This document shows, in pieces, positions 1 to 49,384 of a stretch of 49,384 nucleotides of DNA (positions are counted from its first letter, which is position 1; every line of letters starts with the position of its first letter). The notes beneath the pieces are model-generated. The model saw nothing but the letters and a program-made list of their open reading frames with translations. It ran no database searches and was not told where the DNA came from. Source of the DNA: Leisingera sp. JC1 (GTDB taxonomy: Bacteria; Pseudomonadota; Alphaproteobacteria; Rhodobacterales; Rhodobacteraceae); NCBI RefSeq assembly GCF_001679925.1, contig NZ_LYUZ01000114.1:90422-139805 (forward strand), given 5' to 3'. A program made the position numbers and the translations under genes.

Positions 1-384
1 GGAGGCCAGCGGCGCCCGCCACCATTTCCCTGCGCGCAGGGCGGAGAAGATGGCGACGTCCAGCATCTGTGCGGTCAGGAAGGCGAGGCCGGAGCCAAGT
101 GCGATGCGCAGGGTCACCGCCGGGTAGGTGAAGCCATCGCCCTGCAGCATGATCTGCGTGCCGATCAGCGAGCAGATCACCCCGGTGATAAAGCCCGCCA
201 CCACAACCTTGCGCGCGGCGGCAGCGCCATAGACGCGGTTCATCACATCGGTAACCAGAAAAGCCACCGGATAGGTGAAGGCGCCCCAGGTCAGCCAGTT
301 GCCGAACAGGAATTGCACGAGGACGTTGGAGGCCACCACCACGGCGGCCATGGCAAGAATGCCGGGAATATGCGAGCGGGTCAT
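1..384 (-). CDS. yhhQ: Queuosine precursor transporter, VUT/YhhQ family (partial)
   Basis: The gene enters from the left edge, so only the N-terminal 128 codons are present. It starts at ATG 384-382. The visible protein begins MTRSHIPGILAMAAVVVASN, followed by LVQFLFGNWLTWGAFTYPV and AFLVTDVMNRVYG. These are the hallmark first helices and the Thr-Asp/Asn-Arg loop of the VUT (YhhQ) family. Known members are inner-membrane importers of queuosine precursors such as preQ0 and preQ1 for tRNA modification. At least three hydrophobic segments are visible. It is the last gene of a minus-strand run, but a 197-base gap holding a composite repeat separates it from the upstream gene, so it probably has its own promoter. 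The family is clear; the substrate is inferred from the family. Confidence 0.85.
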   Translation of the reverse strand, partial: MTRSHIPGILAMAAVVVASNVLVQFLFGNWLTWGAFTYPVAFLVTDVMNRVYGAAAARKVVVAGFITGVICSLIGTQIMLQGDGFTYPAVTLRIALGSGLAFLTAQMLDVAIFSALRAGKWWRAPLAS

Positions 385-501
385 GCGCGGGATCCGTTTG
401 TTTCGGGGCCGCAGAGAGGGTTTCGCTGCGGCAAAAGACCGGCCCCTTTAAACTGCACGCGCCTGTTTCGCAAGGTTTTGGCTGGCAGGAACAGGGGGAG
501 C

Positions 502-571
502 CTCCCGCCCGCGCCGGGTGCCTTCTGCGAAGACCCCCTTGCGGTTGGGTGTGGCGCCGCTGGCGCGGCGC
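502..571 (+). repeat. Composite two-hairpin intergenic repeat, copy A
   Basis: Box 1 CTCCCGCCC lies at 502-510. A small hairpin CTTC-TGC-GAAG lies at 522-532. Box 2 GGTTGGG lies at 543-549. A 7-bp GC hairpin GCGCCGC-TGGC-GCGGCGC lies at 554-571. The spacing from box 1 to box 2 is 32 nt. The copy fills most of the gap between the partial transporter and the phytase-like gene. It matches copies near 7.7, 19.0, 28.2 and 37.1 kb in boxes and spacing. The stem sequence is identical to copy D and its TGGC loop is shared with copies C and D. Confidence 0.75.
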
Positions 572-581
572 AGGGGCTGTT

Positions 582-1493
582 TCAGCGCGGCAGGGCGTAT
601 TCCACCAGTTCGGTGCGCTGCAGCGGCAGGAAATTGTCGTCGGAGACCATAGTGGCGAACATCCGGCCACCCGCGTCGGCCCAGACTGAAAGGCCTTCGA
701 GATTGTCATGGGTGCCAGGGCCGGTTTGCAGCAGCATGGTTTCATTCACCGGGCCGGCGGCGGTGATATCCCAGCGCCGCAGCCGGCTGCGGAAGCCGAG
801 CAGTGTCAGGTCGCGCTCTAGCAGGTAAAACCGGCCGTCTGGGCCGAAATCCGCATCCACCGGCAGGAAGCCGCCGCGCGGCGGCAGGCTGAAGGGCCGG
901 CTCCAGCGGCTGCCGTTCCAGCGCCAGACCGGAATCTGGCCCTGTCTGTCAAAGGCGCGTTCCGGCAATGTGTAGAGATAGCCGCGGGCATCGATTGCCA
1001 GCGTCTCCAGCGACTTGTTGAGCGGCAGCTTGCGGAACGCCTTGGGCCGCGGCAGCACCTTGGCGCGGCTGTCGGGGCGGCGGTAGCGGGCGACCCGCGC
1101 GGCGCCCTCAAAGGAGATGTAACGGCTGCCGTCCGGCGCGACGGCCAGGCCCTCGCTGTCGCCGGCAAAGCCTGTCAGCACCTTGCCGGAGGAGGCGCGC
1201 AGCCCGTGCGCCGTATGTGCCGTCACGCCGGAAATAAGCCCGTCCTTGCGCTGAAGACTGGTTGTCACCAGTGTGGCCCGGTCGCTGAGAACCGTCATTT
1301 CCCGTCCGCCCGCGCTGATTTTCAGCGCCGAAAAGCCGCCGAACCAGGACTGTTTCAGCTTCCAGGTGTAGCTGCCCAGAAATTGCGCCTTGCTGATTAC
1401 CGGTGCCGGGCGGCTGGCCGCAAAGGCCGCCGCTGCCAGCCCGGCGGCGGCGGCAAAAGCCAGGGTCAGTTTGATTGCAGAACGGCGGCGCAT
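582..1493 (-). CDS. Exported esterase-like activity of phytase family protein
   Basis: This is a 303-residue protein. An N-terminal signal peptide (Arg-rich start, then an Ala-rich hydrophobic core ending around residue 25 at FAA-S) predicts export to the periplasm. The body contains repeated beta-propeller-like segments such as FAGDSEGLAVAPDGSRYISF and THDNLEGLSVWADAGGRMF, typical of the phytase-like/esterase-like family (Pfam Phytase-like). Acidic residues in the SEGLAV and NLEGLSV segments are the likely metal-site region. The start overlaps the 3' end of mepA by 28 bases, so translation is probably coupled to it. The substrate is unknown; the family name does not establish phytase activity. 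Confidence 0.8.
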   Translation of the reverse strand: MRRRSAIKLTLAFAAAAGLAAAAFAASRPAPVISKAQFLGSYTWKLKQSWFGGFSALKISAGGREMTVLSDRATLVTTSLQRKDGLISGVTAHTAHGLRASSGKVLTGFAGDSEGLAVAPDGSRYISFEGAARVARYRRPDSRAKVLPRPKAFRKLPLNKSLETLAIDARGYLYTLPERAFDRQGQIPVWRWNGSRWSRPFSLPPRGGFLPVDADFGPDGRFYLLERDLTLLGFRSRLRRWDITAAGPVNETMLLQTGPGTHDNLEGLSVWADAGGRMFATMVSDDNFLPLQRTELVEYALPR

Positions 1494-2335
1494 TGCTGGG
1501 GCAGATCCGAAAGGGTGTAATCCCGTCTCGGTTTAGGCTTTGGCGCGTTCGGGTCAACCGGTTTCGGCGGCGGCGGGTTCAAAATGTCATTGACCCAGCG
1601 CTGTGCATCAGCGCAGCCGTCGCCCTTGGGCGGGGCCGCCTGGTCGACACAGCCGCGGGCGCCGCGCGGGCAATTCAGCCGCACATGGAAGTGGTAGTGA
1701 TGCCCCCACCAGGGCCGGATCTTACGCAGCCAGCGGCGGTCGCCCTTTTCGTCATTGCACATCTGCACCTTGGCGCCGGGAAAGACGAAGATCCGCGCCA
1801 CCCGCTTGTCCTGCGCTGCGGCTTTCAGGATCTCGTGGTGGGCACGGGTCCAGCTCGCGTTCACATAGGCGCCCTTGGCCCGGCGCATGGAGATCGAAGA
1901 GATGTTCTCCCGCGCGCTGCGGCTGAGGTTCAGACGGTCCGGCGGCCGCATCCAGATGTCGATATCCAGGCCGATCTGATGGCTGCGGTGGCCCGACAGC
2001 ATCGGCCCGCCGCGCGGCTGGCTGATGTCGCCGATATACAGCCCCTTCCAGCCGCGCTGTTTCGCGGCCGCGCGGCTCAGGTCCTTGACGAAATCAATCG
2101 CGGCGGGGTGGCCCCAGTTGCGGTTGCGGCTGAGGCGCATTGCCTGCCAGGTGGGGCCGGTCTCGGGCAGCTGCTCAGCACCGGCGACGCAGCCCTTGGC
2201 ATAGGAGCCGAACGGCGCGGGTTTCTGCTGCGAGGCGCTCGGCTTGGCCCCGAACAGCGCCTTGGCGGGGGTCTGCGCGCTTGCCGGAACACTTAATCCC
2301 GCAACCGCCAGACAGATGGCAAGTAACAGTCTCAA
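1466..2335 (-). CDS. mepA: Penicillin-insensitive murein endopeptidase MepA
   Basis: I place the start at TTG 2335-2333. The protein is then 289 residues and begins with a clean signal peptide (MRLLLAICLAVAGLSVPASA). GGAG lies upstream, and the TTG overlaps the stop of the transporter gene (TTGA). The long open frame further upstream is the shadow of that transporter. Zinc-ligand motifs of the M74/LAS family are present: G-H-R-S-H-Q-I-G-L-D-I-D around residues 115-126 (H119 and D126 in family spacing) and H-Y-H-F-H-V at 213-218. MepA cleaves D-Ala-meso-DAP crosslinks in peptidoglycan in the periplasm. It is coupled to genes on both sides. The C-terminal Pro-rich stretch (NPPPPKPVDP) looks like a linker or tail. 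Confidence 0.93.
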   Translation of the reverse strand: MRLLLAICLAVAGLSVPASAQTPAKALFGAKPSASQQKPAPFGSYAKGCVAGAEQLPETGPTWQAMRLSRNRNWGHPAAIDFVKDLSRAAAKQRGWKGLYIGDISQPRGGPMLSGHRSHQIGLDIDIWMRPPDRLNLSRSARENISSISMRRAKGAYVNASWTRAHHEILKAAAQDKRVARIFVFPGAKVQMCNDEKGDRRWLRKIRPWWGHHYHFHVRLNCPRGARGCVDQAAPPKGDGCADAQRWVNDILNPPPPKPVDPNAPKPKPRRDYTLSDLPQQCAAVLQSN

Positions 2336-3696
2336 CCCTGATCTCCTTCTCCTTGAACCCAGATTAACAGTACCAATCCGATCAGAAACAGGCCGATGAC
2401 CGGGGTGATCCCCAGCCGGGCGCTGCCGGTGACAGTTGTTGCAACGCCGATCAGCATCGGCGCCAGAAAGGCGGTGGCGCGCCCCGACAGCCCGTAAAGT
2501 CCAAAGCTCTCGGTCGCTTTGGCAGGGTCGGTGTGGCGCACCATCAGGCTGCGGCTGGCCGATTGCAGGATGCCGCCAAAGCCGCCAATCAGCACGCCGC
2601 AGCCAAAGAACACCGCATCCGGCAGTTTTGACCCTTCGGGCAGGGTGATGCCAAATATCTGCTCGCGCGACATGCTGACGATGGTCAGGCAGACCAGGCT
2701 CAGCACCAGAATAGAGAGGATGATCACCGGCTTCGGCCCGTACTTCCGGTCCGCCTTGCCGCCGGCCCAGCAGAAGATCGTGGCGGCCAGCGCCGCAACG
2801 ATGCCAAAGACGCCAATGAGGGTGATCTGCCAGCCCAGCACCAGCTTGGCGTAGACCCCGCCAAAGCCGTAAAGCCCGTTGAGCGCATCGCGGTACAGCA
2901 TGGAGGAGCCAAGATAGCTGGCGAGGCTGACCCGGTTGCGCAGATTCTTCATTGATTGCACCACCAGCGCCACCGCCTGTCCCACGGTGCCGCGCCGGCC
3001 GGTGGCGCGGCCTTCGCGCACCCACAGGAAATAAGGGATCATGAAAACGGCGAACCACAGTGCGGTGAAGGGCCCGACCGCGCGGGTGCCCTCGCGCGCC
3101 TCAGCGTCCAGGCCGAACAGCGGGCTGAGGCCGATCAGGGTCTTGCCGCTGGCCTGCTCGACAAACAGCAACAGCATGATGAACAGCGAAATCACTCCGC
3201 CGAGGTAGCCAAAAGCAAAGCCGGAGCCGGAGACATTGCCAACATCCTCCTTGCTGGCCAGCGACGGCAGCTGCGCGTTGACGAAGATCAGCGCAAACTC
3301 TGCCCCGATGAAGCCGAAGCCAAAGCTGATCAGCATCCACCACAGGTTGCTGCCGCCCGGGTCCATGTACCACAGCCCCCAAGCACCGATCAGATACATT
3401 AGCGAGAACATCATGATCCAGGGCCGCCGCCGGCCGGAGATATCGGCCAGTGCCCCCATGAACGGCGCGCCGAAGCCGATGATCAACCCGGTAACGGTCA
3501 GGCAAAGCGACCAGATGGTCTGCGCCTGCGCTTTGGCGGCCTCATCCGCCAGTCCCTGGCCAATGAAATGCTCAGCCGCAACGGCGGCAAAGAACGGGCT
3601 GAAAACAAAGGTGACCAGCAGGGTGTGATAAGGCTGGCTGGCCCAGTCGAAGAACCACCACCCCCAGATGCGCTTGCGCATGGATACCTGCTGCAT
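2332..3696 (-). CDS. MFS transporter, UMF1/Atg22-like family
   Basis: This is a 454-residue integral membrane protein with about 12 hydrophobic segments. The N-terminal WGWWFFDWASQPYHTLLVTF is the signature of the UMF1/Atg22-like branch of the major facilitator superfamily. The loop GAPFMGALADISGRRRPWI matches the MFS motif between TM2 and TM3. The start is ATG 3696 with GAGGG upstream; an internal ATG six codons later is an alternative. The stop overlaps the TTG start of mepA, so transporter, mepA and the phytase-like gene form a coupled unit. Substrates of bacterial UMF1 proteins are mostly unknown. The mepA link makes a wall-derived solute possible, but that is a guess. Confidence 0.88.
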   Translation of the reverse strand: MQQVSMRKRIWGWWFFDWASQPYHTLLVTFVFSPFFAAVAAEHFIGQGLADEAAKAQAQTIWSLCLTVTGLIIGFGAPFMGALADISGRRRPWIMMFSLMYLIGAWGLWYMDPGGSNLWWMLISFGFGFIGAEFALIFVNAQLPSLASKEDVGNVSGSGFAFGYLGGVISLFIMLLLFVEQASGKTLIGLSPLFGLDAEAREGTRAVGPFTALWFAVFMIPYFLWVREGRATGRRGTVGQAVALVVQSMKNLRNRVSLASYLGSSMLYRDALNGLYGFGGVYAKLVLGWQITLIGVFGIVAALAATIFCWAGGKADRKYGPKPVIILSILVLSLVCLTIVSMSREQIFGITLPEGSKLPDAVFFGCGVLIGGFGGILQSASRSLMVRHTDPAKATESFGLYGLSGRATAFLAPMLIGVATTVTGSARLGITPVIGLFLIGLVLLIWVQGEGDQG

Positions 3697-3775
3697 GCCC
3701 GCCCTCTTGTTATCGGGGCGCAGGAGTTACGGGTCTGCACCCTCTTGCCTTCAGGTATGGCAGGCGGGCAGGGGC

Positions 3776-4324
3776 CTAGGCAAGCCCGTCCTGCATCGGC
3801 GGCCAGGGCCGGCCGCCATCCGCCGCGCACCAGTCCTTGATCCAGCAGGGCAGCTCGGGTGAGGCTTCCGCATCCTGCCCCAGCGCCGCCAGCACTTTTT
3901 CAGGCGGCACGATGCCGTTGCGGTCCGTCACCGCAGTGCGCAGCATCACATGGCTGGCGCAGTCGCCGCTCTTCTTCCACATCGACTGCTCGACATAAAT
4001 GAATTTCTCGTCCCAGCCCGCGGTGCGGCTGCGCATCTCGAACTTCTCGAAGCCGCGGATGCGGCGACGGTAGCGGACAGAGGACCCCGCCACCGTCAGC
4101 CCCCAGCGCTGCTGCCGCAGGCAGCGGATCAGCCCCACCCGCTGCGCCAGCATGGTGCGCCCAAGATCATAGAGCGTCATGGTGCGGCCGTTGTTCAGCT
4201 CCATCCACATGTCCAGGTCCCAGGGCCAGCAGATGTGGCTGGAGACATGCATGCCGGTGATCGGCAGCGGCTCCATCCGGCTGGCCAGAACGGTATCCTT
4301 GATCAGGCGGAATATCGGGTACAT
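3776..4324 (-). CDS. Acyl-CoA thioesterase-like (hotdog/4HBT) protein
   Basis: The protein has 182 residues from ATG 4324, chosen because GGAG sits nine bases upstream. An ATG five codons earlier lacks a good ribosome site. The sequence MYPIFRLIKD... MHVSSHICWPWDLDMWMELN matches the THEM6-like or 4HBT_2 thioesterase group: a HxCWPWDxDxxxELNNGR block, then RYRRRIRGFEKFEMRSRTAGWDEKFIYVEQSM, which resembles the central hotdog helix and strands. Such proteins are presumed to hydrolyse acyl-CoA thioesters in the cytoplasm. It is transcribed alone, divergent from yggT. The family assignment is fairly sure; the substrate is unknown. Confidence 0.78.
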   Translation of the reverse strand: MYPIFRLIKDTVLASRMEPLPITGMHVSSHICWPWDLDMWMELNNGRTMTLYDLGRTMLAQRVGLIRCLRQQRWGLTVAGSSVRYRRRIRGFEKFEMRSRTAGWDEKFIYVEQSMWKKSGDCASHVMLRTAVTDRNGIVPPEKVLAALGQDAEASPELPCWIKDWCAADGGRPWPPMQDGLA

Positions 4325-4457
4325 CGGCGCGCGCTCCATGTTGGCATGTGCCCGTGATGCCACCCGTTTACAGCGCGTCAACCGCAACCTCGCGGAAGCC
4401 TTGCGCATTTCGCTGCGTCTGCTTACCTGTGAGGCTGTTCGAAAGAGGGAAATACCG

Positions 4458-4745
4458 ATGGTCTCGCTGTTCCAAATCCTGATGCTGATCCTGGACGTGG
4501 TCTGGTTCTTCATCATTGCCCATGTGATCATGAGCTGGCTGATCAACTTCCAGGTCTTGAACCTGCACCAGCAGCTGGTGGGACAGATCTGGTACGGCCT
4601 GAACCGGATCCTGGAGCCGCTTTACGCGCCGGTGCGCCGTATCCTGCCCAACATGGGCGGCATTGACCTGGCACCGCTGGCGGTGCTGATCGGCGTCTAT
4701 GCGCTGCGCATCATCCTGGTGAACAACGTCTCGGCGTTCTATTGA
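4458..4745 (+). CDS. YggT family membrane protein
   Basis: The protein has 95 residues. The start at ATG 4458 is preceded by GAGGGAAATACCG. There are two hydrophobic spans: residues about 3-30, including the ILDVVWFFIIAHVIMSWL block, and about 68-92. Between them lies the family signature LNRILEPLYAPVRRILPNMGGID. YggT proteins are small inner-membrane proteins linked to osmotic adaptation and, in some bacteria, to septation. A strong rho-independent terminator follows the stop within 15 bases, so the gene is a single-gene unit. The frame is also open upstream but lacks YggT similarity there. Confidence 0.9.
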   Translation: MVSLFQILMLILDVVWFFIIAHVIMSWLINFQVLNLHQQLVGQIWYGLNRILEPLYAPVRRILPNMGGIDLAPLAVLIGVYALRIILVNNVSAFY

Positions 4746-4759
4746 TCTGAAAATCTCCG

Positions 4760-4785
4760 GCCCGGCATTTCCTGCCGGGCTTTTT
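4760..4785 (+). terminator. Rho-independent terminator of yggT
   Basis: Perfect 8-bp stem GCCCGGCA / TGCCGGGC (4760-4767 and 4773-4780) with loop TTTCC and a run of five T. It lies 15 bases after the yggT stop. Confidence 0.92.
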
Positions 4786-4870
4786 ATCTGCGGGCCTTGC
4801 CGCCCCATGCCGCCTGTGGGATTGTGCCTGCCAAGCAAGAGCAGCACTGACCACGAGGCCCTCCGCCCCC

Positions 4871-6928
<2,058 letters not shown>

Positions 6929-6957
6929 GGTCGCGCCAAGGATAGAAGGGGGCAGAT

Positions 6958-7722
6958 ATGCTGGTAGTGACCTCTCCGGCCAAGAAGCTGGACTGGGCGG
7001 AACGGGATCAGGAAATGACCTGGCCCGCGCTGCATGACGACGCGGTGGAACTGGCCGAAGTGGCCCGCAAACAATCCGTGGCGGATCTGATGAAGCTGAT
7101 GCACATCAGCGAGGATCTGGCCAAGCTGAACCATGCGCGGTTTCAGGAGTTTGCCGCCGATCCCAAAACAGACGCCACCCGCCCGGCGGCGCTGGCCTTT
7201 GCCGGTGACACTTACCAGGGGCTGGAGGCCGCCTCGCTGGACGCCGATGAAATGGTCTGGGCGCAGGAGCACTTCCGCATCCTGTCGGGCCTCTACGGCG
7301 TGCTGCGCCCGCTGGACGCGATGCAGCCCTACCGGCTGGAGATGGGTTCGCGCCTCAAGAACCCGCGCGGCAAGAACCTCTATGAGTTCTGGGGCAGCAA
7401 GATATCGGAGGCGCTGAATGCGCAGGCAGAGGCCGTGGGCGCCGGGTTGCTGGTAAATTGCGCCAGCCAGGAATATTTCGGCGCAGTGGATCTGGCGGCG
7501 CTGAAGCTGCGGGTGGTCACACCGGTGTTCATGGAAGACAAGAACGGCACCCCCAAAGTGGTGAGCTTCTATGCCAAACGCGCCCGCGGCGCGATGACGC
7601 GTTACATCATCCAAGGCAGGCTGACGGATGCGGAGAGCCTTAAGGACTTCGATGCCGGCGGCTATGCCTACCATCCGCAGATGTCGGAGCCGGACAAACC
7701 CGTCTTCCTGCGCAAAGGCTGA
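6958..7722 (+). CDS. yaaA: Peroxide stress protein YaaA (DUF328 family)
   Basis: This 254-residue protein has the typical family length. The N-terminus MLVVTSPAKKLDW and the central LNHARFQEF, GDTYQGLEA and LRPLDAMQPYRLEMGSRL motifs are diagnostic of YaaA/DUF328. So is the C-terminal VSFYAKRARGAMTRYIIQ block. In E. coli YaaA is cytoplasmic, protects against peroxide by limiting free iron, and binds DNA. Placement after recQ suggests a shared DNA-damage or oxidative-stress role, which is inference. A GGGGG stretch precedes the ATG. A composite repeat begins 16 bases after the stop. Confidence 0.94.
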   Translation: MLVVTSPAKKLDWAERDQEMTWPALHDDAVELAEVARKQSVADLMKLMHISEDLAKLNHARFQEFAADPKTDATRPAALAFAGDTYQGLEAASLDADEMVWAQEHFRILSGLYGVLRPLDAMQPYRLEMGSRLKNPRGKNLYEFWGSKISEALNAQAEAVGAGLLVNCASQEYFGAVDLAALKLRVVTPVFMEDKNGTPKVVSFYAKRARGAMTRYIIQGRLTDAESLKDFDAGGYAYHPQMSEPDKPVFLRKG

Positions 7723-7737
7723 GTGAGAGCGGGGCAG

Positions 7738-7819
7738 CTCCCGCCCGTTCCGGCACATTCACAGAATGCACCGTCCCGGTTGGGCCCGGCAGCGCGCGGA
7801 ACGCGCGCTGCCGGGCCCA
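7738..7819 (+). repeat. Composite two-hairpin intergenic repeat, copy B
   Basis: Box 1 CTCCCGCCC is at 7738-7746. A small hairpin CATTC-ACA-GAATG is at 7756-7768. Box 2 GGTTGGGC is at 7778-7785. The second hairpin is an 18-bp perfect stem (7781-7798 with 7802-7819, loop GAA) that partly includes box 2. Box spacing is 31 nt. The element lies between convergent yaaA and the histidine kinase. The long stem could stop transcription from yaaA, although there is no T-run. No gene is seen in the remaining 7820-8002. Confidence 0.75.
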
Positions 7820-8002
7820 TGGCCGCACGGAGGGTGTCTCCGGCGCAGCCGGGGCGCCCGCGGGCGCGGGAGAACCGCTGGGATGCTTAGCCGGGGCAGG
7901 CGGAGGTCAGAGGGCAACGGCTGCTGCGGCGCTTGTCCCGCGCCAGGCTCCGGTCCTTGTCCGCCGGGTCAGCCGCAGCCGGAACGCCTCAATCACTGGA
8001 GG

Positions 8003-10333
8003 CTAGCCTGTGCCTGCTTCGGGCGCATTGCCCGCCGCCGCGGATTGGGCGGGAGCACTCTCCGCCTCAACGGGCTGGATGCCCGCAGGCGCGTGGCTGC
8101 GGATCTGGTCGTGGATCAGCGCCTTGCGCAGCGGCTTGGTCAGGTAGTGGTCCAGCCCGGCGGCCAGTATACCCTCGGAGTCGCCTGCCATCGCATGCGC
8201 TGTCAGCGCCACCACCGGCACACGGCTGCCGGTCCCTGCTTCCAGCCTGCGGATTTCCATCGTGGCTTCCTTGCCGTCCATCATCGGCATCGAGATGTCC
8301 ATGAAGATCAGATCGGGGCGGTAGGTCTTGAAGGCCTCCACCGCCTCCAGCCCGTTGTTGGCAAACTGCAGCTCGATGTTCAGCTCCTTCACGATCTTGC
8401 TGAACACCAGCTGGTTGGTCTTGTTGTCTTCCGCTGCCAGCACGCGCATTTTGCGGATCGCCGGGGCCGCGGGCGCGGCAGGAGCTGCCGGTGCTGCAGG
8501 CACCGCGGCCACTGGCGCGGGGGGCACCGGCGGCGGCGGCACGGGCGCTGCTGCTGCGGCGGCGGGAGCGGCTGCCGCGGTGCGCACATCCGGACTTGTG
8601 GTTTCGCCGCCCAGCCGGGCCAGCTGGCTGAACAGGTCATCGCGCGGGGCCGGGCTTTGCAGCACACCGCTGACCAGCTGCCGCAGATCGGACCCGATGG
8701 CGGTATGCGGGCTGGAATTCAGCAGCAGGACCGGCACCCCGGTCCAGCCGTAGGACCTGAGGTCGCGGGCCAGCTGCAAGCCGTCCAGCCCCGGCAGGTT
8801 GTGGCCGCTCAGCACCAGGCTGATACCGCCCTGCATGGCCGCAAGCGCTTCTGCCGCGGTGCCGGCCGTGGTCACCTTGAGGCCCAGCATCTGCAAATGC
8901 TTCTGCAGGATCTCGCAGTTCAGCGGCACATCGTCCACCAGCAGCACATGGCGCAGGCTTCCGGGAAGTTTCGGCAGTGTCTGCTCCGCCGCGCCGCCAA
9001 CCACGGGCAGCGGCAGCCGGAAGCCGAAACAGGACCCCTTGCCCTCTTCGCTGTCGACCCAGATCTCGCCGCCCATCATCTCGATCAGCCGCTTGGAGAT
9101 CGCCAGCCCCAGCCCGGTGCCTTCGAACTTGCGGTTGCGCTCATCCTCAACCTGATTGAATTCGCCGAACACATGCTCCAGCTTCTCTGCCGGAATGCCG
9201 ATCCCGGTGTCCTCGATTGTGACATGCACCGCGCATTGACCGTCTTCGGGCGAGGTGATTCCGGTCACCCGCAGGGTCACATGGCCCTTCTTGGTGAATT
9301 TCACCGCATTGCCGGCCAGGTTCGTCAGCACCTGCCGGATCCGGCCCGGGTCGCCTACGAACCGCGTCGGCAGGAACAGGTCGTAATCCACCAGCAGCGC
9401 CAGACCCTTGTCGCGGGCGGTTGGCTGCAACAGCATCACCACCTCATGCAGGCTGCGCTCCAGGTCAAACTCCTGCGGATGCAGCTCCAGCTTGTCGGCC
9501 TCGATCTTGGAGTAATCCAGCACGTCGTTGATGATGACCAGCAGCGCCTCGCCCGAGTTCTTGATGGTCTTGGCATAGAGCTGCTGCTCCTCGTTCAGCT
9601 CGGTATCGTTCAGCAGCTCGGCCATGCCGACGACCCCGTTCATCGGGGTGCGGATCTCGTGGCTCATGTTGGCGAGGAAGGCGGATTTGGCGCGGTTTGC
9701 GGCCTCGGCCCGGGCACGGGCATCCTGCAGTTCCTGCTCGTAACGCACGGTCGAGGTGATATCGAGCGCCAGCGTCACCACATCGCCGCCGTGGCCGCGC
9801 TGATCGATCAGCCGCAGGTACCGCTCATCCCAGAGCTGGACCACCACCGGTTCCGGGGAATCGGACTGCCAGCGCTCTGACATCATCGCATGCCAGTCGC
9901 GGGCCTTCATGCTGCCGGTGCTGATCAGCCCCTCTTCGATCAGCAGCTCCAGGATCCGCTCATAGGTGATTCCCGGCGTGACCTCTTCCAGCCCGTCAAA
10001 GATGTTGAGGTAGGCGGTATTGGCACCGATCAGGTGCCCCGCAGCGTCAAAGAAGGCAAAGCCGTCCTGAAACGCCTGGATCGAGTGCCACAGCCGCCGC
10101 TCGGCGGTTTCGATCTTCTCATTGGCGGTGTGCAGGTCGGATTTCACCTTGGCGTTTTCGTCGCGCACGGTGGCGACCTCGGCCTGGGTCTGGCCGATCT
10201 GCTTGGTCAGTGCCAGCGCGTGGCGGCCCAGCTTGCGGTTGGCAGCGGACAGCTCAGCCTGCTTCAGCTCAAGCAGCCGTTCAGCGGCGAGCCGCGCCCG
10301 CCTTTCTTCCGCCAGTTTGTCAGCAAGGCTCAT
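8003..10333 (-). CDS. PAS-containing hybrid sensor histidine kinase with two receiver domains
   Basis: The protein has 776 residues and no transmembrane segment, so it is probably a cytoplasmic sensor. An N-terminal coiled coil (about 5-85) leads to a PAS domain (about 88-195). HisKA contains [15 protein letters not shown] with phospho-acceptor H225. The HATPase region has N-box [16 protein letters not shown] and [10 protein letters not shown] first receiver-like domain (about 463-570) keeps the acidic pair in LLVDDVP. It has Gly510 where the phospho-Asp should be, and Ser in place of the usual Lys (LQSPAP). A long Ala/Pro linker follows. The second receiver (about 630-750) is canonical, with D679 in [10 protein letters not shown] and LTKP. 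No HPt domain or response regulator is adjacent, so the partner is unknown. Confidence 0.93.
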
Positions 10334-10367
10334 CCCTGCGAACTCCGCAATCCATCACCGCAAAAAG

Positions 10368-10389
10368 GCGCGCAGCAATTTCTGCGCGC
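10368..10389. promoter_or_regulatory. Inverted repeat between divergent genes
   Basis: GCGCGCAG and CTGCGCGC form an 8-bp perfect inverted repeat with a 6-base spacer (CAATTT). It lies 35 bases upstream of the kinase start and about 95 bases before the macroglobulin gene. It could be an operator or a transcript hairpin; nothing in the sequence decides between these. Confidence 0.35.
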
Positions 10390-10414
10390 AGGGCAGCCGC
10401 GCTGCTCTCTCTTT

Positions 10415-10442
10415 TTGTTACGCTGAGGAATCTTGCTATGAC
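10415..10442 (+). promoter_or_regulatory. Possible sigma-70 type promoter for the A2M-pbpC operon
   Basis: TTGTTA (10415-10420) and TATGAC (10437-10442) are separated by 16 bases and lie about 40 bases before the macroglobulin start. The match is partial and alphaproteobacterial promoters are variable, so this is only a candidate. Confidence 0.3.
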
Positions 10443-10483
10443 GTTAAGCCCGTGCCAGCCTGACCCCAGTATTGGAGGGTGCC

Positions 10484-13400
10484 ATGCCGCGTCTGTTTGC
10501 TTCTGCTTTTCTATATTTTATTGCTTTTGTTACGTTTCTGCCGGCTGCTCAGGCGCAGCAGGCGGTTCCTGAGTTTGGTTACCGCTCATACGCGGATACC
10601 GATTTTTTCGGCTCTGACCTGCAACCGCTGTTTGATACAGACACCGAGTCTTGCGCCCGCGCCTGCACGGCACAAGCGGACTGTGCGGGTTTTGTCTTCA
10701 ATCAGCGGGCGAACGCCTGTTTTCCAAAGTCCGCGATGGGGCAGTCCAGCCCCTATGCCGGCGCTCTGTCCGCGGTGAAACAGCCTGCCGCGCCCGGGCT
10801 GGCAGCGGCGGCTGCGCCCCGCGCTGCGCGGCTGGGTTTTCTGCCGGAACAGGAACTGCAGCGCGCGGTCGGCCTTTCCCGCACCCTGGGTCTGAACTAT
10901 CCGCTGGACACCAATGACGCTGGTGAAGCCCGCGCCGCCGCCCGCAGCCTGCGGCGGGACGGCGCGCCCCTCGCTGCCCTGCGCTGGATGGCCCAGGCCG
11001 TTGTGCTGGAAGATGAGGCCGCGGATTGGACAGAATTTTCAGGATTTCTGCTGGGCGCCGCCAAGGACAGCAACAGCCGCAGCCAGCAGCGCCGCCACCG
11101 AACGCAGGCGTTTTCCGCGGCGCTGAACGGCTACCTGCGCGCCACGGAGCCCGAGGCGCAAGCCCGGGCGCTGCGCCAGGCAGCAGAGGCGGTGGAGACG
11201 CTGGGCCGCGGGCGGGACATGCTGCCGCTCCTGCATCTGGCAGAGGAGATCATTCCGCTCAAGGCCAATGCCGAACTGCTGAACTATGCGATCCGCAAAT
11301 ACGGCTTCCGCGTCACCTCCAGCACGGTGGAAAGCGACAGCGCCGCGCCGCGCATCTGCGCCGAGTTTTCGGAGGATCTGGAACAGGCCGGCACTGACTA
11401 TGAAAACTATGTCCGCATGGGCGACGGCAGCCTGGCCGTTACCGCTCAGGGCCGCCAGCTTTGTGTGGACGGCGTGGAGCACGGCAAACGCTACCGCATC
11501 ACCCTGCGCCGCGGCCTGCCTGCCGCCAGCGGCGAGCAGCTGTTGAAAGACGTGGAGCTGACCCACTATGTCCGCGACCGCTCCCCGCAGGTCCGTTTCC
11601 CGGGCCGGGCGTATGTGCTGCCCGCGGGCGGTCAGGCCGCGCTGCCGGTGGAGACGGTGAATGTCACAGACCTGGACCTGCGCCTGCGCCGGGTCAGCAG
11701 CCGCAACGTGCTGCGCACCCTGCAGGAGGGCTATTTCGCCAAGCCGCTCTCCCAGTGGGAGGATGAGCATTTCGCCGAAAATATTGCCGAGGAAATCTGG
11801 ACCGGCAGCGCCGAGGTGGACACCGCCATCAATCAGGTGATGACCAGCCGCCTGCCGCTGGACGATGCGCTGACCGGGCAAAAAAAGCCGGGGCTGTACG
11901 CGCTGACTGCACGGGTGCCGGGGGCTGACCCCTATGACGATGCCGGCGCCACCCAGTGGTTCGTACTGACCGGCCTCGGCCTCAGCACCATGTCCGGCAG
12001 CGATGGCCTGCACGTTCAGGTGCAGGGGCTGCGTGATGCCAAACCGCAGGCGGGGGCCGAGGTCAGCCTGATTTCCGCGGCCAACGAGGTTCTGGCGACC
12101 GCCAGCAGCGACGCCAGCGGCTATGTGCATTTCACCCCCGGCCTCACCCGCGGTTCCGGCGGTGCAGCACCGGCGCTGATCACCGCACGGGCAGGGGAGG
12201 GCGACTTCACCTTCCTGCCCCTCAATGATGCCGCCTTTGACCTGTCGGACCGCGGCGTTTCGGGCCGTCCCGCACCGGGACCAGTGGATGTGTTCCTGGC
12301 CACCACCCGCGGCGCATTCCGCGCGGGCGAAACCGTGCATGTCACAGCACTGGCCCGGGACAGCAAAGCGCAAGCCATCGACGGCCTGCCGCTGACTGCA
12401 ATCCTTTTGCGCCCCGACGGCGTGGAATACACCCGCCAGACCTCCGCCGCGGGTCATCAGGGCGGACATGTCTTTGCGCTCGCCACCGGCCCCGCCGCCC
12501 CGCGCGGCACCTGGCGGATCGAGATCAAGAGCGACCTCAAGGCCCCCGCGCTCGCCAGCCGCCAGATCCTGGTCGAGGATTTCCTGCCCGAACGCATCGA
12601 CTTCACTCAGCAGGTCACCAATGCGGACAGTCTCCAGCCTGGCGCCGCTGCGCAGATCAATCTGCAAGCCGACTACTTGTTCGGTGCTCCGGGCGCTGGC
12701 CTTAAGGTGGAGGGCAGCCTCCGCCTCACCGCCGCAAACACACTGGAGCAATGGCCCGGTTTCCGCTTCGGCCGCTATGATGAACCTTTCTCGGCACAGA
12801 CCGAGTATTTCGGCGGCCAGGAAACCGGCGCAGACGGCAGCGCTGTCATTGCTGCCAGCCTTCCCGCCGCCACACCGGCTGAGGGCAAGCCGCTGCTCGC
12901 CACTCTCACCACCCGCGTGGCTGACGGATCTGCCCGCCCGGTGGAGCGCTCCATGGAATTGCCGGTCCGCCCGTCCGGTCCGGTCCTTGGCATCAAACCC
13001 ATGTTTGACGAGGTCGCGGCAGAAGGCTCAGAAGCCGGCTTCGAGCTCATCGCCCTGGCTCCGGACCTGACCCCGATGCCGATGCGTGTGAAATGGACCC
13101 TGAACCGGGTCGAGACCCGCTATCAATGGTATCAGCTCTACGGCAACTGGAACTGGGAGCCGATCACCCGCCGCACCCGCGTCGCCACCGGTGAGGCGCA
13201 GCTGGGCAGCGACCCGCTGCCGCTCTCCCAGCCCGTCGACTGGGGCCGCTATGAATTGGTGGTGGAACGCCTTGATGGCGCCTATGCCTCCGCCGCTTTT
13301 GACTTCTACGCCGGCTGGTATGCGCCCGAAGGCAGCACCGAGACACCCGCCCGGCTGGACCTGTCGCTGGACAGTGAAACTTATACCCCCGGCGACACCG

Positions 13401-15934
13401 CCCGCCTGCGCATCGTGCCGCAAGCTGCGGGCACGGCGCTGGTTTCGGTGGTCTCCAACCACCTGATCCACCGCATGGCGGTGGAGGTCCCGGCCGGCGA
13501 AACCGTGATCCCGCTGGAGGTGACGCAGGACTGGGGCAGCGGCGCCTATGTGACCGCAACCGTGATCCAGCCGGTAGCAGGCGACCGTGGCCGCACTCCT
13601 CTGCGCGCCTTGGGCCTCGCCCACGCCAGCGTCACCCAGCCCGGCCAGCAGCTGCAAGTCGCTATTGACGTCCCCGAAGTGGCCCGCCCGCGCGGCACCC
13701 AAATGGCGAAACTCCGCGTGGATGGCGCGGCGGAGGGCGAGGAAATCTGGCTGACAGTTGCCGCCGTCGACCTCGGCATCCTCAACCTCACCGGCTTCAC
13801 CAGCCCCGATCCCAGCGCGCACTACTACGGCCAGCACCGCCTGGGGATGGAGCTGCGCGACGTCTATGGCCGCCTGATCGACCCCGGCAACGGCGCCATG
13901 GGCCGCATCCGTTCCGGCGGTGATGCCGACAGCGGCATGAAGATGCAATCGCCGCCGCCCACGCAGGACCTTGTGGCGCTGTTCTCCGGTCCGCTGCAGG
14001 TGGACGCCAATGGCGAGGCCGAATTCCCCCTGACGCTCCCCGCCTTCAACGGCACTGTGCGGCTGATGGCGGTTGCCTGGTCGGGCAAGGCGGTGGGACA
14101 AGCTGAAGCAGACATGCTGGTGCGCGACCCGGTTGTGGTCACCGCCTCCCTGCCGCGCTTCCTGGCGCCGGGTGATGAAAGCGGCGCAAGGATTGAAATT
14201 GTCCATGCCGACGGCCCCGCGGGTGACATGAAACTGACCGCCACCACCGCAGGCGGCCTGACGCTTGGCAGCCTGCCCGCCTCCGTCACCCTGGCAGAGC
14301 AGGGCAAGGCAGTGCTGGAGCTGCCGGTCACGGCAGAATCCGTCGGTGACCATGAACTGGCACTCACCCTCACCACCCCGGACGGACAGGACCTGCGGCA
14401 GACCCTCCGGATGCCGGTCCGCGCCAATGATCCGGTAACGTCTGAGACCCGCCGCTTCACCCTCGCAGGCGGCGACACTTTCCTGTTCAGCAAGGACGTC
14501 TTTGCAGGCCTGCGCCCCGGCACTGCCCGTGCCAACATCTCCTCCGGCCCGCTCGCCAAGTTCGACGTGCCGGGCCTCTTGGCGGAACTGGACCAGTACC
14601 CCTACGGCTGCACCGAGCAGGTCACGTCCAAGGCGCTGCCGCTCCTTTACCTCAGTTCTGTCGCCCAAGCCGCAGGGCTGGGTGACGGCCCGGCGGTGGA
14701 TAAACGCATCAACGCCGCCATCCGCCAGGTGCTGACCCGCCAGGCCCCCTCCGGCGCCTTCGGCCTCTGGCGGGCTGACAGCGGCGAGTTCTGGCTCGAT
14801 GCCTACGCCAGCGACTTCCTCAGCCGCGCCCGCGCCCAAGGCTACGCGGTGCCGCAGCAGGCCTTTGCCCAGGCAATGGACAACCTGCGCAACCGCATCA
14901 ACTACGCCCCTGACTTCGACAGCGGCGGCGAGGAGATCGCCTATGCCCTCCTGGTGCTGGCCCGCGAAGGCGCGGCCCAGATGGGCGACCTGCGCTACTA
15001 TGCGGACGTGAAGGGCGACGCCTTTGCCACCCCCCTTGCCGCCGCCCAGCTGGGCGCGGCCCTTGCGGCCTATGGCGATCAGCGCCGCGCCGACCGGATG
15101 TTTGCCCGCGCCGCGCAGATGATTGGTGCCGAGGCGCAAGATGAGGCCCGCCTCTGGCGCGCCGATTTCGGCACCCGCCTGCGTGACACGGCTGGCGTTC
15201 TGGCGCTGGCGGCAGAGGCCGGATCGGAGGCGGTGGACCGCGCCAGCCTCTCGGCGCGGCTCGCGAACGCATCCGGCCATCTCTCCACCCAGGAGTCTGC
15301 CTGGACACTGATGGCAGCCCATGCGCTCACACAAAATCCCGAGGACTCCGGCCTGCTGGTGAACGGCCAACCGGTGCAGGGGCCATTCGTGCAGGCCGCA
15401 GACGGTCAGGACATGCCGGAAATGGCGCTCACCGCCGCCAATGGCCGCACCGCGGAAATCACCCTCACCACGCTCGGCGTGCCAGAGGTCCCGCCCGCCG
15501 CGGGCGGCTTCGGCTACACGATCGAGCGCAGCTATTACTCGCTGGAGGGCCAGCCTCTGGATGCGCAGTCTGTCAGCGCAGGCGCGCGCTTCGTGGCAGT
15601 CCTGCAGGTGAAGCCGCATGAAAAGACCGGCGCGCGGCTGATGATCAACGACCCGCTGCCTGCGGGGTTCGAGATCGACAACCCCAACTTGCTGCGCTCC
15701 GGCGACCTGCGCGACCTTGACTGGCTGAACCCGGCAGAGGCTGAACACGCCGAATTCCGCAGCGACCGCTTCCTGGCGGCGTTGAATGTGCGCGACGCTT
15801 CGGCGGTGACGCTGGCCTATGTGGTCCGCGCGGTGACACCGGGCGTGTTCCACCACCCGGCCGCTTCGGTCGAGGACATGTACCGCCCCGCCTACCGCGC
15901 CCGCACGGCGGCAGGGCGTGTGGAAGTCAGGTGA
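10484..15934 (+). CDS. Alpha-2-macroglobulin family protein with N-terminal PAN/Apple domain
   Basis: The protein has 1816 residues from ATG 10484, preceded by GGAGGG. A TTG four codons earlier is less likely. The signal peptide ends at AQA-Q around residue 24 with no lipobox, so unlike many bacterial homologues it is probably soluble or periplasmic. Residues about 30-95 look like a PAN/Apple module with four spaced Cys (SCARAC, ADCAGF, ANACF). Macroglobulin and bait regions follow. The thioester motif is YGCTEQ with Cys1376, then the alpha-toroid and receptor-like domains. Bacterial A2Ms trap proteases and are thought to guard the periplasm after wall damage. The stop overlaps the GTG start of pbpC (GTGA), the classic A2M/PBP1C pairing. 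The PAN domain is the unusual part. Confidence 0.93.
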   Translation: MPRLFASAFLYFIAFVTFLPAAQAQQAVPEFGYRSYADTDFFGSDLQPLFDTDTESCARACTAQADCAGFVFNQRANACFPKSAMGQSSPYAGALSAVKQPAAPGLAAAAAPRAARLGFLPEQELQRAVGLSRTLGLNYPLDTNDAGEARAAARSLRRDGAPLAALRWMAQAVVLEDEAADWTEFSGFLLGAAKDSNSRSQQRRHRTQAFSAALNGYLRATEPEAQARALRQAAEAVETLGRGRDMLPLLHLAEEIIPLKANAELLNYAIRKYGFRVTSSTVESDSAAPRICAEFSEDLEQAGTDYENYVRMGDGSLAVTAQGRQLCVDGVEHGKRYRITLRRGLPAASGEQLLKDVELTHYVRDRSPQVRFPGRAYVLPAGGQAALPVETVNVTDLDLRLRRVSSRNVLRTLQEGYFAKPLSQWEDEHFAENIAEEIWTGSAEVDTAINQVMTSRLPLDDALTGQKKPGLYALTARVPGADPYDDAGATQWFVLTGLGLSTMSGSDGLHVQVQGLRDAKPQAGAEVSLISAANEVLATASSDASGYVHFTPGLTRGSGGAAPALITARAGEGDFTFLPLNDAAFDLSDRGVSGRPAPGPVDVFLATTRGAFRAGETVHVTALARDSKAQAIDGLPLTAILLRPDGVEYTRQTSAAGHQGGHVFALATGPAAPRGTWRIEIKSDLKAPALASRQILVEDFLPERIDFTQQVTNADSLQPGAAAQINLQADYLFGAPGAGLKVEGSLRLTAANTLEQWPGFRFGRYDEPFSAQTEYFGGQETGADGSAVIAASLPAATPAEGKPLLATLTTRVADGSARPVERSMELPVRPSGPVLGIKPMFDEVAAEGSEAGFELIALAPDLTPMPMRVKWTLNRVETRYQWYQLYGNWNWEPITRRTRVATGEAQLGSDPLPLSQPVDWGRYELVVERLDGAYASAAFDFYAGWYAPEGSTETPARLDLSLDSETYTPGDTARLRIVPQAAGTALVSVVSNHLIHRMAVEVPAGETVIPLEVTQDWGSGAYVTATVIQPVAGDRGRTPLRALGLAHASVTQPGQQLQVAIDVPEVARPRGTQMAKLRVDGAAEGEEIWLTVAAVDLGILNLTGFTSPDPSAHYYGQHRLGMELRDVYGRLIDPGNGAMGRIRSGGDADSGMKMQSPPPTQDLVALFSGPLQVDANGEAEFPLTLPAFNGTVRLMAVAWSGKAVGQAEADMLVRDPVVVTASLPRFLAPGDESGARIEIVHADGPAGDMKLTATTAGGLTLGSLPASVTLAEQGKAVLELPVTAESVGDHELALTLTTPDGQDLRQTLRMPVRANDPVTSETRRFTLAGGDTFLFSKDVFAGLRPGTARANISSGPLAKFDVPGLLAELDQYPYGCTEQVTSKALPLLYLSSVAQAAGLGDGPAVDKRINAAIRQVLTRQAPSGAFGLWRADSGEFWLDAYASDFLSRARAQGYAVPQQAFAQAMDNLRNRINYAPDFDSGGEEIAYALLVLAREGAAQMGDLRYYADVKGDAFATPLAAAQLGAALAAYGDQRRADRMFARAAQMIGAEAQDEARLWRADFGTRLRDTAGVLALAAEAGSEAVDRASLSARLANASGHLSTQESAWTLMAAHALTQNPEDSGLLVNGQPVQGPFVQAADGQDMPEMALTAANGRTAEITLTTLGVPEVPPAAGGFGYTIERSYYSLEGQPLDAQSVSAGARFVAVLQVKPHEKTGARLMINDPLPAGFEIDNPNLLRSGDLRDLDWLNPAEAEHAEFRSDRFLAALNVRDASAVTLAYVVRAVTPGVFHHPAASVEDMYRPAYRARTAAGRVEVR

Positions 15935-18078
15935 GACGCCTGTTCAACAGACCTAAGGGCATTGCCCGTCCGCGGGGGGGCGAGTATCGCCCGCCCAGGG
16001 GGGCGGACGGGCGATACCCGGCCTATCGGCCAGGCAAGTGGCAAAAATGGAGCGCCTTGGTCCTAGCAGTCCTGATTGTGGGGACGTTCGCCGCGTGGCG
16101 CACTCTCGACACTTGGATAGAAAGCACGAGCCTCCCCCTCACCCTAACTGAGGTCTCCACCGAAGTCCTCGACCGCAACGGCAAGCTCCTGCGCGCCTAC
16201 CCCGTGGACGACGGCCTTTGGCGCCTCGCCGTGCAGCCTGCGGATGTCGACCCGCGCTACCTCGACATGCTCCTGCGCTACGAGGACAAGCGCTTCCGCG
16301 CCCATGCCGGCGTCGACCCCACCGCCCTGATCCGTGCCGCAGGGCAGGCGCTGTGGAACGGCCGCGCCGTCTCCGGCGGCTCCACCCTCACCATGCAGGT
16401 CGCGCGCCTCCTGGAGGACGGCACCACCGGGCGCTGGTCCGGCAAGCTGCGCCAGATGCGGGTGGCGCTGGCGCTGGAGCGCCGCCTCAGCAAGGACGAA
16501 ATACTCACCCTGTACCTGACCCACGCTCCCTATGGCGGCGCGGCAGAGGGTATCCGCGCCGCAACCTACAGCTGGTTCGGCAAGGAACCAAACCGCCTGA
16601 CGCTCGCAGAAGCCGCGCTGCTGGTCGCCCTGCCGCAAAGCCCGGAGCGCCGCCGCCCCGACCGTTTCCCTAAGGCCGCCAGCAAAGCCCGCGACCGGGT
16701 GCTGGCGCGGATGCAGCGCCAGGGCCTCCTGAGCGAAGAACAGGCCGAGGCCGCCCGCCGCACCCCGTTGCCGCACCACATGGCCGCCTTCCCGCGCCTT
16801 GCCCCGCATCTGGCGGACCGGGTAGCGTTACGCCACCCCGGCCAGCGCCAGCTGCGCCTGACCCTCGACGGCGCGGTGCAGGCCCGGATGGAGACCCTGC
16901 TGGCAGAGGCCGCCCGAAATACTGGCCCGCACCTCTCCGCCGCCCTCATTGCCGCTGACCACCAGACCGGCGAAGTGCTGGTGATGGCCGGCTCACCCGG
17001 CTACTCCGACGCCACACGCCGCGGCTTTGTCGACATGACCCAGGCCATCCGCTCCCCCGGTTCCACCCTGAAACCGCTGATCTACGGCCTCGCCTTCGAC
17101 CAGGGGCTGGCGCATCCCGAAACCCTGATCCACGACGGCCCGGTCAATTTCGCAGGCTACGCGCCGCAGAACTTCGACGGCGAATTCCGCGGCGACATAA
17201 CCGTGCGCGAGGCGCTGCAACTGTCCCTCAACATCCCCGTGGTGAAACTGACGCAGGAGCTTGGCCCGGCCCGAGTGATGGCGTCCTTGCGCGCTAGCGG
17301 AGCCAATCCGGAACTGCCCGGCGGCGCACCGGGGCTGGCGTTGTCGCTGGGCGGACTTGGCATCAGCCTGCAGGATATGGTGCAGCTTTACGCCGGGCTG
17401 GCGGCAGGCGGGCAGGGGCCAAAACTGCGCCTGATGCAGGGCGAGGCACGCCAGCCCGCAGGCCGCCTCACCTCGCCCGAGGCCGCCTGGCAGGTCGCGG
17501 ACATCCTGCGCGGGCTGCCGGTGCCCGCGGGCGGGCGCGCAGGCAGCATTGCCTACAAGACCGGCACGTCTTACGGCCACCGCGATGCCTGGGCGATCGG
17601 CTGGGACGGCCGCCACGTGATCGGCGTCTGGATGGGCCGCGCCGACGGCACGCCGGTGCCGGGCATCTTCGGCGGTGATCTGGCCGCGCCGGTGCTGTTT
17701 GAGGCCTTCGGGCGCCTGAAACCCGCACTTGACCCTCTGCCGCCGCCACCGCCCGCCACTCTGATCGTCAGCTCCGCAGACCTGCCGCCGCCTTTGCAGC
17801 GCTTCCGACCGCGCGACGCGGCATTCTCTGAAACTTCTGACGCGCCGGAACTGATCTTCCCGCCCGACGGCGCCCGGCTGATGCTGGAGGGCGCGGACCT
17901 GACCCTCAAACTCCGCGGCGGCACCGCGCCGTTCATGGTCATGGCAAACGGGCTGCCGGTGCTCACAGGCCAGCGCCGCCGCGAGTTCTCCCTGCCCAGC
18001 CCCGGTCCCGGCTTTTCCTCGCTGGTGATTGTCGATGGCGCCGGCCGCTCCGGCCGGGTTAACCTGCGGATAGATTGA
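15931..18078 (+). CDS. pbpC: Penicillin-binding protein 1C
   Basis: The protein has 715 residues from GTG 15931, translationally coupled to the A2M gene (GTGA). It has a basic N-tail and one transmembrane helix at about 40-57. The GT51 glycosyltransferase domain has catalytic Glu118 in YEDKRF and GGSTLTMQVARLL. The transpeptidase domain has SxxK as S378-T-L-K381 (SPGSTLKP), SxN as S432-L-N434 and K543-T-G. A C-terminal BiPBP_C domain covers about 615-715. It polymerises and may crosslink peptidoglycan at the inner membrane. PBP1C with A2M is a well-known pair thought to repair the wall while blocking proteases. The next gene starts within 25 bases and is probably in the same operon. Confidence 0.96.
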   Translation: MRRLFNRPKGIARPRGGEYRPPRGADGRYPAYRPGKWQKWSALVLAVLIVGTFAAWRTLDTWIESTSLPLTLTEVSTEVLDRNGKLLRAYPVDDGLWRLAVQPADVDPRYLDMLLRYEDKRFRAHAGVDPTALIRAAGQALWNGRAVSGGSTLTMQVARLLEDGTTGRWSGKLRQMRVALALERRLSKDEILTLYLTHAPYGGAAEGIRAATYSWFGKEPNRLTLAEAALLVALPQSPERRRPDRFPKAASKARDRVLARMQRQGLLSEEQAEAARRTPLPHHMAAFPRLAPHLADRVALRHPGQRQLRLTLDGAVQARMETLLAEAARNTGPHLSAALIAADHQTGEVLVMAGSPGYSDATRRGFVDMTQAIRSPGSTLKPLIYGLAFDQGLAHPETLIHDGPVNFAGYAPQNFDGEFRGDITVREALQLSLNIPVVKLTQELGPARVMASLRASGANPELPGGAPGLALSLGGLGISLQDMVQLYAGLAAGGQGPKLRLMQGEARQPAGRLTSPEAAWQVADILRGLPVPAGGRAGSIAYKTGTSYGHRDAWAIGWDGRHVIGVWMGRADGTPVPGIFGGDLAAPVLFEAFGRLKPALDPLPPPPPATLIVSSADLPPPLQRFRPRDAAFSETSDAPELIFPPDGARLMLEGADLTLKLRGGTAPFMVMANGLPVLTGQRRREFSLPSPGPGFSSLVIVDGAGRSGRVNLRID

Positions 18079-18101
18079 TCCCTTTTCCCGGAGGCCCTGT
18101 C

Positions 18102-18950
18102 ATGCTGAGACCCTTTCTTGCCGCCTGCACCATTGCCTTCACAGCTCCAGCGGCCATGGCCGCCTGTGCCACAGACGGTGAAATCACCGCCTTCGTGGAC
18201 AGCTATCTGGCCAAGGCCCCGGCGCAGGCGCTGTCCCCCGGTGGCAGTATGCAGGACGCGCTCTGCTCTCAGGCTAAACTGGCTCTGGCCATGGAACCAA
18301 TTATGGGGCCAGTTGTCGGCTACAAGGCCGGCCTCACCAGCAAACCTGCGCAGGACCGCTTCGGCGCCACAGAGCCGGTGCGGGGCCTGCTGTTCCAGAA
18401 CATGATGCTTGAGGACGGTGCCACCCTTGACGCCCCCTGGGGTGCCATCCCGATGGTGGAGGCGGACCTCGTGCTGGTGGTTGCGGATGAAGCGATCAAC
18501 GGTGCCATAACGCCTACGGAAGCCCTCGCCCACATCTCCGCCGTCCGCCCGTTTATTGAACTGCCCGACCTGACGCTTGCCAAGGATCAGCCCTTCACCC
18601 CGGAAACCATCACCGCAATGGGGGTTGGCACCCGTCTCGGTGTCCTCGGTGCGCCGGTGCCGGTTGAAGACCCGGCAGAGATGGCCCGGATGCTGGAGGA
18701 AATGTCCGTCACAATGCGCGACGCGGCGGGCGGCGTGCTGGTGCAGGCACCGGGCCGGGCAGTTCTGGGCAATCCGGTCAATGCGGTGCTGTGGCTGCGC
18801 TCCAAGGGGGTGGAGTTCAAGCCGGGCGACCTGATCTCGGTGGGGTCCTTCGGCCCGCTGTTCCCGCCGCGCGCAGGCAAGGGCGGGGTCAGTGTGACTT
18901 ACGAAGGTCTGCCGGGCGATCCGGTGGTTGAAGTGTTCTTCAAGCAATAA
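18102..18950 (+). CDS. Exported FAH / 2-keto-4-pentenoate hydratase-fold protein
   Basis: The protein has 282 residues from ATG 18102 with GGAGG seven bases upstream. The family normally acts in the cytoplasm on aromatic meta-cleavage products, but here a convincing signal peptide (MLRPFLAACTIAFTAPAAMA-A) leads the protein. The body resembles MhpD-type hydratases: VGYKAGLTS (K75), a metal-site-like VEAD (E120, D122; E-x-E is usual) and FIELPD (E153). C-terminal GDLISVGSFGPLFP matches the family's GDLI..G.. block. It is the third gene after A2M and pbpC with short spacing, so its job may relate to the envelope. No other ring-cleavage genes are nearby. The fold is likely; the reaction is unknown. 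Confidence 0.75.
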   Translation: MLRPFLAACTIAFTAPAAMAACATDGEITAFVDSYLAKAPAQALSPGGSMQDALCSQAKLALAMEPIMGPVVGYKAGLTSKPAQDRFGATEPVRGLLFQNMMLEDGATLDAPWGAIPMVEADLVLVVADEAINGAITPTEALAHISAVRPFIELPDLTLAKDQPFTPETITAMGVGTRLGVLGAPVPVEDPAEMARMLEEMSVTMRDAAGGVLVQAPGRAVLGNPVNAVLWLRSKGVEFKPGDLISVGSFGPLFPPRAGKGGVSVTYEGLPGDPVVEVFFKQ

Positions 18951-18976
18951 TCCGCTGCCGCCGGGAGGAGGTGCTT

Positions 18977-18999
18977 CGCTTCGGGCTGTGCCCGAAGCG
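18977..18999. terminator. Strong hairpin between convergent operons
   Basis: CGCTTCGGGC and GCCCGAAGCG form a perfect 10-bp stem with loop TGT, 26 bases after the hydratase-like gene. There is no T-run on either strand. It may terminate transcription without a U-tract or protect mRNA ends. It directly abuts composite repeat copy E. Confidence 0.5.
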
Positions 19000-19003
19000 A
19001 TCC

Positions 19004-19075
19004 GCGCCGCGCTTTTGGCGCGGCGCTTGGCCCAACCAGAACGGATTCCGCAAGGAAGCCAGGAGTGGGCGGGAG
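19004..19075 (-). repeat. Composite two-hairpin intergenic repeat, copy E
   Basis: Read on the minus strand, box 1 CTCCCGCCC is at 19075-19067. Hairpin 1 TTCC-TTGC-GGAA is at 19057-19046. Box 2 GGTTGGGC is at 19037-19030. Hairpin 2 is a 9-bp stem (19026-19018 with 19012-19004) around a 5-base loop. Box spacing is 29 nt. It starts 22 bases after the stop of the minus-strand membrane-protein gene, mirroring copies B and D, which also lie just after same-strand stop codons. Confidence 0.75.
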
Positions 19076-19096
19076 CGTCCCGGCTGCGGGAACTGC

Positions 19097-21139
19097 CTAC
19101 CGCCGCCCCTCGCGCAGCCAGCCTGCGAGGATGAAGAAGGACACCAGCAGAAGCGCCAGCCAGCCGGGCAGCAGCGGGCCTTGGCTGACTGAAAGCGTCT
19201 CATAAGCCTCCCGCGGGGTCAGGCCGATCCAGCCGCGCCCCGATGCGGGCCGCCCGGCGCGCACGCTGCGCAAGGCGGGCATCCCGTCCTCCAGCCGTAA
19301 GACGCCGCCGCGCAGGGGCTCCAGCACCGGTGCCAGCACAGACCCGGTGGCAATGGTTTCCTCGAACTCCTTGGGCGCCGCAGGCCCAAGTCCGACCACG
19401 GTGGTCTCATCGCCCTCTTCCAGCCGGTACAGCCCCGGTTCCGGCCCTTCATAGCGGGTTTCCCATTGCCCCGGTGCGCTCGGACGCAGGTCCAGATCCA
19501 CCGTCGAACCATCCGGCGCAGTCACCGTCACCGGCCCGACCCGGCCTGCCAGCGTGCGGCGCAGGATGCGCATCCGCTGGCCAGTCACCTCGGCCCAGAG
19601 CGCCTCTTCCTCCAGCTCCGGCTCCTTCATCATCCAATGCGCAAGACGGCGCAGCAGCTCCAGCTGCGGCCCGCCGCCCTCGTATCCCCGGCTCCACAGC
19701 CAGGCATGGTCCGACGCCAGCAAGGCAACCCGGCCCTCACCCACCCGGTTCAGCACCAGCAAAGGCCGTTCGCCTGCGCCGCTCATCAGCACATGGCCCT
19801 CGGGTGTGCGAAGTTCGATCTGACGCAGCCAGCGGCCCCAGTCCGCGGCCCCCTCCAGCCCCGAAGTGACGGGGTGCTGCTTGCCCAAATCTGTGACTTC
19901 CGGACGGTAGGCCTCCTCCAGCACCCGCGCCGAGGGTTCGGCGGGCAGGATCAGCGACAGGGGTGAGCGGTAGATGCTGTCGGCGCTGGCGAAATCCGGT
20001 CCCGCTGCCACCAGCACCGCGCCGCCGCCCATCGCGTAATTGGCCACATTGTCCAGATAGACCGCCGGCAGGATGCCGCGCCGCTTGTAGCGATCAAAGA
20101 TGATCAGGTCGAAGTCCTCGATCTTTTCCAGGAACAGCTCGCGGGTGGGAAAGGCGATCAGCGACAGCTCCTCCACCGGCACCCCGTCCTGCTTTTCCGG
20201 CGGCCGCAAGATGGTGAAATGCACAAGGTCCACCGCGCTGTCGGACTTCAAGAGGTTGCGCCAGGTGCGCCCGCCCGCGTGCGGCTCGCCCGACACCAGC
20301 AAGACCCGCAGCCGGTCGCGCACCCCGTTGATCTGCACCAGCGCCTGGTTGTTGCGCGCGGTCAGCTCACCCGGCTCTTCCGGCACGGAGAACTGAATCA
20401 CGTTGCGGCCGCCATGCTTCAACACCAGCGGCAGTTCGAAATCAACGCCCACGGGCAGGGCAAACCGCTGCGGCGGCCCGCCCGCGACCGAGACGTCTAT
20501 GTCGGCAAAGCCGCCCTGCACCGGCACCGCGCCCTGATCCTCGATCCTCAGCGTCAGTTTCACCGGTTCGCCGATGATGGCAAAGCCGGGGGCGTTTTTC
20601 ACGATAAGGCGCCGGTCCCAGTCGTCTTCGCGTCCGGTCAGCAGCAAATGCATCGGTGCGGGCAGGTTCACCGGCTGATCCGCGTCATGCGCCTGGCCGT
20701 CAGACAGGGCTATGATCCCCGCCACCCGCGCCCGCGGCTCATCCGCCAGCGCCTGGGCGATGGCCGCCATCAGCCGCGTGCCTTCGTCGCCCTCGCCATC
20801 CGGCACGGTGACCCAGCGCACATCGGTGCCGGGCCGGTCCGCCAGCGCCGCCTTCAGCTGGCTGCGCGCCCGCGTGATCTGTTCCGGGCGGTCCCGCAGC
20901 TGCTGGCTGGCGGTCTGGTCTTCCGCCACGATCACGATGTCGCTCAGCGGCGCGCGGTCCTCGCTCTGATGCACCGGCCCGGACAAAGCAGCCAGCAGCA
21001 CCAGCGCCGCCAGCGCCCGCAAGGCCCAGCCGGACAGTCCCTTCCACAGCCCCAGCAGCAAAGCGGCCAGAGTGACAGCCCCCGCGGCCCAGATCACCGG
21101 CCAGGGCACCAGCGGGTCGAACAGGATCGTCTGTGTCAT
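19097..21139 (-). CDS. Membrane protein with GATase-like domain, last gene of MoxR operon
   Basis: The protein has 680 residues. Two hydrophobic segments lie at the N-terminus (about 15-58) and one near the C-terminus (LPGWLALLLVSFFILAGWL). The middle is predicted to face the periplasm. It has a vWA-like start (DIVIVAEDQTASQ), an Ig-like stretch (about 190-265) and a class I glutamine-amidotransferase-like segment (FDLIIFDRYKRRGILP, GGGAVLVAAGPDFAS). The catalytic Cys-His of true amidotransferases is not evident. It follows the BatA/DUF4159 gene by nine bases. Topology resembles the upstream partner, suggesting a membrane complex served by the MoxR ATPase. The function is unknown. Confidence 0.8.
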   Translation of the reverse strand: MTQTILFDPLVPWPVIWAAGAVTLAALLLGLWKGLSGWALRALAALVLLAALSGPVHQSEDRAPLSDIVIVAEDQTASQQLRDRPEQITRARSQLKAALADRPGTDVRWVTVPDGEGDEGTRLMAAIAQALADEPRARVAGIIALSDGQAHDADQPVNLPAPMHLLLTGREDDWDRRLIVKNAPGFAIIGEPVKLTLRIEDQGAVPVQGGFADIDVSVAGGPPQRFALPVGVDFELPLVLKHGGRNVIQFSVPEEPGELTARNNQALVQINGVRDRLRVLLVSGEPHAGGRTWRNLLKSDSAVDLVHFTILRPPEKQDGVPVEELSLIAFPTRELFLEKIEDFDLIIFDRYKRRGILPAVYLDNVANYAMGGGAVLVAAGPDFASADSIYRSPLSLILPAEPSARVLEEAYRPEVTDLGKQHPVTSGLEGAADWGRWLRQIELRTPEGHVLMSGAGERPLLVLNRVGEGRVALLASDHAWLWSRGYEGGGPQLELLRRLAHWMMKEPELEEEALWAEVTGQRMRILRRTLAGRVGPVTVTAPDGSTVDLDLRPSAPGQWETRYEGPEPGLYRLEEGDETTVVGLGPAAPKEFEETIATGSVLAPVLEPLRGGVLRLEDGMPALRSVRAGRPASGRGWIGLTPREAYETLSVSQGPLLPGWLALLLVSFFILAGWLREGRR

Positions 21140-21148
21140 CGCGCGCTC

Positions 21149-23956
21149 CTACTGACCCAGCCGGTCCAAAAGGGCCGGCACATGCACTTGGTCGGATTTG
21201 TAATTGCCGGTCAGCACATGCATCACAAGGTTGACACCAAACCGGAACGCCAGTTCGCGCTGCCGCTCGCCCGCATAGCCGCGCCCGACCGGCAGCAAGG
21301 GCCGCCCGTTCTCATCAACTGCCCAGGCCGCGGCCCAGTCGTTGCCGCCGATCACCACCGGCGTCACCCCGTCGTTGAGGTTGCGGAAGGGAATGCCCTC
21401 GGCCTGTTCCGCATCCGGCGGCGCCGCTTCGACCCAGACCGGGCCGCGCCCGTGGCGGCCGGGAAAGGCCTGCAGCAGATAGAAGGCACGGGTCAGCACA
21501 TGGTCCTCCGGCACCACCTCCAGCGGCGGAATGTCCAGCGGCAGCGCAATCTGCTGCAGCCGCCGCGCCGCGGGGCTGGTCGCGCCCGAGGCCGTCAGAT
21601 CCGCGTCGCGGGTATCAAACAGGATCATGCCGCCCGACCGCAGATAGGTGTTGAGCTTGGCATAGGCCTCAGACGAGGGCAGCGGCTGATCGCGGGTGAC
21701 GGGCCAGTAAAGCAGCGGATAGAACGCCAGTTCATCCTGCTCCAGGTCGACAGCCGCCGGCGCGGCAGGCTCGACCGAGGTGCGGAAGAACAGCGTGTCC
21801 GTCAGCCCGCGCAGGCCCGCCGCCGCGACCCGGTCCACCTGCGCGTTGCCGGTCAGCACGTGGGCCAGCACCAGCTCCGAGGCAATGGCCGCCGCCCGCA
21901 GATCGTCTTCGGATTGTGCTTGCGAGGGGGCGGGCAGGGCGGTGTCCTGCGCCCGCACCTCCTGCGCGGGTACCAGCGCCGCCAGACCCAGCGCCGCCGC
22001 CAGTGCGGCAGTGCGGGCGCGGCCCAGCAGGCCGGAGACCGCCAGCGTTCCCAGCACATCCAGCGCCAATAGCCCCAGCGCCAGCGTCAGCAGCGCGCCG
22101 CCCAGCGGCAGCTCCTGCGGCGCGCCATAACCGCTGACCGCAACCGAGGCCGGCCAGCGCGCGGCCGTCAGCTCTTCACCCGGGCGCAGCACATTGCGCG
22201 CCAGCATCCGCCGCCCGCCGTCATAGACACCGGGCCGCAGCTCCGGCCCCGCGGGCGCCGCCACCAGATCCGGGCCTGCCACGCCGGGCAGCGTCTCCGC
22301 CGCCTCCAGGCGGCCAAAGCCGTCCAGCACCTCGACCGGTGTCCAGGTGGTGCCTTCCAGATCCTCCGCCTTGGGCTGCGCAGCGGAGGAGGACACCGCC
22401 AGCCGCTCCAGCATCGACACGAACAGGCCCGACAGCGGCAGGCTGCTCCACTCCGCATTGGCGGTCACGTGGAACAAAATCACCTGGCCCTGTCCCAGCG
22501 TCTTGCGTGTCACCAGCGGCGTCCCGTCCGCCAGCTCTGCGATCACCCGCGCGGCCAGCTCCGGGTCCGGCTGCGCCACCACCTGAGAGCTGATCGAAAC
22601 TTCCTGCGGCACCTCAAGCCCGTAGAACGGCGAGGCCTCACCAAAGGGGGCCAGCGTCTTCGGCTCGCCCCAGCTCATGGCGCCGCCGATGCTGCGGCCG
22701 CCAATGCGCAGGCGCACCGGCATCAAGGGTTCTTCACTGCTGCGCGCCGTATCGCTGGCCGCCAGCCGCGGCCCGGCAAAGCGCAGCAGGAGGCCGCCGT
22801 TTTCCACCCATTCAATGACGGCCTCTTCCTGCGCGGGCGCCAGCCGCGCCACATCGGCCAGCACGATCACATCCGGATTGGCCGGCAGCAGATCCCGCAG
22901 CGCGCCTTCCAGCAGCTCGGCTGAGGGCGCCAGCGCCTGGCGCAGGTAATGCAGCGGCGACAGCAGCGCCAATCCCTCGTCGGCGCTTTGCGAGGAGACC
23001 AGCGCCACCTCCCGCCGCCGCAGGCTGTCATCGGTCAGCGCCACCGCGCCCGCCGATTTCACGCCGCTGATTTCAAACCGCGACAGCCGCGCGCGCAACT
23101 CCGCAGGCAGCGACAGTTCGGCAGTGGTCTCCCGCGCCCCATCGGCAAACCGCAGCGGCAGCGACGCCAGGCTGCGCTCGGTGCCGCCCGGGTCCTTGCC
23201 TTGCGCCACCACGGACACCTCCTGCGCAGGCCCGCCGCGGCTGCGCTGCACTGTCAGCTCAATCGCGCTGCCGGTATAGCTCGCGGGCATCAGGCCCAAG
23301 ACGGGCAGCGGCTGTTCAAACACTTCAATCTCTCCGCGCTGCCCCAGCGCCTCGATCAGCCCGTCGCGGCCCGGATAGTCCAGCCCGTCGCTGAACCACA
23401 CGGTGTCAAACCCGCCCTCGGCGGCGCCAATCGCCTCCAGCGCCTGCTCCAGCTGCTCCGGCCCCGGCTGCCAAGGCAGCGGCGCCAGTCCGGCCAATTG
23501 CCGCTGCCAGTCGCTGGCGGCGCGGAACTGCACCGCTTCCGGCGCGCTGAGGCGCAGCACCGCCACCGGGCGTTCGGCCCGCCCGGCCTCGTCCAATTGC
23601 ACCGCGGCCTGGGCGCTGGTCTGTTTCCAGCCCGCCGCGCCGCCCCAGCTGGCGTCCATCACAATCAGCAGCGGCCCGCTGCCGCCCGCATCCTCGATCG
23701 CGGGGTTCAGCACGGGCCCCGCCAGGCCGATGATCGCCGCCGCCATCGCCAGCAGGCGCAGCAGCAGCAGCCACCAGGGCGTGCGGTCCGACAGGCTCTC
23801 GTCATCCTTCAACCCCAACAGCAGCGTCACCGCCGGGAACGGCTGGCGTTTCGGCGCAGGCGGGATCGCCCGCAGCAGCAGCCAAAGCACCGGCAGCGCC
23901 AGCAAGCCCAGCAAAAGCCAGGGCGCGGTAAAGCCGATGCCTGCAATCATGGTCAT
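21149..23956 (-). CDS. BatA-like N-terminus plus DUF4159 membrane protein
   Basis: The protein has 935 residues from ATG 23956, which overlaps the stop of the DUF58 gene (ATGA). A second ATG two codons later is possible. The N-terminal 80 residues (GFTAPWLLLGLLALPVLWLL ... RTPWWLLLLRLLAMAAAIIG) are the BatA/aerotolerance-type double helix. A vWA-like region with LLIVMDASWGG follows. Further hydrophobic helices lie near 660-720. A C-terminal DUF4159 domain (about 735-935) starts near FYPLLYWPV and includes LRSGGMILFDTRDAD. Such proteins accompany MoxR and DUF58 in many alphaproteobacteria. They are thought to be MoxR clients in envelope maintenance, but no biochemical role is established. Confidence 0.87.
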   Translation of the reverse strand: MTMIAGIGFTAPWLLLGLLALPVLWLLLRAIPPAPKRQPFPAVTLLLGLKDDESLSDRTPWWLLLLRLLAMAAAIIGLAGPVLNPAIEDAGGSGPLLIVMDASWGGAAGWKQTSAQAAVQLDEAGRAERPVAVLRLSAPEAVQFRAASDWQRQLAGLAPLPWQPGPEQLEQALEAIGAAEGGFDTVWFSDGLDYPGRDGLIEALGQRGEIEVFEQPLPVLGLMPASYTGSAIELTVQRSRGGPAQEVSVVAQGKDPGGTERSLASLPLRFADGARETTAELSLPAELRARLSRFEISGVKSAGAVALTDDSLRRREVALVSSQSADEGLALLSPLHYLRQALAPSAELLEGALRDLLPANPDVIVLADVARLAPAQEEAVIEWVENGGLLLRFAGPRLAASDTARSSEEPLMPVRLRIGGRSIGGAMSWGEPKTLAPFGEASPFYGLEVPQEVSISSQVVAQPDPELAARVIAELADGTPLVTRKTLGQGQVILFHVTANAEWSSLPLSGLFVSMLERLAVSSSAAQPKAEDLEGTTWTPVEVLDGFGRLEAAETLPGVAGPDLVAAPAGPELRPGVYDGGRRMLARNVLRPGEELTAARWPASVAVSGYGAPQELPLGGALLTLALGLLALDVLGTLAVSGLLGRARTAALAAALGLAALVPAQEVRAQDTALPAPSQAQSEDDLRAAAIASELVLAHVLTGNAQVDRVAAAGLRGLTDTLFFRTSVEPAAPAAVDLEQDELAFYPLLYWPVTRDQPLPSSEAYAKLNTYLRSGGMILFDTRDADLTASGATSPAARRLQQIALPLDIPPLEVVPEDHVLTRAFYLLQAFPGRHGRGPVWVEAAPPDAEQAEGIPFRNLNDGVTPVVIGGNDWAAAWAVDENGRPLLPVGRGYAGERQRELAFRFGVNLVMHVLTGNYKSDQVHVPALLDRLGQ

Positions 23957-24846
23957 GGCGCGGTCCGCTCCAGTGCATGGTAAAGCCACATCAGCGCCGC
24001 CTGCGCCGGGTCGCCCGTGTGATGCTGGCCGAACCGCCAGCCGGCCTCGCGGCAAAGCCGCTCCAGCGCGTCCCGCCGTTCCGCCAGCCGGTCCAGGTAG
24101 CGCTCCTGCAGGGCAGAGGCCTTCAGTGTTTCATGTGTGACACCGCCCGCAATGCTCTGAAACAGCGTGCGGCCGGAGAAGGGAAAGGCCTCCTCCGCCT
24201 GGTCCAGCACCTGCAGCAGCACGCCCCGCACCCCGCGCGCGGCGGCCTTGGACAGGGCCTGTTCCACCGGCTCATACGGCCCCAGGAAATCCGAGATGAA
24301 CAAAGCCCGCGCATGCGGGATCAGCGCCCGGTGGCCGGGCGGGGCGTAATCCTCCGCATCGTCATCCGACAGCGCTTCCGCCAGACGCAGGATCTGCACA
24401 TTGCCGCGCCGGGGCGGCAGCGTGCCGCCGGTGAGGCCCACCCGCTCGCCGCCCTGCACCATTAGCACCGCAGCCGCCAGCCCCAGCAGCCGCGCGCGGT
24501 CCGCTTTCTGCGGCAGCTTGGGCGCCGAGGCAAAGCGCATAGAGGCGCCGGTATCCACCCACAGATGCACCGTCTGGGCAATCTGCCACTCCCGCTCGCG
24601 CACATATTGCACGTCGCCCATGGCAGAGCGCCGGTGGTCGATCATCCGGCGGCTGTCGCCGGCCTGCGCCGGGCGGTACTGCCAGAAATCATCGCCGGTG
24701 CCCGCCCGGCGGCGGCCATGCTCGCCCATCAGGACAGAGCCCGCCAGATGCCGCGCCTGCACCAGCAGGGGCGGCAGGGCGCTGGCCTCTGCCTCCGCCC
24801 GGTGCCGCAATCCGGTTGCGGTCTGAGAGGCCGCAGGCCTGGTCAC
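23953..24846 (-). CDS. DUF58 domain-containing protein
   Basis: The protein has 297 residues and a GTG start at 24846 that overlaps the moxR stop (GTGA). The DUF58 core DFWQYRPAQAGDSRRMIDHRRSA is clear, followed by a vWA-like fold with WVDTGASMRF, a partial MIDAS motif, and ALFISDFLGP. No transmembrane segment is seen. DUF58 proteins are usual partners of MoxR ATPases and probably act as adaptors between the ATPase and its membrane clients. Overlaps with genes on both sides imply tight co-expression. The family is sure; the mechanism is inferred. Confidence 0.92.
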   Translation of the reverse strand: MTRPAASQTATGLRHRAEAEASALPPLLVQARHLAGSVLMGEHGRRRAGTGDDFWQYRPAQAGDSRRMIDHRRSAMGDVQYVREREWQIAQTVHLWVDTGASMRFASAPKLPQKADRARLLGLAAAVLMVQGGERVGLTGGTLPPRRGNVQILRLAEALSDDDAEDYAPPGHRALIPHARALFISDFLGPYEPVEQALSKAAARGVRGVLLQVLDQAEEAFPFSGRTLFQSIAGGVTHETLKASALQERYLDRLAERRDALERLCREAGWRFGQHHTGDPAQAALMWLYHALERTAP

Positions 24847-25850
24847 GCGGCGGCCCCGGTCCGGGCCAGTTCGCTCGCAGTTTCCTCAATGAGCGCGGCC
24901 AGACTCTCACCCCGTGCGCGCGCGGCAAAATTCAGCTGCATCCGGTGGCTCAGCACCGGTTTCGCCATGTCCAGCACATCCTCTGCGTTGGGTGCCAGCC
25001 GCCCCTGCAGCAGCGCCCGCGCCCTGACTGCCAGCATCAAAGCCTGCGCCGCCCGCGGACCTGGCCCCCAGGCCACGGTCTGCGCCACATGGTCCGAGAC
25101 ACCCGGCTCATCCGGGCGGAAGGCGCGCACCAGATCCAGGATCATCTCGACGACCGACTCGCCCACCGGCATCCGCCGCAGCAGGGTCTGCGCCGCGATC
25201 AGCTCAGCGGCGGTAAACACCTGATAGGCTTCGTCTTCCTCAACACCGGTGGTGGCCAGCAGGATATCCCGCTCGGTCGCCCGGTCGGGATAATTCACGT
25301 CGATCTGCAGCAGGAACCGGTCCAGCTGCGCTTCCGGCAGCGGATAGGTGCCCTCTTGTTCAATCGGGTTCTGGGTTGCCAGCACATGGAACGGCGCGCC
25401 AAGGCTGCGGTCCTCGCCCGCCACCGTCACCACCCGCTCCTGCATCGCCTGCAGCAGCGCCGATTGGGTCCGGGGGCTGGCCCGGTTGATTTCATCCGCC
25501 ATCAGGAGCTGGCAGAACACCGGCCCCGGCACGAACCGGAACGACCGGTGGCCGTCCTCTGCCGTGTCCAGCACTTCCGAGCCCAGAATATCCGCAGGCA
25601 TCAGGTCGGGGGTGAACTGGATCCGGTTGCCCGCCAGCCCCATCACCGTGCTGAGGGTCTCCACCAGCCGGGTCTTGCCGAGGCCCGGCAGGCCGATCAG
25701 CAGCCCGTGGCCGCCGCACAGCAAAACCGAGAGCGTGAGGTCCACCACCCGCTCCTGTCCGATAAAGCGCTTGGTGATCGATTCGCGCGCCTTTTGCAGC
25801 TTGGCTTCCAGCGCTTCGATATCCCCCAGCAGATCGTCCGTTTCAGGCAT
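24843..25850 (-). CDS. MoxR family AAA+ ATPase
   Basis: The protein has 335 residues from ATG 25850, with GAGG six bases upstream. An in-frame open stretch further upstream is antisense to the DUF1285 gene and is excluded. It has Walker A GLPGLGKT at 53-60, Walker B LLMADEINRA, the sensor region VLATQNPIEQEGTYPLPEAQLDRF typical of MoxR, and the AAA_lid_2 domain at the C-terminus. MoxR ATPases act as chaperone-like remodelers of vWA proteins. It is the first gene of a four-gene operon (MoxR, DUF58, BatA/DUF4159, GATase-like). It is divergent from the DUF1285 gene across 52 bases. Confidence 0.95.
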   Translation of the reverse strand: MPETDDLLGDIEALEAKLQKARESITKRFIGQERVVDLTLSVLLCGGHGLLIGLPGLGKTRLVETLSTVMGLAGNRIQFTPDLMPADILGSEVLDTAEDGHRSFRFVPGPVFCQLLMADEINRASPRTQSALLQAMQERVVTVAGEDRSLGAPFHVLATQNPIEQEGTYPLPEAQLDRFLLQIDVNYPDRATERDILLATTGVEEDEAYQVFTAAELIAAQTLLRRMPVGESVVEMILDLVRAFRPDEPGVSDHVAQTVAWGPGPRAAQALMLAVRARALLQGRLAPNAEDVLDMAKPVLSHRMQLNFAARARGESLAALIEETASELARTGAAA

Positions 25851-25902
25851 GACATTCCTCGTTTCCCGGATATATGCTGTTACTCTATCGTGCTGACAGG
25901 AA

Positions 25903-26499
25903 ATGGCAAAAGCAATGAGCGGACAAAAACCCGTGACCCCCGATGCCGAAGGCATCGCCGCGGCGGCAAAAGCGGCCGGAAAGGGCAAGGGTTTGCCGCC
26001 CGTCCACCTGTGGAACCCGCCTTTCTGCGGCGATCTGGACATCCGCATCGCCCGTGACGGCGCGTGGTACTACCTCGGCACGCCGTTCACCCGGTTTGAG
26101 CTGGTCAAGCTGTTTGCCTCCATCCTCAAGCTGGAGGACGGCAAGTATTACCTTGTGACCCCGGTGGAAAAGGTCGGCATCACCGTCGAGGACGCGCCTT
26201 TCGTGGCGGTGGATTTCGATGTGGCGGGGCAGGGGCGCGATCAGGTCATCACCTTTACCACCAGCATCGGCGATACCGCCGCAGCCGGGCCTGACCACAT
26301 GATCCGGGCGGAGCGCGATGCGGAGAGCGGTGAGCCATCCCCCTATGTCATGATCCGCGCTGGCCTTGAGGCTCTGATCGACCGCAAGAGCTTTTACCGG
26401 CTGGCGGATCTGGGCGAGCACCACGAGGACTGGTTCGGCGTCTGGTCCGGCGGCACGTTCTTCCCGCTGATTCCCTCCGCTGAGCTGGAAGCAGAATAA
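25903..26499 (+). CDS. DUF1285 domain-containing protein
   Basis: The protein has 198 residues from ATG 25903; ATG 25915 is an equally plausible start. The body PPVHLWNPPFCGDLDIRIARDGAWYYLGTP and the end EHHEDWFGVWSGGTFFPL are diagnostic of DUF1285. It is a soluble cytoplasmic protein of unknown function. It is divergent from moxR with a very short shared promoter region (25851-25902), which suggests coordinated control of both. The N-terminal Ala/Lys/Gly-rich stretch (about 15-30) is low complexity. Confidence 0.9.
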   Translation: MAKAMSGQKPVTPDAEGIAAAAKAAGKGKGLPPVHLWNPPFCGDLDIRIARDGAWYYLGTPFTRFELVKLFASILKLEDGKYYLVTPVEKVGITVEDAPFVAVDFDVAGQGRDQVITFTTSIGDTAAAGPDHMIRAERDAESGEPSPYVMIRAGLEALIDRKSFYRLADLGEHHEDWFGVWSGGTFFPLIPSAELEAE

Positions 26500-26560
26500 T
26501 TGCAGGACACTCTGTAAGATTTTCGCCTGGCCGAAGGCCGGGCAGCACCCGTACCGCCCC

Positions 26561-26596
26561 CCCGTCAAACCGGAGGTTTGCCTCCGGTAAAACGGG
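26561..26596. terminator. Two-tier hairpin after the DUF1285 gene
   Basis: Inner stem ACCGGAGG / CCTCCGGT (26569-26576 and 26581-26588, loop TTTG). Outer stem CCCGT / ACGGG (26561-26565 and 26592-26596) lies across symmetrical 3-base internal loops. There is no T-run. The location suggests the end of the DUF1285 transcript. A second imperfect repeat, GGCGGG...CCCGCC, follows at about 26596-26615. Confidence 0.5.
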
Positions 26597-26673
26597 CGGG
26601 CGCTTCGCTTCCCGCCAATCCGCCAACAACCCGGACGCGGGCGGTAATCAGCCAAAAACCAGCCCTCCTTCGG

Positions 26674-26688
26674 TTAACGAAAGTTTAA
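26674..26688. promoter_or_regulatory. Perfect CtrA-like box TTAA-N7-TTAA
   Basis: TTAA at 26674-26677 and TTAA at 26685-26688 are separated by seven bases. This matches the alphaproteobacterial CtrA consensus and lies 77 bases before the hydroxypyruvate isomerase start in a locally AT-rich patch. I found no second example in the window. Confidence 0.45.
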
Positions 26689-26765
26689 TAGGAAAATTCT
26701 GCACTTTTGACGCCTTGGCTGCCCGGCGGAGCGGCGCTAGACCAACAGTCAACAAGGAGAATCCT

Positions 26766-27518
26766 ATGCCCCGCTTCGCGGCCAATATCTCGCTGCTGTT
26801 TGCCGAGCTGCCCTATCTCGACCGGTTCCAGGCCGCGGCGGCTGCCGGTTTTGACGCGGTGGAGATCCTCTATCCTTATGAAATCGCTGCCAAGGAAACC
26901 CAGCGCGCGCTGATGGCCAACGGGCTGCGGCTCCTGCTGATCAACGCGCCGCCCCCCAATTACACCGGCGGCATGCCCGGCTATGCGGCGGTGCCCGAAG
27001 GCACCGACCGCTTCCAGCGCGACATCCGCCGGGTGCTGCGCTACGCAGAGGCGCTGAAGGCGGGCAAGATCCACGTGATGGCCGGCTATGCCAAGGGCAA
27101 TACGGCACAGCAGACCTTTATCGAAAACCTGCAATGGGCCGCCGACCGCGCGCCGGAACAGATGTTCACCATTGAACCGCTGAACAGCGGCGACCAGCCA
27201 GGCTATTTCCTCGACGACTACAACCTCGCGGTGGAGGTTCTGGACGCGGTGGACCGGCCCAATGTCGGCCTGCAGTACGACGCCTACCACGCGCAGATGA
27301 TCCACGGCGACGCGCTCAAAGTGTGGGAAACCTTCGGCCCCCGCGCTGTGCATGTGCAGATCGGCGCCGCCCCTGGCCGCTGCGAGCCGGGCACCGGGCC
27401 GGTGGATTTTCAAGAGCTGTTCGAAGCCATAGACGAAAGCGGCTATGACGGCTGGGTCAGCGCAGAATACACCCCCTCAACCCGGCGCACCGAGAACAGC
27501 CTGGGCTGGATGCGCTGA
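26766..27518 (+). CDS. hyi: Hydroxypyruvate isomerase-like protein (TIM barrel)
   Basis: The protein has 250 residues, the usual length for Hyi. The start is ATG 26766 with AAGGAG seven bases upstream. N-terminal MPRFAANISLLFAELPYLDR and GFDAVEILYPYE are typical. The metal and acid residues fall in FTIEPLN (Glu), LQYDAYHAQ, HVQIGAAPGRCEPGTG and GWVSAEYTPS (second Glu). The enzyme isomerises hydroxypyruvate to tartronate semialdehyde in glyoxylate metabolism. No glyoxylate carboligase or tartronate semialdehyde reductase gene is adjacent, so a related TIM-barrel isomerase role (OtnI or YgbM type) cannot be excluded. It appears to be monocistronic. Confidence 0.85.
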   Translation: MPRFAANISLLFAELPYLDRFQAAAAAGFDAVEILYPYEIAAKETQRALMANGLRLLLINAPPPNYTGGMPGYAAVPEGTDRFQRDIRRVLRYAEALKAGKIHVMAGYAKGNTAQQTFIENLQWAADRAPEQMFTIEPLNSGDQPGYFLDDYNLAVEVLDAVDRPNVGLQYDAYHAQMIHGDALKVWETFGPRAVHVQIGAAPGRCEPGTGPVDFQELFEAIDESGYDGWVSAEYTPSTRRTENSLGWMR

Positions 27519-27535
27519 CCGTCGTCCCGGTCCGT

Positions 27536-27555
27536 CTGCGCAGATATCTGTGCAG
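27536..27555. promoter_or_regulatory. 20-bp near-perfect palindrome upstream of the first DUF2798 gene
   Basis: CTGCGCAGAT and ATCTGTGCAG are reverse complements except for one base. They have no spacer, which fits a dimeric repressor site better than an RNA hairpin. The palindrome ends 76 bases before the start codon. Confidence 0.35.
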
Positions 27556-27631
27556 CGGCGCAGATTGTTCCGCAGTCAAGGCACCGCATATCTGAAGCAG
27601 CACCCCATTCCCCGCTGCCAAGGAGACCGCC

Positions 27632-27868
27632 ATGATCCCCGCCCGCTTTGCCCCGCTTCTGTCCGGTTTCCTGATGTCGCTGATGATGTCCTCGATCGTG
27701 TCGGGCATCTCCACGCTGCGGGTTGCCGGCGCGGATGAGGGCTTTGCCGCCGCCTGGCTGACCGCCTGGGCCTACAGCTGGCCGGTGGCCTTCCCGGTTG
27801 TGCTGGCGGTGGCGCCGCTGGTGCGCCGGATCGTGGCTATCGCCATCCGCCCTCCGGATGCGGCATGA
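27632..27868 (+). CDS. DUF2798 membrane protein (tandem copy 1)
   Basis: The protein has 78 residues and AAGGAG upstream of ATG 27632. Two hydrophobic helices (about 8-30 and 42-68) are joined by a short loop. MIPARFAPLLSGFLMSLMMS and WAYSWPVAFPVVLAVAPLVR match the DUF2798 family of small two-helix inner-membrane proteins of unknown function. The next gene encodes a same-length paralogue, and identical positions cluster in the two helices and in PARFAP and APLVRR. This points to a local duplication. Confidence 0.85.
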   Translation: MIPARFAPLLSGFLMSLMMSSIVSGISTLRVAGADEGFAAAWLTAWAYSWPVAFPVVLAVAPLVRRIVAIAIRPPDAA

Positions 27869-27881
27869 TGCCCGCGGCAGG

Positions 27882-27919
27882 CCGGAATACACATTCGTGA
27901 ATTGAAATGTGTTTTCCGG
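27882..27919. promoter_or_regulatory. Imperfect 14-bp inverted repeat between the DUF2798 paralogues
   Basis: CCGGAATACACATT and AATGTGTTTTCCGG pair at 13 of 14 positions around a 10-base spacer. The repeat starts 14 bases after the first DUF2798 stop and ends 39 bases before the second start. It is more AT-rich than its surroundings. It may end the first transcript or control the second. Confidence 0.5.
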
Positions 27920-27958
27920 TACGGCATAAGCTGCCGCAACAGTAAAAGGACCCCGCCA

Positions 27959-28195
27959 ATGCTCCCCGCCCGTTTTGCGCCCGTGTTGTTCAGCTTGATC
28001 CTGTCGGGGATGATGTCCTTCATCGTCACTGGCGTCGCCACCTGGAAGGCGCTGGGCTTCGGCACGGGTTTCGGCGGCGCCTGGATGCAGGCCTGGAGCC
28101 TGAGCTGGCCGATTGCCTTTGCCGTTGCCTTCACCGCCGCGCCCCTGGTGCGCAGGCTGGTGGCGAAACTGGTCAAGCAGCCCGCCGGAGGCTGA
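27959..28195 (+). CDS. DUF2798 membrane protein (tandem copy 2)
   Basis: The protein has 78 residues with AAAGGA nine bases before ATG 27959. It shares MxPARFAPxLxSxxxSxMMSxIVxG and SWPxAFxVxxxxAPLVRRxVA with the preceding gene at the same length, so the two are paralogues. Two transmembrane helices are predicted. It is separated from copy 1 by 90 bases containing a strong inverted repeat, so the copies may be expressed separately. No function is known for the family. Confidence 0.85.
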   Translation: MLPARFAPVLFSLILSGMMSFIVTGVATWKALGFGTGFGGAWMQAWSLSWPIAFAVAFTAAPLVRRLVAKLVKQPAGG

Positions 28196-28222
28196 GGCCG
28201 GGCGGTAAAAGGGCAGGGGATA

Positions 28223-28292
28223 CTCCCGCCCGCCGCAAGCAGCATCAAAGATGCAGCAGCAGCCGTTGGGCGTGGCGCCGCTGGCGCGGCGT
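28223..28292 (+). repeat. Composite two-hairpin intergenic repeat, copy D
   Basis: Box 1 CTCCCGCCC is at 28223-28231. Hairpin GCATC-AAA-GATGC is at 28242-28254. Box 2 GTTGGGC is at 28265-28271. Hairpin GCGCCGC-TGGC-GCGGCGT is at 28275-28292, with a closing G-T wobble. Box spacing is 32-33 nt. It begins 27 bases after the second DUF2798 stop. Confidence 0.75.
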
Positions 28293-28310
28293 AAGGGGTT
28301 TGCTGAGAAG

Positions 28311-28340
28311 CCCCTTAAGGGCAGGTCTGCCCTTAAGGGG
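28311..28340. repeat. 14-bp perfect inverted repeat next to copy D
   Basis: CCCCTTAAGGGCAG and CTGCCCTTAAGGGG are perfect reverse complements around GT. Each arm contains the palindrome CCCTTAAGGG. It lies between convergent genes and may act as a bidirectional terminator, though it has no T-run. Confidence 0.6.
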
Positions 28341-28396
28341 CGTTGCCGATTGTTTTCAGGGCGGGCCGCGTCAAGGGCAAGCCGCGCTGACCGCGC

Positions 28397-28411
28397 GGAG
28401 GCTGCGCCTCC
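28397..28411. terminator. Hairpin before the end of the small lipoprotein gene
   Basis: GGAGGC-TGC-GCCTCC forms a 6-bp stem nested within a wider GTCAAGGG...CCCTTGAC pair (28370-28377 and 28410-28417). It lies about 25 bases beyond the lipoprotein stop on the minus strand and could terminate that transcript. Confidence 0.4.
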
Positions 28412-28436
28412 CTTGACCCGGTGAGGCGAGGTTCCG

Positions 28437-28700
28437 TCAGTTCAGGCAGAGGAACAGGTCGTAATTCGTCCTCGCGGCGGAATCCTTGCGGGAAGAGGCA
28501 TGTTCCGCCTGTTTCCCGTGTTCCTTCTGACAGATCCGGTCGGCCTCCCGTGTGGCCGCCTTCAGCGCCCAATGCCGCGGGTGGTGCTGCCGGGTGGCGA
28601 TGGTCACGCTGTCGCCGTTGTATTCTGTAGCCGCGGGCCTGATGTGATGCGCGCAGCCGCCAACGGCGGCCAGCACGCTGGCAATAAACAGTTTTTTCAA
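28437..28700 (-). CDS. Small putative lipoprotein, unknown function
   Basis: The protein has 87 residues with AGGA six bases before ATG 28700. MKKLFIASVLAAVGGC looks like a lipoprotein signal with Cys16 as the lipidation site, although Gly at -2 is not ideal. The mature part (HHIRPAATEYNGDSVTI, then a helical EADRICQKEHGKQAEHAS) has two further Cys and a charged helix. No named family is recognised. It lies upstream of, and on the same strand as, the hairpin-rich gap and is convergent with the DUF2798 pair. Confidence 0.65.
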   Translation of the reverse strand: MKKLFIASVLAAVGGCAHHIRPAATEYNGDSVTIATRQHHPRHWALKAATREADRICQKEHGKQAEHASSRKDSAARTNYDLFLCLN

Positions 28701-28791
28701 TGGCCTGTCCTGAAATAGCTGGTCTCAATCCCGGGGCGTCAGCCGCGTCCGGCAGCCCCGGGCACAGGCATCCCAGCCCAAGAGCGGTGTG

Positions 28792-31596
28792 TCAATGCGC
28801 CTCGGCCCAGTTCGAACCGCGGCCTGCGTCCACCACCAGTTTCACGTCCAGATGCACCGCCGGATCGGCGGCGTTCTCCATCACCTCGCGGGCCGTCGCG
28901 ATGGTCTCTTCGACCGCCGCCTCCGGCACCTCGAACAGCAGTTCGTCATGCACCTGCAACAGCATCCGCGCAGGCAGATGGGCAATCGCCTCCGGCATCC
29001 GGATCATCGCCCGGCGGATCACATCTGCCGCGGTGCCCTGGATCGGCGCGTTGATCGCCGCGCGCTTGGCAAAGCCCGCCTTCGGCCCCTTGGCGTTGAT
29101 CTCCGCGGTATGGATCTTGCGCCCGAACAGGGTCTGGACGTAGCCATGCTCCTTGGCGAATTCGACGGTGCTGTCCATGTACTTGCGGATGCCCGGGAAG
29201 CGCTCGAAGTAGCGGTCGATGAACCCCTGCGCGTCCTTGCGCGGAATGCGCAGGTTGCGCGCCAGGCCAAAGCCGGAAATGCCATAGATCACACCGAAGT
29301 TGATCGCCTTGGCCTGGCGGCGGATCTCCGGCGTCATCTCCTCCAGCGGCACCTCGAACATCTCGGACGCGGTCATCGCGTGAATGTCGACACCTTCGGC
29401 AAAGGCCTGTTTCAGCGCATCAATCCCGGCCATGTGGGCGAGGATCCGCAGTTCGATCTGGCTGTAGTCGAGCGACAGCAGAACATTGCCTTCTTCCGCC
29501 ACAAACGCCTCGCGGATGCGGCGGCCTTCCTCGGTGCGCACGGGGATGTTCTGCAGGTTCGGATCGGTGGAGGCCATGCGCCCGGTGCTGGCCCCGGTCT
29601 GGGCATAAGATGTATGCACCCGGCCGGTGTCCGGGTTGATATGGTCCTGCAAAGCGTCCGTATAGGTCGACTTCAGCTTGGACAGCTGCCGCCAGTCCAG
29701 CACCCGCGCGGGCAGGTCGTGCTCGGTCGCCAGATCCTCCAGGATGTCCGCACCGGTGGCATAGGCGCCTGTTTTGCCCTTCTTGCCGCCTGGCAGCGCC
29801 ATCTTGTCGAACAGGATCTCGCCCAGCTGCTTGGGCGAGCCGACGTTGAAGGTCTCCCCCGCCAGCTCATGGATCTCCGCCTCCAAGCCCGCCATTTTCT
29901 GGGCGAAGGCGTTGGACATGCGCGAGAGCGTATCGCGGTCCACCTTGATGCCGTTGCGCTCCATATCCGCCAGCACCGGCACCAGCGGCCGCTCCAGCGT
30001 TTCATAAACCGTCGTGACCCGTTCCTGATGCAGTTGCGGCTTGAACAGCTGCCACAGGCGCAGGGTGATGTCGGCGTCCTCGGCCGCATAGGGTACCGCG
30101 TCATCAATTGGCACCCGGTCAAAGGTGATCGCGGACTTGCCGGTGCCCAACAGCGGCTTGATCGGGATCGGCGTGTGGTCCAGATAGCGTTCGGACAGCG
30201 CATCCATGCCATGCCCGTGCATCCCTGCATGCAGCGCGTAGGACATCAGCATGGTGTCGTCGATGGGCGCCACGTCCACGCCGTAGCGGTGCAGGATCTT
30301 GGCGTCGTATTTCATGTTCTGGCCGATTTTCATGATCGCTGGATCTTCCAGAACCGGTTTCAGCATGGCGATCGCTTCCTCCAGCGGCATCTGTCCCTCG
30401 GACAGGCCCTCGCCGCCGAACAGATCATCGCCCCCGGCCTTATGCGTGAGCGGAATATAGCAGGCCTCGCCCGCCTCCACGCACAGCGAGATGCCGACCA
30501 GATCGACGACCATTTCATCGAGGCCGGTGGTCTCGGTATCCACCGCCACCCAGCCGCGCTCGCGGATGCGGTCGACCCAGACCTGCAGCGCCGCCGCATC
30601 GCGGACGCATTCGTATTTCTCCTTGTCAAAGGGCACCGCCTCCGGCGCTGCCGCTGTGGAAGCCGCTGCGGCGGGGGCTTCCGGAATGGCCGGCGCCTCC
30701 ATGCCCAGCTGATCGGCCATGCGTTTCGACAGTGTGCGGAATTCCATCTCGCTCAGGAAAGTCAGCAGGGTCTCCGCATCCGGCTCCTTCACCTCCAGAT
30801 CGTCCAGGGTGAAGTCCAGCTCCATATTGCAGTCGAGCTGCACCAGCTTCTTCGACAGTTCGATCTGATCCCGCTTCTCAATCAGCGTTTGGCGGCGCTT
30901 GGGTTGTTTGATCTCCTCGGCCCGGTCCAGCAGTTCCTCGAGAGAGCCGAATTCGTTGATCAGCAAAGCGGCGGTCTTGATCCCGATCCCCGGCGCCCCT
31001 GGCACGTTGTCAACCGAGTCGCCCGCCAGCGCCTGCACATCCACCACCCGGTCCGGGCCGACGCCGAATTTCTCCACCACGCCGTCGCTGTCGATGCGCT
31101 TGTTCTTCATCGCGTCCAGCATCTCGACGCCGCCGCCAACCAGCTGCATCAGGTCCTTGTCCGAGGAGATGATGGTCACCCGCCCGCCGGCATCGCGCGC
31201 CTGATGCGCCAGCGTTGCGATGATGTCATCGGCCTCGAAGCCCTCGATCTCCTTGCAGGCGATGTTGAAGGCGCGGGTGGCGTCGCGGGTCAGCGGGAAC
31301 TGCGGCACCAGGTCCTCCGGCGCGGGCGGGCGGTTGGCCTTGTACAAATCGTACATCTCGTTGCGGAAGGATTTGCCGGAATAGTCGAAAATCACCGCCA
31401 CATGGGTCGGCGCATCCGGGCCCTTGTTGTCCTCGACCTGCTTAAACAGCATGTTGCAGAAACCCGCCACGGCGCCGATCGGCAGCCCGTCAGATTTTCG
31501 CGTCAGCGGCGGCAGCGCGTGATAGGCGCGGAAGATGAAGGCCGAGCCGTCGATCAGGTGGAGGTGACAACCTTTGCCGAACTGGGTATTGCTCAT
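28792..31596 (-). CDS. polA: DNA polymerase I
   Basis: The protein has 934 residues with GGAG eight bases before ATG 31596. All three domains are present. The 5'-3' exonuclease (about 10-295) has VIFDYSGKSFR, SSDKDLMQL and GDSVDNVPGAPGIG. The 3'-5' proofreading domain has VAVDTETTGLDEM, so the acidic DTE residues are intact. The polymerase domain has motif A LLSLDYSQIELRILAHM, the O-helix RRQAKAINFGVIYGISGFGL and motif C QVHDELLFEV. It functions in Okazaki-fragment maturation and excision-repair synthesis. It is divergent from a lipoprotein gene across only 31 bases, so that gene's promoter must lie inside or at the edge of polA. Confidence 0.98.
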   Translation of the reverse strand: MSNTQFGKGCHLHLIDGSAFIFRAYHALPPLTRKSDGLPIGAVAGFCNMLFKQVEDNKGPDAPTHVAVIFDYSGKSFRNEMYDLYKANRPPAPEDLVPQFPLTRDATRAFNIACKEIEGFEADDIIATLAHQARDAGGRVTIISSDKDLMQLVGGGVEMLDAMKNKRIDSDGVVEKFGVGPDRVVDVQALAGDSVDNVPGAPGIGIKTAALLINEFGSLEELLDRAEEIKQPKRRQTLIEKRDQIELSKKLVQLDCNMELDFTLDDLEVKEPDAETLLTFLSEMEFRTLSKRMADQLGMEAPAIPEAPAAAASTAAAPEAVPFDKEKYECVRDAAALQVWVDRIRERGWVAVDTETTGLDEMVVDLVGISLCVEAGEACYIPLTHKAGGDDLFGGEGLSEGQMPLEEAIAMLKPVLEDPAIMKIGQNMKYDAKILHRYGVDVAPIDDTMLMSYALHAGMHGHGMDALSERYLDHTPIPIKPLLGTGKSAITFDRVPIDDAVPYAAEDADITLRLWQLFKPQLHQERVTTVYETLERPLVPVLADMERNGIKVDRDTLSRMSNAFAQKMAGLEAEIHELAGETFNVGSPKQLGEILFDKMALPGGKKGKTGAYATGADILEDLATEHDLPARVLDWRQLSKLKSTYTDALQDHINPDTGRVHTSYAQTGASTGRMASTDPNLQNIPVRTEEGRRIREAFVAEEGNVLLSLDYSQIELRILAHMAGIDALKQAFAEGVDIHAMTASEMFEVPLEEMTPEIRRQAKAINFGVIYGISGFGLARNLRIPRKDAQGFIDRYFERFPGIRKYMDSTVEFAKEHGYVQTLFGRKIHTAEINAKGPKAGFAKRAAINAPIQGTAADVIRRAMIRMPEAIAHLPARMLLQVHDELLFEVPEAAVEETIATAREVMENAADPAVHLDVKLVVDAGRGSNWAEAH

Positions 31597-31627
31597 GGTT
31601 ATTCACTCCCGTTGATTTGGCGCCCGC

Positions 31628-32143
31628 ATGTTTCGAAAATCCTTATCCTTCATCCCCCGCCGCACTTCAATTGCCGTTCTGCCGGCCGCGCTGGCGGTTC
31701 TTGTCTCCTGCGCCGCTCCGGTCAGCCAAGACGGCACGATTGACGCCATTTTCCCCAAGAACTGCACGCACTCGCCGGGCGATCCCAATAACTGCACGCC
31801 GGTGGCCGCCTGCCTGGAAGGGGGCGATCTTTTCACTGGGCGCGCAATCGGTTGGCTTGACGGGACCTTCAGCGGCAGGACCGTGGCCGGGGCAGAATGC
31901 TCAGGGCAATGGAAGATACAAAGCACGGTCGGCAATTATGGGAACGCACAGATCACCTGTGATGATGGCCGTTCCGGTACGGCAAAGTTCTCCTATGCAA
32001 ACCTGGCCGCTTACACCGTCTGGGGGACGGGTGAATTGAGCGATGGCGGCGAATTCAAGGTCTGGGCAGGAAAGGGGCTGAAAGGGCTTCTGAAACGGAA
32101 ATACGGGACCGCAAATGCCATCTGCGCAGAGTTCCGTGAATAA
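31628..32143 (+). CDS. Putative lipoprotein, unknown function
   Basis: The protein has 171 residues. MFRKSLSFIPRRTSIAVLPA then ALAVLVSC gives a lipobox with Cys28. The mature region has many Cys (NCTH, NNCTP, AACLEGG, AECSG, ITCDD, AICAEF) and a Gly-rich beta pattern (GRAIGWLDGTFSGRTVAG; FSYANLAAYTVWGTGELSDGG). That is consistent with a small exported beta protein. I do not recognise a named family. It starts 31 bases from the divergent polA start and is convergent with the flavodoxin-like gene. Confidence 0.7.
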   Translation: MFRKSLSFIPRRTSIAVLPAALAVLVSCAAPVSQDGTIDAIFPKNCTHSPGDPNNCTPVAACLEGGDLFTGRAIGWLDGTFSGRTVAGAECSGQWKIQSTVGNYGNAQITCDDGRSGTAKFSYANLAAYTVWGTGELSDGGEFKVWAGKGLKGLLKRKYGTANAICAEFRE

Positions 32144-32170
32144 CGTGGAGCATTGACTGGGTGTGATGGC

Positions 32171-32656
32171 TCAAAACACCCCCATCATCAGCCCCGCGCC
32201 CATCGCCAGCCCCAGCTCGCGGCAGGCCTCCAGCTGATCCTCCGGGATCACCTTCTCCGCCAGAATGGCCTCCGGCGTTTGCGCATGGGTGCAGATAATC
32301 AGCGGCTTCTGCACCTCTTTCAGGCGCCAGCCGGTGGCAATCCGCGCGCATTGCCGCGCCGCGTTCTCGCCGTCCGATCCGGCGCAGACCATCTGCGCAT
32401 AAGGCCGCCCCTCGATCTGTCCCAGCACCGGGTAATAGCAGCGGTCGAAAAACTCTTTCATCTGGCCGGACAGCGCCGCCAGGTTCTCCGGCGCGCAGAA
32501 GATATAGCCGTCCGCCGCCAGCAAATCCTCCGGCCCGGCGTCTTCGGCGCGTTTCAGAATGGTGTCCGTCTCTCCTCGCGCGGCGTCAAACGCAGCCTCC
32601 GCCATCCGGCGGCTGCCGCCGGTGCGGCTGTGATAGACGATCAGAAGCTGTGCCAT
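32171..32656 (-). CDS. Flavodoxin-like / NAD(P)H-dependent FMN oxidoreductase
   Basis: The protein has 161 residues from ATG 32656. An upstream in-frame extension lacks similarity. MAQLLIVYHSRTGGSRRMAEA has the FMN phosphate loop (SRTGGSRR). The segment FCAPENLAALSGQMKEFFDRCYYP matches the flavodoxin_2/FMN-reductase loop pattern. It is probably a soluble flavin-binding reductase. The electron donor and acceptor are unknown. It lies 95 bases from the small membrane-protein gene on the same strand, so co-transcription is possible. Confidence 0.82.
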   Translation of the reverse strand: MAQLLIVYHSRTGGSRRMAEAAFDAARGETDTILKRAEDAGPEDLLAADGYIFCAPENLAALSGQMKEFFDRCYYPVLGQIEGRPYAQMVCAGSDGENAARQCARIATGWRLKEVQKPLIICTHAQTPEAILAEKVIPEDQLEACRELGLAMGAGLMMGVF

Positions 32657-32751
32657 ATCCGCTGCCCGCGCTTGGTTCCCGCACCGGACACTACTGGACG
32701 CAGGCAATTTTCCTCAAAGAAATTCGGCCGGAAAATTCGAATTTCCCGGTC

Positions 32752-33219
32752 TCAGTGCTGGATGTGCCCGCTTTGGGTAACTCGGCCGTCTTCCGCATAA
32801 CAAACAAACAGCGAGGCCGGGTCCATTTTGAAACCGCTGCACCAGCCGAGATTGTAGCGGTCGCAACTATTGCCGTGAATTGTGGTCCGCCCGTCAGCTT
32901 CTCCCAGGAGACCGGTTGCTTCTGAACGCTCCGTTCTGCCTGTGTACAAGTGATTGCGCAGCAGGTCGCCGACCATCGGGCCGCGAGGACAGGAAAGTGC
33001 CAGGTCCACGCAACGCCATTCAGGGCCATCGCCACATTCCCCGGCTGACGCCCACTTCTCAGGATCGAAGTCTTGGCCCCGGAACGGCAGTTCGTGGAGG
33101 TAAAAAGTCAGCGCCGGCGGATAGCTCAAAGCAAATCCGGCGGTCACTTCTGCCGCAATGGCAACGAGGGGTATTGCTGCAAGCGCAAGGAGGCCGCGCT
33201 TGATCCAGCGTCCGCTCAC
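32752..33219 (-). CDS. Small membrane-anchored protein, unknown function
   Basis: The protein has 155 residues. One N-terminal hydrophobic helix (about 8-32, [20 protein letters not shown]) is followed by a periplasmic-looking domain with paired Cys ([30 protein letters not shown]). A possible Trp-Cys patch is seen. The start ATG overlaps the stop of the zf-CHCC gene (ATGA), so it is expressed with it. I do not recognise a family. Lower GC in its 3' part (about 32.75-32.95 kb) contrasts with its neighbours. Confidence 0.75.
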
Positions 33220-33398
33220 TCCGCCGCCTTGGCCGCGTCCTCATAGATGAACTTGCAGTCGCAATAGGGGCATTCGACCCAGCCCTGCTCCTCCGGGATT
33301 TGCAGATAGACCCGCGGATGCCCCAGCGCGCCTTCGCTGCCGTCGCAGGCCACCTTGCGGCTGTTCACGATCCTGGTTTCCGGCGCTTCGGTGCTCAT
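33216..33398 (-). CDS. Zinc-finger domain protein, zf-CHCC (NDUFS6-like)
   Basis: The protein has 60 residues from ATG 33398 with AAGGA nine bases upstream. An upstream in-frame open stretch is antisense to the ABC gene. It contains [20 protein letters not shown] and ECPYCDCKF, giving the C-x(n)-H-x(n)-C-x2-C metal site of the zf-CHCC family. That family includes the mitochondrial complex I accessory subunit NDUFS6. In alphaproteobacteria the protein is thought to accompany complex I. The gene is coupled by ATGA overlap to the small membrane protein and is divergent from the ABC ATPase. Confidence 0.92.
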
Positions 33399-33469
33399 GG
33401 CTGGCAGTCCTTTCACTTTTCGGCTAGGCGCTTTTATGAGCCAAGGAAAAACCGGGGGCAAGTGCGGCG

Positions 33470-34402
33470 ATGAGTGCTGACGCAATCCAGATCAAAGCTT
33501 TGCGCAAAATCTACAAGGGCCATAAGGGCCAGCCGGAGAAACACGCGCTCAAGGGCGTCGACCTGACGGTGCCGCGCGGCTCTGTCTTCGGCCTGCTGGG
33601 GCCGAACGGCGCGGGCAAATCGACGATGATCAACATCCTCGCAGGCCTCGTGCGCAAGACCTCCGGCTCGGTGTCGATCTGGGGGTTCGACCAGGACGCA
33701 AACCCGCGCCAGAGCCGCGCCGCCATCGGGGTGATGCCGCAGGAGCTGAATCTCGACCCGTTCTTCACCCCGCGCGGCGCACTGGAAGTGCAGGCGGGGC
33801 TTTACGGCGTGCCCAAGCACGAGCGCCACAGCGACGAAATCCTGCGGATGATCGGGCTTGAGGACAAGGCAGAGGCCTATGCACGCACCCTCTCCGGCGG
33901 CATGCGGCGGCGGCTTCTGCTGGGCAAGGCGCTGGTGCATCACCCGTCTGTGCTGGTGCTGGATGAGCCGACGGCGGGCGTCGACATCGAGCTGCGCCAG
34001 ATGCTGTGGGAAAACATCCGCAAACTGAACGCGCAAGGCATGACCATCATCCTCACCACCCACTATCTGGAGGAGGCTGAGGAGATGTGCGACGAGATCG
34101 CCATCATCAACCAGGGCGAGGTGGTGGCGCGCGACAGCAAGTCCAGCCTGCTGGGCCGGCTTGATGCCAAGACCATGGTGGTGCAGCCCGCGGTGCCGGC
34201 GGCAGTGCTGCCGCAAGGCGACGGCATCGAGGCCGAGCTGCGCGAAGACGGCGCCGTTTGCCTGCGCTACCGCAGCCGCGCAACCAGCGCCGAAGACGTG
34301 CTGGCCGCGGTCCATGCGGCGGGTATTTCGATCCGCGACGTCAAGACAGAGGAAGCCGATCTGGAGGACGTCTTCCTGTCGCTGACCAAGGCCGCGGGAT
34401 AA
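33470..34402 (+). CDS. ABC transporter ATP-binding protein (YadG/CcmA-like)
   Basis: The protein has 310 residues. It has Walker [10 protein letters not shown] at about 44-52, signature LSGGMRRRL, Walker [12 protein letters not shown] and H-loop [10 protein letters not shown]. The C-terminal ~80 residues form the extension seen in drug and polysaccharide-exporter ATPases of the YadG class. A permease gene normally follows such ATPases, but none is present here: a 262-base gap and a LysR gene on the other strand follow instead. The cognate permease must be elsewhere or lost. Substrate unknown. Confidence 0.92.
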
Positions 34403-34664
34403 TAGTCAAAACCATCTGTCTCATCCAGCCGGCAAGCGCGATTACGCCAGCCCGGGCAGCGGCCATTCCGGATGCGAGCGGCGTATGAGCCGGGCACTTC
34501 TGCCGCTTTCCGCAAATGTGCAGAACCCCGCTTTCAGATAGTTTGCAGCAAAACCGGCAGGTTCTGGGCTGCCTGCAAGTGAGGGAGTTTTTGAGCATTC
34601 CGTGCCGCTGGGCAGGTCTGTTACGGACCAAAATGCAGGTCTAGGCTCTGCGCGGCACAGGTGC
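34403..34664. other. Gap after the orphan ABC ATPase, no gene seen
   Basis: These 262 bases lie between the ABC ATPase stop and the LysR stop. I see no convincing open reading frame, hairpin with T-run, or repeat. They may hold the scar of the rearrangement that placed the LysR/TauD pair beside the ATPase. Confidence 0.4.
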
Positions 34665-35561
34665 TCAAACCTGGGTCCGGCACATATCCAGAAAAGCTGA
34701 GACCAGATCCGTCTGCCGCGACGCTCTTGCCAGCGCAATGGAAACCTCGAAACGGCCGATCTCCTGCGCGAGCGGGCGCGTGACCACAGCATCGCCTTCA
34801 ATCGTCTGGTTCCGGCCAGGCGGGAAGCCAACAAGCGTATAACCCAACCCCTTTCCCACATAAGCTTGAACCATTTCGCGGGATTGCGAGGTCAGCGGCA
34901 CCTCCGGGTCAAGACCGGCAGCCCGAAGCAAGTCAAGATAGCTGGGGCCGGGACCAGCCCGCGACACGGAAATGTAGGGAAGGCCGGACAGCTCCTCAAG
35001 CTGCACGCTGTCTGCCTTTACCAAAGGGTGCGACGCAGGCAGCAAAACCAAGGGCGGCAACGCCTTCAGGGTTTCGACATCGAAGCGCGTGTCATCTAAG
35101 CCCTGATTGAAAACAACAAGCGCATCGGTCTCCCCCGCATCTAGTGCTGCAACCAGGCTTGGAAAATCATCTTCCACGACTTCGATACGGACGCGGGGGT
35201 AGCTGTCGCGGAACGTCAGAACCGCAGGCAGCACAATCCGCTGGGCAATGGCATAATGTGTCCCGATCCGGATCGTGCCGGCTTCCCCCTTGGCCAGGTC
35301 GGCGGCATGACGGTCCAGGGCCTTCGCCCGCGTCAGCAGAGCTTCCGAATCTGTAAGGAACTCCGCCCCCGCACGGGTCAGCCGCATACCCCGCGCGGGA
35401 AAACGGTCAAACAAGGTCAGGCCAGTGACCGCTTCGAGTTTGTCCAGCGCCGATGAGACCGCCGCAGCGGAGACGTTCAGGTTTCGTGCCGCAGGCGCGA
35501 TACCACCGCAACGGGCAGTTTCCGACAGAAAGGCAAGTTGCCGCAGTGAAAATCGAACCAT
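34665..35561 (-). CDS. LysR family transcriptional regulator
   Basis: The protein has 298 residues from ATG 35561; an ATG four codons upstream is possible. The N-terminal winged helix-turn-helix reads FSLRQLAFLSETARCGGIAP then AARNLNVSAAAVSSALDKLE. The LysR_substrate effector domain follows from about residue 90. It is divergent from a TauD-type dioxygenase gene, the classic layout for a LysR protein controlling its neighbour. The inducer would likely be the dioxygenase substrate or product. A slightly lower GC3 than its neighbours is visible, which suits acquisition, but this is a weak sign. Confidence 0.92.
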   Translation of the reverse strand: MVRFSLRQLAFLSETARCGGIAPAARNLNVSAAAVSSALDKLEAVTGLTLFDRFPARGMRLTRAGAEFLTDSEALLTRAKALDRHAADLAKGEAGTIRIGTHYAIAQRIVLPAVLTFRDSYPRVRIEVVEDDFPSLVAALDAGETDALVVFNQGLDDTRFDVETLKALPPLVLLPASHPLVKADSVQLEELSGLPYISVSRAGPGPSYLDLLRAAGLDPEVPLTSQSREMVQAYVGKGLGYTLVGFPPGRNQTIEGDAVVTRPLAQEIGRFEVSIALARASRQTDLVSAFLDMCRTQV

Positions 35562-35652
35562 CAGAAAAATCATCCTTTGCGCCAGATTTATTCAGTTTTT
35601 TCGATCTTGGGCAATCTCCTATCCTTCCCGTCAGAGAACAGGGAGACAACCG

Positions 35653-36477
35653 ATGGACATCAGACCTTTGACAGGCGGCCTGGGGGCGGAAATTTTCGGA
35701 GCCGATATAAGAGACGCTGCGCAGTTCGCGGAAATCCACGCAGCCTTCGCTCAATATTCCGTCATTGTGCTCAGAGGGCAAAACATTGCCCCGGAAGACC
35801 ACCTGGATTTTGCACGACGCTTCGGTCCGATCAACGTGAACCGCTTTTTCAAACCCGTCGACGGGCATCCAGAAATCGCAACCGTCCTTAAGGAAAAGGA
35901 CCAGAAAGAAGCGGTCGGCGAAGGCTGGCACACCGATCATTCCTACGACCAGATCCCGGCGATGGGATCGGTACTGCATGCTATCGAGATGCCGCCATAC
36001 GGCGGTGACACGCTGTTCGTGTCGATGGGCGCGGCCTATGAGGCGCTGTCAGCCCCCATGCGCCGGTTTCTGGATGGGCTGACGGCTGTGCATTCGTCCC
36101 GTCACGTCTTTGGTGCGGCCGCGTCGGACAGCGAAGCGGCCAAAAGCGGGCGGTTGGGCAATGCCGAAGCGGCGACGCAGGATGCGCGCCATCCTGCCGT
36201 CATCACGCATCCGCTCAGCGGGCGCCGCGGATTGTTCGTAAACCCTGTTTTCACCACGCATATCGAGGGTTTGACGGCCGATGAATCTGCGGCCCTCCTC
36301 AACATGCTGTATGAGCACTGCAAACAGCCCGAATTTCAGGCCCGTGTCCGCTGGCAGGCAGGCGATATCACCATGTGGGACAATCGCGCCACCTGGCACA
36401 AGGCGATCAACGACTATCAAGGCTTCCGGCGTCTCATGCACTGGGTCACTGTGGATGGTGTAGCTTTGTCGGGTTAG
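35653..36477 (+). CDS. TauD/TfdA family Fe(II)/2-oxoglutarate dioxygenase
   Basis: The protein has 274 residues from ATG 35653 with GGGAG upstream. The Fe(II) facial triad is visible: H93-x-D95 in GWHTDHSYDQ and the distal H249 in TWHKAIND. Arg259/260 (GFRRLMHW) is the likely 2-oxoglutarate salt bridge. The family includes taurine, alkyl sulfate and 2,4-D dioxygenases, so the substrate is not predictable from this. No sulfonate ABC transporter genes are adjacent. Regulation by the divergent LysR gene is likely. The short intergenic region (35562-35652) holds an AT-rich stretch. Confidence 0.92.
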   Translation: MDIRPLTGGLGAEIFGADIRDAAQFAEIHAAFAQYSVIVLRGQNIAPEDHLDFARRFGPINVNRFFKPVDGHPEIATVLKEKDQKEAVGEGWHTDHSYDQIPAMGSVLHAIEMPPYGGDTLFVSMGAAYEALSAPMRRFLDGLTAVHSSRHVFGAAASDSEAAKSGRLGNAEAATQDARHPAVITHPLSGRRGLFVNPVFTTHIEGLTADESAALLNMLYEHCKQPEFQARVRWQAGDITMWDNRATWHKAINDYQGFRRLMHWVTVDGVALSG

Positions 36478-36493
36478 AAGCCCCCCAGCGCTA

Positions 36494-36958
36494 TCACCCC
36501 CGGTCAATCCGCGCCTGATAGCAGTTGTTGCGCGCCGAGCGGATGTGGATGTAGTCCACCCGCTCGTCCCCGAAAATCGCTTCGGCCTGTGCCATCATTT
36601 CCGCCTGCGGAATGACAATGCCGGTGCCGTAAACGATCCGGTGATCGGCGCTGTAGCCCTTGATCAGATAGTCCGGCGCACGCTCCAGAACCTCCGGCAC
36701 GTCCTCCCCCTCATGCCGCGCGCAGCGGTCCGCACACAGGAAGATGGGCCCGGTCTCGGCATAGGGCTGCGCTTCGGGGAAGGGGCGGTGGGCCAGAATC
36801 AGCATCTCCTTTCCTTCAGGGATGTATTGCAGGCAGTGGCGGCAGGGGTTGGGGCCGCCTTCTGCCACCGCGCGCTCCGGCACTTGGCCGTGGGCGTCGG
36901 GGCCGCCCTCCTGCAGGGCGCGGACGATGTCTGTGGGCAGGGCGGTGATCTTGGTCAT
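36494..36958 (-). CDS. DUF1203 domain-containing protein
   Basis: The protein has 154 residues with AAGGAG seven bases before ATG 36958. PNPCRHCLQYIPEGKEMLILAHRPF and FLCADRCARHEG fit DUF1203, including the CRHC and CADRC cysteine pairs. The end contains VDYIHIRSARNNCYQARI. The function is unknown; the cysteines could bind a metal. It is divergent from dnaE2, with a composite repeat and a LexA-like box between them. Confidence 0.9.
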   Translation of the reverse strand: MTKITALPTDIVRALQEGGPDAHGQVPERAVAEGGPNPCRHCLQYIPEGKEMLILAHRPFPEAQPYAETGPIFLCADRCARHEGEDVPEVLERAPDYLIKGYSADHRIVYGTGIVIPQAEMMAQAEAIFGDERVDYIHIRSARNNCYQARIDRG

Positions 36959-37050
36959 GGGGTTTCTCCTTTTCTGTCAGCACCATGGCGCATCTGCCCC
37001 GCCGCAATCGACCCGGATCTTGCGCATCCCGCATTGGAACAGGGGGTGCT

Positions 37051-37122
37051 CTCCCGCCCGCCGTGCAGGCATTGAAAATGCCCTGCGGCGGTTGGGCGTG
37101 GCGCCGCGCTGGCGCGCGGCGC
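37051..37122 (+). repeat. Composite two-hairpin intergenic repeat, copy C
   Basis: Box 1 CTCCCGCCC is at 37051-37059. Hairpin GGCATT-GAA-AATGCC is at 37068-37082. Box 2 GGTTGGGC is at 37090-37097. A 9-bp hairpin GCGCCGCGC-TGGC-GCGCGGCGC is at 37101-37122. Box spacing is 30 nt. This copy lies between divergent genes, 58 bases before the dnaE2 start, so it is not simply a 3'-end element. Confidence 0.78.
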
Positions 37123-37152
37123 GGCACCGCAATCCAGCAGGACTCCACATGA

Positions 37153-37167
37153 GAACAAAACGGGAAT
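37153..37167 (+). promoter_or_regulatory. LexA-like SOS box before dnaE2
   Basis: GAAC-N7-GAAT at 37153-37167 matches seven of the eight fixed bases of the alphaproteobacterial LexA direct repeat (GAAC-N7-GAAC on this strand, GTTC-N7-GTTC on the other). It ends 12 bases before the dnaE2 start, where LexA would block transcription or initiation. Confidence 0.6.
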
Positions 37168-37179
37168 ATTGTACAGGGC

Positions 37180-40107
37180 ATGTTTGCCGAATTCGCCTGC
37201 CTTTCGAACTTCACCTTCCTCACCGGCGCCTCCCATCCGGAGGAGTATGCGGCGCGCGCGCTGGAACTGGGGCTTGGCGCCTTTGCCATCGCGGATGAGA
37301 ACTCGGTGGCGGGCATCGTGCGCGCCCATGCACAGTGCCGCGACATTGCCCGCCGGGTGCAGGAGCGGCAGGCCTGGGACCGGCAGAACACTCCCATCGG
37401 CCCGCCGCGCCCCAAAGGTATTCCGCAACCCGCATCCTTCCCGGTCTATGAATCCGTGCGGCTGATCCCGGCCGCAAAGCTCATGTTCACCGACGCGCCG
37501 GAGGTGATCGCGCTGCCGGTGACCCGCGTGGGCTGGGGCAGCCTGACCCGGCTTTTGTCCACCGGGCGGCTCAGGGCGGAAAAGGGCAGCTGCACCCTGC
37601 ATCTCTCTGACCTGCTGGAATTCGCGGACGGCCTCCACCTGCTTTTGCTGCCGCAGGCGCAGCATCTGCCCGGCGGCGCGGATGGATGGGCGCCGCATAT
37701 GGATGCGCTGACGCGCCGCTTTGCCGGACGGATGCATCTGCTGATGGCGCCCGCCTATGACGGCGGCGACCGGGCGCGCTTTGCCCGGCTGGCAGAGCTG
37801 GCTGCCCGTCTGAACCTGCCCCCCTTGGCCAGCGCCGCGCCCAAAATGCACCACGGCAGCCGCCGCCGCCTGGGTGATGTGCTGACTGCCATCCGCCTGC
37901 GCTGCAAGGTCGAAACCCTGGGCCGCGCCGCCATGGCCAACGCGGAGCAGCGCCTGCGCTCGGAGGGGGAAATGCGCCGCCTGTTCCGCGGCTATGAGAC
38001 GGCGGTGGACAACGCGGGTCATCTGGCGGAGCAGCTGACGTTCTCCTTGGATGAGCTGCGCTATGACTACCCGGACGAGGGCCGCGAACAGGAAACCCCG
38101 CCGCAGCGGCTGCGAAGGCTGGCGGAGGAAGGCCTCAGCTGGCGCTACCCCGGCGGCGCGCCGGACAAGGTGCGCCAGCTTCTGGAGCATGAGCTGGCCC
38201 TGATCGCCAAGCTGAAATACGACCCCTATTTCCTCACCGTGCGCGACATCGTTGCCTTTGCCCGCTCCCGCGGCATCCTCTGCCAGGGCCGCGGCTCGGC
38301 GGCAAACTCGGTGGTCTGCTACTGCCTGGGCGTCACTTCTGTCAGCCCGGAACTGGGCACCATGGTGTTCGAGCGTTTCGTCTCCGAAGCCCGCGACGAG
38401 CCGCCCGATATCGATGTCGATTTCGAGCATGAGCGGCGCGAGGAGGTGATCCAGTGGATCTATGAACGCTACGGCCGCCACCGCGCGGGCCTCTGCGCCA
38501 CGGTGATCCACTACCGCGGCAAACGCGCCATCCGCGAGGTCGGCCGCGCCATGGGCCTGACCGAGGACACCATCTCCGCCATGTCCTCGCAGCTCTGGGG
38601 CTTCTTCAGCGCCAAGGGCGTGGAGGCCGAGCGGATGCGCGAGATCGGCCTGGATCCGGACAGCCGCCGCCTGCAGCTGACCCTGCAGCTGGTGGAGCAG
38701 ATCATCGGCTTCCCCCGCCACCTCAGCCAGCATGTGGGCGGTTTTATCATCACCCAGGGACGCTTGGATGAGCTGGTCCCCATTGAAAATGCCACCATGG
38801 AGGGCCGCACGGTCATCTGCTGGGACAAGGACGACATCGACACGCTGGGCATCCTCAAGGTCGATGTGCTGTCGCTGGGGATGCTCACCTGCATCCGCAA
38901 GGCGTTCGATCTGATGCGCCAGCACCACCAGCTGGACTACAGCCTCGCCACCCTGCCGCCGGAGGACCCGGCAGTCTACAACATGCTGTGCCGCGCCGAC
39001 AGCATCGGCGTCTTTCAGGTCGAGAGCCGGGCGCAGATGAATTTCCTGCCCCGGATGCGGCCGCGCAATTTCTATGACCTGGTGATCGAGGTCGCCATCG
39101 TCCGCCCCGGGCCGATACAGGGCGACATGGTGCACCCCTATATCCGCCGCAGGAACGGTGAGGAGCCGGTGCATTTCCCCTCGGATGCGCTGGGCGAGGT
39201 GCTGGGCAAGACCCTGGGCGTGCCGCTGTTTCAGGAGCAGGCGATGCAGATCGCCATCGTGGGCGCCGGTTTCACCCCGGAACAGGCCGACCGGCTGCGG
39301 CGCTCGCTGGCGACCTTCAAGAAGCACGGCAATGTCAGCGAGTTCCGCTCCCTGTTTCTGCGCGGCATGGCAAAGAACGGCTATGATCAGGAATTCTCCG
39401 AACGCTGCTTTTCCCAGATCGAGGGCTTCGGCTCCTACGGCTTCCCCGAAAGTCATGCCGCCAGTTTTGCGCTGCTGGTCTATGCTTCTGCCTGGATCAA
39501 ATGCCACCATCCGGGGATCTTTGCCTGCGCGCTCTTGAATGCGCAGCCGATGGGCTTCTACGCGCCCGCCCAGATCGTGCGGGATGCCCGCGAACACGGC
39601 GTCGATGTGCGCCCGGTCTGCATCAACAACTCCTACTGGGACAACGTGATGGAGCCCGACGGCCACGGCGGCCTGGCGCTGCGGCTGGGGTTCCGGCAGA
39701 TCAAGGGCCTGCGCGACGAGGATGCCGCCTGGCTGACCGCCGCCCGCGGCAACGGCTACCACGAGGTGGAGGACGTCTGGCGCAAGGCCGGCATTGCGCC
39801 GCCGGTGATCGAGCGGCTGGCCGAAGCGGACGCCTTTGCTGCCCTTGGCCTCAACCGGCGCGAGGCCCTGTGGGCCGCCAAGGCGATTACTGCCCGAAAA
39901 CCCCTGCCGCTGTTTGCCCGCGAACTGGAGGGTGAGGGGATTTACGAGCCGGAGGCCGACCTGCCGCAGATGGGCCTGGGCGAGGAAGTGGTGGAGGATT
40001 ACGTCGCCATGCGGCTGAGCTTGCGGGCGCATCCGGTGGCGCTGATCCGGCATCTGCTGACGCCGCAGGACACGGGCGGCGGTGCGGAGGGCGGACCCGG
40101 GAGTTGA
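37180..40107 (+). CDS. dnaE2: Error-prone DNA polymerase DnaE2, C-terminally short
   Basis: The protein has 975 residues, against about 1,050-1,100 usual for DnaE2. The PHP-like N-terminus (EFACLSNFTFLTGASHPEEY) has lost the His pair of active PHP sites. The polymerase core has PPDIDVDFEH with catalytic D410 and D412, and VVCYCLGVTSVSP. A helix-hairpin-helix region follows near 850-905. The protein stops soon after the DLPQMGLGEEVVEDYVAMRLSL segment. In the family an OB-fold region of roughly 100 residues follows there, and I find no remnant of it downstream. imuA and imuB, the usual cassette partners, are not adjacent. A LexA-like box suggests SOS control. The protein may be active in altered form or be decaying. 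Confidence 0.93.
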   Translation: MFAEFACLSNFTFLTGASHPEEYAARALELGLGAFAIADENSVAGIVRAHAQCRDIARRVQERQAWDRQNTPIGPPRPKGIPQPASFPVYESVRLIPAAKLMFTDAPEVIALPVTRVGWGSLTRLLSTGRLRAEKGSCTLHLSDLLEFADGLHLLLLPQAQHLPGGADGWAPHMDALTRRFAGRMHLLMAPAYDGGDRARFARLAELAARLNLPPLASAAPKMHHGSRRRLGDVLTAIRLRCKVETLGRAAMANAEQRLRSEGEMRRLFRGYETAVDNAGHLAEQLTFSLDELRYDYPDEGREQETPPQRLRRLAEEGLSWRYPGGAPDKVRQLLEHELALIAKLKYDPYFLTVRDIVAFARSRGILCQGRGSAANSVVCYCLGVTSVSPELGTMVFERFVSEARDEPPDIDVDFEHERREEVIQWIYERYGRHRAGLCATVIHYRGKRAIREVGRAMGLTEDTISAMSSQLWGFFSAKGVEAERMREIGLDPDSRRLQLTLQLVEQIIGFPRHLSQHVGGFIITQGRLDELVPIENATMEGRTVICWDKDDIDTLGILKVDVLSLGMLTCIRKAFDLMRQHHQLDYSLATLPPEDPAVYNMLCRADSIGVFQVESRAQMNFLPRMRPRNFYDLVIEVAIVRPGPIQGDMVHPYIRRRNGEEPVHFPSDALGEVLGKTLGVPLFQEQAMQIAIVGAGFTPEQADRLRRSLATFKKHGNVSEFRSLFLRGMAKNGYDQEFSERCFSQIEGFGSYGFPESHAASFALLVYASAWIKCHHPGIFACALLNAQPMGFYAPAQIVRDAREHGVDVRPVCINNSYWDNVMEPDGHGGLALRLGFRQIKGLRDEDAAWLTAARGNGYHEVEDVWRKAGIAPPVIERLAEADAFAALGLNRREALWAAKAITARKPLPLFARELEGEGIYEPEADLPQMGLGEEVVEDYVAMRLSLRAHPVALIRHLLTPQDTGGGAEGGPGS

Positions 40108-40265
40108 GTATTTGAGGCAAGATGAAAGGAGCAGGGAGGGGCAATGCTGCCGCTAAGCGCCGTGATAACGCCAACTGTGGCAGGAAAGCCGGTTCACCCC
40201 GGCGCGGCAAGGCGCTAGAAGGCTTGCGAACATTGCCCAACCTTGCCCTGCCCCGGAGCTGATCC

Positions 40266-41783
40266 ATGACCGCACCCAAACCCGTTGTCCTGTGCATTCT
40301 CGATGGCTGGGGCAGCGGCGAGCCCGGCAAGGCCAACGCGCCTTATCTGGCGCAGACACCAACTTTTGATGCGATCATGGCCAAGGGGCCGAGCGCCAGG
40401 CTGATCACCCATGGGCCGGATGTGGGCCTGCCGACCGGGCAGATGGGCAATTCCGAGGTGGGGCATACCAACATCGGCGCGGGCCGGGTGGTGGCGATGG
40501 ACCTGGGCCAGATCGATCTGGCGATCGAGGACGGCAGTTTCTTTGAAAACGAGGCGCTGCAGGCGTTTATCGCGCAGCTGAAGGAAAGCGGCGGCGCGGC
40601 GCATCTGATGGGGCTGGTCTCCGACGGCGGCGTGCATGGGCATATCAACCACATCCTGGCGGCGGTGGAGGCCATTCATGAGGCCGGCGTGCCGGTCTGG
40701 CTGCATGCGATCACCGACGGCCGCGACGTGGCGCCGAAATCGGCCTTCCGCCATTTCCGCCGGCTGGAGGAAAAACTGCCCGAAGGTGTGCGCATCGCCA
40801 CCGTCACCGGGCGCTATTTCGCGATGGACCGGGACAACCGCTGGGGCCGCGTCAGCGAGGCCTATGACGCGATGATCCACGCCAAGGGGCGGCCCGGCCA
40901 GACGGCGCACAGCGCGGTGGACCACGCCTATAACCAGTCGGAGACGGATGAGTTCATCGGCGCCACCGTGCTGCAGGGCTATGACGGCGTGAAGGACGGC
41001 GACGGGTTCTTCTGCCTGAACTTCCGCGCCGACCGCGCGCGGGAGATCCTGCGCGCCATCGGTGAGCCGGGTTTTGAAGAATTCGACACCGGCGTGCGCC
41101 CGAAACTGGCGGCGCTGATGGGCATGGTGGAATACTCCGATGCCCACAATGATTACATGACCACCGCCTATCCCAAGGCGGCGATTGTCAACACGCTGGG
41201 CGCCTGGGTCGCCAAGCACGGCAAGACCCAGTTCCGCCTGGCCGAGACCGAAAAATACCCGCATGTGACCTTCTTCCTCAACGGCGGCAAGGAAGAGCCG
41301 GAGGAAGGCGAGGACCGCTACATGCCGAAGTCGCCCAATGTGGCGACTTATGATCTGCAGCCGGAAATGTCGGCGCCGGAGGTGACGGAGAAATTCGTCG
41401 AGGCGATCGAGGCGGGCTATGACCTCATTGTGACCAACTATGCCAACCCCGACATGGTCGGCCACACCGGCGATCTGAAGGCGGCGATGCGCGCCTGCGA
41501 AGCGGTGGATCAGGGGCTGGCCAAGGTGGTCGCGGCGCTGGAGAAGGCCGGCGGTGCGATGATCGTCACCGCCGACCACGGCAATTGCGAGGTGATGGTG
41601 GACCCGGAAACCGGCGGCGTCCATACCGCCCATACGCTCAATCTGGTGCCGGTGGCGCTGGTCGGCGGGCCGGAGGGCGCGCGCTTGCGCGATGGCCGCC
41701 TGGCCGATCTGGCACCGACTGTCCTGGAACTGATGGGGCTGGAGAAACCGGCTGAGATGACCGGGGAGAGCCTGCTGTCATGA
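40266..41783 (+). CDS. gpmI: 2,3-bisphosphoglycerate-independent phosphoglycerate mutase
   Basis: The protein has 505 residues, normal for iPGM. LCILDGWGSGEPGKANA holds the metal Asp13. GQMGNSEVGHTNIG holds the phospho-Ser63. VTADHGNCEVM near the end supplies further Mn ligands. The enzyme interconverts 3- and 2-phosphoglycerate in the cytoplasm. The stop overlaps the start of the EnvC-like gene (ATGA), and ctpA follows closely. This gpmI-envC-ctpA order is shared by many alphaproteobacteria, although the functions are unrelated. No strong Shine-Dalgarno is seen; GGAGC lies nine bases before the ATG. Confidence 0.97.
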   Translation: MTAPKPVVLCILDGWGSGEPGKANAPYLAQTPTFDAIMAKGPSARLITHGPDVGLPTGQMGNSEVGHTNIGAGRVVAMDLGQIDLAIEDGSFFENEALQAFIAQLKESGGAAHLMGLVSDGGVHGHINHILAAVEAIHEAGVPVWLHAITDGRDVAPKSAFRHFRRLEEKLPEGVRIATVTGRYFAMDRDNRWGRVSEAYDAMIHAKGRPGQTAHSAVDHAYNQSETDEFIGATVLQGYDGVKDGDGFFCLNFRADRAREILRAIGEPGFEEFDTGVRPKLAALMGMVEYSDAHNDYMTTAYPKAAIVNTLGAWVAKHGKTQFRLAETEKYPHVTFFLNGGKEEPEEGEDRYMPKSPNVATYDLQPEMSAPEVTEKFVEAIEAGYDLIVTNYANPDMVGHTGDLKAAMRACEAVDQGLAKVVAALEKAGGAMIVTADHGNCEVMVDPETGGVHTAHTLNLVPVALVGGPEGARLRDGRLADLAPTVLELMGLEKPAEMTGESLLS

Positions 41784-42913
41784 TCCGGCGCGCGGGCCTT
41801 GTGCTGCTGGCCCTGCTGGCCGCGCCGCTGCAGGCGGCGGCGGACCCGGCGGATGCTGCGCGGGACGCGGCGGAGCAGCTGGAAGCGGCCTCTGTCCAGC
41901 TGCAGGATGCCGACAGTTCCCGCGACCGGGTGAAGGCGCTGACCTCCACCGTGCAGGCCTATGAGGCGGGGCTGGCGGCGATGCGCGACGGTTTGCGCCG
42001 GGTGGCGCGGCGCGAGGGGCAGCTGAGCGCGCAGTTGGCGGCGCGGCAGGAGGAGGTCTCGGGCCTTCTGGGCATCATCCAGACCATTGAAACCTCGCCG
42101 CCGCCGGTGCTGATGGTGCATCCCTCCGGACCGCTGGGCGCGGCACGGTCTGCGATGATGCTGGCAGAGGTGACGCCGGCGCTGCAGGCGCGGGCGCAGA
42201 TGCTGAAGGCGGATCTGGACGAGGTGCAATCCTTGCGCCTGCTGCAGCAGAATGCGGCCAGGACGCTGGAGGAGGGGCTGGCCGGCGTGCAGAGCGCGCG
42301 GGTGCAGCTGTCCACCGCGATTGCCGACCGCACCACCCTGCCGAAACGGTTCACCGAGGACCCGGTGCGCACCGCGATCCTGATCTCCTCGACCGAGACG
42401 CTGTCGGGTTTTGCCGACGGGCTGGCCGAGATTGCCGGCGGAGAAATCTCTGCCAGCGAGGCCGACATCAGCGGTTTGCGCGGCACGCTGCCGTTGCCGG
42501 TGGAGGGGCTGGTGCTGCGCGGTTACGGCGAACGCGATGCCGCGGGCATTGCCCGGCCCGGCTGGCTGATTGCCGCCCGCCCGCGGGCGCTGGTCACATC
42601 GCCCACCGCGGCCACCATCCGCTATCGCGGGCCGCTGCTGGACCTGGGCAACGTGGTGATTCTGGAACCGCAGCCGGAGACGCTGTTTGTGCTGTCGGGC
42701 CTGGCCGAGGTGTTCGGCGAGGCGGGGCAGGTGATCCCCGAGGGCACACCGGTCGGATTGATGAGCGGAGAAAACCCGAAACCGGACGCAATTCTGTCAA
42801 CAAGCGGTGAAGGGGGTGGAACTGACCGGACAGAAACGCTCTATATAGAAGTGAGAATGGACAACAGCCCGGTGGACCCCGAAACGTGGTTCCGCACTGG
42901 AAAAGGTGGATGA
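41780..42913 (+). CDS. EnvC-like murein hydrolase activator (degenerate LytM)
   Basis: The protein has 377 residues. A signal peptide (residues 1-21, ending LQAAAD) is followed by long coiled coils (about 25-200) and a C-terminal M23/LytM domain (about 255-375). The domain lacks its zinc ligands: the HxxxD region reads GYGERDAAGIARPGWLIAA, and HxH is replaced around LFVLSGLAEV. As in EnvC, such proteins do not cut peptidoglycan themselves but activate amidases at division. The start overlaps gpmI by ATGA, and ctpA begins eight bases after the stop. No amidase gene is adjacent here. Confidence 0.9.
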   Translation: MIRRAGLVLLALLAAPLQAAADPADAARDAAEQLEAASVQLQDADSSRDRVKALTSTVQAYEAGLAAMRDGLRRVARREGQLSAQLAARQEEVSGLLGIIQTIETSPPPVLMVHPSGPLGAARSAMMLAEVTPALQARAQMLKADLDEVQSLRLLQQNAARTLEEGLAGVQSARVQLSTAIADRTTLPKRFTEDPVRTAILISSTETLSGFADGLAEIAGGEISASEADISGLRGTLPLPVEGLVLRGYGERDAAGIARPGWLIAARPRALVTSPTAATIRYRGPLLDLGNVVILEPQPETLFVLSGLAEVFGEAGQVIPEGTPVGLMSGENPKPDAILSTSGEGGGTDRTETLYIEVRMDNSPVDPETWFRTGKGG

Positions 42914-42920
42914 AGGCTTG

Positions 42921-44255
42921 ATGAAAAAATTTGCGATGGCCGCCGTCGGCGGCACGCTGGCAGGGATCGTGGCGACAACCTATGTGGCAGGCCCCTTGCT
43001 GGCGCAGGAAGGCGTGCGGGAGGCAAACGTCTATGAGCAGCTGGACCTGTTCGGCGACATCTTCGAGCGTATCCGTGCGCAATATGTCGAGGAGGTTGAC
43101 GAGAAGGAGCTGATCGAGGCGGCGATCAGCGGCATGCTGGCCTCGCTGGACCCGCATTCCAGCTATCTGTCGCCGGATGACGCCGCCAGCATGCGGGTGC
43201 AGACCCGCGGCGAGTTCGGCGGCCTGGGTATCGAAGTCACCCAGGAAGAGGGCTTTGTCAAAGTTGTCTCCCCCATCGACGGCACCCCGGCGGATGAGGC
43301 CGGGATGGAAGCCGGCGATTTCATCACCCATGTGGACGGCGAAAGCGTTCTGGGCCTGTCTCTGGACGACGCGGTGGAGCTGATGCGCGGGCCGGTCGGA
43401 TCGGAAATCGTGATCACCGTGGTGCGCGAGGGCGAGGCGGAGCCGTTTGATGTCTCGATCATCCGCGACACCATCAAGCTGACCGCAGTGCGCGGCCGCA
43501 CCGAGGGCGACACCGTGGTGATGCGGATCACCACCTTCAACGACCAGACCACGCCGAACCTCGAGGAAAACCTCAAGAAGCAGATCGAGGAAGCCGGCGG
43601 CATGGACAACGTCAACGGCATCGTGCTGGACCTGCGCAACAACCCGGGCGGGCTGCTGACCCAGGCGATCAAGGTGGCCGACAGCTTCCTGGAGTCCGGT
43701 GAGATCGTCTCCACCCGTGGCCGCGACCCGGAAGACGGCGAGCGCTTCAACGCGACCCCGGGCGACCTGGCAGAGGGCAAGCCGATCGTGGTGCTGATCA
43801 ACGGCGGTTCGGCCTCGGCGTCGGAAATCGTTGCGGGCGCGCTGCAGGATCACCGCCGCGCCATTGTGATCGGTACCAAATCCTTCGGCAAGGGCTCGGT
43901 CCAGACCGTGATGCCGCTGAAGGGCGAAGGCGCGATGCGCCTGACCACCGCGCGCTATTACACACCGTCGGGCCGCTCGATCCAGGCGCTGGGCGTCTCC
44001 CCCGACATCGTGGTGGCGCAGCCGCGCCGGACCGCGGCGGCTGAGGAAGAGGATGACTCGCCCGCCCGCCGCTCCCGCTCGGAAGCCGACCTGCGCGGCA
44101 GCCTGAACAACGACAGCCTGTCCGAGGACGAAATCCGCCAGATCGAGGAAGAGCGCGAGAAGGCCGAGAAAGCCGCGGAGCTGCGCGAGCAGGACTACCA
44201 GCTGGCCTATGCCATCGACATCCTGAAGGGTATGGTGGCGCTGGGGCCGAAGTAA
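42921..44255 (+). CDS. ctpA: C-terminal processing protease CtpA (S41 family)
   Basis: The protein has 444 residues from ATG 42921 with AAGG upstream. It has an N-terminal membrane anchor or signal (about 1-30). A PDZ domain lies at about 85-165 (GGLGIEVTQEEGFVKVVSPI). The S41 catalytic domain has INGGSASASEIVAGAL (Ser cluster 297-301) and GTKSFGKGSVQ with Lys324, forming the Ser-Lys dyad. The charged C-terminal tail (about 385-430) is predicted coiled coil. CtpA cleaves C-termini of periplasmic substrates, including peptidoglycan hydrolases in other bacteria. That fits its place next to an EnvC-like activator. A terminator follows. Confidence 0.95.
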   Translation: MKKFAMAAVGGTLAGIVATTYVAGPLLAQEGVREANVYEQLDLFGDIFERIRAQYVEEVDEKELIEAAISGMLASLDPHSSYLSPDDAASMRVQTRGEFGGLGIEVTQEEGFVKVVSPIDGTPADEAGMEAGDFITHVDGESVLGLSLDDAVELMRGPVGSEIVITVVREGEAEPFDVSIIRDTIKLTAVRGRTEGDTVVMRITTFNDQTTPNLEENLKKQIEEAGGMDNVNGIVLDLRNNPGGLLTQAIKVADSFLESGEIVSTRGRDPEDGERFNATPGDLAEGKPIVVLINGGSASASEIVAGALQDHRRAIVIGTKSFGKGSVQTVMPLKGEGAMRLTTARYYTPSGRSIQALGVSPDIVVAQPRRTAAAEEEDDSPARRSRSEADLRGSLNNDSLSEDEIRQIEEEREKAEKAAELREQDYQLAYAIDILKGMVALGPK

Positions 44256-44282
44256 GGCCCGCGCAAACACGCATCAGGAAGG

Positions 44283-44307
44283 GGCCGTCCGGTTGGGCGG
44301 CCTTTTT
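44283..44307 (+). terminator. Rho-independent terminator of ctpA
   Basis: The 8-bp stem GGCCGTCC / GGGCGGCC (44283-44290 and 44295-44302, one G-T pair) has loop GGTT and is followed by five T. It lies 28 bases after the ctpA stop. Confidence 0.9.
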
Positions 44308-44416
44308 CATTTTTGCTGTGCCGCCGGGTTGGGCGGGGTTTGAGTGCTGTGCCGTTTAAGCGCTGTGTCCCGGTTAAGGGGGCGGCGCCGCCGGATGGAG
44401 GTGGACAGACCCCGCC

Positions 44417-44458
44417 GGGGGCCTGCTCGGACAGGATATCCTGGACGACCCCCTTTTT
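44417..44458 (+). terminator. Orphan terminator-like hairpin
   Basis: GGGGG (44417-44421) pairs with CCCCC (44449-44453) across an inner stem TCG-GA-CAGG / CCTG-GA-CGA with loop ATAT and a 5-base bulge. TTTTT follows at 44454-44458. No open reading frame on the plus strand ends here, and ctpA already has its own terminator. A short transcript starting at about 44310-44400 is therefore possible. Confidence 0.55.
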
Positions 44459-44483
44459 ATCAGGGCCGGTCTCCGGGGTGTTA

Positions 44484-44509
44484 CGCAGGCAGCTCCACAG
44501 ATGCCTGCG
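44484..44509. repeat. 8-bp hairpin in the gene-free region
   Basis: CGCAGGCA and TGCCTGCG are perfect complements around a 10-base loop. Confidence 0.4.
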
Positions 44510-44595
44510 CCTTGTATCATGGCCCGTGCGCTGAGCCATGGCGGGGGATCGATCAGGGGGCAGTCTGGCAGAGGGAAATGAGGATCGCGTGAAGG

Positions 44596-44613
44596 CACCG
44601 TACGGTGGGTACG
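44596..44613. promoter_or_regulatory. Overlapping dyads upstream of the single-TM gene
   Basis: The perfect 12-bp palindrome CACCGTACGGTG (44596-44607) overlaps the dyad CGTAC-N5-GTACG (44599-44613). It lies about 150 bases before the start codon. The overlap of two symmetric elements suggests a regulator site, with no direct proof. Confidence 0.35.
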
Positions 44614-44761
44614 CAACACCCTGGCGGAAGTGTTCCCTGTGCAGGCGGCAAACCTGTTGACTGCAGAGCCTGCGCCGAACCAACGTACAGTCAGATTTAG
44701 AGCAATGTATTTCGCGGGAGCAGGCTGCAGGCCGTTCCTGTCCAAAGGGACGGAGACATTC

Positions 44762-45460
44762 ATGGACAGAATTCTGCTGATGATCGTATGCGCCTTTGCC
44801 GGCGCCGCGGGGGTGTATTTCTACCTGCAAAGCAAGCAGCCGGACGTGGTCGTTACGACGCCGGTCATTTCCGAGCCGCGGCTGATCAATGCGCTGGAAA
44901 CCACCGAAGCCTATTCGGCAAATGCCCTGGTTCTGGTCAAGGAACGCAGGCTGCTGGGTCGGGAAAACAACGCGGTCTATGTCTCTCAGTGGCAGCAGAA
45001 GGTGGTCATCGGCGTCGATTTCACCGGATTTGACTGGAAAACCCTCAGCGGTATCGGGGAAGAGCTGAAACAGGGCGGCAACACTGTCAGCGGGACCATT
45101 CCGGAACTGAAGGTGCTGCATGAATACGTTGTCAAAGGCAGCGAGAAGAATGAAGTCGCCAGCCGGATCGTGAATTTCGACGAGGAAACGGTCCTGGGCG
45201 GCGCAGCCAATGCGCGCAGGGGAGCTGCCGACACCTGCAGCCGGGACATGATCCTGTACCGGGATGAGGTGGTGAAGCACGCGATGGAAACCGTTGTGCG
45301 AAACCTGTCTGCCGCCATGCCGGTTGATGACAACGGTGCGCCCCTGGTGGCGTTTGACCTGCATTTTGCCAACGAGGCGGACCTGCTGGCAGGGATCGCG
45401 GACCGCAAAGCCGGCAACCAGGGACCGCAGTCCTGCAGCGGTGTTGAGTATGTCAACTGA
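44762..45460 (+). CDS. Single-TM protein, unknown function (possibly DUF4230-like)
   Basis: The protein has 232 residues from ATG 44762 with GGAG upstream. The in-frame open stretch before it has no coding character. One N-terminal helix (about 3-22) anchors an extracytoplasmic domain. The sequence LVLVKERRLLGRENNAVYVS then KVVIGVDFTGFDWKTLSGIG weakly resembles DUF4230 proteins, where a short beta segment is followed by a G-hDl pattern, but I cannot confirm this. Three Cys lie late (TCSRD, SCSG). It has a long leader and is probably monocistronic. Treat as hypothetical. Confidence 0.72.
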   Translation: MDRILLMIVCAFAGAAGVYFYLQSKQPDVVVTTPVISEPRLINALETTEAYSANALVLVKERRLLGRENNAVYVSQWQQKVVIGVDFTGFDWKTLSGIGEELKQGGNTVSGTIPELKVLHEYVVKGSEKNEVASRIVNFDEETVLGGAANARRGAADTCSRDMILYRDEVVKHAMETVVRNLSAAMPVDDNGAPLVAFDLHFANEADLLAGIADRKAGNQGPQSCSGVEYVN

Positions 45461-45631
45461 CACCGGGCTTAGGGGGGGCTCGTTAGCCCTGCGTCTGTTG
45501 GGCCTTCGTGAAAAAATGCCCGGTTTCCGGCCTGTCTGGCTTCCGCATCTTCCGCCGGGACGCGATATCCGGCTTGCAAGCTGAAAAAGCCTTGGTAGGG
45601 TCGCGCGAAATTTGCATTCAGGATTGTTCCA

Positions 45632-46273
45632 ATGGATCTCTTAGCCCCGCTCATCGCCTATTCCGTCGCTCTGTCCATCGCGGCTGTCATTCCCGGTCCG
45701 GGGGTTGCGGGTCTGGTCGGGCAGTCGCTTGGCAATGGCCTGCAGGTGTCGCTGTACTTTCTGGCGGGCATTGCGCTGGGCGATGTGGTCTATCTGACCA
45801 TCGCAATTGCGGGCCTGGCCGCGATCGCGCAGCTGTTCTCCGGCGCGCTGCTGGCGATCAAGGTGCTGGGCGGTCTGTATCTGGTTTACCTGGCCAGCAA
45901 GTTCTGGCGCAACGAGGCCGGGCTGACCCATGTGCGCAAGGCCGGCAGCCGCCGCGGGCTGAAGACGTTCCTGTCGGGGTTTGCGCTGACGCTGGGCAAT
46001 CCCAAGACGATTATCTTTTATCTTGCGCTGCTGCCTACCGTCATTGATCTGGAGGCTGTCGGCCTGTCGCAATGGGCCGCGCTGAGCGTGCTGACCGTCG
46101 CGGTTCTGTTTGTGACGCTGCTGCCCTATGCGCTGCTGGCCTCGGGCGCACGGACGATGATGACGCGGGCGGAAGCCCTGCAAAAGCTGAACCGGCTGGC
46201 GGGCGCCATCATTGGCGGCGCCGGGGTTTTCATCCTTGGCCAGGCGGCGACGGCGGTTGTCCGCCGCGCGTGA
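45632..46273 (+). CDS. LysE/RhtB family amino-acid exporter
   Basis: The protein has 213 residues with AGGA eight bases before ATG 45632. About six hydrophobic helices are seen. AAVIPGPGVAGLVGQSLGNG is the LysE signature at the first helix, and FLSGFALTLGNPKTIIFYLALLP is the mid-protein family block. Such transporters export amino acids or related metabolites across the inner membrane. The substrate is not predictable. The 171-base gap upstream (45461-45631) shows only a 5-bp hairpin GGGCT-CGTT-AGCCC at 45476-45489, perhaps ending the previous transcript. Confidence 0.93.
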   Translation: MDLLAPLIAYSVALSIAAVIPGPGVAGLVGQSLGNGLQVSLYFLAGIALGDVVYLTIAIAGLAAIAQLFSGALLAIKVLGGLYLVYLASKFWRNEAGLTHVRKAGSRRGLKTFLSGFALTLGNPKTIIFYLALLPTVIDLEAVGLSQWAALSVLTVAVLFVTLLPYALLASGARTMMTRAEALQKLNRLAGAIIGGAGVFILGQAATAVVRRA

Positions 46274-46355
46274 CGTCCGGGCAGATCAACGGGATTTGAA
46301 AATCAACGCCCGATATCCGGCGTACTGACGGGGCGGGCTGGTCTATGGTCGGCGC

Positions 46356-47420
46356 ATGATGTTTGACCTGCCTGATTCCCGCACGCTGTACCAAGCGCTG
46401 CTCGACCGTGATGCCGCCTATGAAGGGCGCGCCTATGTTGGCGTGACCTCCACCGGCATCTTCTGCCGGCTGACCTGCCCGGCGCGCAAACCGAAGTATG
46501 AGAACTGCCGGTTTTTTGCCACGCCGGGCGAGTGCATCGAGGCGGGCTTCCGCGCCTGCAAGCGCTGCAAGCCCTTGGCCGCCGCCGCCGGTGATGATCC
46601 GATGGTGCAGGACCTGCTGGCGCGGCTGGAGGAACGCCCCGCCTACCGCTGGGGCGAGGGGGATCTGGTGCGGCTGGGACTGGATGCGTCGACCGTGCGG
46701 CGCGCGTTCAAGCGGCATTTCGGCATGACTTTCCTGGAGATGGCACGGCAGCGCCGCTTGCGTGAGGGGTTCACTGCGCTGAAGGCCGGCGAGCCGGTGA
46801 TTGCGGCGCAGATTGATGCCGGTTTCGAAAGCGCCAGCGCCTTCCGCGCGGCCTTTGCCAAGCTGGTGGGGATTGCGCCGGGGGCGTTCCGCAAGGATGC
46901 GCTGCTCTTGGCGGACTGGATCGACACCCCCTTGGGCGCGATGATTGCGATCAGCTGCGCCCATCAGCTGCATCTTCTGGAGTTTGCCGACCGCAAGGCG
47001 CTGCCGCGCGAGGTGGCCAAGCTGCAAAAGGCGCAGCCCGGCGGCCTGGGCTTTGGCCGCCCGGCGCCGACCGAGCAGATTGCAGAGGAGCTGCGCCACT
47101 TCTTTGCCGGTGAGGGTGCGGATTTTAAAACCCCGCTAGCGCTGCACGGCACCGGGTTCGAGCGCGATGTCTGGCGGTATCTGCTGACCATCCCGGCAGG
47201 CGAGACCCGAAGCTATTCGCAGATCGCGCGGGAGCTGGGCCGGGCCTCGGCCACCCGCGCAGTGGCGCGCGCCAACGGCAGCAACCAGCTGGCGCTGGTG
47301 GTGCCCTGCCACCGGGTGCTGTCGGCGGACGGATCGCTGACCGGCTATGGCGGTGGATTGTGGCGCAAGCAGCGGCTGATTGAGATTGAAACAAGCTACA
47401 GACAGAGGATTTCAGCATGA
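46356..47420 (+). CDS. ada: Bifunctional Ada: DNA methyltransferase and transcription activator
   Basis: The protein has 354 residues, full length for Ada. The N-terminal zinc domain has C37, C41, C68 and C71 (GIFCRLTCPARKPK; ACKRC). C37 is the phosphotriester acceptor and switch. An AraC-type helix-turn-helix covers about 85-175. The O6-methylguanine methyltransferase domain ends with acceptor C318 in VVPCHRV. Methylation of C37 normally turns the protein into an activator of its own gene. ATG 46356 or the next codon is the start. The stop overlaps the following PEP-mutase-like gene (ATGA), so that gene is expected to rise in the Ada response. Confidence 0.96.
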   Translation: MMFDLPDSRTLYQALLDRDAAYEGRAYVGVTSTGIFCRLTCPARKPKYENCRFFATPGECIEAGFRACKRCKPLAAAAGDDPMVQDLLARLEERPAYRWGEGDLVRLGLDASTVRRAFKRHFGMTFLEMARQRRLREGFTALKAGEPVIAAQIDAGFESASAFRAAFAKLVGIAPGAFRKDALLLADWIDTPLGAMIAISCAHQLHLLEFADRKALPREVAKLQKAQPGGLGFGRPAPTEQIAEELRHFFAGEGADFKTPLALHGTGFERDVWRYLLTIPAGETRSYSQIARELGRASATRAVARANGSNQLALVVPCHRVLSADGSLTGYGGGLWRKQRLIEIETSYRQRISA

Positions 47421-48160
47421 CATATTCCGACCGCGCCAAGGCATTTGCGGCGCTGCACCAGCCGGGTGATCCGGTTGTGCTTTACAACATCTGGGACGCA
47501 GGCAGCGCCAAGGCGATTGCCGGAGCAGGGGCCAAGGCGCTGGCGACCGGCAGCTTCCCGGTGGCGGCGGCGCAGGGGTTTGCAGACGGCGAACAGGTGC
47601 CGCTGGAATTTGTGCTGGGCAATGCGGAGCGCATCGTGGCCGCTACAGACCTGCCGGTGACGATTGACTTCGAGGGCGGATACGCGCGCGAGCCGGAGCA
47701 GCTGACCGCCAATGTGAAGCGGCTGGCAGAGACCGGCGCGGTGGGCCTCAACTTCGAGGATCAGGTGGTCGGCGGTGACGGGCTGTACGGCATCGAAGAG
47801 CAGGCGCGGCGGGTGGCCGCGGTGCGGGCGGCCCATGCGGATATCTTTGTGAATGCGCGCACCGATCTGTTTCTGAAGGAAAAAGATGTCTCAAAACACG
47901 CGGGGCTGCTGCCGGAAGCGCTGGAGCGCGCGGCGGCTTATGCCGAGGCCGGCGGCAACGGGTTCTTTGTGCCGGGGCTGAGTGATCCCGATCTGATTGC
48001 GCAGGTCTGCGAGGGCTGTTCGCTGCCGGTCAATACGATGATGCGCGGCATCACGCTGGCGACCGCACGGCAGGCGGGTGTGGCGCGCTGCAGCTATGGC
48101 CCGATCCCGCATGCAAAGCTGATGCAGGTGCTGGCAGAGCATTTCCAGGCGCTGGAATAA
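47417..48160 (+). CDS. PEP mutase / isocitrate lyase superfamily protein
   Basis: The protein has 247 residues with AGAGGA eight bases before ATG 47417. It is a TIM-barrel member: PVVLYNIWDAGSAKAIAGAG, TIDFEGGY with the metal Asp, GLNFEDQV, and IFVNARTDLFL. The Cys of the KxxCG motif of true isocitrate and methylisocitrate lyases is absent. It is therefore more like the oxaloacetate decarboxylase or phosphonomutase subgroup. The reaction is unknown. Its overlap with ada (ATGA) is notable because no link between this family and alkylation repair is established. Confidence 0.9.
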   Translation: MTYSDRAKAFAALHQPGDPVVLYNIWDAGSAKAIAGAGAKALATGSFPVAAAQGFADGEQVPLEFVLGNAERIVAATDLPVTIDFEGGYAREPEQLTANVKRLAETGAVGLNFEDQVVGGDGLYGIEEQARRVAAVRAAHADIFVNARTDLFLKEKDVSKHAGLLPEALERAAAYAEAGGNGFFVPGLSDPDLIAQVCEGCSLPVNTMMRGITLATARQAGVARCSYGPIPHAKLMQVLAEHFQALE

Positions 48161-48167
48161 CTGGCGG

Positions 48168-48545
48168 TTACATCGTTTCCAGGCAGTGGCGGCGGAAGGC
48201 GCGTTTCAGCATGTCGAGCTCGGCGCGCAGCAGTTCCACCTCGGCGCGCAGGTCGTCCGCCACTGCTTCGCCTGCGATCAGGGTGAAATCGCCCAGCCGG
48301 GTGCTGTCTGCGGCATCGAAGATCACGAAGGTCTGCACCCCGTCGGCCACGGCCTCTGGCGGCACAGGAACGGCCACCAGCCAGTCGCCGTCTTTCTGGC
48401 CTTCGGTCAGAACCACGTCCCTGACCGGCTGATCCTGGAACATCACGGTGATATCGGGCCGCGCGCCGGTGACGGGGGCATTGCTGATCTTGCCCTCCCA
48501 TATGCCGTTGCGGAAGCGGATCTTGGTCAGTGTCAGGCTGCTCAT
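48168..48545 (-). CDS. Hypothetical protein, 125 residues
   Basis: MSSLTLTKIRFRNGIWEGKI begins a beta-rich domain with alternating hydrophobic strands. A C-terminal helix (AEVELLRAELDMLKRAFRRH) is likely coiled coil. No signal peptide or transmembrane segment is present. I do not recognise a family. It follows the next minus-strand gene by 27 bases. Just upstream, a GAGGA precedes a five-codon frame whose stop overlaps this ATG. It is convergent with the PEP-mutase-like gene. Confidence 0.72.
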   Translation of the reverse strand: MSSLTLTKIRFRNGIWEGKISNAPVTGARPDITVMFQDQPVRDVVLTEGQKDGDWLVAVPVPPEAVADGVQTFVIFDAADSTRLGDFTLIAGEAVADDLRAEVELLRAELDMLKRAFRRHCLETM

Positions 48546-48572
48546 GTCAGGTCACTCATGGGGCAGGGTTCC

Positions 48573-49334
48573 TCAGATCGCCGCGCGGCGGTGGCGCGAG
48601 AAGGTCAGGTCGCGCAGGACCACCTGGTTCAGGTCGGGGGCTTCAAAAATCAGGTCGAGCCAGATCTTCTCGATCCGTTTTTCGTTCAGCTTGGAATAGG
48701 CCAAGTCGAATTCGACCACGATGTTCTTGTCGTCCTGCGGCAGCTCGCGCACCAGCTGTTCGGTGTTGGGGCCGTGTTGGATGTTGAGGCGGGCGAAGAT
48801 CTCGATCGGCTTCTCGGATTCGATGATGCTGTCGATGCGCAGCAGATGCTGGCGGGTGATGCCCTGCACGGCCTCGGGCGGCAGGTCGATCACCAGCGAC
48901 AGGAAAGAACCGTCGAACTTGAACACATCCATGCGCAGGCCGAAGGGGGCGAGGTCCTCCTCGCGGGTGTTGCGGAGCTGGCGCAGGGTCAGTTCGGAAA
49001 CGCTGCAGTCGTGGAACAGCTGCACCTCATCGCCCATGCGGGCCTTGGGCGGGACTTCGGCAAGACCGCGTTCGGGCAAGGGGCCGCGCCACATCTGAGG
49101 CCGCCATGACCAGTCGGTGCCATGCGGGCGCGGAAAGAAGGAAGAGCCGATCTGCGGCAGTGCCAGGCGGCCATCGGCAGTGTGGATGAGCCGGTCCAGA
49201 TGGGTGCGCAGCTGGCGGGCCTGGTTGCGCTGGCGGCGCAGCTCGGACAGCGGCGCGCGCGAGGATTCTTCAGCCGCGGCGCGCCAGCGGCGCAGGCTGC
49301 GCAGGTGAAACAACCGGTCCATGATCCTGCCCAT
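48573..49334 (-). CDS. Hypothetical protein, 253 residues (possibly DUF6478 family)
   Basis: The start is ATG 49334; ATG 49322 is an alternative. The N-terminal third is rich in Arg and Leu and helical (RRWRAAAEESSRAPLSELRR). The middle is Pro/Trp-rich (FFPRPHGTDWSWRPQMWRGP). The C-terminal half is a beta-sheet domain (DGSFLSLVIDLP, NIVVEFDLAYSKL, IWLDLIFEAPDLNQV). It has no signal or transmembrane segment. I associate this pattern with a Rhodobacterales-restricted family, perhaps DUF6478, but this is from memory. It lies upstream of, and is likely co-transcribed with, the 125-residue gene. Confidence 0.72.
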   Translation of the reverse strand: MGRIMDRLFHLRSLRRWRAAAEESSRAPLSELRRQRNQARQLRTHLDRLIHTADGRLALPQIGSSFFPRPHGTDWSWRPQMWRGPLPERGLAEVPPKARMGDEVQLFHDCSVSELTLRQLRNTREEDLAPFGLRMDVFKFDGSFLSLVIDLPPEAVQGITRQHLLRIDSIIESEKPIEIFARLNIQHGPNTEQLVRELPQDDKNIVVEFDLAYSKLNEKRIEKIWLDLIFEAPDLNQVVLRDLTFSRHRRAAI

Positions 49335-49384
49335 CGTGCTCTCTCTTGCCTGTTAAAAGGTCTTGCTTGCCCGTCCTGCCCCGC

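What the first reader, a model, noticed from the sequence alone, without database searches (positions are those of the whole stretch)
502..37122. Five-copy composite intergenic element with two covarying hairpins and fixed box spacing
Copies at 502-571, 7738-7819, 19004-19075 (minus), 28223-28292 and 37051-37122 share box CTCCCGCCC, then a short hairpin, then box GTTGGG(C/T), then a GC hairpin. Spacing between the boxes is 29-32 nt in all copies (one base more in copy D if only GTTGGGC is counted). The first hairpin's stem differs in every copy (CTTC/GAAG, CATTC/GAATG, GGCATT/AATGCC, GCATC/GATGC, TTCC/GGAA) but always pairs. This is the signature of selection on structure rather than sequence. 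The TGGC loop of hairpin 2 is conserved in three copies. Three copies start 16-28 nt after a same-strand stop codon; one lies before dnaE2. I know no named element with this layout. It could be a mobile non-autonomous repeat, a processing or terminator module, or a nucleoid-protein site.
Basis: partly seen in the sequence, partly recalled or inferred. Interest (0 to 1): 0.72.

Follow-up and report, generated by a model that had tools for sequence, protein, structure and literature searches.

The report
Structured gene-end element in Rhodobacteraceae
Dozens of copies of a folded nucleic-acid element sit just behind gene stop codons in marine Rhodobacteraceae, mostly between genes that face each other; their letters change while their pairing is kept, so they probably mark or terminate the ends of transcripts, and no named family was found to fit them.

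Summary
The five copies are real (0.00 expected in shuffles). The box pattern occurs 50 times in the 5.19 Mb genome, 1 for the reversed pattern; a covariance model finds 83 copies. Anatomy corrected: boxes and 'hairpin 1' form one long stem, then a GC hairpin. Pairing covaries.

(2) 53 of 83 own copies lie between convergent genes, 4 between divergent ones. (3) At junctions comparable with a same-genus species, 43 rows keep the element, 1 lacks it. (4) Own copies are at most 86% identical, no Y1 transposase was found: recent spread is unlikely. (5) No general U tract; no Rfam match.

Best reading: a 3'-end (terminator-type) RNA element of Rhodobacteraceae, with 43-81 exact pattern matches in each of four genomes of its genus. 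Termination is inferred, not shown.

The parts
502..549 (+). Copy A, stem 1: CTCCCGCCC (502-510) to GTTGGG (544-549); the more stable fold is on the - strand
554..571 (+). Copy A, GC hairpin 2, 10 nt beyond the stop (582) of the Phytase-like gene 582-1493 (-)
7738..7784 (+). Copy B, stem 1: box 1 7738-7746, box 2 7779-7784; 15 nt behind the yaaA-like gene 6958-7722 (+)
7785..7815 (+). Copy B, GC hairpin 2; the convergent hybrid histidine kinase gene ends at 8003
19031..19075 (-). Copy C, stem 1: box 1 19067-19075, box 2 19031-19036; 21 nt behind gene 19097-21139 (-)
19004..19026 (-). Copy C, GC hairpin 2; the convergent FAA-hydrolase-like gene ends at 18950
28223..28270 (+). Copy D, stem 1: box 1 28223-28231, box 2 28265-28270; 27 nt behind a + strand stop
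28276..28291 (+). Copy D, GC hairpin 2, followed by a second palindromic repeat; the convergent polA-like gene ends at 28792
37051..37096 (+). Copy E, stem 1: box 1 37051-37059, box 2 37091-37096; between DUF1203 (-) and the DnaE2-like gene (+)
37101..37122 (+). Copy E, GC hairpin 2, 57 nt before the ATG at 37180 taken as the start of the DnaE2-like gene

Best explanation
A family of structured RNA elements that define transcript 3' ends, most often between convergent genes, and probably act as terminators without a U tract. Each arm has a conserved foot (CTCCC...TTGGG, with a GC/TT internal loop and a C×C mismatch), a freely changing but paired upper stem, and a GC hairpin. Shown here: the pairing, the place behind stop codons, the rarity at divergent junctions, the conservation at orthologous junctions, and that the reverse-complement strand is the one that folds best (hairpin 2, then CCCAA, stem, GCGGGAG). 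Inferred: transcripts arriving on that folding strand form the stem and stop about 20 nt before the stop codon of the opposing gene; in two-arm copies (tail-to-tail inverted arms) each arm guards the gene next to it. Not known: whether RNA polymerase stops by itself, with Rho, or whether the 3' end is made by processing.
For: Alignment-free covariation gives one diagonal, z up to 10.1, in 79 of 83 copies. In the model-fitted alignment 89.4% of cells pair against 70.3% shuffled; 303 cells are changed on both sides against 84.8. Strand: 109 C·A against 18 G·U in 286 distinct copies; with the 50 copies chosen by the boxes alone 18 against 5 (p 0.011), and the reverse complement folds better in 49 of 50. 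Hairpin 2 in the same copies shows no such bias, 21 against 32. Context of 83 own copies: 53 convergent, 14 '--', 9 '++', 4 divergent, 3 with one side missing, none inside a called gene. In 20 G181 tiles selected for hits the element is in 34 of 48 convergent, 17 of 87 codirectional and 0 of 52 divergent gaps of at least 100 nt. Distance from + stop to box 1 in own copies: median 21 nt, quartiles 15 and 35. Own-to-G181 junction rows: element kept in 43, absent in 1. Where it is missing, other hairpins stand at three of the sites that I looked at; the one in L169 is flanked by A and T runs like a classical two-way terminator (by eye).
Against: No transcript data were available. There is no general U tract: T4 within 10 nt of hairpin 2 in 8 of 286 (control stretch 3), and within 20 nt on the folding-strand side in 26 of 284 (control 14); a mild excess only. 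In codirectional sites both orientations are about equally common ('++' 41, '--' 47), so one-way termination alone does not explain placement. In '++' single copies the wobble bias is 4 against 2, inconclusive. In 20 further G181 tiles the element was in 0 of 20 convergent and 3 of 80 codirectional gaps, so most convergent junctions use something else. Divergent sites exist: 4 of 83 own (copy E among them) and 7 of 139 named copies; 1 of 77 G181 copies overlaps a called gene.
Confidence: 0.55

Rival explanations
1. A REP/BIME-like selfish palindromic repeat: copies spread long ago by a lost transposase and survive where insertion harms least, behind stop codons.
For: Copy number, placement between convergent genes and inverted dimers resemble published REP families (PMC3733652, section 6 and passages). 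Own copies share more in the variable stem than shuffled ones, best-hit median 0.73 against 0.57, up to 0.90. One G181 copy (L227:15505) has no counterpart at the own junction in L085.
Against: No near-identical whole copies: highest identity 0.86, 2 of 83 with a best hit of 0.85 or more. 43 junction rows keep the element in G181 and 1 lacks it, while the intergenic flanks look diverged by eye. Y1 transposase family PF01797 not found; it rings in 5 of 14 control genomes. Published REP families have short stems of 8-9 bp (CGTC type); here a longer stem varies and covaries.
Confidence: 0.2
2. A 3'-UTR stability or protein-binding element: the stem protects mRNA ends from exonucleases or binds a dedicated protein, without terminating transcription.
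For: Conserved mismatches near the foot (C×C 214 of 286, T×C 140 of 279, C×T 128 of 278; on the folding strand G×G and tandem G·A) look like a recognition site. No general U tract.
Against: Does not by itself explain the preference for convergent junctions or the inverted two-arm copies.
Confidence: 0.15
3. A DNA-level site (single-stranded DNA hairpin, cruciform or nucleoid-protein target).
For: G·T pairs are also tolerated in DNA (recalled); DNA parameters favour the same strand in 250 of 286; both orientations occur in codirectional sites.
Against: Position behind stop codons and 0 of 52 divergent gaps in the selected G181 tiles point to transcripts.
Confidence: 0.1

Closest known systems
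REP/BIME families (GTAG and CGTC superfamilies, PMC3733652)
   Same: Many intergenic palindromic copies, near 3' ends, often between convergent genes, inverted dimers
   Different: Published CGTC REPs have 8-9 bp stems starting with A/T pairs and mostly CCA tails; here a longer stem with a conserved foot, a variable covarying top, and an extra GC hairpin; no Y1 (RAYT-type) transposase found
Bidirectional intrinsic terminators between convergent genes
   Same: Placement at convergent junctions; at three compared sites other hairpins stand in its place
   Different: No general U tract; sequence-conserved boxes and mismatches
Rhodobacterales motifs HRC-8-4 and uORFC-8-2 (PMC8632094, passages)
   Same: Structured RNA candidates confined to the same order
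   Different: Those are tied to single loci (cco operons, cysS) and have U runs

Membership tests
REP mobilised by RAYT | Y1/RAYT transposase in the genome | tested here: not met
   PF01797: 0 matches in the own genome (99.61% complete); 5 of 14 control genomes ring
CGTC REP | 8-9 bp stem with A/T pairs in first and second position, loop 4-5, CCA tail | tested here: not met
   Definition read in PMC3733652 section 6; the stem here runs from position 8 to about 23, with C·G or G·C at position 8 in 273 of 286
Intrinsic (Rho-independent) terminator | GC hairpin followed by a U tract | tested here: not met
   T4 within 10 nt of hairpin 2 in 8 of 286; folding-strand side 26 of 284 within 20 nt, control 14
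Transcript 3'-end element | Located behind stop codons, rare in divergent gaps | tested here: met
   Divergent: 4 of 83 own, 0 of 77 G181, 7 of 139 named copies; gene calls by my own script
Transcript 3'-end element | RNA 3' ends map to it | not testable with these tools
   No transcriptome data held
Any Rfam 15 family | Match at or above gathering score | tested here: not met
   0 in the window; in 4 loci searched at E up to 1, two matches far below gathering score, one of them (E 0.93) over an element
Recently mobile non-autonomous element | Near-identical copies or many empty orthologous sites | tested here: not met
   Max identity 0.86; own-to-G181 rows 43 present, 1 absent; over all species pairs 241 rows present, 17 absent. 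Most G181 tiles compared were chosen because they hold copies

The most novel reading that the evidence does not exclude
A dedicated antisense guard: each arm sits about 20 nt behind the stop codon of the gene it protects but folds best in the transcript coming from the opposite side, stopping it (with a lineage-specific factor that reads the G×G/tandem G·A foot) before it enters the gene.
Probability: 0.22. Interest if true: 0.8.

Novelty: new variant of a known kind. Interest (0 to 1): 0.6.

Why it matters
How GC-rich alphaproteobacteria end transcripts, and keep convergent genes from transcribing into each other, is to my knowledge little mapped. A repeated, covarying, strand-specific element with 43-81 exact pattern matches per genome in its genus (four genomes; 83 and 120 model hits in the two genomes searched with R1) gives a directly testable candidate. 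It also warns that intergenic repeats like this can be in-place structures under selection rather than mobile debris.

Tried and rejected
Two separate hairpins with spacer boxes: rejected, one diagonal of covariation. Recent transposition: see rivals. Rut site from simple C excess: in the upper stem C·A mismatches (102) far outnumber C·T (36) and C·C (22), although the stem region has more C (5456) and T (2682) than A (1487); tolerance of G·U on the other strand explains them better. Integron attC (recalled, not from a call): GTTGGGC resembles the GTTRRRY core, but here it pairs with CTCCCGC rather than RYYYAAC, so rejected. A second palindrome behind copy D (GCTGAGAAGC...GGGCAGGTCTGCCC): 3 exact copies in the genome, not followed further. 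Paper searches for a published name gave none in what was listed; two searches looked for the letters of box 1 and listed 20 of 3,040 and 8 of 76 papers, none of the listed ones holding them. The library covers open-licence PMC papers only.

Limits: the gene caller is my own codon-usage script, not a published tool. The R1 lists of G000 and G181 may be incomplete, since only 150 first-look candidates were scored in each. Of 119 named loci, L199-L217 (19) were not searched with R1; of 140 R1 hits in the other 100, one (L099, cut at the end) was left out of later counts. One search hit 98 of those 100 loci; L175 (Roseospirillum) and L192 had none. Of 299 collected copies, 286 distinct ones with CTCCCG and TTGGG entered the strand tests. 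In one search a few off-diagonal cells reach z of about 3. Part of the output was cut, so its count is not used; one search is cited instead; its rows are not independent. Of the 17 absent rows, by eye 3 are variants that the search missed (L177 twice, L158), 3 show other hairpins (L226, L157, L169; L157 keeps a remnant of the element), and 11 were not classified. One search compares only the 20 of 43 ortholog pairs with stems of equal length: 207 pairs unchanged, 6 changed on both sides with Watson-Crick pairing, 9 to C·A, 6 to G·U, 20 broken; so direct compensatory change between these two species is modest, and the strong covariation is that between copies.

Full report
Observation. The two-box pattern has 5 hits in the window against a shuffle mean of 0.00, and 50 hits in the whole genome against 1 for the reversed pattern. 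A covariance model from these 50 (R1) finds 83 copies at E 0.05 or better.

Anatomy. Counting letters from box 1 on one side and from TTGGG on the other, without any alignment, complementary changes lie on one diagonal (positions 8-14 with 1-7, then 17-23 with 9-15; z 2.6 to 10.1; a few cells off it reach about 3; 79 of 83 copies). So there is one long stem: CCC of box 1 with GGG of box 2 at the foot (invariant, so not itself tested by covariation), a GC/TT internal loop, a C·G or G·C pair, a conserved C×C mismatch (214 of 286), often a T×C/C×T pair of mismatches, and a variable top. A GC hairpin follows (median 11 aligned pairs). On the model-fitted alignment (86 distinct rows) 17 of 22 pairs show changes on both sides (shuffled mean 14.6, reached by 11 of 500); the covariation score is 0.431 against 0.121 shuffled and at most 0.057 when slid. 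That alignment is fitted to the structure, so the alignment-free test carries more weight.

Which strand folds. Among mismatches flanked by Watson-Crick pairs in the stem, C·A outnumbers G·U 109 to 18 over 286 distinct copies (own 29:6, G181 34:5, named 46:7). C·A here is G·U on the other strand. With the 50 copies chosen by the boxes alone the ratio is 18:5 (p 0.011), and the reverse complement folds better in 49 of 50; for random window 47-mers this was 204 of 400. Hairpin 2 shows no clear bias (32 G·U, 21 C·A; p 0.17).

Two arms. Some copies are tail-to-tail inverted pairs (for example C150:183+/333-): 114 of 299 copies have an opposite-strand R1 hit close by. Arms come in a common type (C8·G, 239 of 286) and a rarer one (G8·C, 34 of 286; 25 of these 34 in two-arm copies).

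Place. In G181, a same-genus genome with 120 hits, 20 tiles chosen for hits have the element in 34 of 48 convergent, 17 of 87 codirectional and 0 of 52 divergent gaps of at least 100 nt; 20 tiles spread over the chromosome away from the first set have 0 of 20, 3 of 80 and 0 of 37. The true share of convergent junctions thus lies well below 34 of 48. Among copies from named contigs 69 of 139 are convergent, 21 '++', 20 '--', 7 divergent, 22 with one side missing. Box 1 starts a median of 21 nt behind the stop in own copies. In the window, copies B, C and D are at convergent junctions, A is 3' of a Phytase-like gene, E is between DUF1203 and the DnaE2-like gene.

Conservation. For own copies with both flanks found in G181 tiles, the junction carries the element in 43 rows and lacks it in 1; 43 of 83 own copies have a same-strand partner. 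Most of these tiles were chosen because they hold copies, which raises this figure. Over all species pairs 241 junction rows share the element and 17 do not. Own copies are at most 86% identical to each other over the whole element; the variable stem alone reaches 0.90. At the one own site without a G181 counterpart, G181 has other hairpins; in L157 and L169 (Tritonibacter multivorans) the junction orthologous to a G181 copy also carries other hairpins, in L169 flanked by A and T runs (by eye).

Range. The pattern occurs in 77 of 292 genomes drawn from the order; by my count of that table 35 have five or more hits, while the reversed control never exceeds 3.

Function. No general U tract is present on either side; T runs are in mild excess over control stretches (T3: 32 against 18 of 286 behind hairpin 2, 83 against 56 of 284 on the folding-strand side). 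The placement, the folding strand and the replacements point to a 3'-end element acting on transcripts; termination is my inference. Both orientations occur about equally in codirectional gaps (41 and 47), which a strictly one-way terminator would not predict.

Known families. No Rfam match; no Y1 transposase; published CGTC REPs differ in stem and tail. Papers: PMC3733652 section 6 and passages; PMC4809877, PMC12306157, PMC7821165, PMC1590033, PMC2864571, PMC8632094 by passages only; others by search listing. No name for this element was found in the searches listed under Tried and rejected.

Noticed in passing
window 28302-28343 and behind several other copies: A second palindromic repeat (GCTGAGAAGC...GGGCAGGTCTGCCC) follows copy D and some others directly; 3 exact copies in the own genome, more variants by eye.
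   Followed up: partly
L005, L031, L036, L001 downstream of the element: Another recurring stretch (CACCTTT...AAAATACTC-like, in either direction) lies behind some copies.
   Followed up: no
L251:7837-7989, L253:4238-4376, L244:17366-17685: Convergent junctions without the element carry other inverted repeats, some with A and T runs beside them (by eye).
   Followed up: no
G000:C1:278209 and 285597; G181:C1:769290 and 776669: Two neighbouring copies resemble each other within each genome; possibly an old local duplication.
   Followed up: no
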